From Heterotrichella gracilis (lineage: Eukaryota; Sar; Xanthophyceae; Tribonematales; Xanthonemataceae): a DNA stretch of 49,441 bases. The stretch spans positions 1-49,441 of the forward strand of contig JAULBX010026341.1 in assembly GCA_032358255.1 (NCBI GenBank), written 5' to 3'. The notes beneath the pieces were generated by a model. That model made no database searches, was not told the DNA's origin, and worked only from the letters and a program-made list of their open reading frames with translations. Below are positions 1 through 49,441 of the stretch, one piece after another. How positions within the stretch are numbered: the first letter of the stretch is position 1; every line of letters begins with the position of its first letter. Position numbers and translations under genes: made by a program.

Positions 1-42
1 CACCAGTGCAAGGGGGTTGGTAGTAATGGTCCCAGCTTGCTG

Positions 43-70
43 GGGATGCGTTCTCGTTTCAACGCATCCC
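43..70. repeat. 10-bp perfect inverted repeat at the break of the F-box fragment
   Basis: The arms GGGATGCGTT and AACGCATCCC are separated by 8 nt. The repeat lies where similarity to the F-box paralogues ends and may mark a rearrangement breakpoint. It could also be chance. Confidence 0.5.
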
Positions 71-151
71 GGTGTACTGTAGGACGTCAGATGGCAGTGT
101 GTGGATGGTGATGGTGGCCCCAGGGGCCTCCAACCGGTGAGTATCAGCCAT
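59..151 (-). pseudogene. F-box gene 5' fragment (remnant)
   Basis: On the minus strand an ATG at 151-149 opens about 30 codons. The product resembles the N-terminus of the two F-box proteins at 41807 and 45085: a short acidic leader, then ATITIHTLPSDVLQY against ATTTIHALPPDVLQY in the gene at 45085. The match stops abruptly after this first half of the F-box helix, and a stop codon follows within a few codons. No splice donor is visible that could rescue it. It is in the opposite orientation to the other two copies. I read it as a truncated, non-functional paralogue; the rest could lie beyond the left edge only if an unrecognised exon existed. Confidence 0.6.
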
Positions 152-152
152 G

Positions 153-1317
153 GTGCCACAGGCTGAGCCAAGTGGACTGCAGTTGGGTAAGACCGATTGC
201 GAAAGCACACCTGCACCATGGAAAAAAGCTGCGAAAGTACACAATGTCATGCGGTCTTGGTAACTTGTTGGGGTAGCCTACCCCAACAAGTCATATCAAG
301 GCAGGCATATGCATGCATTGCATTGTGGACTGGAAACCGAGGCAGAACGTGACACCCTTGAGGTACACGATTAATCTATTTCAACAAGAAGCAAACTGTC
401 GCAAGTTTGGCCAAGGGAATCACCACTGGGTCAGGTGACCCGCAACAGATCGAGATATGGACCACCACGTGTAACACTTAAGGTACCTGAACGTTCCGAA
501 CCACAAGAGGTTCAACCCAGCAGCCAACTTGGTGACTGAAGTAGTCCACGCTGTACACGGTACACCTCAGGCTCCAACAGAAGTTGGAACGCAGGCTCTT
601 AACTGCCAGGTAATACTATTGCCAATAGGTGAACTGTCCGACTGGCAGTGCACTGCCATGGTATCTTTCAAAGCTTTTGACAGTCACTTCCAGTTTGAGA
701 CTGAGTGTGCATGAACCAACAGCAATGGTAAACTCTACAGCGCCTGTAACTGTGACAAACAAGGCAAACCAGGCGCGTGGAGCTTCTTTAGACGTGAATG
801 ACCAAGTTTTCTGCGTGGCAGATTTACCGTTTAGGGTTTAGGTAGATCCACATTGAATGACTTTCCTAGGCAATGCTATGCTAGGCAACGGCCCCATCAC
901 TGAATCAGGATCAGTCTGTGCAGACTCTTGATGATGATCAACCAGGATCAATTGCCGTAGTATCAAATTTTTGAACCGGTAACATACACGCTGCTTATAC
1001 TGGCCCAGGGCCAAAACCCCGTTCTCTCAGACTGTGGGGACAGGGGGGTCCCACGTGCCAAGCGGCATGAACACTGTGCAATGCCTGAGAGAATCATTCA
1101 AACGACAATTGCATCGTGACCGTAAAATTTTTAAAGCGGTCCCACACTTGGAAACGCAGGGTGCGCAATTATTATACGAGCTGTTCTGCACAGTGCCCCA
1201 TTACTAAGCAAAGTTGCCGCAAAGTTGCTACAAGTTGGGGGACGTTACAGATATTTTCTTTTCGAGACATACATTTGCAGGGAGCCACCTCAAAATTGGA
1301 AAGAGTAACTTCCTAAA
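153..1317. other. spacer without recognisable gene
   Basis: Several short open frames occur on both strands, but none shows family resemblance, consistent splice sites or the codon bias of the neighbours. An ATGCATGCATTG motif at about 309-320 recurs at other spacers in the window. I see nothing else to call. Confidence 0.5.
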
Positions 1318-1980
1318 CTATAAGCCACCTCGCTTGCAAAAGATATTTTTAATGTAGTAAATTGATGGTGCCAAACGGGCTTCACATCTGCCAGTAAACA
1401 AGCCAAAAATTTTCTTTTCAAATTTATTTAATTGCCAGGAATTCCAGGAATAATAGCATGAAACATTATTAACTCTAAATAAAACGACTTTCCTAATATC
1501 GTCATAGACAGCAGCATAAACAGGACAGTCAACAATAAAGTGGTGACACCCAATGTTTGTTCAGTGATTCGCCCACTGGGTTCTCTTCAACATGGTGATT
1601 CTGACCGCGTTGCATGCAGCGAGGGCAAGAACTTTAATCAGAGGTGGCACACGCCTCAAAACTACCTGTCTCAACTTCCAAATGGTGGGCACCAAGTCCC
1701 TGATCCTAGTGAAGGGTACCACGTGGATTTTGCTCTGTCTCGAGTGTGGTATAAAGCAACAAAGGGCAGTGGCCAATGGCATGAAATCCAAACCAAACCA
1801 ATTGCCAATTTTGGCCCTGCTACCCAACGGGGATGAAGCCCCTCATTTTGTAAGAAAGGTCAGCCTCTCCATGGACAGTGAATCCACTTCATGCATCACA
1901 GGACCTCGACCAACACAGCACCAAAGCACCTCGATCCTCAGCTTGTCAATAGCTTGGACCCAAATCACATGGAGCCATAA
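1318..1980 (-). pseudogene. decayed reading frame, possibly the 3' end of a non-LTR retrotransposon
   Basis: Read on the minus strand, one frame stays coding-like for about 220 codons across 1980-1318 but is interrupted by in-frame stops near 1835 and 1561. Its last third contains GCHHFIVDCPVYAAVYDDIR. This resembles the C-x(n)-H-F-x3-C-P-x-Y pattern found after the reverse transcriptase of many LINE elements. Base composition is more AT-rich than the neighbouring genes. I see no reverse transcriptase core, so the assignment is tentative; it could be the relic of a host gene. Confidence 0.3.
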
Positions 1981-2036
1981 ATAGACTCGTCAGGCGCGGT
2001 AGTGTTGACCTTTCAGCCTACAACCTCACGGTTCCG

Positions 2037-2246
2037 TAATCAGGGAAGACCCTTCATGCACTGCAAGGCCGCCATCATCTCCTTGGGTGCTGTCCACATT
2101 GCACTGAGTAGCTGCCAGCTCAGCTCAAGGAGCCGTTCACCATCATGGTAGGTTCTTCACGCATTGCGAGACCTGAGTCCTGAGAGCACCCCCACCATCA
2201 TCTCCTTGGTTGCAGCAACCTCGCGCTGAGTGGCTGCCAGCTCACT
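2037..2246. repeat. two decayed copies of the receptor's last exon
   Basis: About 2037-2128 and 2152-2246 repeat the terminal coiled-coil exon (2281-2372), sharing phrases such as GCCATCATCTCC and GGCTGCCAGCTCA. Both lie downstream of the true exon in the gene's sense direction and carry substitutions and small gaps. They would fall in the 3' UTR. Confidence 0.75.
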
Positions 2247-2280
2247 GCACCTCGTGGCAATACGCATCAGGGATGACCCT

Positions 2281-5200
2281 TCATGCAGCGCGGGACCTGA
2301 GCACCGCCAGCACCTCCGCCATCATCTCCCTGGTAGCAGCCACGTCGCGCTGAGTGGCTGCCAGCTCATTTCGCAGGCTCGTCAGCTCTGACCCACTTGA
2401 TGAGTAACCTGCAGGGACAGAAATGTTTAATTCGAATAGATGATCAGTTATGACAACAAATTCAAAAACATTCATCATGAATATTATATAATCAGCAGAC
2501 GATATAACATAATATTGGGTCCCTCTTGAATGTCTCAAAACATTCCTGTTTATTCCTGTTAATTCCTGTGGTATAGCTTTCATACTAATTGAAAAACACA
2601 AGTTAACAACGTATTATTCATTTGGGTGTCAAAGGCGTACCATCCTTGCTGTTGATTGGCACCACCACCGCATCCTCCATGCTCCCCTTGCCTCCATACT
2701 CCCCAGCAGCGGCGCGCCGTTTCTTGTCCTTGCTGCGCTTCACCAGCTGCTTGATGCAGAATATGAGCAAGGCCAGCCCAACAACCGCCGCTGCAACGAT
2801 CCACAGGCCGCACACCTACAGCATAAGAAGGGGTGTCATGGACACATTCAGAAACCCTAAACCCTGAACCATAAAGCTGAGCGTGCGGGCCAACCCAACA
2901 ACCCTTAACCGTAAACCCTAAACTCTACAGATCACCCTAAACCCTAAACAGCAGCTGGATCCACAGGCCGCACACCTGCAGCATAAGAAGGGGTGTCACG
3001 GTACAGCCAGAACACTAATACCTGAGCGCAAGGCATCCCAATGACCAATGTTTCATCAAATGTATTACAAGATTTATTACAAGATGTATTCAATAAATTA
3101 CAGTTATGTTTTGGTGTGGGATCCACACTGGCTGAATATGAGCTGGCTTGCATTGGACTCTCCGCTGGTGCAGGTTGACAGGTGGGAGATGTGCTCGGCC
3201 CAAGATTCTTTTGTGTGGCCCTACCCAGGTTCAGGGTAAAACATCTTGGCCATGCGTTTCTTTTCTAGGGTTTTAGGGTTATTATTGCGCCCCACTCACC
3301 TGGCTGAACATGCTGGGCCTCGAGATCCTTCAGCGGCTGGTTCTCAAGATGCCCTTTGGTGATCATGTAAAAATCCATTTCAATTTATTCCATCTAATTA
3401 CATATTTTATGGGTTTTAGTTGCATTTGTTTCTGTGTGTGATCCGCACCTGACTGAACATGAGCTGGCTTGAGTCAGACATGCCGACAGCTGAGAAATGT
3501 ACTGGGCCTCTACTTTCTCTAACAGCCGGTTCTCGAGCTGCTCCTTGGTGATGACATAAGAAACCATTTCAATTTATTCCATCTATATCCATTTTTTCAT
3601 GGGTTTTTATTGCATTTGTTTTTCTGTGTGATCCGCACCTGGCTGAACATGAGCTGGCTTGAGTCGGACTCCCCGCTGGTGCATGCCGACAGTCCAGAGA
3701 TGTACTGTGCCTCAAGCTTCTCAAGCAGCTGGTTCTCAAGCTGCTCCTTGGTGATGATGTAGGAAAAGTAATCGGAGACAGTGATGGGTGTGCCCACTGG
3801 GAAGGAGATGGCCACGTTCTGGACATCGATGGGGTCGCCAACTGGAAACAAGGAGCACCCTATTTTAGGGACAACTAAGGGACAACTTTGCATGGCTTTT
3901 GTAAATGCATTCACACGGCACTATTTACATGTTTGTCATGTACTTGAAATGGAGTGTGCAAGTTGCTCCTTGTGATGATGTAGGAAGAGTAATTGGAGAC
4001 AGAATGGGTGTGCCCACTGGGAGGAAATGGCCACATTCTGGACATCGATGGGGTCGCCAACTGGGGGCAAGGCACATTTAGGCAATCAGCTATCTATCCA
4101 AACAAGCAGTACAGCCAAACAAGCAGTACAGCCAAAGTAGTAAAAACAGGGACACAATGATCGGTGCAGCACAGATATGGTTACTTTTATATCAACCATT
4201 GTACATGTAGGTATTCAACTTGGTGTAATCGGTGTGGCCACCGGGAAGGAGTTGGCAATGTTCTGGACGTGTATGGGGTCGCCAACTGGGTGCAAGGCAG
4301 GTAAGTGGTCTAAGAAGGGAGTGTTTGATGGGGTGGGGTGGCTGTAAATGCATGGCCTGTGGCTAAGCCAATGATTTACTAGGATAAAACTATGTACAAT
4401 AATAAGTAGGGTAAAATTATCTATAGTATTTTTCTATCATAATATATGAGAAAACATATGCATACAAAAACACACCTGGTATCACAATACACTTGTAAAA
4501 TTGTCTTGTGGCCGCTGAATGTCCACCACCATAGCTACATGTATGTAATTGAGTCACTAATGATAAATGGCATTAAGAAAACCCACCTGGTACCACCGTG
4601 CACTCCATGGAGGCTATCTCCATTGCCACTGGTGTATCCACCACCATGGCCACCGCATGGCCACTGGTCAGCACATCAACCTGCGCCTGGAGCTCCTCGG
4701 GGTTGTTCCTACACAGGCCAGGGCACTGGTCACGTGGGATCGTCCTTTTCAAATCTCGCACATTCGTGGGGGTTGGGGTGGGGTGTGGGGGTTAGGGTGG
4801 AGGATGTTATATCTAATCAGGAAAAAAATGGAGCAATTTCCCGCCCCTGGTGGCTGGTCAGCACATCCACCTGCGCCTGGAGCTCCTCGGGGTTGTTCCT
4901 ACACACAACCCAGGGCACTGGTCACGTGGGATAGTCCTTTGGAAACCTCGCACATTTGCGGGGGCTGGGGTGGAGTGTGGGGGTTAGGGTGGGGGATGTT
5001 ATATCTAATCAGGAAAAAATGGAGCAATTTCCCGCCCCTGGTGGCTGGTCAGCACATCCACCTGCGCTTGGAGCTCCTCGGGGTTGTTCCTACACACAGG
5101 TCAGGAAACTGGTCACGTGGGATCATCCTTTTGAAATCTCGCACATTCCTGGGGGTTGGGGTGGAGTGTGGGGGTTAAGGTGGGGGATGTTATATATATG

Positions 5201-8200
5201 ATCAGGACGATTTTGACAATTGTAGCAATTCCCTCCCCTGGTGGCTGGTCAGCACATCCACCTGCACCTGGAGCTCCTTGGGGTTGTTCCTGCACACATG
5301 AGCACTATAAGCGCTGGACGGTTCGAAATGTCAACCTGGCGGGTGAGGGGACCGAAGGATCCCTTTACTACAGGGTCAGAAGGTAAGGATAGGACTTTTC
5401 CCCCTTGCCCTTCCAGTTGACAAACCCTAAACCTTAGACTGCTTCCGTGCCGGGGAGGTGGGCGCTGTTTACACGGACAGTAGCAACAAGCCATGCATTA
5501 TGCAGGATGAACCGTCTATATGGTTTAGGGTTGGTACGCCAGCTGCATGTATGCAGGTCCTGTGGGCTTACCATGACATGCCTGTGGCCAGTACGCCGTA
5601 GTTCCTGAGCACAGGCATGTAGTCGGTCCAGGTGACAACTGCCTTGCCGGGGAGGTCGTAGACTGAGCTGATCTGCAACAACACCACAGCAGGGTTCAGC
5701 TGTGCACAAGGGTGTAGGGTTAAGGGTTCATAGATGGAGCTGATCTGCTACAGCACCCAGGCATGGTTCAACTGTGCACAAGGGTTTAGGGTTTAGGGTT
5801 AGAGTGAAGTTACGCTAACCCTAACCCTACGCTGGCTCTGTCATAGCTGATGTGCAACAACGCCAAGGCCAGGATGGAGCCCCAGCCCAGCACCAGGCAG
5901 GGTTTAGGGTTAGGGTCTAGGGCTTATGGCCTATCGGTGGACCATGCACACATGGGCAAGGTTGTGACATGTGAGGCTACCTACCGAAGCTGTCAGAGAC
6001 TGTGTGGTGAGGATGGCCAAGGTGTTTGCAATATAGAACGAGTAGAAAAGGGCCAGGATGAAGCCCCAGCCCAGCAGCAGGTAGGGTGTAAGGTTAGGGT
6101 TCATGGCCTATCAAATGACCACGCACATATCGACAAGACATGGGAGGCTACGTACCGATGCTGTGAGGGACTGTGTGGTGAGGATGGCCGAGGTGTTAGC
6201 GATGTAGAAGGAGTAGACAATGGCCAGGATGAAGCCCCAGCCCAGCACAACCAGGCGGGCAGGGATGGACACTGGATAGGTGTCTGGGTATACCAGGTAG
6301 AGCCCAAGGAACCGCAGCACGCCATCAACGTAGCCAAGGAAGGGGTCTGTAGGAATTTGGCAAGTTCAATGAGTAATACGATTGCGACACACTACAGGGC
6401 AAAGTGGTTTGTGTGCCCTGGGTGGGGTTCAGGGTAGACCAGGGCCAGGTAGATAAAATAAAAAGGAACGGCAGCAGGAAGGGGTCTGCAGGGTTGTGCA
6501 TGCCTCAGTGTCGGGGCACAGCTCACAGTTTTCAACAAGTGCTACGCATTGCAGATGCCATGGCCAAACAACCATATGAGATGCCTCTCAAAACAGAACA
6601 TCAGATGACCAGAGGCACAGAGAGATACTATCCTACAGCTACAAGGGAGGCCGCCAATCCAATGAGCACTCACGTTTTTCGTCGATGTACACCGATGCCG
6701 CACGTTTCTCTGGGTCCGTCAACCCATACCACTCAAAGATCACTGTGAACACCGGCAGGATGATGATGGTCAGACCCAATGCCAGCCACAGCTTCCAGTT
6801 GAAGCTCTTGGTCCATGACCAGTAGCCCTGGCTCTGGTAGGTGGCCTGGGTGAGGGTGGTCAGCCCGTTCTTGTACACAGCTGAAGTGAACTGCGGCAGG
6901 AAATGGCGTGAATTATACCTGCGGCAAAGTGCTGGAACAGGCATAATTTCCTCATTTTCATTTGGTTTTGGTGATATCTTGCACCTGATGAATCCCACAA
7001 TAAATGACCAGTGACCCTGGCTCTGGTAGGTGGCCTGGGTGAGGGTGGTCAGCCCATTCTTGTACACAGCTGAAGTGAACTGCAGCCAAATGGGCTCCAT
7101 ATATACAAATGTTGCAACATTTATGCAACATCCATAATTACAATACAACATGTATGCAAAATGCTGGAATAGGAGGGGCTTGCACCATTGTCTCTTGTTA
7201 CAGCAAATAACAAAAAAAAACAGATATCCAAGAAACTAATAAAAACAAAAAGCCCAGTAGCTCAGCTTTGGTGAGTGAAGAAGGGAGCGCCGTCAGCCAT
7301 TCACGTATACAGGTAGCATGTTCAGTCCATGCATCACTTCCTTGCACCCACCAGGATGCCATCCCCAATCTCTGTGGGGGTCACAAACATCCCCGCGGCT
7401 GACACGTCGCACGTGCTGCTTGCATTCTTCATTGTATTCACCATGTCCTCCCACACAATGCACACAAAATTCCAGTCTACGCCCTCCACCTTGCCCATGC
7501 TGCTGGATATCCTGCACCCAAATTAGTTTAATTAACAATCCATTCATTGAAAGATTTGAAACTGCACTATTGTGGGATATGTAGGGTTTGGGCTTTGTGG
7601 TTTAGGGTTTATCTATGATTTTTTACATTGTATCCACCATGTCCTCCCACACGATGCACACATAGTTCCAACCAACGCCCTCCACCTTGCCCATGCTGCT
7701 GGATATCCTGCAGCAAATTAGGGTTTAGGGTTGACAGTGGGTGGTGGACAACAGCATCAGGAGACCAAACCATGCCATTTTGTTTCTTCAGGCCGTGCAA
7801 CACTAAGGTCCTTTTAGTGTCAATTTACCGTCCCCAGGCCGCAAACTCCAAGCCCTAAACAACAACATTAATGTTGTACTTACCCTCTCCAGAGCGCGGG
7901 CATGTACCCATCCGAGGTGTTGGGTGTGTCAAAGTCGCAGCGCACCATGGGCGACCACTCACTGATGCAAACCCGCAGCAAGGAGAGGTTGGTTTAAAAC
8001 CCTAAACCCTACACAGTCAGATCTTCAGTACAGTAACGGTGTCGCGGCGACCACTCACTGATGCACACCCGCAGCGGCTTGATCTGCACACCAGTCACCC
8101 TTGGCTTGGTTTGAAACCCTAAACCCTAGACCTTGCTGCAATGTAGCACTACAACCATAATAACAGTCAGTGTTGCACCTGCGGTGCCAAGCAGCCCTGG

Positions 8201-9113
8201 TATTATCCCAAAACCCTTAACCCTGCACAGTCAGATACTGAGTACAACTACAGTGGCCCAGCATGTCCCATGGGGATCGTAGGCTTGCCAGCAATACATG
8301 AAAATCCCAGCAGAAACAAGGTGTGAGGCACAGCGCCTACACACACAACACCACCAGACGTGCCTTCACAGGTCTCAAGAGTTGTTTTCTGATCATCTCT
8401 GGCTGGGCCCCTACTTGTGAATCACATGTTGACCAATTGCCGTATTGTGCTGGTGCAGGCGGGTGCAGGCGAACACACGATTGTGAACGCCTTAACTGGG
8501 CGGTCTAGGCAGTCTTGGTCGGTACGTGCGCATGTGCATGCCCATGGTTCCCGTGCCTACAATGTCATCTGTACAGAGTTGGCTGGCCACCTGTTTATTT
8601 CCATTTTGATTTGTTTTTATTTATTCGGTACCGGATAGGCTGGGCACCTACTTGTGAACCACATGTTGACAAGGGTCTCATTCACAGTCTTGGTCGCGTT
8701 GCTGTCCAGCCCAAGAACGGTGGCCAGGGCGCCACCTGAGGTGGGGAGGACAACAGTTTTAAAGAGGGAGTGAGATGACTGAGACAGGCGAGGATAATAA
8801 GATTAAAAAAATCTTTATCTGTCTTCCATATCACCCTACCACCTAAAGGGGTACACGGAAAACAAAAGTTAGCGCATCCACACACATTGAGGTTTCACCC
8901 CTGTAAGACACCCCTTGCAACAACACAGTACAGGCATGCATGCCACTCACTGGCTTGGTGCAGTGGACCAAACACCCCAGCAAGGTGGGGTTTATGGAGG
9001 TTTGCTTCCTTACCAGTGGAAGCAAGGGTGTTGCCCGACTGTCCTCTAGCCCATGGAAGCGCAGCAAGCACTACCAGGGTTGCAAGGACCAGCCAATGAC
9101 CTGCCCTCGCCAT
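2281..9113 (-). CDS. ionotropic glutamate receptor-like channel
   Basis: Ligand-gated cation channel of the GLR/iGluR family, predicted in the plasma or flagellar membrane. Exons (minus): 9113-9014, 8735-8652, an unresolved one ending at 7884, 7511-7352, 6890-6674, 6346-6156, 5672-5572, 4708-4587, 3841-3639, 2815-2641, 2408-2281; phases agree from 7511 to the stop. The product is about 525 aa with no amino-terminal domain. In order: signal peptide (LVLATLVVLAALPWARG); S1 with LRVCISEWSP and VTPTEIGDGILFTSAVYKNG; M1 (LALGLTIIILPVFTVIFEW); pore and M3 with YIANTSAILT, the counterpart of the SYTANLAAF signature; S2 with ISSVYDLPGKAV and VVDTPVAMEIAS; M4 (WIVAAAVVGLALLIF); basic tail KRSKDKKRR; final coiled coil. 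The S1 Arg that usually binds the amino-acid carboxylate appears replaced. The weak point is the exon at 7884-8100. Confidence 0.85.
2850..2949. repeat. interstitial telomere-type heptamers
   Basis: Several perfect and near-perfect CCCTAAA units occur within a receptor intron, the longest run at 2934-2949. They are flanked by degenerate units. Confidence 0.7.
2956..3003. repeat. acceptor-edge copy of the M4 exon
   Basis: Repeats about 2799-2843: the end of the intron with its acceptor and the first codons of the M4 exon. It lies upstream of the true exon in sense. Telomere-type heptamers lie between the two copies. Confidence 0.75.
3115..3600. repeat. three donor-edge copies of the S2-end exon
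   Basis: Segments at about 3115-3215, 3290-3375 and 3436-3600 resemble the 3' half of exon 3841-3639 with its donor and adjoining intron. The last two are the clearest, sharing GGCTGAACATG or GCTGAACATGAGCTGG and the AT-rich intron start. The phrase ATCCGCACCTG recurs at 3441 and 3631, 190 bp apart. All three are downstream of the true exon in sense. Confidence 0.75.
3958..4305. repeat. two acceptor-edge copies of the S2-end exon
   Basis: About 3958-4075 and 4228-4305 repeat the 5' half of exon 3841-3639, including TTCTGGACATCGATGGGG or a variant of it. Both lie upstream of the true exon in sense. The first has lost single bases, breaking the frame. Confidence 0.75.
4845..5300. repeat. three acceptor-edge copies of an S2 exon
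   Basis: Copies of the start of exon 4708-4587 (reading NNPEELQAQVDVLTS) lie at about 4851-4920, 5041-5100 and 5241-5300. Each keeps a plausible acceptor (TGTAG or TGCAG before GAACAACCCC). Period 190 then 200 bp. The intervening intron pieces are also repeated. None continues into the rest of the exon. Confidence 0.85.
5781..5801. repeat. interstitial telomere-type heptamers
   Basis: Three tandem AGGGTTT-type units inside a receptor intron, continuing as degenerate units to about 5830. Confidence 0.75.
5840..6085. repeat. two donor-edge copies of the pore/M3 exon
   Basis: About 6001-6085 and 5840-5905 repeat the 3' part of exon 6346-6156, sharing GGCCAGGATGAAGCCCCAGC. Spacings by hand are 171 and 183 bp. 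Both are downstream of the true exon in sense; the further copy is the more decayed. Confidence 0.8.
7010..7085. repeat. acceptor-edge copy of the S1-end/M1 exon
   Basis: A near-identical copy (reading FTSAVYKNGLTTLTQATYQ) of the start of exon 6890-6674, displaced about 189 bp upstream in sense, with its own CTGCAG acceptor. It lacks M1, so using it would truncate the channel. Confidence 0.85.
7628..7720. repeat. acceptor-edge copy of an S1 exon
   Basis: Repeats the start of exon 7511-7352 with its CTGCAG acceptor, about 196 bp upstream in sense. A telomere-type TTTAGGGTT run adjoins it. Confidence 0.8.
8040..8100. repeat. acceptor-bearing partial copy of the first S1 exon
   Basis: Reads IKPLRVCISEWSP on the minus strand with a TGTGCAG acceptor. 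The longer copy at 7985-7884 (LRVCISEWSPMVRCDF) has the donor but no acceptor that I can find. The offset is about 96 bp. Confidence 0.75.
8397..8440. repeat. donor-edge copy of receptor exon 2
   Basis: Repeats the end of exon 8735-8652 with the start of its intron, about 236 bp downstream in sense. Confidence 0.65.
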
Positions 9114-11201
9114 GGCGCCTGGTGTTTAGGGTTTAGGGTTGGAGCCCCCGTTGGAGCGCTGGTGTGACGTTGCTGTAGGTTAGCAGCGACAGAAACACTG
9201 GAAACCTGCAGTCAAAGGAGTGTTTTGTTTTGTTTCAGGTATTGGGTCCCTGTGTGGGTAGGTATGCACATGCGTCTGTGTGGTTGGAGCCGTTTACACG
9301 CAGCTCCTGTATAGGTTGCACTGACCCCTTGAAGTTTAGGGTTTAGGGTTTTGACGTTTAGCCCATCGATTGCTTGGTGCCTATGCTGGACTCAACTTGA
9401 AGTGCTTTAGACACATGGATATGTGGGCCACCTACCATAAATTAGCACAATGCCCTGCCATTTTTTCACAGCCAACCCCCCCACCCGCACCCACCACCAT
9501 AGGTGACCCCAGCCACCCCACTTGTATAGCACTGCATATATATTGGCTGGGGGCAACAACATAGGGATGCAACCTGAAGACAGGCGTGGAGAAAGTGACA
9601 TTCGATTGTGCCAAGTGCACCAGGGTACAGTAGGTCACAATTGACACTCACTGTCAGTGGGTTCACTGATGGAATGGCATGCCGGGCTGTACAGAAGTCT
9701 CGGGAGTGACGTATGCGTTGCGTTCAGATATACGTATATATACTTGTGGGTTGCAATACATGGCTACTTTGAGGTTGCTACTTTCGGAGTTTTTGAGCTA
9801 CTTTCAGCGTTACGCACACACCCGCGGCCCGTGGCAGTGCTGGTACCCCTCAAGCTTGGGTGCGCGGAACCCTATCAGGTAAGTGTGTGCGAGTCGAATT
9901 GCACCTTCAAGACTGTGGACGACAGCGCTTTCACCTAGCTCGAGTCTGGTGCCACAGGCAACGTGGGGCACAGATCCTGGCCCCACCACACGGTCAGGTA
10001 TTCGAAAGGGGGTAAAGGGGCCCCGGCCGGGGGTTGTTGGATGCCGCGGGGTGTTGTTGGATGCCGGTACAACCGGGTCAAATTACGAATTCTCTGCAGA
10101 ATCGAACCAAAACTTACGTGCGACGCATAGCAGTTGCAGTGAAACCATAAATTGCAAGTCCCGGATACATACTGCGCCGACACCCCCTTGGATGATCAAC
10201 AACACCTACGTACGCCAGGGGCATGCCACACACTACGGTACCACGTCGCTGTACGTACAAGGGAGGATACACGCACCTAATTGCAACCAAATCGACCCCT
10301 GAACATATGTGGCTACTCGACGCCCCACTCAGCGTCAGGCACTAACTCGGTTAAATGAATTTGCCTATGCATGCATGCATTGGGGGCATGTGCATGGACC
10401 GCGGCTAGTTTGTGGGCGTATATCCACACGCAGGCCTAAGCACTGCAGAGCAGTGGGATATGTTTGCTTGTGGGTGTGTGCATTCTCACCAGTATTCAGC
10501 AGAAGACGCCCGCAGTTGACTTGCAAGTGTGCAAGGCCAGTGCGCAGGTGACGCAAGGGAGGTGCACGGGGGCCACGGGGTCCAGCTCCGTTGATGCGTC
10601 ACAAACGGCCCGGTACCCTGCTGGCTTTCAAAACCGTTGGCATGGATGTTCTTTACAATAGAAGGCGCATGAGCGCTGAACACTTGTGGCCCGCCAGTGG
10701 CCAACCAGCCGCGGCTTGCTGGTACACTGAGTCAGCAAATTTCTTCACTGGGGTCCCTGGGATTGCTATTTCATGGGGATTGCCTCATCGACGATACACT
10801 CCACTGCCCGGCAACTAGGCAATTTGAGTCACTTCTTTTGCATTTATTCAAGTGTGTGGGCAGTGCTGTGGTGTGACAAGAAAGAAAGAAAAAAACAAAT
10901 GCCCCCACACACAGCATACTGGTTGCCGCCAAGGTAGTCAAGGTGTCTCACACCCATCTTGCTAGGAGCCAACTGGGCCCCCCCAGTCATCTGCCACCTC
11001 CTGCTACGGTGTGCGTCTGATTGCCTACACACCACAGGCCTGCTGCCATCATGCGTCAGCATCACCGGCGGGAACGGCAGTCTGCAGCTTGCACTGGATT
11101 TTGCTCCCCTTGTGTCCGCTTCAAGCCTGTCACCTGCTGGCCTGCGCCACCAATCGGCCTGCTGCTCAGACCAGCTGCACAACCATGTGGATGCCTTCCC
11201 A
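9114..11201. other. spacer upstream of the receptor and downstream of DRC2
   Basis: Contains the presumed receptor promoter next to 9113, telomere-type heptamers at 9125-9140 and about 9340, an alternating ATGCATGCATGCATTG run at 10369-10382, and copies of the last DRC2 exon from about 10985. No coding exon could be supported. No TATA-like element stands out. Confidence 0.5.
10985..11200. repeat. donor-side/3' copies of the last DRC2 exon region
   Basis: The stretch around 11047-11115 resembles 11198-11290 (shared ACGGCAGTCTGC and GCATCACC blocks), and 11007-11030 resembles 11345-11360. These lie downstream of the DRC2 stop in sense. Confidence 0.6.
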
Positions 11202-14200
11202 TCATGGGTTACCGGCATCACCAGCCACAGCCGCCACGGCAGTCTGCGGCTTGGCACCTGACTCCGCTCCCCCGCCAGTCATGATCCGCTTCCCGCCTGC
11301 CGTTTGCGCCCTACTGGCAGCAGCAGTGGCCGCCCTGCTGGCCTGTGTGCGTCTGGCTTGCTGCTCCTTGAGCACCAGCTGCAGGCGCTCGTTCACAATG
11401 AGCAGGGCATTGACGGGGTTGTTCAACACATCATCGCTGATGGTCACGCCCTCCTGCGGGTGTGTGTGTGGATGTGGGTGGGCGGGGATGGGGATGGGTA
11501 CACACGCTGGGGTGGATGTTGGTGGGTGGGCAGGAATGGGGATGGGTGCATGTTTGTGTGTGTGTATGTGTGTGTGCGCGTTGGCGGGTGGGTGTTGTTG
11601 TGAGTGGGTGGGCACGGGCGTGGTTGTGTGTGGTCATGGAGGTGGGCATTGGTTTTGTGTACGCGAACTTGTGCATCACACACTGTGTGGCAGAGAGTTT
11701 TCTTGGTTCCCACAACCCACCTCGTAGCGCTGCGTCAGTAGCTGCAGCTGCGCGTTTTCTGCCTTCAAGCGGCCGCGCTCCTCGTCAATCAGCTGCTTCT
11801 CAAGGAGGACCTGGGGAAGCAGGGAAGCGGGAGAATCATTTACACCATTTTACCGGATATAATCCGAATGAGCTCCATTCACATTTAGTAATCTGATTTT
11901 AATTTATTTATGTTAGTAAATTAAACAATCTTTTATATCAAGTAAATCATTTTCAGTCTAAAATATGCAGTGCCCTCCCATTCCACGAGCCAAAGTCTTG
12001 AAAACTGGCCTAGATCCAACCAAATGCGCTAAACCATGTCCTATATGAAAGGTACCCACCAACCTCGTCATTCTTACGCGTGCGGCAGATTGGATGCATT
12101 CACCACTACAGAGTTTACAAGACTTTACGCCATTTCACACTCTAAACCCTGGCTTTCAAATTCTAAACCCACCTTGTTGTAGCGCTTGAAGAAGTTGTCC
12201 AGGTACGCCTCCTTATCCACCGGCTTGCCATCGGGACCCCCCGCCCACGAGCTCCTGGCGCCATATCGAGCCAGGTCCTCCGCCATGGGGCCCGATTCCA
12301 GGTCCAAACCATCTTGTGACATGGTTTCTGAGTCGTCTGTGTGCTGCTGGGCTACCGCAGGCGGCTTCTTGGGGCTTGCCGAGGGCTGTTGCCGCATGCT
12401 GAGGCCTTCTGGGGCATCTGACATGTGGATGGCCTGTGCAGTTGCAAGTGGGGGTTTCAGTTGCTACATTTTGTTTGATGAGGATGGCAGATGCCTGCCA
12501 AATACATACCAATCCCATGAAATTGTAGTAATTGCACGATCACTAACAGCTCGCTGCGTGACGTGGGTTTTGCATGCATTTGCTATGCACCTTGATGCGC
12601 AAATTGGCCCCTAAAAACCCTAAACCCTAGACGCACCTTGATGCGCATATCAGGGTCATCAGCCCCTGCTTCCTCTTCACTGTTTCCCTGTTGGAACCCT
12701 TGCAATGGCTTCCCCCCAGGGCTACCCAGTGGCTTGCCTGCTCCCTCCACTTGCTGCTCCTCGGGCCCTTGCTGCTCAAGGATCGGCAGCGCATGCCGCT
12801 TGAAGTGCTGCACGATGCAAATTGGTTGAATTTGATTAATTGCGATTTCAAATTTGCGATGTTGCCGACCACCGCCACTCTGGCGTCTCAAGTTTTGGGA
12901 TAAGGTCAGGGCTAAAGGCGTAACAGACTGCAAAGGCGCTGGGATTTTGGTATGTGTGGCAGTTTGCTCCAGTTTGCGACACAGCAACCTCGAGCATGGC
13001 TCAGGGTTCTCACAAAAATCATGCATTTTGGGTAACACAATCCCTGCCTATCATGATAGGCTGCATAGCATCTCCTTGATTTTCCTCTTTCCTTTTCACC
13101 CGCACCTGGTATGCCTCCTGTGGGGTGTTGAAAGGTAGCACCTGATCCGCAGGCGCCTCCAGCTTGCGGCACAGCGAGGCAAGCTTCAAGATGCGCTCGC
13201 CGGTGCGCAGCTTGGCCTGAAGCTCCAGCTTGGCGGCAGCACTGCATGCGGAGTGGAGTTGGTTCCCAGCAAGTGATTATTAAATTGTACTTCGTTTCTA
13301 AATCAAAATAATTGTGCTTCATGTTTTTCATGTTCTTTTTCCTGCGCACGGCTGCTGCTTTTACAGTAGCTCGAATTTCGTTTCATTTCATTTCTTGCAC
13401 TCGTTGTTTGACATCAGCTTTGTGTAGTAGATCTTCTGCACACAAGGACTCCTACTCAGCCAAGCAAAAGATGATAATAAAATGTGTTCCTTTTGTCAGT
13501 TTTGATGGTTTAACATTTACCGCACCTATTAATTGACAGCAGCTTAATACGGTATGTCTGCTGCCTGCGGAACCCCTCCATGGCCCTGCGCAGCTGCTGG
13601 TAGTAGCGCACTATGTTCTCCTTCTCCTGGCGCAGCGCACCGTTCTGCTCCTCCCAGGTGTGCGTGGTGGACACGATCTTCAGGCGCCAGTGCTGGATGG
13701 TCTCCTGCAACAGCATTAATATGCAAATGTTTGAGATCCACTTATGGCAGGGTGGAAAGCGCTCTGGGTCAAGATGTGCACCCCCTCAATGGATGTGAGG
13801 ATATCACCTCAATCCCAATGCATATGGGCCATGTGTGCCAAGAATAAATAATCAGATTATGTAATGTTTTTTTCTGCGGCATGATGTATATGCATTGGTA
13901 CCTGGAGCTTCTGCACTGCCTTGGCCCGCTGTTCAATGAGGGTGGCTGCCTCAGCGTCTTTGTTGGACAGGATCTTCACCTCCTGAGCCTGCTCCTCAGT
14001 GGATTGAACATAACCCTGCGCAATGGCCATATCTGGTCACGATCACATGCAGGGACCAAATGGATAACGCTGCCGTCAGGAGGACTTTAATATATCACAT
14101 GATAAATTAAAGTCCTCCTGCTGCTGTTACAGTTGTCCATGCATTGTTTGGCATGCACTGTACAGTGCTAGTGCACGTTGTGGCAGGGCAGTCCCCCACA

Positions 14201-15801
14201 GTTCTGTAACCATGGCTACTTTGTTGGACGAGGCAACCATCTGTTGCAATGCAATACCTCACCCTAAACTCTAAACCCTAGATCTCCACGGATGGATCCC
14301 TGATGCTCATGCTAATACAGGCGCTGCAGCGCCTTGACTGGGACGCATCGTGCTCCATTATGGTGTGTACGCTCTCTTCACAAACATTTCATTAATGCAA
14401 TTTCCTGGCTACAGCATATTCTGCATTGGCTTTTCAAAGGCTTACCTGGTGCTCCTGCTGGAACAGTCGCTCCAGCTCCTCCTTCTGCCCCTCCAGGTAC
14501 ACCTTCATCACATTGTACTCCTCCTCGTGCTGGTTCTTGATCTCCTCACGGTCAGACTCAAACTGCATCTTCAGCTGCGTCTCAAGGTCCCGGTAGTGCT
14601 TCTCAAGGCCCACCACCACGTCGTTGATCTCCTTCTTCAGGCGGTTGTGGGAGGAGATGATCTCTGCCCGTTCACTGCAGGGCAGAGGGTGCGTGATTCA
14701 ATGGCAGGTAGAATGTGCTGTGGATGCGCAAAGGCTGTCAAGCCAGCTCGAGGCCAAAATACCAAAGGAATTCCCATCTTATGTATACCATGGATGCAAT
14801 TAATGCTTCTAAGTCATAAGAACCCGGCGTCCCATGGATACCCTAAGCGCAGGTCAGACAACTGCGCACATAAAGTTGGTTTGACACAGTTGGCTGCATC
14901 TTGAGCACCGCTGTGTGCTCTTCCTTTACCCACCTGTCATACTCCTTTTTTGCACATGAAGCATCCGCATCAAACTGCTGGTCCAGGGCAGCCACGCGAG
15001 AGCGCTGCAGCTCCAGCAGCTGGTCCACTGTCTGCAGATGCCCACCCAAGGCAGTCCTGTACTGCTCCTCAGCGTCCTCTATCTCCCTCTCCAGCCGCTG
15101 CAAGGCCAGGAGCCAACCTTGTACTCAGTGACAATGGCCCGTGGGTCTTGATGTAAAAAAACAAGAAAAACTCCACAACATTTATGACAGTTCATAACGG
15201 AGTAAATACCTAGTGGAGTTTTATTTTGTGTCAATAGAAGGTTCTCCCGTTCCACCATATGGCTATTGCATTTGTCAAGTTCTGACAGCCAAAGGTGATG
15301 TGGGGTGAACCCATGATGGCATACCTGTATGATGCCATCCTTCCTGTCCACCTCTCTCTCGTGCTGCTGTGCCAGGACTGCAATGTCTTTTTGCAGTTTC
15401 TCCACCTGAAGGCGGGTGACAGATATTTTGCCACTGCTGTTCTGTGAGGCTTGTCAAAGGGTAATTTGAAGCCACTGGATTGGAGGAATGAAGTCTTACC
15501 TTTGCTCTGCGCATGATTTGAATCCATTTTGCGTTGACCTTGGCTTTGTTGACCCTTGTCAGCTCAGCCTCTCGCCGAAACCTTTCCTGCGTCTCCTTCT
15601 TGTGCAGCTCTGCTTTGGCTTCAGCATCAAGTCTGGTTTGATCATATTGCCTCTGAAGCCTTGCCAGCTTCTGTTCTTCCATCTCCTTCTTCTTCTGCAC
15701 AGGGTTCGAACCACTGTCAGGTCACACCACCACTACATGTCTTGGAAAAAAACAGGCAGGAACAGTGTGCTGTATACCTTCCCCTTGGCCTTTGGAGCCA
15801 T
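11202..15801 (-). CDS. DRC2: dynein regulatory complex subunit 2 (CCDC65/FAP250)
   Basis: Coiled-coil core subunit of the nexin link between outer doublets of the axoneme; it pairs with DRC1 and is required for normal ciliary beating. Twelve exons in consistent phase give 631 aa: 15801-15778, 15694-15500, 15405-15325, 15097-14934, 14674-14446, 14015-13902, 13704-13526, 13241-13106, 12807-12637, 12433-12173, 11810-11721, 11453-11202. Family landmarks in order: lysine-rich start (MAPKAKGK then KKKEMEEQKLARL), VNAKWIQIMRRAK, EDAEEQYRTALGGHLQTVDQ, ESDREEIKNQHEEEYNVMK, LRTGERILKLASLCRKLE, FFKRYNKV and ISDDVLNNPVNALLIVN near the C-terminus, matching animal DRC2. Almost wholly helical, no membrane segments. 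An Ala/Thr/Gly-rich tail follows the conserved end. Exon 1 is only 24 nt; its start is supported by frame and family resemblance. It is divergent from NCAPG2. Confidence 0.93.
11456..11650. repeat. GT-rich simple-sequence tract in a DRC2 intron
   Basis: Purine/thymine-rich low-complexity DNA with repeated GTGTGTG, GGGATGGGGATGGGT and GTGGGTGGG blocks immediately beyond the acceptor of the last exon. On the coding strand it forms a long CA/CCCA-rich polypyrimidine-like tract. It gives spurious long frames on both strands. Confidence 0.8.
14077..14120. repeat. perfect 15-bp inverted repeat
   Basis: Arms CAGGAGGACTTTAAT and ATTAAAGTCCTCCTG flank a 14-nt AT-rich loop, within the DRC2 intron just upstream (in sense) of exon 14015-13902. 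It could be a miniature element end or a structured intron element. Confidence 0.85.
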
Positions 15802-16639
15802 GCTTCTGATATTTCAACTAGCCCAGTTGCAGTAGAGCAGTGTCTATCTCCTGCAGGGAACAGACAACAACGGGGGGCACTGTCAAGCTCAAACTGCCTC
15901 TGTGAAAGCTGTAAAGGGTCCCAGCCAGACAGCAAGATGCCCACCTTGTATACCATATAAGCTCGACGGTAGGAAGTTCGGGTGTATCACAGCATTCTGA
16001 CAGCTCAAAGTGAGCTCTTATGCAGGGACCGCCACCAGTGAGACTTGTGCGTGTTGGGTGGTGTGGGACCGGGACATGCCGATGTGGATGCCGATGATGT
16101 CAACAGTCCCTCAGAACATATTGGAGGTCTCGCAACCGTGCGAACTGGTGATTTTAGCAGAGAAGAGCCACGAAAATACTTTGAAGGGCTGCAGCCAAAG
16201 TCAGGCAACCCAGGCCTCGTGGCTCTTTTTCCAGCAGTGCCCACTTCACAGTGGTTGTCACGAAAGCGCAGTGCTTCTAACAACTCAAAGACGTAGCAAC
16301 GACATTAACAGGAGTTACACAAGACTCCAGCGCTAACGACTTCACTGATAAACTCCTGGAGCCTCACGGAATCCGGGGCAAGGGGTGTGTATTACGTTAA
16401 CCACAAAGATCCTAACAACTGATGTCACCTGTCAAGGACACACAAGACTCATCCTGTGTGGTTTATCGTAATAAAGCACATCAGCCTAGAAGTTTCGCCT
16501 TGTTTTTGGCCAGGCAACCCGCTGACCGGTTCGCACTTCGCTTCGCCCTCGTCAACGGTGGATGGTCAGAGAGGGACTAGTTTGAAAACCATAAGCACCA
16601 AGTCAACGTAAACCGTCTCCTTCAGCCGGTTAGGACAGG
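15802..16639. promoter_or_regulatory. divergent spacer between DRC2 and NCAPG2
   Basis: About 840 bp separate the two oppositely oriented start codons, so both promoters and 5' UTRs must lie here unless non-coding first exons exist. I see no coding exon and no TATA box I would defend. Confidence 0.6.
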
Positions 16640-19600
16640 ATGTCGCTGACCATCAAGCAAACGGAGTTCTTGCAGGCCCTGCAGGAGGCCACGGGCCAGG
16701 CGTTTTTGAACTTCGTCACCCGTCATGTATGCATGCATTGCACAGCCAAACCGCTGCACTGCACAGAAACTGGCGCACACTTGATGCGAACACCCCTTAT
16801 CAAACATCCACGTTTGTCAGAAATGGTGCCCACTTTCGTCTGACCGGTCACACTCGCTTGGGTCATCTTGTTTACTTGTTTTAGAGTTGGCTATGCAAAC
16901 TGCGCAAGCTTCCATTTTGAGTCTTCCTGTGGCTGCTCTTGCAACCCTTTGCTTGCTGCCATCGCCATTTTTTAGCACCTGGACTATCTCACTTAACTGC
17001 AACCTTTTACCTGACCACTCTTCACTCTCCATCACCCTACCCAGCACCTCCCAGCAGGCTTGCCACACTTCTCACTTGCCATTCTTCACTTGCTGCCCTT
17101 GTCATTCTCCACTTCCAGTCCACTCAGCTGAAAGGTATTCTTCTCCCTTGCCTGTAGCATGCCAGAAGTGACGAGTTCAAGTTTGAAGAGCTGTTACAAA
17201 CATGGCCCCAGTCAGCACACCCCGCACTCAGCCAGGGACTCAAACAGCAGGTGCGCTGCAAAAGCACACGAAACCCACCCACCCACCCACGCACACTTGC
17301 ATACACCACCCACCCACACCACACACCCATGCACACCACCCCTGCAGACAATGTTCCACTCCCAGCATTTACAGTTTCCAAAAGTCCTGCTGGAGCCAGT
17401 GCAATGCATACAGAGTGCAGGCCTGGCACCCACCCACCAGCACAGCCACCAGAGCAGTTGCATAGGCTTCTCACTCTGAAACCCGCACCCTAAACCCTAC
17501 ACCCTGCACCAAGCTGCCTGCCACACCCACCGCACCTTTTCGCCTCCTGCGCCACCTTCTTGCTGCTGCTGCTATGCTTCGGGACAGGCAGAAAAGATGG
17601 CGTTCTTTACATCTCGCTGTTGACATACTTCCCGCTCCCCACCCAGTTGACCAGGCGCTTGCCGCAGTGCACAGCAGCCCTGAGGAGTGCATACTTACTC
17701 TACCAGCCCACCCTAAATAGGAACCCTACCTACCATATTGCCTGTTGACCCCAAAATGTTGTTTACTTTATCTGCTTTTCATCCCTGCTTCCACACGCGG
17801 GTTGTCCAGGCCCAGGCAGCCCACAGCAACCCGGGTGAGTACCATGGACCCAAACATGTTACGAACTTAACCATATATTATAAAACTTTTAAAATTGGGG
17901 GAATATCTACAAAAGAATTCCAACTACCGTATCTTCCATTCCCATTCACAGGTCGACCAGGCCCTAGCAGCAGTCTACAGCGACCCCGAGGAGTGGGACC
18001 CAAGTGGCGCCACGCCAGCACCCGCAAGCACGCAGCAACACAGGGTAAGCCCCGCTAACTTAGCAAATCCTCCTGCTCCCTCAAACGCACATACCCTCCA
18101 AGGCCTAGGGCACTTCTGGCCAACAGCACCCTGGCATACACACCCTGCGTAAGCCCTTCACGGCATGCCCTGCCAGCGGCAACCCTTCCAGGATTAGCTG
18201 ACACCATGCTAAGCGAATAGAGGTCACGGGCGGGAGCTGACACAACATACGCACCGATTTGCAAATCCTAAACCCTCCTTTCCCTCTTGCAGGCCCTGGC
18301 AGCGGCCACCCTAGTAGGGTTGGCTGACCTGATGCGGGTGGCGGTGGTGGGTGGGTGGCTGGATGGGCAGGGCGGCATGCTTGAGGTGGCTCAGAAGCTG
18401 CATGACGACGCAATGCTGGTAAGGCTGGCATACGACCGTAGATCTACATCTAGATCTAGATCTATAAGATATAGACCCTACACACCAACCAAATCCTGTC
18501 GGCTTTTGCGTTGCGCGGATTAGCAGGCACACTTGAGGCACTATTTTCTGTGCCTCTTAACACCTGCGATTGGCAGGGGAATGCCATGGGTGGTGGCTTG
18601 CAAGCTAATGTCCCACTTCGATCCTTTTTTGTAGGAGGTCCCTGACCTGCTGGACGTCCAGGAGGCTGTTGCGCACAGTGCCTGGGGCCATGTACGTATA
18701 GTAAACTAAAATCAATCTAATAAAAGGTAAAGCTCTTAATGTCCACTTCCACCCTTTGCCGCAGGAGGTTCCAGATCTGCCTGACGTCCAGGAGGCTGTT
18801 GCCCGCCTGTGCATGGAGCTGTGGCGCAAAGATGTGCCTGACAAGGAGGGGCTGGTCACCCAGGTGCTGCCATACTCGCTGCAGAAAGCGCTGGAGACAG
18901 GTGGGCCCTAAATCCTAAAGCCAAACCCTGATCTCTAGACTTTCGTAACCTTAGACGGAAAAGGTTGGCTCCAGACCCAAAATCCCTGCCAGCGATGACG
19001 TGGACGTGTCACACATGGGTGGAGTGTAAGTACATGAAGAGTTTGTTTTGCATCTGTATAAAGGATGACTTGTGCATGTTATCATTTGTTACCCTTTCCT
19101 GCTGCGCCACAGGCCATGCCACGGATATCAAGCGCTGCTCGGAGCTGCTCGGAGCTGCGCAGCGTGATGCTGCTGCTGGATTTTTATATGAAAGCATCTC
19201 AGACATGAACTGCTCGAGCCCTGAACCCCAAAGCCTTGTAGAATCCCCCCCCCATTACTGTGGAAAAAAAATGGTGCACATTTCTCGCGCACACACTCCA
19301 TTGTTTTGCCACCGCAGGCCGTGCCGCGGATGTGAAGCGGTGCTCGGAGCTGCGCAGCGTGATGCCGCTGCTGGATTTCGATGACGAGAGCATCGCAGAC
19401 ATGAAGCGCCTGCTGCTGCGCGCACTGTTTGCGCCTGGCTTCTTGCGCAGCGTCGAGGGCAGGAGGTTCTTGGCCAGCTTGTTCACGCTGCAGGTGTGGT
19501 GGTGGTTGAGGGGGATCAAAGGGATAAATGATCGTTGATATATGATTCAATTGACATGTTTTTTGTATAATCCTGGTTCCTGGCCAGCCTTTTCACGCTG

Positions 19601-22600
19601 CAGGTGCGGTGGTGGTGGGGGGGGCAATAGGTGTTGGCAATGGAGGGTGTGGTGGTGGTGGTGGCTGTGGCTGTGGTGGTGTGTGTGGTGGCGCCTGCGT
19701 TCCTGCGCAGCGCCGAGGGCAGGAGGTTCCTGGCCAGCCTGTTTACCCTGCAGGTGTGGTGATGGGTTGAGGAGATGAAAAGAAGTGTTGATCTATGAAT
19801 AAATGGATTTTATTGTTTATTACTACCTTACTTTGAAACGAATATCAGATACTGTAGTGCTAGTAAGGTTTTGCGCAACCAGTTGAAAAAAGAAGACTAA
19901 TCCAACTTATGTCATCCAACAAAATAGAATGTATCAAAACACGCTACTCATATCCTGTACCCCCCTGCTGCAGCCCCAGCTGGTGCGTGAGGCCACCGCC
20001 AGCGTGACGAAGCCAAATACCACCAGAACGCTGCAAACGTTAATCCTACTGAAAAGCTGCCAATGCCTTCAATTGTAATTTCAAAATGCCCTCAAAGATA
20101 TTTAGGGCTTTTCACGTTACAACCATCCCCCATTAATTGCTATTTTTCCTCTGCCGCAGCCCCAGCTGGTGCGCGAGGCCACTGCCATCGTGCGCAACCA
20201 GGTGCCCTCGGGCAGGCGCAGCGTGCTGGATGCATACGGGGAGGTGGTCGCGGGGGCATGGCGCCACTCTGCAGGGGCCTGTCGGGAGGAGGTAGAGAGC
20301 ACGCTGGTGCAGGTGGGGCACTGCGCTATAAACCCTGAAACCATGCCCAAGGAGATAAGCCCTAAAGCCCTTGATCTTGAACCCTAGCGCAGCTGGTTGC
20401 ATTAGGTAGTGGTCCATGGGAGAGGTGGTGGCGGGGGCATGGCGCCACTTGGCAGGGGCCTGCCAAGCGGATGTGGAGGGCATTACATTCAACCCTGAAT
20501 TACCTAGGCATCACATTTATCTCCAATGCCCCAAATGAACTCCACCATGACCGCCAACCTGCCCCCCCACCCGACTAAACCCCCACCTTCCCATCCCCAG
20601 GGCCTGATCAGCTCTTGTCTGTCATGCTCCTCACCCACCCTGGCCGCTCACCTCCCCCAGATACTGCCCCCCCTCCACGCACTCAAAAGCTTGCACTTCA
20701 AAACACTTCCCCTATGGCGCCCACATACCCTCTCCTCTTCCTCCCTTCATTAAAGTTTTTCTTCAAACCTCCTACTTATCCCCCATCATCTCTTCCCCAT
20801 CCCCAGGGCCTGATCAGCTCTTGTCTGTCATGCTCCTCACCCACCCTGGCCGCTCACCTGCGCCGGGTGCTGGCACCCTCCATGCACTCAAAGGCCTGCA
20901 GCTCAAAACACCCTACAACCTCCCCTTATGCTGCCCACACCCCTTTGCCCCTCCTCCCGTTTATAAATTGTTTTCCAACCCGCTACTTTTAACCCCACAA
21001 CCTCCCCATCCCCAGGGCCTGATCAGCTCCTGCCTGTCATGCTCCTCACCCACCCTGGCCGCACACCTGCGCCGGGTGCTGGCACCCCTGCACGCGCTCA
21101 AGACATGCCCAGGGGTGGAGGCCGCGCTGTTTCGCCTGCACCAGCCACTGCTTTTCCGGGCGCTGGCTGCTGCCAATGGGGGGGTGAGGCGCAACGCGCT
21201 GGAGCTGCTGGTGGAGGTGTTTCCGCTCGTGGTAGGTGGCGGTGGGTGGGTGTTTTAGCTCATGCTGAGATGTGGGTGGTGGTGGTGGTGGTGGGTGGTA
21301 TATGGCGCTGTTTCGCCTGCACCGGCCACTCCTGCTGAAAGCGCTGGCAGCTGGCGTGGGGTGGCGGCGCTCACACATCGGTTGGCTGATGCGTGGGGCG
21401 ACGAGGCGCCAGGCGTGCGGGTGGTGGCGCCCACACACAATAAAACCTAAAAACCCAAAACTGTTACCGAAATCCTAGCAACCCCATGCAAAGGCCATGT
21501 TGACCCCATATCAAGGGTAATAAGGTAACATTAGTCCCATTATTATCTTGTTACCCTTGCCCCATACAGAAGCCTGAGAGCCGTAATAGCCCATCCATTG
21601 CCCCACAGGACCCCTCAGGGAGTCGTGAAGACACAGCTGCCCTGCTGCACCGCCAGGTGGCAGCGCTGGCCGACGGGTTGGGTGACGAGGCGCCAGGCGT
21701 GCGGGTGGTTGCGGTGGGTGGTACCTGCAGCGTGCTGAGCCGCATGTGGGAGCTGCTACCGGGTCCGGTCACTGCCACGCTCATCAAGAGGCTGGCAGGT
21801 GGGTGGTTACTCGTATGGTGATGCTAGTAATGATTGTAGTGGTGGCGGCGGTGGCGGTGTTGGTGGTGTAGGCAAGGGTAATAGATAGTAGTAGGTTGCT
21901 GTATCATTTTGTGCTGTTTTCATTTGTAAGTACATTGATTTCTAGTGTCCTCTGTAAACGCATGAAGGTACTCATTTTCCAACCCCCTTCCCTTTGCAGA
22001 AGACCTTGCCTTTGACGCCTCGAGCCCCGCGGTGCGGGCGGCTGTGCTGGAGGGTTTTGCGCTGCTGCTGAAGAACCCCCTGAGCCACCCCATCATGCGC
22101 CTGAGCCTCAAGGGCGTGGCGGGGCACATCTGTGACGCCAGCCTCAAAGTCAGGGTGGCCGCTGCTGACCTGCTGCTGGAAATGAGGTAAGCAAACTCTA
22201 CCCTTTCAAACCCTATAGGAAGTCCCTGAGCTGGCTCTTACCTGCTCCCGCGCAATTCTTAAATGCTCAAATCTAAACCCCACACGCACCTGCACAACAT
22301 TCCATATCACGAGCTTGTCCCCAAAAGCGAAGCTGCTGTGATGGCAGGCGACGCGCGCCACCAATGCACCGCCGCACCCTACACCCTTCATCCATACACA
22401 CTGGACCACCTCCAAACCCTAGCTTCTTGACCTCATGCCCTAAACCTTAAAACTTCAAACCCCGCAGGCACCTGCACGACGTGTTTAACGAGCTGGCCTC
22501 CCAGGAGGGGCTGCTGGCAGTCATGGTGGGGGACGCGCCACCATGCGCCGCCGCATCCATCGCCTGCTGCTGGCCACACTGCTCCCGCCTCAACCCCAAA

Positions 22601-25600
22601 CCCCAATCAGATTTCTGACCCTGAATTTTGTATGCCACAGGCACCTGCGTGACATGCCCTTCTACGAGCTGGTCCCCCAGGAGAGGCTGCTGGCGGTGAT
22701 GGTGGGCGACGCGCCACCCATGCGCCGCCGCATCCAGCGTCTGCTGCTTCCCACCCTGGGGTCGGGGCCTGAAGCAGCCCCTGGGGTTGCCAACCTGCTG
22801 CGCCATGCTCCGGCTGCGGGCAGGAGCTTCTGTCAGTTCTTGGCGAGCGGCGGCGCAGGTGGGGTGGCAGTGGCGGTGGCGGCGGCTGCGGCGGCAGAGG
22901 TGGTGGGGGTCAGTGGATTAAAGGGTGTGCAGGTCGTGTAAGGAAAATATTTTATCGGTTTGTCCTTTCTTGGCCCCATGCGCCGGCTGCGGGAAGGAGC
23001 TTCTGCTCGTTTCTGGCGGGGCGGGAGGGCTCGTTTTACCATATTTTAGCAGCCTTGCCTTTGTCACTGTCGAAAGAAAGTGATGCTGGGTTACCACGAG
23101 GTCTGCAAAACCCTGACACCGCAAAACCCAAACACGCTGTCCGTCTGCTGCACCAGATCTGACCTGGTCCCAACCCTAAACCAATCCTAACAAAAACCCG
23201 CGCATGTGCTCCAGGTGGCGCCAGCCTGGCAGACATTGCTGAGCTGGCATTGGCGCTGCAAGGACACCTGGCGGCGTGCCACACCATCGAGCCCGGGACC
23301 TCCCCGGCAGTGACGGGGCGGGGCAAGGGGGCCGGGCGCAAGCGGCGCCAGGGGAGGAAGGAGGGCGGAGACGCTGGGGAGGGTACAGGGGAGGATGAGG
23401 ATGTTGAGCAGGTGAGGGTGTAAGGGTGTAGGGTTTTCGTTTATCAACACACATCTGCAGCGCCCCTGTAAGGCCCAGGAAATTTGCTTCCATTCCAATA
23501 ACTGCAGAAATAATAATTTTATTCCGGCAGGCGGTTGAAACCCCGGCCACCTGGGGCGCCATCCTCTCAGGCTGGGCAGAGCTGTGCTGCGGCCTGGCAA
23601 GCGCCGCCACCAACAACCCCAGGCTAGGGTTCGACCAGGAGGCGCTGGAGGAGCTGCTGCCAGCTGGCAGCCTGACAGAGCTCCTGGATCTGTGCCCCGA
23701 TGTGGGGTGCAGGGGGCACGTGCTGCGGGTGGGGGGCGCGGCGCCGGGGCTGGACGCGGCGGCGCAGCTGCGGGGCAGGTGAGCTTTTGTGCTTGGTTGT
23801 CCGGTTTTTGTTTGTGCGTCACCGTGTTGGGTGGTGGTGGGTTGGGTGGTGCAGGTGCGGGGTGGTGGGGTGGTGCATGAGACACGTGCTGAGGGTGGGG
23901 GGTGCGGGGCGCCGGGGCTGGCAGCGTCAGCGGAGGTCTGGGGCAGGTAGGCTTCCCCCGTAGAGCCAATTTCTTTTGGTGCTTGGTTGGCGGTTCTGTT
24001 GGCTGGTGGCAGGGTGGTGGGGCGTGCTGCAGCTGTGGGGCAGGTGGGCATTGGTGGTGGTGGCCGGCGCTGGTGGGTGGGTGGTGATGGGGGTATGGTG
24101 AGGGTGGGTGGTCGGGGGTGGGGTCCGGCCCTGCCATTGAAAACCCTCCTAGGGTCCACTGCTGTGCGCACACCCTCAGCACCCTCCATTTCCCTCCAGC
24201 AGGACCCTGGCATGGCTGGTCTTTTTCAAAAGCCCTCTTAGCGTCTGGCCCCACCACAGAAACCCTCCTAGGGTCCGGACCCCTTCACCCTATTTCCTCC
24301 CGTCCTACAGGACCCTGGCTTGGCTGCTCTCTCCCGGCACCGCAGAAACCCTCCTAGGGTCCGGCCCCGGCGCAGAAACCCCGCTAGGGTCCACCGCTGT
24401 GCTGCACGCCGCACTCAAGTGCCTGGCAGCAGGGCCAACAGGCGCCCGGCTGGTCGCGTGTGCGGCTTCTGCGCTGGCGACACCTGGCAGTGCCGAACGG
24501 GGAGGGGCGGCAGCAGTGGTGCTGGCAGGTGAGATTAGGGCTTAGGGCTTCTGTTAGGTTTGTGTGGTGTTAACTTTGCACGCTGCACTCAAGTGCCTGG
24601 CAGCAGGGCCAGCTGGGTGCCAGGTAAATTTGGAGGAAACTCGGCTAATTTACTGAACCGACTCACTGTCTTTCGCGCGATTTTTCGCGCGCGACGCACA
24701 CCATAACTTTGCTCACAACGTGGTAAATTTACTGTTCCCGACGCGCGCGACGAGCGCTCCGCGCGCGACGCACCAGTAAGTTTGGGGGAATTGGAGGCAA
24801 TTTACTGTTCTAATGACGCGCGATTTTAGTACTTTTGTTCGAAACGAGGTAAATTTACTGTTCCCGACACGCGCGACGAGCGCTCCGCGCGCGACGCACC
24901 AGTAAGTTTGGGGGAATGGGAGGCAATTTACTGTTCTCATGGCGCGCGATTTTAGTAGTTTTGTTCGAAACGAGGTAAATTTACTGTTCCCGACACGCGC
25001 GACGAGCGCTCCGCGCGCGACGCACCTGTAAGTTTGGAGGAATGCGAGGCAATTTACTGTTCACATGGCGCGCGATTTTAGTAGTTTTGTTCAAAACGAG
25101 GTAAATTTACTGTTCCCGACACGCGCGACGAGCGCTCCGCGCGCGACGCACCAGTAAGTTTGGGGGAATGNNNNNNNNNNNNNNNNNNNNNNNNNNNNNN
25201 NNNNNNNNNNNNNNNNNNNNNNNNNNNNNNNNNNNNNNNNNNNNNNNNNNNNNNNNNNNNNNNNNNNNNNGGAGGCAATTTACTGTTCTCATGGCGCGCG
25301 ATTTTGCGTTCCCCGTCACGCACCAGTATTTTTACCCAAACGTACGAAAATCTACGTAATATTAATGTTCGCATTGCTTTTCGACTTCAAGTCGGACTTG
25401 CATTGCGTTTAGTTTGCCTGGGGTCCTTGTTCTCCGCATTCCCTGTTGGATTGTGCTTACAATATGGATGGAAGAAAGAAACGGAAAAATCCCAAGGAGT
25501 CGAAAGAAGGAAAAAAACATCCACAGCTGACAAGCTAGCCATAGTCAAGTCTCCAGTGAAGCGTGGATCAAATGGCAAACCAGAGCGCTTAGCATTGTTA

Positions 25601-28600
25601 ACCTTAAGAGCATAGCACTGAGCACAAGTCTACAGCCTTTATGCCGCTTGGACCCCTCCCCTACCCTGCCCTTCCAACCTCCCCCTCCCCCCTTCCCCTC
25701 TTGCACAGACGCACCCACCCACCCTCCCACCTCCAAGACCCCCTCCGCACCCCCCTCCCCCCTGCACGCCTCACAAGACACCCCACCCTGCGCCGGTACC
25801 TTGACTCAACAGTTTAGGGCAGCCTCGGCCTGCACCGCCTGTTCAGGGCTTCGAGTCTTAAGTGAACAAAAGCACGCAGCAACCACGCATTCCCCTCCCC
25901 ACACCACCCAGGCGCCACCCACACTTCACCTCCACCTTCCCCCACCTCCCACCAATCCACCTCCCATACCCCCCAGGCGCCCACCCCACCTCCCCCGATG
26001 TCTGCCCCGCCTGCGGGGGCACCCTGCGCCGAAAGGACCTCCTGCAGTGCCTAAACCTTGAATGATGCCTACCACCACCTCCCCCAAAAGAAAACACTTT
26101 CCCTGTCCCACCCCACGCACAACCTCCACCTACCTCCACCCACCCAATCCACCCACCACCCAGGCGCCCACCCCCCCTCCTCCGGTGCCTGCACCGCCTG
26201 CGGAGGCACCCAGCGCCCAAAGGATCTACTGCTGTGCGATGCCTGTGACGCAGCATACCACCTCACCTGCCTGGACCCCCCACTGGCGAAGGTTCCCGAT
26301 TCGGATTGGTTCTGCCCCCCTTGCAGCGCGGCGATGGCGGCCATGCCCGCTGACCTGGCGCTCAGGTGGGTGTGGGGGCATGACACCCTAAACCCTGAAC
26401 CCTACTCTTCAGACTCTGGACCCTACTACTGCCCCCAGGGTGTGCAGGGGTGGGTAGAAGGCATCTTAGGATGAGTATGTGGGAATACCCTGAACTTCAA
26501 ACCCTAAACATGGCCCCACCAGACAGCTCAAATGGTACGCGGCTGCATACGCGAGCAGCAGGAGCCATGGCTGGTCGGCTACATGTCCAGTACTATACCG
26601 TCTCCACATTTTTGTCCTTCCTCAACCCTATTTTCTAACCCCTAAACCCCATTCCTGTTGCATGCCCCGTGCCATCTGACTTGCCTAGACCATGTTAGGG
26701 TTTCACAGTTCAAGGTGCCAGGGTTATTTCACACACACGTCCTGTGATGGCCCTCTCCCATACACACTCTCTTATTAAATCCGCTATATTGAACTAATCT
26801 AAAGCCCCTAACCCTAATCCACCTTTTCAACAGGTGCATTGAAGTGATGTTCCAGGACCCACCCATGCGCGCACTCCTCCTCGCCAGCCCCTCCCTCCCC
26901 ACCCTCCTGGCTTCCCTCCGAGCCTGCGCCGACGCTAAAACAGCCTCCCTTGCTGGGGCGATGGACCACCACGCCAGCTCATCACCTGTGCCCTCCGATA
27001 GGGTTTGGCTAGGGTGTGGCGATGCGGTGCTGGCCTACTGCAAGGCTGCGCTGCATGTCACATTGAGCGGGGCGGATGCGAGCCAGGTGCAAAACCCTAA
27101 CCAGAAAGCGCAAAAACCCTAGGCCCCGAACCCTGAATGCGGTAGAGTGCCTTCTGACGGCCATAGACCACCATGTCAGCTCAGCACCTGCCCCAGCTGA
27201 TAGGGTTTGGCTAGGGATTGCTTGCATAGACTCGGCATGGCTGATGGAAAGAGGACATAAGTTGAGTCTAATACCATCGAATCCTAAACCCTACACGAGG
27301 GTTTGAGACCCCACCCTCCTCATATCTTGGCATTGCAGGTGCAAGGGGAGGCTGTGGGCATGGCAGATGATGGGGAGGGCACACCCCTGCTGGCACCTGC
27401 CATGGCGGGAGGGCCACCAGCGGGGGAAGAGGAAGGAAGCAGGTGGGGGAAAGCACACAGATATCACCCTCTCAGCCCTAAACCTTGAAACCTAAAATGT
27501 TTTGTGACAGCCATAGACCATTGACAGCGCATGACCAACTATTTGGTCCAGCGCTAAATGGCTGAACCTGAAGGTAGCCCTGCGTAGCATTACCCTACAC
27601 CCTATGTGTCGCACAAGTCCCCTACCACCCCTTGCTCTAGGGCCTAGTCATATGGGCTCCTCGCCACTCAGAAAAGCACCGTGCCACCTATAGGGGTTAG
27701 GATAAAGACCCCAATTTTGGCCTCCTACCGAAACCTCATACCGCACATGCAGAAACCCTAACCTAAACCCTATAAATTGCGGAAGCCCCCTACCACCCCC
27801 GCTGCAAGTGTCATGCTTCATGACCTAGTCATGTGGGCTCCTCCCTACCCTGTACACCAACGTGCCAGCGTTAGGGTTTAGGGTTTACACCCACACGGCA
27901 GAAACCCTACCCTCAACCTGGTACGCAACCTTGACCCGCATACTGCGCAGGACCCCTGCGCCTCCAGCTGCAAGCGCCATGCTGAATGGCCTATAGTCAC
28001 ATGGACCTAAGCACCCCATGGGATGTAAGGATTGGGAATATGGACCCACCATGCAGCAACCCTAATTTAAACCCTAACATGATGTGCAGGCCCCCAACCA
28101 CCCCAGCTGCAACCACCATGCTCAGTGACCTAGTCACATGGGCCCAAGCCCTGCTGCCGGGACTGGAAAAGCCCCCGCCAGGTGGCGCCGCCAGAAAGAG
28201 TGGCGGGAGTGTCGAACAGGAAGGGGGGGTGCAGCAGGGGGCGAAACGCGCTCGCAAGGGGAAGAAGGGGAAGGCATCGGGAGGAGAGGAGGGCGGTGGG
28301 GCGCGGGTGGAGGAGGGGGCATACAGGTGCGTCCTGGAATGGGGCGGACTAGATACCGAGATTGGACCTAGGTCCTTGTGCGCGATATGTGTACTCTGAT
28401 AATAATAGCAGAGCACAGCTTGAACCACCACATGCTCCCACACCTAACTTCTGAACCAACTCGCCATTTCCGAATACCCCCCTTCTCAAAACCCGTGTCT
28501 TAAGTCTTACACCCCCTCACCCCCCGCCCCCACAGCACCCTCCTCCCCACCCTCCAAGCCCTGCTGGCCATCGCATCAGAATCCGCGGCTCTAGGGGTGC

Positions 28601-30724
28601 TGACCTGGCGCACCCACCCCACCCCTGCCACCCACATGTGCCACCTGGCCACATCCCTCATCACACACACCACCACCACCACCACCGGTGCCACGTCAGC
28701 GGAGGTGGGGGTGGAGGTACTCCCCTGCCTGGTGTCCCACGCTGCCAGGCTGGCTCGGGTGCTGGCGGTGGGGGGTGGGTGTGTGGAGGGGGTGGATGCG
28801 TCTGGGCAAGGTGAGCGATTCTTGGGTAATTGGGAGGCGGTGGCGTACTTGCATGAAAGATTGTACCTGCAACATTTTGTAAAATCAAGATTTGCAATAT
28901 CTGTTCGGAAAGTCACATCCAGGGAGCCACCCTTGCTCACAAGGCTGTTGAAGTCTTTTTTATGTGTTTCACACTTTCTAAATATGTATTATAATAATTC
29001 AAATATCTAAGGATATCTTAAGAAAGTTACTATTTTTTGCAGACTCCCACTGCCAGCTGCTGACCACCCTCCTGGCCTCAGCCCTGGGTGGTGAGGAAGC
29101 TGACAGCGTGCCAGGTGGCGCTTCCACACTGCCCTCCCTGAAACCCTTCCTGCCAGGCCTGGTGGCCACCCTCAAGGGGGGTAGGGCAGGGGGGTCGCTG
29201 CTGGAGGAAAACCCTAGGTAAGGGTTCATCGCTCTCAACTCTGAACCCAAAGCCCTGATGGCTTTGGCAGGGCTGTCAACAGAGGCGCACCCCATATACG
29301 CCATGCCCTAAACACATGTGCCATACCACACCAAATTGACGTTGTAATTGGAACGAGCCATGCCACCAATCACGTGCTGCTCATAACTCCTTCACCCTAG
29401 GTAAGGCTCTGGCAGGGTGTGTAAGGAAGTAAACCCCTTATAGGACCCTGACTGTCAAACTCGTGGCGGCATATGAACACATTTGCCCTGTGTCCCCAGG
29501 TGGCTTGCGCCCCTGGCCCGCCACCTGGCATCGGGCCTGGAGCAAGAGGAGGGCAGCGGAGTGGAGGCACCCATTGGTCAGGGGGAGGGGCAAGGGCCGG
29601 AGGGGGACCTGGCCACATTCAGCCTCATTTCGGGGGCAGCGGCAGGTTCAGGGGCCAAATTCAGCAACAGCCATGAGGCCCACCCGCTGATCAAGGCTCT
29701 GGTGCAGGCAGCCAGCTTCACCAAGGTGGGTGTTTTGTTGCTTATCTAAACAAATCAAGTGCAGTTGGGTATCTGGTTAGTTAGTTTCGTGCGTGCTGGC
29801 CATGCGGTTGCATTCGGCATCTTTCTGGGGTCAGCATATAATGGGCCCACCCGCTGGTTAGAGGCACTGGTGCAGGCAGCCAGCTTCACAAGGACAGGGG
29901 TCCTGTGCATGTGTGCATGGCTTGACACGTGTGCATGGCTGCATTTGCAGTCGGACAGGTTACCGATAATACATGCATTTCATCGTTTCAGTTGGATGGC
30001 TGGAGGGTTTTGGAGCCAAATAACAAGTCTGCACAATGTAATCGTGTTGATTTTGTTCTGTTGCCGCAGACCCAGGAGCAGGTTTCGCATGTGGCTGCCA
30101 AGCTGGCGCTGCTGAGCTGCCAGGATGGCACTGCTGGAGGCGATGTGACGCTGACAGCTGGCAGCCTGGCACTGGTTGGCCTGATGGGGTACAAGGGTAA
30201 GCATATGTGCACCACTCGTAGGTTATTGTGGATTAGGGTCGGTTGCTAGTCACAATACTCGTAGGGTATTGTGGAGTAGGGTAAGGTTTGTGGCCGGCTG
30301 CTATACATGGGTAGGATAGTCACCAGCCCGCTACTTTTACTGCATACGGCTGTCCTGTGACTGAAACCCTAGTTTGTGACAAATACAAGAGAGGCTTCCA
30401 AACTGTACGCCTGATTTGTGACTAAAACCATCGCAATGCACTTGGAACCCTCAGTCACATGACCCTAAATGCCGCCTGCTATGCCACTGAACCTGCTGTT
30501 TCCCCCTTCCCACAGGTGTGAACGTGCGGGGCAGGGCACTGAGCAGCCCAGGCACATTTGCAGCCATCACTGCAACCCTGCGCGAGCTGAAGCAAGCTGC
30601 GGCTATTGGGGGTGATGACGGGGCAGCGGATGACGAGAAGGGGGGTGAGGGCCCGCCATGTGGCGCGTTCTGCACTTGCCAGCTGGCGCTGTGGCTGCCA
30701 GATCAGCAGCTGCAGGCAGTGTAG
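16640..30724 (+). CDS. NCAPG2: condensin II complex subunit G2 (HEAT-repeat), with PHD finger
   Basis: Kleisin-associated HEAT subunit of condensin II, which loads on chromatin and drives early chromosome compaction in the nucleus. Twenty-three phase-consistent exons, 1381 aa: 16640-16726, 17158-17250, 17952-18044, 18293-18418, 18765-18900, 19318-19493, 20160-20312, 21016-21231, 21609-21798, 22000-22186, 22641-22858, 23215-23411, 23531-23778, 24311-24528, 26164-26365, 26834-27086, 27339-27442, 28090-28326, 28536-28810, 29043-29217, 29500-29725, 30070-30196, 30516-30724. Matches to animal NCAPG2 include LWRKDVPDKEGLV, EGRRFLASLF, GVEAALFRLHQPLLFRAL, DLAFDASSPAVRAAV, NPLSHPIM and SLKVRVAAADLLLEM, plus an acidic/basic linker after ASLADIAELALAL. 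The C-terminal exons resemble the family more weakly. A PHD finger interrupts the family alignment near residues 788-834. The assembly gap lies in the intron before that exon, so continuity there depends on scaffolding. Confidence 0.9.
17276..17345. repeat. CA/CCCA-rich simple repeat
   Basis: Imperfect CCCACCCAC and CACACC units in the NCAPG2 intron after exon 17158-17250. Confidence 0.8.
17644..17836. repeat. two acceptor-edge copies of NCAPG2 exon 3
   Basis: About 17644-17695 (reading VDQALAAVHSSPEE) and 17793-17836 repeat the start of exon 17952-18044 (VDQALAAVYSDPEE). Both are upstream of it. Confidence 0.75.
18635..18691 (+). other. possible cassette exon, duplicate of the start of NCAPG2 exon 5
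   Basis: This 57-nt copy of the beginning of exon 18765-18900 has an acceptor (TTTGTAG), an open frame of 19 codons starting EVPDLLDVQEAVA and a donor (GTACGT). Flanking exons join in phase 0, so inclusion would be frame-neutral. It may be an alternative exon or only a decaying duplicate. Confidence 0.45.
19107..19205. repeat. acceptor-edge copy of NCAPG2 exon 6
   Basis: Repeats the start of exon 19318-19493 about 201 bp upstream, with an internal duplication of CGGAGCTGCT and a later frameshift. Confidence 0.8.
19572..19760. repeat. two donor-edge copies of NCAPG2 exon 6
   Basis: About 19572-19605 and 19688-19760 repeat the end of exon 19318-19493 (GCCAGC, TTCACGCTGCAGGTG) with its donor and the GTGGT-rich intron start. 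Both lie downstream. Confidence 0.8.
19965..20010. repeat. acceptor-edge copy of NCAPG2 exon 7
   Basis: Copy of the CTGC(C/T)GCAG acceptor and the first codons (PQLVREATA) of exon 20160-20312, about 183 bp upstream. Confidence 0.8.
20415..20480. repeat. donor-edge copy of NCAPG2 exon 7
   Basis: Repeats GGGGCATGGCGCCACT and neighbouring sequence from the end of exon 20160-20312, about 181 bp downstream. Confidence 0.8.
20585..20900. repeat. two acceptor-edge copies of NCAPG2 exon 8
   Basis: The acceptor CCCCATCCCCAG plus GGCCTGATCAGCTC occurs at 20601, 20807 and 21016 (true exon), spacing 206 and 209 bp. The exon part stays highly similar for about 60-100 nt, then decays. Each copy is a plausible competing acceptor. 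Confidence 0.9.
21290..21440. repeat. donor-edge copy of NCAPG2 exon 8, fused to a copy of the next exon's middle
   Basis: 21304 onward repeats GCGCTGTTTCGCCTGCACC from exon 21016-21231, about 180 bp downstream. 21385-21430 resembles part of exon 21609-21798 (GGCGACGAGGCGCCAGGCGT), about 285-300 bp before it. Confidence 0.75.
22280..22565. repeat. two acceptor-edge copies of NCAPG2 exon 11
   Basis: Copies of the start of exon 22641-22858 (GCACCTGC, GAGCTGG, GGGGACGCGCCACC) begin at about 22286 and 22468; spacing 182 and 173 bp. The nearer copy has a CCCGCAG acceptor and reads HLHDVFNELASQEGLLAVM before breaking frame. Confidence 0.85.
22972..23020. repeat. donor-edge copy of NCAPG2 exon 11
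   Basis: Repeats CCGGCTGCGGG-AGGAGCTTCTG from the end of exon 22641-22858, about 173 bp downstream. Confidence 0.75.
23870..23950. repeat. donor-edge copy of NCAPG2 exon 13
   Basis: Repeats CACGTGCTG-GGGTGGGGGG and CGCCGGGGCTGG from exon 23531-23778 with its GGGGCAGGT donor, about 166 bp downstream. Confidence 0.8.
24195..24260. repeat. acceptor-edge copy of NCAPG2 exon 14
   Basis: Copies the CAGGACCCTGGC start of exon 24311-24528 about 108 bp upstream; the related phrase AAACCCTCCTAGGGTCC recurs at 24141 and 24259. Confidence 0.7.
24575..24625. repeat. copy of an interior/donor-side part of NCAPG2 exon 14
   Basis: Near-identical GCACTCAAGTGCCTGGCAGC block about 174 bp downstream of its position in the exon. 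Confidence 0.8.
24630..25335. repeat. 126-bp CG-rich tandem satellite in an NCAPG2 intron
   Basis: The junction GGTAAATTTACTGTTCCCGA recurs at 24720-, 24846-, 24972- and 25098-, exactly 126 bp apart by hand count, and the array continues past the gap. Each unit contains AATTTACTGTTC twice and a CG-dense block (GCGCTCCGCGCGCGACGCAC). Copies are very similar except the first. Its composition is unlike the rest of the window. Confidence 0.95.
25171..25270. other. assembly gap (100 N)
   Basis: Exactly 100 N, the conventional size for a gap of unknown length, inside the satellite. The true array is probably longer and the join is only as good as the scaffolding. Confidence 0.98.
25975..26060. repeat. 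acceptor-edge copy of the PHD-finger exon
   Basis: Copies the CAGGCGCCCACCCC acceptor region and the first half of the PHD exon (reading CPACGGTLRRKDLLQC), about 187 bp upstream of exon 26164-26365, then decays before the His and the last Cys pairs. Confidence 0.85.
26164..26365 (+). other. PHD zinc-finger exon of the NCAPG2 gene
   Basis: Encodes a complete C4HC3 finger: Cys-x2-Cys (CTAC), 11 residues, Cys-x2-Cys (CDAC), His (AAYHLTC), then the aromatic-preceded last pair (WFCPPC). PHD fingers commonly read histone H3 tails. The exon enters in phase 1 and leaves in phase 2, matching the preceding exon (24528) and the following exon (26834), so it fits the condensin reading frame. Confidence 0.85.
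27135..27215. repeat. copy of the middle of NCAPG2 exon 16
   Basis: Repeats GACCACCA, GTCAGCTCA and GATAGGGTTTGGCTAGGG from exon 26834-27086, downstream of it. The reading frame is not kept. Confidence 0.75.
27610..28020. repeat. three acceptor-edge copies of NCAPG2 exon 18
   Basis: CCACC...GCTGCAA(G/C)...CATGCT...GACCTAGTCA-type blocks at about 27617-27660, 27786-27845 and 27950-28010 mirror the start of exon 28090-28326. Spacings are about 170, 168 and 138 bp. Telomere-type heptamers (27871-27887) lie between copies. Confidence 0.8.
29840..29900. repeat. donor-edge copy of NCAPG2 exon 21
   Basis: Repeats CTGGTGCAGGCAGCCAGCTT from the end of exon 29500-29725, about 167 bp downstream. Confidence 0.85.
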
Positions 30725-31984
30725 AAGTGGAAGGGGAGGTTCATGTTCTCCCTACTGAGGAATGGACCATGTTTGACATGGCAAGGCTTGGGTAGGCTGG
30801 CTTGGCTATGGTTTATATTATGTATTGTATGGCAGGCAGTGGCAGGACAGGCCTGCATGGTGGCGCATGTATAGGGGTTCACTAATAATCTTGCTTATAA
30901 GGGGGAGCTCGAGCGCGTGTCCCAATGTATGTATGACTCGGCTTGGATAAGATGACTTGGTATATTTGCTTGGTACGTTGAAAGCTTTTGTTGATCCATT
31001 TGTATCATCCCCGCATTTGTTGATGGGAGGGTTTGGCCGCGCGCTACCCTTCGGCAGCTGGAGCGTAATTTTATTCTCCAGCGATTGAAAAGCAGTAGTG
31101 GTCTCTCCAAACCTTCTACCGATCTGACGACTTGCTACGGTTTGGTGCAATGTAAATGAGATCCACCGCATTGGCAATCATTATGCCACTGGCAGATAAT
31201 CCATACACAAGTGACTGTGGGACATTGCTGACGTACATATTACACTCTTGAGGAGGTGCAATGCGATCCATAATGCGAGTGGATCACTCCAGCTCTGACT
31301 CCAGCTCTGATGTGATTGGGACACCACGTTGCCGGCACTGCCGCCCCAAGCTGCAGCAATTTGCTGCATTAAACAACGCACTGCCAATAGTTGCGGTGAC
31401 TCAGGATGATCAAAATTTGCCAAATTTTGAAGATCATCATGATCAAAATCCTTCAAAGCGGCTTTGAAAGATTTAATCCAGCATGATGCCTCAGGATGAT
31501 CCAAGGCTGGAAAAAAGGCCTCCATTGCAGCACTAGCAAATGCCCTGCACTTCATTTGGTTCTGTCTGACAGGTTAGACAGTACATGTGTCTAAGAACTT
31601 CGAAGATCCGGTCTTCAAGACTTTATAACTCAACAGCCACATCTAGAGACTGGAAATGCAGTACTTAGTAGGACAACCCACAGGCAGTCACTGATTGAGT
31701 ATTACAATATCATATAAGTATACTGGTAGATATCACTGGCAGATCCTGGCAGGCTGTGAGCTCCACACTCCTCCCATTTCGCAATGTCATATTCAAGATG
31801 TCATCGTTGATGTACATGTGTCAAGTGCTTCCAACGTCTCTTGGTCCCCCACAAAGGGCTGTGGCCCCCCAGTTCCCAGCGCAGTGCGCAGTGCGCTGTA
31901 GTGCTCCGCCCACATCCTTGAACAGTGCTCCGCCTGTAGCCCTATTGTCGCATCCAGCCACTAGGCCCCGCCGCCAATCAGAGA
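30725..31984. other. convergent spacer between NCAPG2 and the phosphoesterase
   Basis: Holds the 3' ends of both genes. A TGTAA, the usual algal polyadenylation signal, occurs at about 31149 on the plus strand. A minus-strand open frame at 31555-31181 (about 124 codons, Ala/Ser/His-rich) has no recognisable family, and the GATGATC phrase repeats within it. I do not call it a gene. Confidence 0.4.
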
Positions 31985-34900
31985 TCACTGGCACACTGTG
32001 ACAGCTGGCTCTACTTTTCGCCCATTGCGCAACACCTCCCGCGTGTCCCAGTCCACCACAAATGGTTGCGCACCCCGCTCACCGCTGCGCAAGTAGTCCA
32101 CCGCTGCGTTGACCAGCAGGATGTGGCTGCGTGTGGCGTGGTGGGGCACCCAATAGGCGCCATGGCTGCACACAAAATTGATGCCACAGTTAAATCCTTG
32201 AATTTTGCTTGTTCAGTATGGAGCCCTTATTCACACGGTTTGCGTGTGGCTGTTTGTGACGGTTGCATTATCTACAGGCGGAGGCCGTGCATACCCCCTG
32301 CACACTGAACCAAGATTTTCTAGATAGGGCTCCAAAACGTCTCCCCAGGTGCACAATCCCCCGCAGGTTACCGTGAAACCCTGCACCGCACTGAGCCCAA
32401 CTCGTGATGCTCACCACCCATAGCCTGGGTACGTGCGCATGTCCTGCACCCCAAGCCCTAAAGCAGGGTTTTATGAATAGTACGGCAGAAATACCCCTGC
32501 ACCAATATGGTGTAACAAGGGGGGGGGAGGGACGCGTGCACCTCCTGCAACACCAAACCCTAATCTCCGCACCCTGCACCGCATTGCATCCACCCATTGA
32601 GTAAGTGCCCCAATAACCACAGTCAGGCGCATGCTTATCCCCTGCCCACGACACCTTAACTCCGCACCCCGCACCGCACTGCACCCACCTGTTGTGTATG
32701 TGTCCACACACCCACAACCTGGGGGGCGTGCGCATCCTCTGCACGCATTCCATCAGATCCGGGTCACCCACATGCTTGCCCCTGGTGAAGTCACCAAACC
32801 CTGCAAAATAAAATATGGTTTTCAGCAAACCTGTATACATGTTAGGTTGAGAAATAAACAAATGAGCTCACTTGCGTGCCTAGATTTTACACAAGTGAGC
32901 CACATTTTTCTGTCCTTTTTCAATCCCATATCTCTTTATTCGGTTTGATTTCCTTTGTTAATTTCTATCTCTTATATAACATTGACACAAGTGCGCAAGA
33001 TGATGTGCTCCCAGGCGTGGGCTCTAAACGCTGCCGAGGGCCTGATACCAATATTCTGCTTGCTTACTCAGGTTCACACCCACTCCAACCAACCAGACAC
33101 AAATGCCCTGAACCCTCAACCAGGCCCGGGGGCAGTCAGTCATGCGTACCATATGGCGGCCCGTGTGTGACCAAGATGTCGCAGGGCGCATGCATGGGCA
33201 GCACCGCCCGCCAGTGCGCAGCAGCTTCGTCCCTGTTGTAAAGCTGCGTGCATGGAATGGGTTGTCAGCAACAGTTCAAAACAAACATTCAAACCCTTTT
33301 ATGAAGCGCTGTGTTGAGTTTTCACTCCTTTTGGCATTGTGATGTGTAATAATATGTCCCAGCAGTGTAATTAGACTCGTTTTGGTGGGGGCTATGCGCA
33401 ATTGATATGCCGACTTATGCACGCCTTTGGCGTTCATTATCTTTACTTTTCTTTCATGGGCGCAAATCTACACAGCAGACCGGTGGCTGCATTGGAATAC
33501 AATGGCTCATGTGACTGTGCCACCATCCTCGGTATGTACATTGAACCTGCCTGGAATTTCCCACAGAAAGCCGGTGTGTTGGGGCTGGCAATCACGTTGA
33601 GCCTGCATGGCTGGGCAGAGGTGTGGCCCCTGCGCTTGCTGCACAGCGTCAGGGAGGTGGATTCGTTGACCAGCACACGAGCCGCTTTCCCCTGCAGTTA
33701 AGGCCACCACGTATGCGCCTCATTAAGGAAGAGGATGGCAGGTTTGCAAGATGAAGGGGTTAACCACTGTTTCGGCGGTGTGCGATTCATGTTGTAACCC
33801 TGTCGCAAATGGGACTAATTTGTGATGCTAAAGTGCATGTGAATCAAAACAACCACAGTTCCACTTCTCACCATGCTTTTCTTGATGAGGTTTGTCGTGA
33901 CTGATCCAGGCCAGAAGTCCATGTTCCTGCAGAAAGTAGCACCAATTATAAACAGGAAATGTATCTGAGCCTCACCTCAAGCAAATGACGTTTTGACTAG
34001 CAATATTGCATATGCATAGTGGCAAACTCCACCATGCCACCGTAACGATCAATTAATAATTTTATGTCTGAATTACTTGACCTGAATTTCATGATGCCTT
34101 GACGCTCAGATTCTTTATTTAATTGCAGACAATTGTATCTATTACAAGCTGCCCAGAAGCCCATGCAAATCCTATGCGCACAACTCATCCACATACCCGA
34201 AAGTCACCACTTTCTCTTTGTGGCCGAGCCCGCTCAGCCACTTCTTGAATGGCTTCATGTCACTCTCACTGTTGATGCCAATGTCACCCGCCACTATGAG
34301 CATGTCCCCTGCAGGGCCAATCTTAGTATTGGAAATCTAATGGCAGAATCTTAGAATCGGAAAATCCAATGGCAGACACTATAGTAAGATGGTAGGGAAT
34401 TAAAATAGTTTATGTAAGTTGCAGGGCCGGACCGACCTGTGAAAGTGGAATGCAACAGGCCCTTCCTCTTTTGTTCATTTTCCAACTTCAAAAAAATAAC
34501 CCGCCTTCGTGTACCTCTAGCAGGCCCATCCTCCTTTGTTTTGCAACTACAGGAAATTTTCATTTCATAACATTCACCCACCTTGCGGTACCTCCAGCAG
34601 GCCCTTCCTCTCATGCAGGTTGTGCATGTCGCTCACGCACACAATGCGAGCCCCACTGCCGCGAGGCTCTCCGCTTTGCAGAGACTGGGTTGGCATGGGT
34701 AGCATCGCGCTGGGATGAGGATGTGGCGGGCCCACAGAGGGACCCAGACGTGACACCCCGCCTGATGGCCCCATACATGGTGCGGGTGCCATCCCATCTG
34801 GTGGTCCCGCATACCCTGCGTGTGGTGCGCTGTGTAACAGGTTACCGCCGGGCTGGTCAGGGGTCCAGTCGGCTTCAAATTCAACCCAGCCTTGATTGTC

Positions 34901-36381
34901 ACAAGCGCTCGGTGGTGGAGCTGGGTTGGGCTGAGAAGGAGCAACGTCAGGCTGGAGAATGCTGTGTTGCTGCGGGGAGTGTTGTTGGTGCACGCCATTC
35001 TGAGACAGGAGGCTGGGACCATTCCATGCACTTGGTCCTGATGCAGAGATGGGCTGAGTGTGAGGTTCAAGGGAGCATGGTGGTGCGCTGTATGCTCTTG
35101 GCCATTCCCCGCTCTGCAACCCGTGCCGATGCTGCGCCTGGACCCCAAAGGGCTCTGATGGGGAAGGAGGGTGGCCGCCAGGGGGCGCTGCCTGGGCCTG
35201 ATGGATGAGCGGCGTTGTTGAGGGAGGGTTTGAGGGGTGACCACCGGATGGCATGGTACTGGGATGCTGTGCCTCATACGCCTGCTGCGCCCAGTAGCAA
35301 AGCTTTCGTTGGACTGTCCCCTGGGTTTGGACCGATCCCTGGGTTTGGCCTGGTCCCTGGGCTTGCTGACCTACTACTCCCATCCCTGATTGAGGTTGGC
35401 CCGGTGCAATGGCAGCTCCCGTGTTTGGTTCTGGGCCAACCCCACAGGGCGTCCCCTGAATATGCCCTGGGTTTTGCTGGCATGATGCTGCTCCATTGCT
35501 TGACCCTGGTTGGCCAGCTGCTCCTCCCAATGAGCTGCTTGCTGGAGGTTGCTGGTTCAATGGCCTGCGGAGAGCTGCAGCGGGTGGCGGCGTGCGCGCG
35601 ATTGCTGCCCAGGAGTGGGCACCTGCACCAAGAAGGGGAGGGGACATCGTTATAAAACAAATCAAATATTCTCCTAATTGAGTGATATTTAATTTTCCAC
35701 TAGGGCATGGGTGAGGAATACACAGCGTAGCGTAGGCAGCGTGAAGTTGTATTCAGGTGCAGCATTGCAGTCACTGAGGCAAATGCCCCATTGCAGCGTA
35801 CGATCCAGTCAATGGCAAATGAGAGATTGCTATTCACCGTCCTTACTTGATGATGGTGCACCCAGTGCAGCAGGCGCAGGCTCCGCAGACCCGCCCACAC
35901 TTGTGACAGAGCTGCCTTCTACAAAAATCTGCTGCTGCGCCTCTGCCTGACTCCCACTTGGTCCTGCTGGAACCTGCTGGTGCCCCCCTGCTCCTAGCTG
36001 CCTCTCCCCTGATGCTGGCTGAACTACCCCCAGTGCTGGCTGAATCTGCTGGTGTACCTCTGTCAATAGCAGACCAGGGATGCAGAGCTGCTCACCTTGT
36101 CCATCCAGGTACGCCTCGGGATGAAGTCCATCGGTGAGTCCAGAGGCAGGGGGTGCCGGAGGGGGTCGAGAGGTAGGTACTGGAGTGGGTTCAGGAGGAG
36201 GGCCTGGGTCAACATGGGGCTGTACGGCAATCCCTGCCTCACCAGAATACGGCGTAGAGGAATGCAAGGGGTGCATGGTGATGGCATGGCTGTCCTGAGG
36301 AGGGTGGATGGGCGCAGAAGCGTGCTGGAGAGGGTGGAAGGGCCCTGTCTGCGGAGCAGTGCCTGCAGGGGCATGGTTCAC
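31985..36381 (-). CDS. calcineurin-like metallophosphoesterase (MPPED type) with Pro/Gln-rich N-terminus
   Basis: Predicted metal-dependent phosphoesterase of the MPPED1/2-like branch; substrate unknown. Exons (minus) in consistent phase: open frame from 36381 to 35847, then 35622-34582, 34308-34197, 33926-33872, 33691-33551, 33243-33150, 32800-32689, 32165-31985, about 756 codons. The first ~500 residues are Pro/Gln/Gly/Ser-rich and probably disordered. The catalytic domain then shows the family blocks in order: IVCVSDMHNLHER, GDMLIVAGDIG, a GN-block, LNVIASPNTPAF, CDILVTHGPPYG and WVCGHIHN. The usual GNHD/GNHE box reads GNMD, so the catalytic His is missing. Exon 33691-33551 joins best through a GC-AG intron (CAG/GCAGGT). 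The true start is unresolved: upstream of 36381 the frame closes without an ATG, so an upstream exon is likely. Confidence 0.82.
32385..32650. repeat. donor-edge copies of the phosphoesterase GHIH exon
   Basis: Segments at about 32588-32650 and 32385-32450 repeat the end of exon 32800-32689 (CACCCA..., CCACA, GCGCATG blocks) and its donor side. They lie downstream in sense, offset about 95 and then 196 bp. Confidence 0.7.
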
Positions 36382-36686
36382 ACTGAGAGGGCTTGCATCG
36401 AAGAGTCACTCATGTCATCACCGTGAAGATGCCTTAGCATGCAAGCACGCTGAGCACCGCAGTGTCTCTCCCCGCTGGCACCGGTGCAAAGTGACTCACC
36501 AGCAGTACCAAATCAGGACACACCAGGAGTTGCATTTGCCCTGTGATTTCTGGAGTGTACCTGACGCAACCAGTGTACACAGTCTCCAAGCAAAGGGTTA
36601 TGTGTATTATGTTGTTGTTGCCAGACTCTGAGTAGCCCTACTAAGGACTAGTAAGACGTGGTGACTCTTTACGGTTGAACCCTAAA

Positions 36687-36956
36687 CTAGGGTGACCTAC
36701 TTTGAGACCCAATGTGGCTTGGCGTGTTGAAGCCTTCATGGTGGGGACTTGGGCCTGTTTGATTGATATGACTGGCAGCGCTTCCCATCTGAAGTAGTGT
36801 GAGCGGCCTGTTGTCGTCCCTTATGCGCTTGCTTGGGCGCTTGTTACGTTTTTTCCTGGACTTGCCCATGTTGTCAATAATGAAGTCGGAAACCGATCGA
36901 CACACCTGGGATATCGCTGCTATCACGCCGTGAATTAGACCGCTCAGCATACGCAT
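36687..36956 (-). CDS. possible 5' exon (basic, 89 codons)
   Basis: A minus-strand ATG frame starting MRMLSGLIHGVIAAIS, then a strongly basic stretch (GKSRKKRNKRPSKRIRDD) that looks like a nuclear localisation signal, then a His/Pro/Ser-rich end. A donor (CAAA/GTAGGT) lies near 36697 before the stop. It sits upstream of the phosphoesterase in the same orientation and could be its missing first exon, but its phase (1) does not match the acceptor I see at about 36383, so an intermediate exon or a different gene is needed. Confidence 0.3.
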   Translation of the reverse strand: MRMLSGLIHGVIAAISQVCRSVSDFIIDNMGKSRKKRNKRPSKRIRDDNRPLTLLQMGSAASHINQTGPSPHHEGFNTPSHIGSQSRSP

Positions 36957-37546
36957 GCTGACAAACGTAAGGGCTGTTCAAGTGGTTCAAGGTATGTTTG
37001 CGACATGCATGAATATATCCGAACCCACTTAGAGTAAGCAGGCCTCTTTTGGAGAAGAACAGTAGCTATGAATAGACTCTGCGTCGTACGGTACTATCAC
37101 ACTGTGCATCTCATTGAGACTCATACGCATGCTCGCCCATGGATATGTAGCGGCTGTAAGTAGCCTGCAGGGCTGTACCTTATCTCACGATAGCCGGTTT
37201 TTGCAGCTAGTCCAGGTCTGTCAAGGGCCAGTGCCATGTGACACGGTGTGAATCGTCAAGGAGGTACACCCTAAACGCTTTCGCGCTATGTCCGTGCCAA
37301 CACGGGCAACACTGTTGTCATCTTGTACGTTAGTAAGCCTCACAGTTGCAAATGGACCTTTCAAGGTACCAGGTGCACATTGTAGCACATCCTGCATCTG
37401 GTACCTTGATGGACTTGGTGCATGGACCAGTCCTGTACCGTACCATGTCACAGCGGCTGGGCCAGAATACCACTTGGTCGAACTAGGAGGGATCAAGATC
37501 ACAGACTAGCCCACATGCCATGATGTGAGCGCCCGAATGCTGCGGC

Positions 37547-39885
37547 ATGATGCCAGCACCAACAGTGCTGGCCCTGCGGCAGATGGGCCACCATAAATAC
37601 CTCGATAGTACAGACTGTCACACACTCTCAAGTTGTTTGCCGTTGACACCTCCACGCCAAAGACAGTCTTGCGTTGCTGCCATCGACACCCGATCTGGAG
37701 TTGAGAAAGGCGCTTTCACTAGCTTTTCGGCCGTCAAAGGCGAGTTATTTAGGCGCTTGCTTGACAGTCCTGCAGTAGTCGTTGTGGCTGGTTGTGGTGT
37801 CCAGGTGCGAGCCAGTGCCCTTAGCCTGCGCGTTCCGATTCTTCTTTCTTTGGTAAGATAAAATGTTCAATGTGCAGAGTTCACAAATGTACACATGCAT
37901 CTATATACGTCATAAGACATTTATTTGTTTGTAAATTAAGTGTGACAAATTCCAGCAGTCACTGTGGTCACCCTGTGGTCACCCAATGCCTAGCATCATA
38001 ATCCTGAGGTAAGTACTTCATTGAAACTCTTCAATTGTCTCATTATTGCTATTTGGCTCCCAGGAACATACAATGCCGCTGCTCACCCGTCCTCCAAATG
38101 GCGAGTCAGGCACCTACTTGGATGTCTCCGCTCCTGACCACCCTGCGCTTGCAATATGCTCCAAGCTGGGGAAATCCTTCGACATACAGACAGAGAAGAT
38201 GCACGTGTGCTGTTTGTCAGACAAAATCGCAGCTGGCAAGAACTACTATGGCATGGTAAGCGCCTATGATATACCTATACTTCCTTACATGGGTTCCAGC
38301 GATGCAGATAAAGTAGCAGTCTTTCCTCCATGCCTTGCGTCAATCAGCCCCATCCTGGCACTGCTTATACCATGTCTATATTCACTTAATAATCCATGGT
38401 ATCATAAGCGCTGATGGTGCCAGCGCTGCATTATTACATATGGCCAGGGCTGTTCATGTGGCTGGGTGTTGGCTCCCTACAGCGCGCTGCCCTATGTCCT
38501 ACCAACCACAACAACACAATACATTATCAACAAAAATGCATATTATAAGGATTTCATTTTTGAAAAGGCATCCCTGTCTTGTTTGCTGTGGCAGGCCATG
38601 GACTGACGCAGTGCACTGCCCAGCTGTACGTTGTATAATATTTATTATTCATTCAACAATCATCAATTAAGTTAGTAATACCGGATATATGCATGCACAC
38701 ACATTTTGATACAGTGTTTGTTACTACGTGTTTGGGCATTCTGACTTATTCTCTACCTGTCAAATGCCATACACGTTCACACCGCGCAAGGTATTGCAAG
38801 CAGGGCCTAAAATATACACACTTGAAAATGCAGGTGTTTTGGTCGGTAGGAGGCGAGACTGACTTCCGTCTGCCCAACACGGCCCATGGGACCAAGCATG
38901 GCAAAGCTGGCTACATCATCCTCACGGACTCTGAAAACCTTGCCATTGGATCCTCGGCCGTTGGCCACAGTGTCCTCTTCCAGCACCACTTTGGCAAGGG
39001 GACATCCATCAGAGATGTTGTGGCATCGGGGTTTGCATTCAAGGATGGAGAGTGGAGGTGGAACTCGTCCACCTTCAATGGAGGGTCCAATGGTAGGACT
39101 GCATTTTTGCAACTTGGCCCTTCCCACTTTTGCACCGTTAGCAGCCACAGTTTGGCTTGAAATAAATCTCATAAATATAAGCAGGGTGCACAGCGTTACC
39201 TCCCACTGCTGTGTAGTGCGACACTCACACGGCATTTTCTTGCAGCAAGATGAGATGCTGCGTGGCACTGCTAGTGGCGATTGCTTGAACGTTATTTGTA
39301 AAGCCTTTGTGCTACAAATTCTGTTTAGGGTCGTGCTACACTTTGCTACCTTGTATACAGCATAATTGCCGTTTCACAGTTGCCACGCCACCAGGCTCAG
39401 TCCGCACTCATTCCACTTATTGCCTGACTTCTGGGACAAGCCGACGTTTGTGCAAGGATTGATGTTTAACTGCATGGATTCCAGGTTCACTGATCTGCAG
39501 ATCATTTTGGGAGTGCATCAGTACCAGGGCCCAAGTTGTAACACTGATGGAACATGAACATAAAATGACCCTGAAAACACAAATGGCATCGTCGCTCACT
39601 TATCAACAGTGCCCCATGCTATGCATGTTTCACTCCATGGTCTGGGATGGATGTGCAGGTGCCCTTGCTCGGGAGTACAAATCGGGAGGCAGGGCCATGG
39701 ACCTGGCTGAGATGCTGTGTGTGCGCGCCATGATTGAGGCGTGGCGCCAGCTGGGGTCTGCCACTGCCAGCATCAGGGCGCTCATGCCCAGGATGATGGC
39801 CCTGCTCAAGCTGGAGTTTGTGGAAGCAGCTGTGGACAAGCGCGTGATGCTGGAGCTGGAGACGGCAGTGGCGCAGGCCTGTTGA
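37547..39885 (+). CDS. four-exon gene of unknown function
   Basis: I do not recognise the family. Exons 37547-37852, 38064-38255, 38834-39092 and 39659-39885 have good GT-AG borders and join in phase 0, 0 and 1 to give 327 aa. Exon 2 reads PPNGESGTYLDVSAP and DIQTEKMHVCCLSDKIAAG. Exon 3 is aromatic/Gly-rich (VFWSVGGETDF, FQHHFGKGTSIRDVV, FKDGEWRWNSSTFNGG). Exon 4 is a likely amphipathic helical tail (MIEAWRQLGS, LLKLEFVEAAVDKRVMLELE). There is no clear signal peptide or membrane span. The start is the weakest part: exon 1 opens with two Met codons but its composition is less convincing. An extra exon around 39380-39490 (FHLLPDFWDKPTFVQG in another phase) cannot be excluded. Confidence 0.5.
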
Positions 39886-41806
39886 AGCTGTTCAATGGCT
39901 TGGAGGATGGCTCTGGAGGGCTCATGGGGTTGGTTTGCAGCGCTGGACGGTCATCACTGGCTGGTCACCACTGACTGAGCGGTTGTGATGTCAATGGGCC
40001 AATGCATATTGAGCAGGCAAGAGAGGATCATGAAGTCTGTTGCCAATGGGCTGACGTCAGATCATTGCAAGCTTTGCCATTGCTCTACTGATTGCAGCTA
40101 CAATCAATGAGGTGGAGCTGTGCGTACTGGGGGTGCATTCCCAGCTGTTATACTATGACCCATGCGGCGGGCTGCATGAGCTTGACACTTTGTCAATAGC
40201 TGAGACAGCCCCCATTTGAATTAATTTTCTTCCAGGTTGTGCACGCTAGCCCCGTACTATAATTGTATCATATTCAGCGTTGGATTGTCAAAATGACTCT
40301 TGTGTTCAACACAACTTGGCAAGTATCGTTGTTTGGGATTTTTGAGCAACATTGCTTATCCCATGGAAACATGTTTATTTCCGTGCACTAAGCATACTCG
40401 CAAATTGTAACATAAAGTAATGATTGGCGAACGGGCCAGCAGTGGCAATTGCAGTTGCAGTACTGTAATGGAGTTCAGACTTTGAGGGTGCAGTTTGTTA
40501 ACGACAGAATATTCCAACAAATGCCATGAAGTTTCTCCTATGGCTTGAATTACAGCTTCGCCCTGAGCACGGCATGCACAAGAGGCCACTCCTGATGGCT
40601 GCTGCTGCACATGCCCAGTGTACAACACATGCAATCCCCTGGCGTTTGGTGTTATGGATACAGCCACCATGGCATCATTGTCACTGTCAGTGTCAAAGTC
40701 ACAGATATATGGGAAGGATGAGCATAAGGCTACTGGTATTGAGATGGCACAAGCATGGCCTACATTACTGCTATTAAACGTGAGTACTGAACTGGCAAGT
40801 CAAGTGGTTATTCTGGGAGAATGGTGCATGTCTTGTACCTTGCCCAATACTGGATATACATGTGTACGTGGTCCACGCTGAGGGTGAAAGCTGACAGACT
40901 AGACAGATGTGGAAGCATCAAAACTTGACATTAATGCACTTTGCCAGCTACGTGCAACCACAAGGCAATAACTGGAAGTTCGGCATTCATTCATTGTGAA
41001 AACATTTCTGTGCAACATGAACGTGGACAGTGTTTTGTTTTTCTTGCCCAAGGTCTTAAAAATATATCTGCTGCTGCCAGTACATTTTGCAGATATATTT
41101 TCCTTTGCTCAGGTGTTTACCTCATTTTATGGACAGCTAGGGTCTAGCACGCAGTTTAGGGTTTCCCTCACGCACATTGAAAAGGAATATATTATTCTAT
41201 CCAGTCTGCAGGGAAGTGGGTTACATCTATGGTTGAACGTTGAATAGACTGGAAGTACAATACTGTTGAACGTAGGTCAGAAAGTGTTGGTGCAAGTGCC
41301 TGGCAAGTGCTAACAAAGTGCTACCATGCCGGTCTCTGCAATGGGGGATTGAACTACCTTTTATGAGTGTGCACTTCTGTTTCTCAGGCCGGTTTTATTG
41401 TTTGTAGCTTTTGGTGACCTGTAATACCACTGAGTGTCGCTTTCTTGCCAAGGCCGGGGCTGCTCTAGAGAGCTGCCTACAAGCTGCCAGTAGGATTTTC
41501 TGCACAGGTATGGTGCTGACCCTAATTGCAGCTGTATTGTCCACTTCGTAGTAAACGGTTATCTCACTGATGCATTGCAAATCAGACAGCGTCTTTAATG
41601 GTGTTGCAGCGTTTCGTGCCTGGCCCTCATCCTTGACATACGCATGCATGCATTATACATGCCCACTGCTGTGGCCGCCTTGCCCTTTCTCCAACACGCC
41701 TGCCACCTTACCACACTTGTTATGAAATCATGCTATAACTACTCCACCTGCACAGGTCACGAGTGGGTCAGGGGTCAGCGCCTGGTTAACCCTCGCCCGA
41801 GCCACA
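39886..41806. other. spacer upstream of the F-box pair
   Basis: AT-richer DNA with short open frames only. The longest plausible one is minus-strand 41649-41395 (84 codons, no recognised family). An alternating GCATGCATGCATTAT run occurs at 41643-41656, matched by a similar run upstream of the second F-box gene. Confidence 0.4.
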
Positions 41807-44026
41807 ATGGCTGAGCCACCCCAACCAGAAGCCCTAGGGGCCACCACCACCATACAGGAGCTGCCACCCGACGTTATTCAGTATATTCTGGGGCTTACGG
41901 ATCTGTGTGACAGAGTCCAGTTCCACCCTCTGGTGTGCAAGGTCTGGCACCACCTCAGCCTAGGCCCCTCAGCCATGTGGAGGACGTGCAGGTGAGCGGG
42001 AAGGGTGTTTCCAAGCTAGTGTTTGCATCCATATTTCCCTTGTGCATCATCACAAACAGACAGTCACATGTGCAGGCTTTGCTTAGTTCAGAACCTGCTG
42101 GGTGCGCTGGCTGTGCTAAGCTGAGCACTGTTGTGCCATTTGGCAGCCAGTTCAAGTCTGGGTTGAGCGGAAAGAGAGGTGGGCGTTCAGTAGAGGCCCT
42201 CGGCGACTTTGTAGATGACAGACTGTTTTGTGTTTTTTATTGTGCATAGGGTTTGTCAAAACTACAGGGCCGTTCTCCCATACCCTAAACCCTAAACACT
42301 AGGTGTCACAGGTATCATGTGTGAGGGCGCACTGCAAGGATATTTGCTGACCATTGGTTCCCTGGTCCATGCACAGGTAGCCAGCGCTCGCACCATGGCC
42401 CGCTCCTCCAGGGGTTTGGGGGAGGAGGGTGGTGCCGCCCAGCTGTCCAACCCGCCAGCCCCCTACTTCATCGATCCAGCCACCTTTTACCCCCTCTTCT
42501 CCCGCTGGCTGCTGCCGCGCATGCCCAGTGTACAGCGCCTGCAGTTCCCAGCCATATGGTATGATGAATACAACAACGATGAAGCTGAGCCCAATCACGT
42601 GGACCTCCACAACTACCACAACCAGCCCATCGCCTCCATCATCACGCACGGCTCTATGCTGCGTCAACTGCACCTTGGTAGCGGAGTGGCGCCAAGCGCG
42701 CTGGCTGCCCTGACAGCATGCGTGCACCTGACGCAGCTGCAAGTGCACGTAGAGACTACATGTGGGGTTGTGGTGTGGGATGTTGCCGTGCGCCAGATGG
42801 AGTCCGCGGTGGTGCACTTGGCTGCAGTTGGTTCCTTGCGGAGCCTGGAGCTGACAGCCGTTGACCTCTCCTACGTCGCCTCAAGCAAGGCGCAGGCCAC
42901 AGAGTTGCAGCATATCTCCAACCAGCTGCAAGCGCTCACCCGCCTGGAGCATCTCCACCTGGAGCACCTGCCCTCCCCAGCTGACCTCGCATGCTTTCCC
43001 TCCCTGGACGCCATGCAGGTCGACTTTGGCGAATGCCAGTTCGATTTTGCAGTGAGGGGAAAATGGCCAGGACAGTTACAGATTGGCTACACCACCTCCC
43101 TTCGCCATCTGACAATAGGCAACAACTGCTCTGAAGACATGGCCCCGTCACTCCCCTTTGTGGACGACCTCCCATCCGCCCTCCCCAACCTCGCCACTCT
43201 GGCACTGAGAAATTTCAGGCCTTACCGTGACAGCTCGCGTGGCCTGGCGGCCTTGAGCCAGCTTTCTGGCCTCACAATGCTGTGCGTGCTGCAACGGCTG
43301 GACAAGGATGATTATTGGTATGTTAAAAACATTCCGCCGCTCTTCCCATGTGGTGTTGCTGCACTGATCAGCCTGGTGGCGCTGGAGGTCTCACTGTTCT
43401 CTGGCGATATTAAAGGGTACCAGCCAAAGCTCGGATGTGGCATCGGCGCACTCACACGCCTGACATCCCTTTGCCTAGGCTATTCTGCATGTGCTGATTT
43501 TGGCATCGGCCGCAAACCAAAACACACCCTCAGCCTCCCAAAGGAGATTACCACCCTCACAGCTCTTCAGCGCCTAGTCATCAAGGGTGGGTGGGATGAG
43601 GGTGTGCGGCTCTCAGTACAGCTACATTGCTACCCAGGGTTGGTGGGAGTTGACTTCGCCCGCGTCCCAAGTCCCACCTGCCCCTCTCCCTATTGTTACA
43701 TTGGCGCTCAGCTCAGGGTGGGTGACGGGCAGCGCATGGCGGGTGCGTTGCTGTGGCTGTGGGAGCGGTTGGAGGGGTGCCCGCCACGCGTCAGTGCGCC
43801 GTATGGTAGTGGCAACATGGTGGGATGCTATTGGGTGCACTCCTTTGAAGCCACTGTCGATGGGGAGCTGTGGTGCCCGCCTGACGAGCTGGCTGCCAAG
43901 CTGGAGGGGTTGGCTGCACCGGGGGCAAAGGAGGGCTTGGACCACGCGCCATGGGGAGGTGCTGAACCTGCAATGCGAGACTCTCTCAGAAAGGTCCTGA
44001 GTGAGTTGGTGGGGTATTGGGGATAG
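41807..44026 (+). pseudogene. F-box/leucine-rich-repeat protein, one-base frameshift in exon 1
   Basis: Paralogue of the gene at 45085. Exon 1 (41807-41991) encodes an F-box (LPPDVIQYILGL...PLVCKVWHHLSLG), exon 2 (42377-44026) about 549 residues with irregular leucine-rich repeats (SLRSLELTAVDL, LPNLATLALRNF, LTRLTSLCLGY). Such proteins usually act as substrate receptors of SCF ubiquitin ligases, the F-box binding SKP1 and the LRRs the target. Just before the donor it reads ATGTGGAGGACGTGCAG where the paralogue has ATGTGGGAGGACGTGCAG. The lost G shifts exon 1 from phase 0 to phase 2, and joining to exon 2 then gives an immediate TAG. Exon 2 itself is fully open. Either a recent pseudogene or a homopolymer sequencing error; alternative initiation within the intron at 42317 would give an F-box-less protein. 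Confidence 0.75.
42282..42297. repeat. interstitial telomere-type heptamers
   Basis: Two tandem CCCTAAA units plus a degenerate one in the intron of the first F-box gene. Confidence 0.75.
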
Positions 44027-45084
44027 TGATTTGGGACAGCTATGTAGGCGTTGACGATCGTGGGCAGCGGCTTAGCTACCATGCAAGACTCTTAATATGA
44101 TATACATGGCAAAGTTGTAGTGCGCCATTTTTGAAGGTGCATACCAATGTATGCTTTGTGCACACGCTCGTATGAGTTGTACAACTAGTACAACCCTAGT
44201 AAACAGTGACTTTGATAGCAATAATTGATCGCAGCCTGTAAGTCGTTTGTTAATGGATGCTTGTTTGTGGTTGGGCTATCTCTTGTTGTCGTGTAAAAAC
44301 AAAAGTTTGTTATCGTGTAATCATTGTGGACATCATGTAGAGGAGGGTTGAACCCGAGCTCCTATATTTACAGTAGTCAGATAAACTAATAGAAGAGTTT
44401 TATGTGGTGAAGACCCATCTTGCTGAAACTGTTATGCTGAGTACATTTTTCAGTGATGCACAACCTAGGTTACGCGCTCAACTTTAGGGTTTCTGGTTTC
44501 TGTGGTATTTTGTCTCAATTTCGTTGCTTACTGCAGGCACATAAGTAGGTCTCTTGATATGACGCCTCAAGAGATGAGACCTACTTACTTGTAGTTCCCA
44601 CGCAGTTCTTGCTGTGTTTTGTTTTTGTAATACCGCTGTGAAGCCTCGTCATGGGCTGCGCATAGCGTACATAGCGACGGTACCCTATAGGCAGCTATCG
44701 CCACCGTTCATGTGACGTCTGGTACAGGTTCTGGTAAGGTTCTGGCGCGACTGCAGCTGTTCGTATTATGTGCCACCTGAGAAATCATTCCGTGCCTTGC
44801 ACGGCAGTGCAGCATTCCGTGTCTGGGTCATACTCTTGACGGTTGCAGCTGGGTCACACTATGGAGCTTGGCAGATGCATGCATGCATTGTGCAAAACTA
44901 TTCTGTAAACCTTTTGGCCGCCTTGCCCTTCCTCAGCACATCTTTCACGTTTCAAGTTACTTGATATTTTACAGACTCATACTATTTCGTCCCTAATCCG
45001 CAGAGCCAACCTTCTTCCGAGCTGTTGCTTGGACCCATCCTGTTCTAGCTGCAACCGTGCACTGGTATACTCATCCGAGCCACA
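44027..45084. other. spacer between the F-box paralogues
   Basis: Contains the 3' end of the first copy and the promoter of the second. The bases just before both ATGs are shared (CGAGCCACAATGGCTGAGCC), and an ATGCATGCATGCATTG run (44875-44890) parallels the one upstream of the first copy, so the duplication included promoter-proximal DNA. No gene seen. Confidence 0.55.
44543..44586. repeat. 44-nt hairpin-forming inverted repeat
   Basis: Outer arms AAGTAGGTCTC and GAGACCTACTT plus inner arms CTCTTGA and TCAAGAG form a long imperfect hairpin in the spacer downstream of the first F-box copy. It may be a structured RNA, a terminator-like element or a mobile-element end. Confidence 0.8.
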
Positions 45085-47587
45085 ATGGCTGAGCCATCCC
45101 AAGTGGAAATAGAAGCTCTACAAGCCACCACCACCATACATGCTCTGCCACCTGACGTCCTGCAGTACTTGCTGGGCTTCACAGGACTGGGCGACAGGGT
45201 CCAGTCCATCCCACTGGTGTGCAAAACATGGCACCGCCTCACCCTAGGCCCATCACCCATGTGGGAGGACGTGCAGGTGAGCTTGCAGACTTTTCTGGAG
45301 GTATTGTTTGCACCTGTCTTGCTTGTGCTCGCGCGTGCAGGCATTGGCTAGTTTTAGACGTGTTGGTTTGCGATGTTGCAGACAACCTCCTGGATTGCGC
45401 AACCACGCGGGTTGTCACCAGTTGTATGTAGTCCACTATGAAGGGTAATAAATTGACTAGCCATTGATGCTTACCGTATCCTTATTTTTTTGGTAATAAT
45501 ATTTTGAATTCAGGCTTAATTTCAGGCTTAATTTGAATTTTGTCATTGCCCATGAAGGCATTATCCTTACGCTTATGTTTTTCTTTTTCTATATCTAAGA
45601 TATATATATTTGGACGTCTTAGAGCACACATTGTGACCCTTCATAGTCGAATATACCTTTGGCCTTCCACAACCCACACAACCCATTTAAATGTGGGTTA
45701 TGCCTGAACAGGTAGAGGACCTCAGTGCATTGCATTTGTTACTGGCAGCCTATTCAGATGTGAGATGTGTGTGAGGAGTTCAAAATTCTGGAAACTGCTT
45801 CTTGGTGCCATCTTTTGGAGCCCATGCCCACTGAAGGCACCCGGCACCTAGTCCAACTCCGGTACCTGTATGCGCACCCTTGTGCTGACCATCATTCCCC
45901 TGTTCTCGTCCAGGTTGCTCAGGTATGCGACACGGGCACCACGGGCAGACTCTCCTCAAGGAGCTCTTGTTCCCAAGGCAAAACTGTTGTGGACTGGCTT
46001 TTGGCCCGCATGCCGTCTGTGCAGCGATTGCACCTCTTGACAACAGCGTCCAATAACTATTATGGTGGCCACTATCGCATGTATCTCCACAGCGAGCCCA
46101 TCACCTCTATACTCACTAGCGGCTCCAATTTGCGCCAGCTGCACCTTGGTAGTGTGGCCCACGGCGTATTGGCTGCCCTGGCGGCATGCGTGCACTTAAC
46201 GCAGTTGGAGGTGCACGTCAAAATTGGGGACAATGGCTCCCAGCGTGTCATGGCGTGGGCTACGACAGCACGCCAGCTGGAGGTCGCGGTGGGGCATGTG
46301 GCAGCACTGGCGTCTCTGCGCAGCTTGGAGCTATCTGTCAGTGGCCTCGAGGTCTACCGCTCAGTGAGAGGCGCACTCGCAAACTCCACAGCCATGGCTG
46401 AAGAATTGCAGCAGATGGCCAACCGCATGCAAGCGCTCACCGTGCTGGAGCGCCTCCACCTAACCCACCTGCCCTCCCCAGCTGACCTCGCGTGCCTACC
46501 CCATCTGAGTGCAATCCAAGTGGTCTACGGCGACTTGTTGTGCAGAATTAGCAGAATTCAGGAGGATGTGGATGGTTTGGCTGTGTCGTCCATCAGCGGT
46601 AGCACCTCCCTTCGCCGCTTGACCTTGGGTGGCGGTCGCAAGTACGAGTGGCCCTCCTCCCTCCCGCGTGTTGACGCCCTCCCCAACCTTGTCACCTTGG
46701 CGCTGGACGACTTCAGACCTACCTCTCACAGCGCGCGGCACTTGGTGGCATTAAGCGGGATGTCCTGCCTCACGGCGCTGCGTGTGAGCCAGTGGGTGGA
46801 TGCGAAGGAGTTTGCCGACTACGAGCTGATGCCAAAGGGTGTTGCGTATGCGACAGGCCTGGTGGAGCTGGAGCTGTCATTGTGGAACCACCGCAAATAT
46901 CAGAACCTAGAGCTGGATAGGGGCATTTGCGGCCTCAAACGCCTGACTCTGCTTTGCTTGGGGTACACGGCTTTTGTTCAAAGTAAGCACGATGATGTCC
47001 CAGGGTACATAGCCAGGCTCAGCCTTCCAGGCGCAATCACCACCCTCACCGGGCTGCAGCGCCTGGTCATGAAGAACGCACCCGAGCATGACGAGGACTT
47101 GGTGCTTTCCATTGAGGTGCATAGCTATCCCGTAGCAGTGGGAGCAGAATTTACCCGGGCATCAAGCCCCATCCACGACCGCTACGATGATGAAAACCTC
47201 AAGATTGGCACATACCATAACCTGAATATTAGGTATTATTCTTATCATGTTGTGGCAGATGCGTTGATGTGGCTGTGGGAGCGCTTGGAGGGGTGTCCAC
47301 CTCGCGTCATGGCGCCGGTTGTCTCAAGGGCTTTTTATGGCAGCCATGCAACAGGGTATTGGGTGCACTCATTTGACCCCACTGACCACGGGGATTTGTG
47401 GTGCCCTCCCAATGAGCTGGCTGCCAAGCTGGAGAGGTTGGCGGAGCCGGGAGGGATGCAGGGCTTAGAGAGTGCTCCATTCAGATGTGAAGAGTTGTGG
47501 TATACGCCAACTAGATCTTGGTATGGCTCAAGCGACTCAGATGAGGATGAGGATGAGGGTGAGGAGGACAATGACTATCCTGAGTAG
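45085..47587 (+). CDS. F-box/leucine-rich-repeat protein
   Basis: Two exons, 45085-45276 and 45914-47587, joined in phase 0, give 621 aa. Residues about 18-62 form an F-box (LPPDVLQYLLGF, then IPLVCKTWHRLTLG, then MW). The second exon encodes a leucine-rich-repeat-like fold (MPSVQRLHLL, LRQLHLGS, LTQLEVHV, LRSLELSV, LPNLVTLALDDF), a C-terminal block shared with the paralogue (LMWLWERLEGCPPRV, GYWVHSFDPTDHGDLWCPP), and a very acidic tail (SSDSDEDEDEGEEDNDYPE) absent from the paralogue. The expected role is substrate recognition in an SCF E3 ubiquitin ligase; the substrate is unknown. It is the intact member of the tandem pair. The start is supported by identity of the Kozak-proximal bases and first codons with the upstream copy. 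Confidence 0.87.
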
Positions 47588-49274
47588 GATGGCGCTGTAG
47601 GCGCTGCCTTGGTGGCGGATAGTGATGAGGAGTGTTAGTCTTAAGTTACATGACATGTGCAATCAGCTCAACCCAGGGACATGGACAATGTGGGCAGCAA
47701 TCTAGCTACAATACAAGGGTATGAAAAGGGAGCCATTTTCGAGCAAGTTAGAATGAGCAGTATTTTAGGTATCCCCCCATCTCTTTGGTGTACCTAGGGT
47801 GAAGATATATATACCTAGGGTGAAGATGAACATTTGAGAGGAATGTCTGGTGGGAAATTGCATGCAATATTACTGTTGACAACTTTTTTTACATAGAATT
47901 TTAGTTCCGTTTGTCAAATCCAGAATGCCATGACATTTTAAATCCCCAATGTCAGTGTCTTCTTTTAGAAATGACCAATGGTATACCGTCAGAATGCCTG
48001 CAACGCCAGTCCCCACACACTGGTGACTTAACTTGTCTGTTGGCACTTCTGTGGCTAGTGTACAAATTGGGTATCACTATTGGACTAGGCGCAATTGGCA
48101 TGACTGGAATCCCAAAATATGCCACACTGTCCAAAACTTCAACTGCCCGGTTGATTTCATATCCACATCCGCAGTGGCACCCACCGGCAATTGACAGTTC
48201 ATCACTCTGCATTGTGTAGCAAGCTATGGCCTAGCTTTGTGTCAAAAGTAGGTCGTACTGCACTGCAGATGTTGTAGCCCTACAGGGTAGCCCAGGCCTC
48301 TCCTGCACACCCTTCCCCAGCTGTTAGTGACTCTTTCCTGTTCTATTACCGCTCCTGTATGCCACGCGTGGGACTGCTGGCATGATTGGGATCCCAAGAC
48401 ATGCCATTGCTCAAGAACAGGGGCTGCCCACATAGCGACTTGTCTCTGGAACCCACTCAACAGTGACCAGTCTACAGCTTTTTGAGTCTGCAGTTAATGC
48501 ATCATATTCAGTTTTTTGGCCCCTTTTGTGCAGACCCCTAGTGGCAGAAGGGGTCCCTGCACTCCCAGTCACGTGGGCCACTGGTTGTGTGGCTGCAGGT
48601 TGCGTGGCTCATAATGAGCGGTCTTACCGTTGTTACCAGCCAGTTTCCAGCAGACGAGTGTAGCTGTGAACACTTGTGGCGAGCAGTTGACAACGATACA
48701 CTGTCACCAATCGAACTGTTGAGTGGCTGGAAAAAGCCTTGTACCACCTCGCAAAGTGTTGTGGAGTTTGAACAGTACATGCCGACTATTCTAGTGTTAT
48801 TTGTGAACGGTCACCGATAGGATGTCCAGTAAACCTGTGGTTGCAACGTCGTCTTTCAGAACAGCTCCTCTGCCAGGCAAGTCTGTTGCACAGGCGAGCA
48901 CAGCCTCAGAAATCCGTATGGACGGTTCACATGTCACTGCATAACCAGGGCCAACCCGTGCACTGCATGCTGCAGTGGTGGGATATGCAATAGCATTATA
49001 GTTTGAAAGTTTAGTGGAGTGGTAGATCTGCAGCGGAGTGGCAGCACACCACCTGGGAAAACCCTTTACAATCTTGCATGCATGCATGTATATAGCACAT
49101 ACGTAGTACGGGCTGTAGGTGTTTTAATACCGGCAACGAGCTCGTAAATAGGTTGTAAATAGGTTGGGAAGGTGTGGATCTCAGACAGTTGATCGCCCAC
49201 CATTTGCAGGTCCAAAGGTGCGAAGTTTCAAACGCCCAATAGCTCTCCCCCTCCGTCACGCAAGGAGGTCCAGA
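47588..49274. other. spacer, nothing convincing
   Basis: Short open frames on both strands without splice context or family likeness. A directly repeated ACCTAGGGTGAAGAT occurs at 47792 and 47813. An alternating GCATGCATGCATG run lies at about 49077-49089. Confidence 0.45.
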
Positions 49275-49325
49275 ATGGTGGAGACCAAAGCGGTCCCCTC
49301 AGCACAGGCGGTCCCCAATGGCAAG
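49275..49325 (+). CDS. probable first coding exon of a gene leaving the window
   Basis: An ATG at 49275 opens 17 codons ([17 protein letters not shown]) and runs straight into a strong donor (AAG/GTGAGG) in phase 0. The codon use is GC-rich like that of the real exons. There is too little sequence to name a product. Confidence 0.45.
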
Positions 49326-49365
49326 GTGAGGTGTTGCACTGCTGAGGATCAACGCCTGTGGCTGG

Positions 49366-49441
49366 GGTGTGGCTGTGGCTGTGGCTGTGGCTGTGGCTGT
49401 GGCTGTGGCTGTGGCTGTGGCTGTGGCTGTGGCTGTGGCTG
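49366..49441. repeat. GGCTGT hexanucleotide microsatellite
   Basis: About 12-13 perfect tandem TGTGGC/GGCTGT units run to the right edge of the window and probably beyond. They lie just after the donor at 49326, so most likely in an intron. Confidence 0.95.

Follow-up and report, generated by a model that had tools for sequence, protein, structure and literature searches.

The lengthening of introns is usually credited to transposons or to unseen small insertions. Tandem duplications in plants have reportedly been traced to patch-mediated or paired-nick repair (Vaughn and Bennetzen 2014; Schiml 2016). Here, introns of Heterotrichella gracilis contain copies of adjoining exon edges (echoes), mostly with unrelated DNA (filler) between copy and edge. 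Several papers describe systems with which these echoes can be compared. The internal direct repeats of Daphnia neointrons are ascribed to repeated staggered double-strand breaks, and the introns grow (PMC4202315); both systems have direct repeats within introns, and an exon-end repeat can sit in the intron there too, but the Daphnia exon-end repeats are 4-12 bp long and belong to new introns, whereas the copies in H. gracilis are mostly 30-150 bp, have two preferred offsets and often come with telomere-type filler. Pace et al. 2009 (PMC2671141) reported repair-mediated duplication by capture of proximal DNA, yielding duplications that are likewise short, lie close to their source, carry filler or microhomology and occasionally include splice sites or exons; unlike the present case, the accessible part of that paper gives no quantised distance and no exon-edge focus, with 4 partial exon/intron donors among 824. 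Interstitial telomeric repeats inserted at breaks at 142 horse loci (PMC7215372) are similar in that telomeric repeats are sometimes joined by apparently random sequence and sometimes by direct duplication of the flank, whereas the events described here are dense and bound to exon edges. CST/Pol alpha-primase fill-in at 3' overhangs leads to tandem duplications (PMC8355091), and fill-in of complementary overhangs would duplicate a flank as here, but its products, as described there, are plain tandem duplications without long filler. Introners (PMC9860276) resemble the putative inserts in being intron-sized, but they form repeated families, some with target duplications of 3-9 bp. A full-text literature search, judged on titles and abstract openings and with subscription journals mostly outside its scope, returned no description of exon-edge echoes with two preferred offsets.

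The window, a stretch of 49,441 nucleotides from assembly GCA_032358255.1, was analyzed together with 24 further 10-kb stretches (25 sequences, 289 kb). Gene models throughout were ab initio HMM predictions made for the present analysis, and some echoes were wrongly called exons by them. Self-BLAST of the window (E<1e-4) gave 60 direct repeat pairs versus 1 inverted pair, concentrated at 2.0-8.7 kb and 18.6-29.9 kb, with zero repeat-pair starts at 8.7-18.6 kb. The few pairs past 30 kb comprised a single echo at 32551 and those arising from a gene region present in duplicate at 40-47 kb. The features in the window were as follows.

2069-2368, minus strand: three-copy echo array at the 3' end of a Lig_chan-like gene (offsets 123 and 247; self-BLAST 2069-2244/2192-2368, 76%)
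2798-3025, minus strand: acceptor edge 2798-2867 and echo 2958-3025 (offset 160, 86%)
3313-3766, minus strand: exon-edge copy array (offset 189, 78% over 265 bp)
3107-3209/3617-3721, minus strand: additional copy pair by the 3313-3766 array
3737-4297, minus strand: real acceptor edge 3737-3853 with echoes 3959-4072 (offset 222, 90%) and 4225-4297 (82%); comparison of the two spacers reported no match between them
4664-5298, minus strand: true tandem array with homologous spacers, a minority class (period 190-200, 3.3 copies, 88-89%)
5867-6247, minus strand: donor edge 6051-6247 and echo 5867-6076 (offset 184, 81%)
6815-6897, minus strand: real acceptor edge in the Lig_chan-like gene, 95% identical to 7004-7086 (exon predicted at 6674-6918)
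6898-7003, minus strand: filler between these copies, matching itself alone in the assembly
7004-7086, minus strand: echo of 6815-6897 (offset 189), mostly called exon by the HMM
7430-7721, minus strand: acceptor edge 7430-7526 and echo 7626-7721 (offset 196, 91%), separated by filler that includes a TTTAGGG tract
18606-18802, plus strand: condensin II G2-like gene, acceptor edge 18737-18802 and upstream echo 18606-18672 (offset 131)
19107-19405, plus strand: acceptor edge 19312-19405, echoed upstream at 19107-19209 (offset 205)
19431-19772, plus strand: donor edge in three copies (19465, 19575, 19725)
19962-20192, plus strand: acceptor edge 20148-20192, echoed upstream at 19962-20006 (offset 186, 89%)
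20238-20482, plus strand: exon piece 20238-20301 from the donor side, echoed downstream at 20419-20482 (offset 181)
20576-21101, plus strand: three-copy acceptor array with long homology (offsets 206 and 414; predicted exon start 21016)
22275-22758, plus strand: acceptor edge with two upstream echoes, the nearer more similar (offsets 173 and 355)
26957-27216, plus strand: piece 26957-27014 from within an exon, with a copy at 27159-27216 (offset 202)
29677-29726, plus strand: real donor edge (predicted exon 29500-29725)
29727-29843, plus strand: filler without similarity to the sequence that follows the echo
29844-29893, plus strand: echo of 29677-29726 (offset 167, 90%)
32551-32716, minus strand: metallophosphoesterase-like gene, donor edge 32647-32716 and echo 32551-32621 (offset 96)

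Across the 25 sequences, 212 direct-repeat pairs lay within 1 kb of each other, versus 24 far pairs (density ratio 65), and dinucleotide shuffling, once per sequence, left 0 near pairs. Inverted pairs within 1 kb numbered 6 with two arms, the 25 other inverted hits being self-palindromes. Events were present in 19 of the 24 contig stretches other than the window. The earlier note, made on the window, had claimed that introns carry exon-edge copies and that local duplication is rampant in this genome; self-BLAST and the chance controls bear out both claims, and the enrichment of offsets, which the note expected to recur elsewhere in the genome, does so in the 289 kb sampled.

The copies are placed with respect to splice junctions. 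They lie at most 300 bp apart in 181 pairs, and a predicted junction is spanned by 113 of these pairs (null 67.5 ± 6.3). Only 8 of the 89 clean echoes have no junction within 40 bp; in 80 of the 81 that do, the junction faces the copy, in line with the rule that acceptor copies lie upstream and donor copies downstream. This direction is largely a geometric necessity because only the exon-contiguous copy can remain functional, and the idea that duplication is tolerated where one intact junction remains is supported. Some copies derive from exon interiors rather than edges. Among recent (at least 88% identity) clean filler-bearing echoes, the copied piece terminated 1-13 bp into the intron in 14 of 22 (KS versus uniform, p 1.3e-4, with three echoes terminating in the exon entered as 0), and the splice motif is preserved in many recent echoes. 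Nested-event chains, as possible natural empty sites, gave 10 candidates, 3 of them within a satellite. A paralog search with two echo loci returned one locus matching itself alone and the other matching itself plus telomere-like stretches.

Mismatch between copies at codon positions 1, 2 and 3 was 11.4, 9.9 and 19.8%, a pattern that agrees with a neutrally evolving copy next to an exon under constraint; judged by sequence, the copies look dead. Net indels were not a multiple of three in 19 of 80. Where an edge had two echoes, the nearer was closer in sequence to the real edge in 27 sets and the farther in 6, with a tie in 3. Introns with a single echo had a median length of 444 bp (n=55) versus 277 bp for repeat-free introns (n=280), consistent with the proposal that duplication enlarges introns. 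After subtraction of the whole offset, the lengths of single-echo introns matched those of repeat-free ones (KS p 0.83 with n=55; p 0.53 with n=50 in a related test), whereas subtracting the copy alone gave a worse fit (p 0.014 and 0.04).

Most of the offsets counted by hand in the earlier note were recovered within a few bp by self-BLAST of the window: 190, 191 and 200 in the array at 4664-5298, 189 at 6815, 196 at 7430, 184 at 5867, 181 at 20238, 206 and 208 at 20590, 182 and 173 at 22275-22758, 186 at 19962, 166 at 23706, 174 at 24403, 168 at 27591, 167 at 29677 and 194 at 25928. The single ~180-bp period that it deduced from them is not supported, as the distribution is bimodal (~105 and ~190 bp). 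The larger class prevails in the window, with 21 of 36 events at 165-222 bp; in the other stretches this range holds 46 of 122 events, and a further 36 have offsets of 90-121 bp. A dependence between the length of the copy and that of the filler shows in their sum, which fell at 122-164 bp in 7 of 54 events versus 14.7 ± 2.8 after permutation. Spacing in multi-echo sets is about additive (222/444, 206/414, 189/392, 114/230), some of these sets being true tandem arrays. The earlier note suggested a nucleosome-phased mechanism, under which offsets would equal the nucleosome spacing; helical phasing of the offsets gave no signal (power 0.48 at 10.4 bp, maximum 3.3 at 10.7 bp).

Filler of at least 30 bp separates the copies in 27 of the 31 recent events. 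For the 25 among them whose offset is 90-240, extension past the copied piece scored 1.5, compared with a null of 1.9 and an expectation of ~65 for a decayed tandem unit; 0 of 25 reached the lowest simulated tandem score. Given fillers in 27/31 and unrelated sequence beyond the copy in 25/25 tested, most recent events are copy-filler-copy, i.e., direct repeats around unrelated DNA, as expected of a staggered break. Partial pairs of all ages (n=127) showed a weak homology excess, with 13-16% of flanks exceeding the null 95th percentile. Telomeric 7-mers occurred in 38 of 63 fillers (position-matched repeat-free intron control, 10.8 ± 3.0), placing telomere-type repeats within the putative insert as in telomeric insertion, and 10-mers in 21 (3.5 ± 1.7); 25 of 63 stretches immediately past the echo also held 7-mers. 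Conversely, 44 of 148 intronic telomere tracts lay between two repeat copies (11.6 ± 3.3). TTTAGGG appears to be the telomere repeat of this species, as suggested by matches near the starts of contigs C140, C526, C712 and C466; the one array that was read, in C712, starts ~134 bp into the contig and is partly degenerate. TTTAGGG tracts lay within 12 bp of the left copy in 13 cases and of the right copy in 5, and the polarity of telomerase priming (TTTAGGG at the left copy, CCCTAAA at the right) was not seen (Fisher p 0.84; longest tract per filler, p 0.30). Matches elsewhere in the sample were found for 25 of 63 fillers, 21 solely telomere-type and 4 others over 29-73 bp; the 59 without a non-telomeric match in the sample, unlike introners, show no sign of belonging to a mobile or repeated family. 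Two fillers searched against the whole assembly, with very common words skipped, matched themselves alone. As local inverted patchwork the fillers also failed, there being some direct but no inverted enrichment: exact words of at least 11 bp common to filler and local flank were found in direct orientation in 14% versus 2% by chance upstream and in 13% versus 2% downstream.

The reading that we prefer, at a probability of roughly 45%, is that introns lengthen through serial repair insertions, each consisting of filler and duplicated flank, at exon edges. Each event would place ~105 or ~190 bp immediately inside the intron, made up of filler, often with TTTAGGG/CCCTAAA telomere-type DNA, and a copy of the adjoining exon edge. 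We infer a staggered or two-nick break, with the first nick in the exon and the second just beyond the splice motif; fill-in of both overhangs would duplicate the flank, and filler DNA would join the ends. Selection would remove exon-internal events, and edge-crossing events would persist because the exon-contiguous copy retains the junction. The remaining copy would be a dead echo in neutral decay, and later events would land between exon and older echo, displacing the latter outward. In favor of this model stand the unrelated fillers, their telomere enrichment, the intron-length bookkeeping, the similarity order of the echoes, the ends of copied pieces just inside the intron and the codon-position mismatches, and it has precedents in the Daphnia introns, the horse telomeric insertions and fill-in at 3' overhangs. 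The interdependence of copy and filler disfavors this model because simple staggered-break repair does not predict a constrained sum; the missing telomerase polarity and the 7-mers past the echo also weigh against it. A branch-point-like CTNAY was present upstream of 7 of 15 real acceptors versus 1 of 15 acceptor echoes, a contrast that suits a filler already present and counts against its insertion; pointing the other way, the base composition upstream of those echoes resembled that of acceptors slightly more than random intron did (p 0.038). It is conceivable, though we lean against it, that a repair or replication process with a length ruler puts quantised patches (~105 or ~190 bp, trading copied flank against new DNA) at exon edges, recruits telomere-type DNA, serves as the main intron-lengthening force in the lineage and leaves an outward age gradient of dead copies.

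A possible but doubtful competitor is the capture of a proximal template, much as in SDSA, or template switching at a fork. The DNA would break, or the fork stall, at a distance of ~105 or ~190 bp from the source, and an intronic telomere tract may be the site; the nascent end would then copy the exon edge a second time before going back, so that the insert is the copy alone and the filler is old intron. This scheme accounts for fillers that form no repeated family, for the constrained sum, for branch-point motifs kept at the real acceptor and for the bias toward direct over inverted pairs, and it has a precedent in published repair-mediated duplications from nearby DNA (PMC2671141). However, the intron-length bookkeeping is worse when only the copy is subtracted, multi-echo spacing is about additive with similarity declining outward, and the tendency of the copied piece to end at the splice motif is left unexplained.

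The view of the earlier note, plain tandem duplication of a unit (170-210 bp there; here ~105 or ~190 bp) across the junction with its intron part decayed past recognition, is unlikely as a general account. It is refuted for most recent events by their fillers and by the lack of age-expected unit homology in all 25 tested. The full-unit arrays at 4664-5298 and 20576-21101, with cases in L019, L029 and L030, do conform to it, as do the 4 of 31 recent events with filler under 30 bp; the direct words common to filler and flanks also speak for it, and less similar pairs more often contain long intron matches. Tandem duplication probably holds for the minority arrays, where it may represent subsequent slippage within a copy-filler-copy already in place.

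That echoes function as alternative exons or as decoy or recursive splice sites is very improbable: many recent ones keep the splice motif, but the third codon position carries about twice the mismatches of the first or the second, as for a neutral copy, and some net indels break the frame. In Rogers-type intron gain, tandem duplication of an AGGT-bearing exon segment is said to create a new intron, which would likewise leave exon-edge copies in introns; just 1 of the 181 pairs had the arrangement that this calls for, with the donor in copy 1 and the acceptor at the corresponding place in copy 2, making such births hardly credible in these gene models. An assembly artefact is likewise very unlikely because copies outside one satellite are only 67-97% identical (differing by 3-33%) and events recur in most other contig stretches, although the window does hold a single 100-N gap (25171-25270).

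Selection keeps the exon constant, and each event is therefore legible and roughly datable. A single genome thus reveals how fast introns grow, in what sizes, and where the breaks fall. Should the two size classes and the link to telomeres recur in related species, intron growth would be connected with one particular repair route and perhaps with the geometry of chromatin.

The assembly comprises 68.5 Mb in 903 contigs, of which the window is contig C383. Further 10-kb stretches (25) were taken at one fixed position per contig from contigs chosen by number. One of these (L009, positions 1-10000 of the 894-kb contig C1) had zero repeat pairs and a bacterial look and was excluded; it has a GC content of 0.36 and four intronless ORFs of >300 aa, without local repeats, and C1, judged by eye, is likely a bacterial contig within the assembly. 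The other 24 stretches (240 kb) and the window gave a sample of 289 kb, in which an HMM trained on the data itself identified 406 GT-AG introns, indicating eukaryotic DNA. The gene models are ab initio, and part of the echoes (decayed intronic copies of exon edges) were mis-called as exons. Several tests were picked after data inspection, so their p-values serve as guides only. Pfam searches of window models that were partly joined by hand and shortened revealed a condensin II G2-type subunit (PF12422, E 8.8e-44), an NYD-SP28 coiled coil (PF14772), a calcineurin-like phosphoesterase (PF00149), and a ligand-gated-channel domain (PF00060) scoring under the curated cut-off. The following window features are distinguished here.

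11062-15801 (about 11-16 kb): the NYD-SP28 gene, which we take to be DRC-type; self-BLAST found no repeat events in it.
14077-14120: a self-palindromic hairpin.
24708-25305: a GC-rich satellite (period 126 bp, 3.6 copies, 96%) inside the condensin-like gene, reaching a 100-N gap and differing in kind from the echoes.
41797-47469: a direct duplication (offset 3.28-3.52 kb) of two tandem genes, presumably LRR/F-box-like from their translation, with no listed echoes.
49356-49441: an array of 14.5 copies of the hexamer CTGTGG, located where the contig ends.

Across the 25 sequences, 212 direct repeat pairs lay within 1 kb versus 24 at all larger distances (density ratio 65), and dinucleotide shuffling (one shuffle per sequence) left no near pairs. 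Two-arm inverted pairs within 1 kb numbered six. The 289 kb also contained 25 self-palindromic hairpins (aligned length 29-418; e.g., L022:8799-9206 and L018:6657-6755), possibly a second repair product.

Most offsets that an earlier note had counted by hand were recovered by self-BLAST of the window, but its single period of ∼180 bp gave way to two modes, at ∼105 and ∼190 bp, among 158 events from which compound offsets and the satellite had been taken out (Silverman test of unimodality, 0/300 bootstraps). The test gave p = 0.017 for the 39 events of at least 86.5% identity, p = 0 to 0.01 in ten random picks of one event from each of 87 clusters, 9/400 bootstraps for the most similar event per cluster, and 3/400 for the 137 events with E<1e-4. 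The 190 class dominated the window (21 of 36 events, versus four in the 105 class); the classes were closer in size elsewhere (46 and 36 of 122).

A predicted junction was spanned by 113 of the 181 pairs with offsets of ≤300 bp, compared to a mean of 67.5 (sd 6.3, maximum 84) in 300 random rotations. We termed an echo clean when one copy was intronic and its partner touched an exon (n = 89). The proposal that acceptor copies lie upstream and donor copies downstream held well: the junction faced the echo in 80 cases (39 donors, 41 acceptors), only an away-facing junction was present in one, and eight had none within 40 bp. This orientation is a consequence of survival: a copy cut off from the rest of its exon cannot go on functioning. 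The 80 echoes look like dead copies, with mismatches of 11.4, 9.9, and 19.8% at codon positions 1, 2, and 3 (about d, d, and 2d being expected for a neutral copy against an exon under purifying selection) and net indels not divisible by three in 19.

In most recent events the copies were separated by intervening DNA (filler), which measured at least 30 bp in 27 of 31 events at ≥88% identity. Fillers of clean echoes matched elsewhere in the sample in 25 of 63 cases, 21 of these solely via telomere-type sequence, and two fillers searched against the whole assembly matched only themselves. Repeats of the TTTAGGG type were present within introns as well as close to where four contigs start. A telomeric 7-mer was present in 38 of the 63 fillers (control 10.8, sd 3.0, maximum 20) and a 10-mer in 21 (control 3.5, sd 1.7), the controls being stretches of repeat-free introns matched for length and distance from the edge; the stretch directly past the echo was intermediate (25/63 and 10/63). 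Intronic telomere tracts fell between two repeat copies in 44 of 148 cases (chance 11.6, sd 3.3). The tract polarity predicted by priming on break ends was not seen in fillers. Separately, CCCTAAA occupied the sense strand in 57 of 71 tracts in 3' intron halves and TTTAGGG in 37 of 77 in 5' halves (25 sequences), perhaps because CCCTAAA is usable as a branch point and pyrimidine tract; tracts peaked within 40 bp of exon edges, repeat-free introns included.

Subtracting the whole offset from intron length gave agreement with repeat-free introns, and subtracting the copy alone gave a poorer fit; this bookkeeping therefore favors insertion of filler and copy together, a tentative reading to which we assign a probability of about 45%. 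Insertion of the copy alone, by capture of a proximal template, is favored by the branch-point test (7/15 real acceptors vs 1/15 echoes) and by the constrained sum of copy and filler lengths; we consider it the somewhat less likely of the two. The plain tandem duplication advanced previously fails for all 25 events preselected for filler (offsets 90-240 bp), the class to which this result applies: match extension on both sides averaged 1.5, against 1.9 for unrelated sequence and 65 expected for a same-age tandem unit, and none reached the lowest simulated value; beside them stand the four events at ≥88% identity with little or no filler.

The copy's end on the intron side was located in 22 recent clean echoes that have a filler. 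It fell 1-13 bp past the junction into the intron in 14 cases, within the exon in three, and 21-38 bp into the intron in five, and relative end positions departed from uniformity (KS p = 1.3e-4). Ends were more scattered among all 80 echoes, deep intron extension being commoner in less similar pairs. Breaks mainly confined to exons, with selection against wholly exonic events, would yield the recent pattern; alternatively, a boundary from splicing-related structures might set it. Two echoes sharing a comparable stretch could be ranked at 36 edges: the nearer one was closer in sequence 27 times and the farther one six times, with three ties (p = 1.6e-4). The effective number is ∼30, since about six of these edges are opposite sides of a single array and some others are really echoes that had been predicted as exons. 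Multi-echo spacings were about additive (222/444, 206/414, 189/392, and 114/230), in part reflecting true tandem arrays among them.

Judging from the available portions of the accounts, the nearest known systems are staggered-break repeats in Daphnia introns (PMC4202315), repair-mediated duplications in vertebrates (PMC2671141), telomeric repeat insertions with target duplication (PMC7215372), and duplications by overhang fill-in (PMC8355091); those portions lack two quantised offsets, an exon-edge focus, and a comparable density. Events were unevenly distributed, averaging 5.1 per 10 kb with a variance of 17.6, with none in five of the 24 stretches (L017, L020, L021, L027, and L032) and up to 15 per 10 kb in the richest. 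Extrapolated from this mean, the genome would hold very roughly 30,000 recognisable events.
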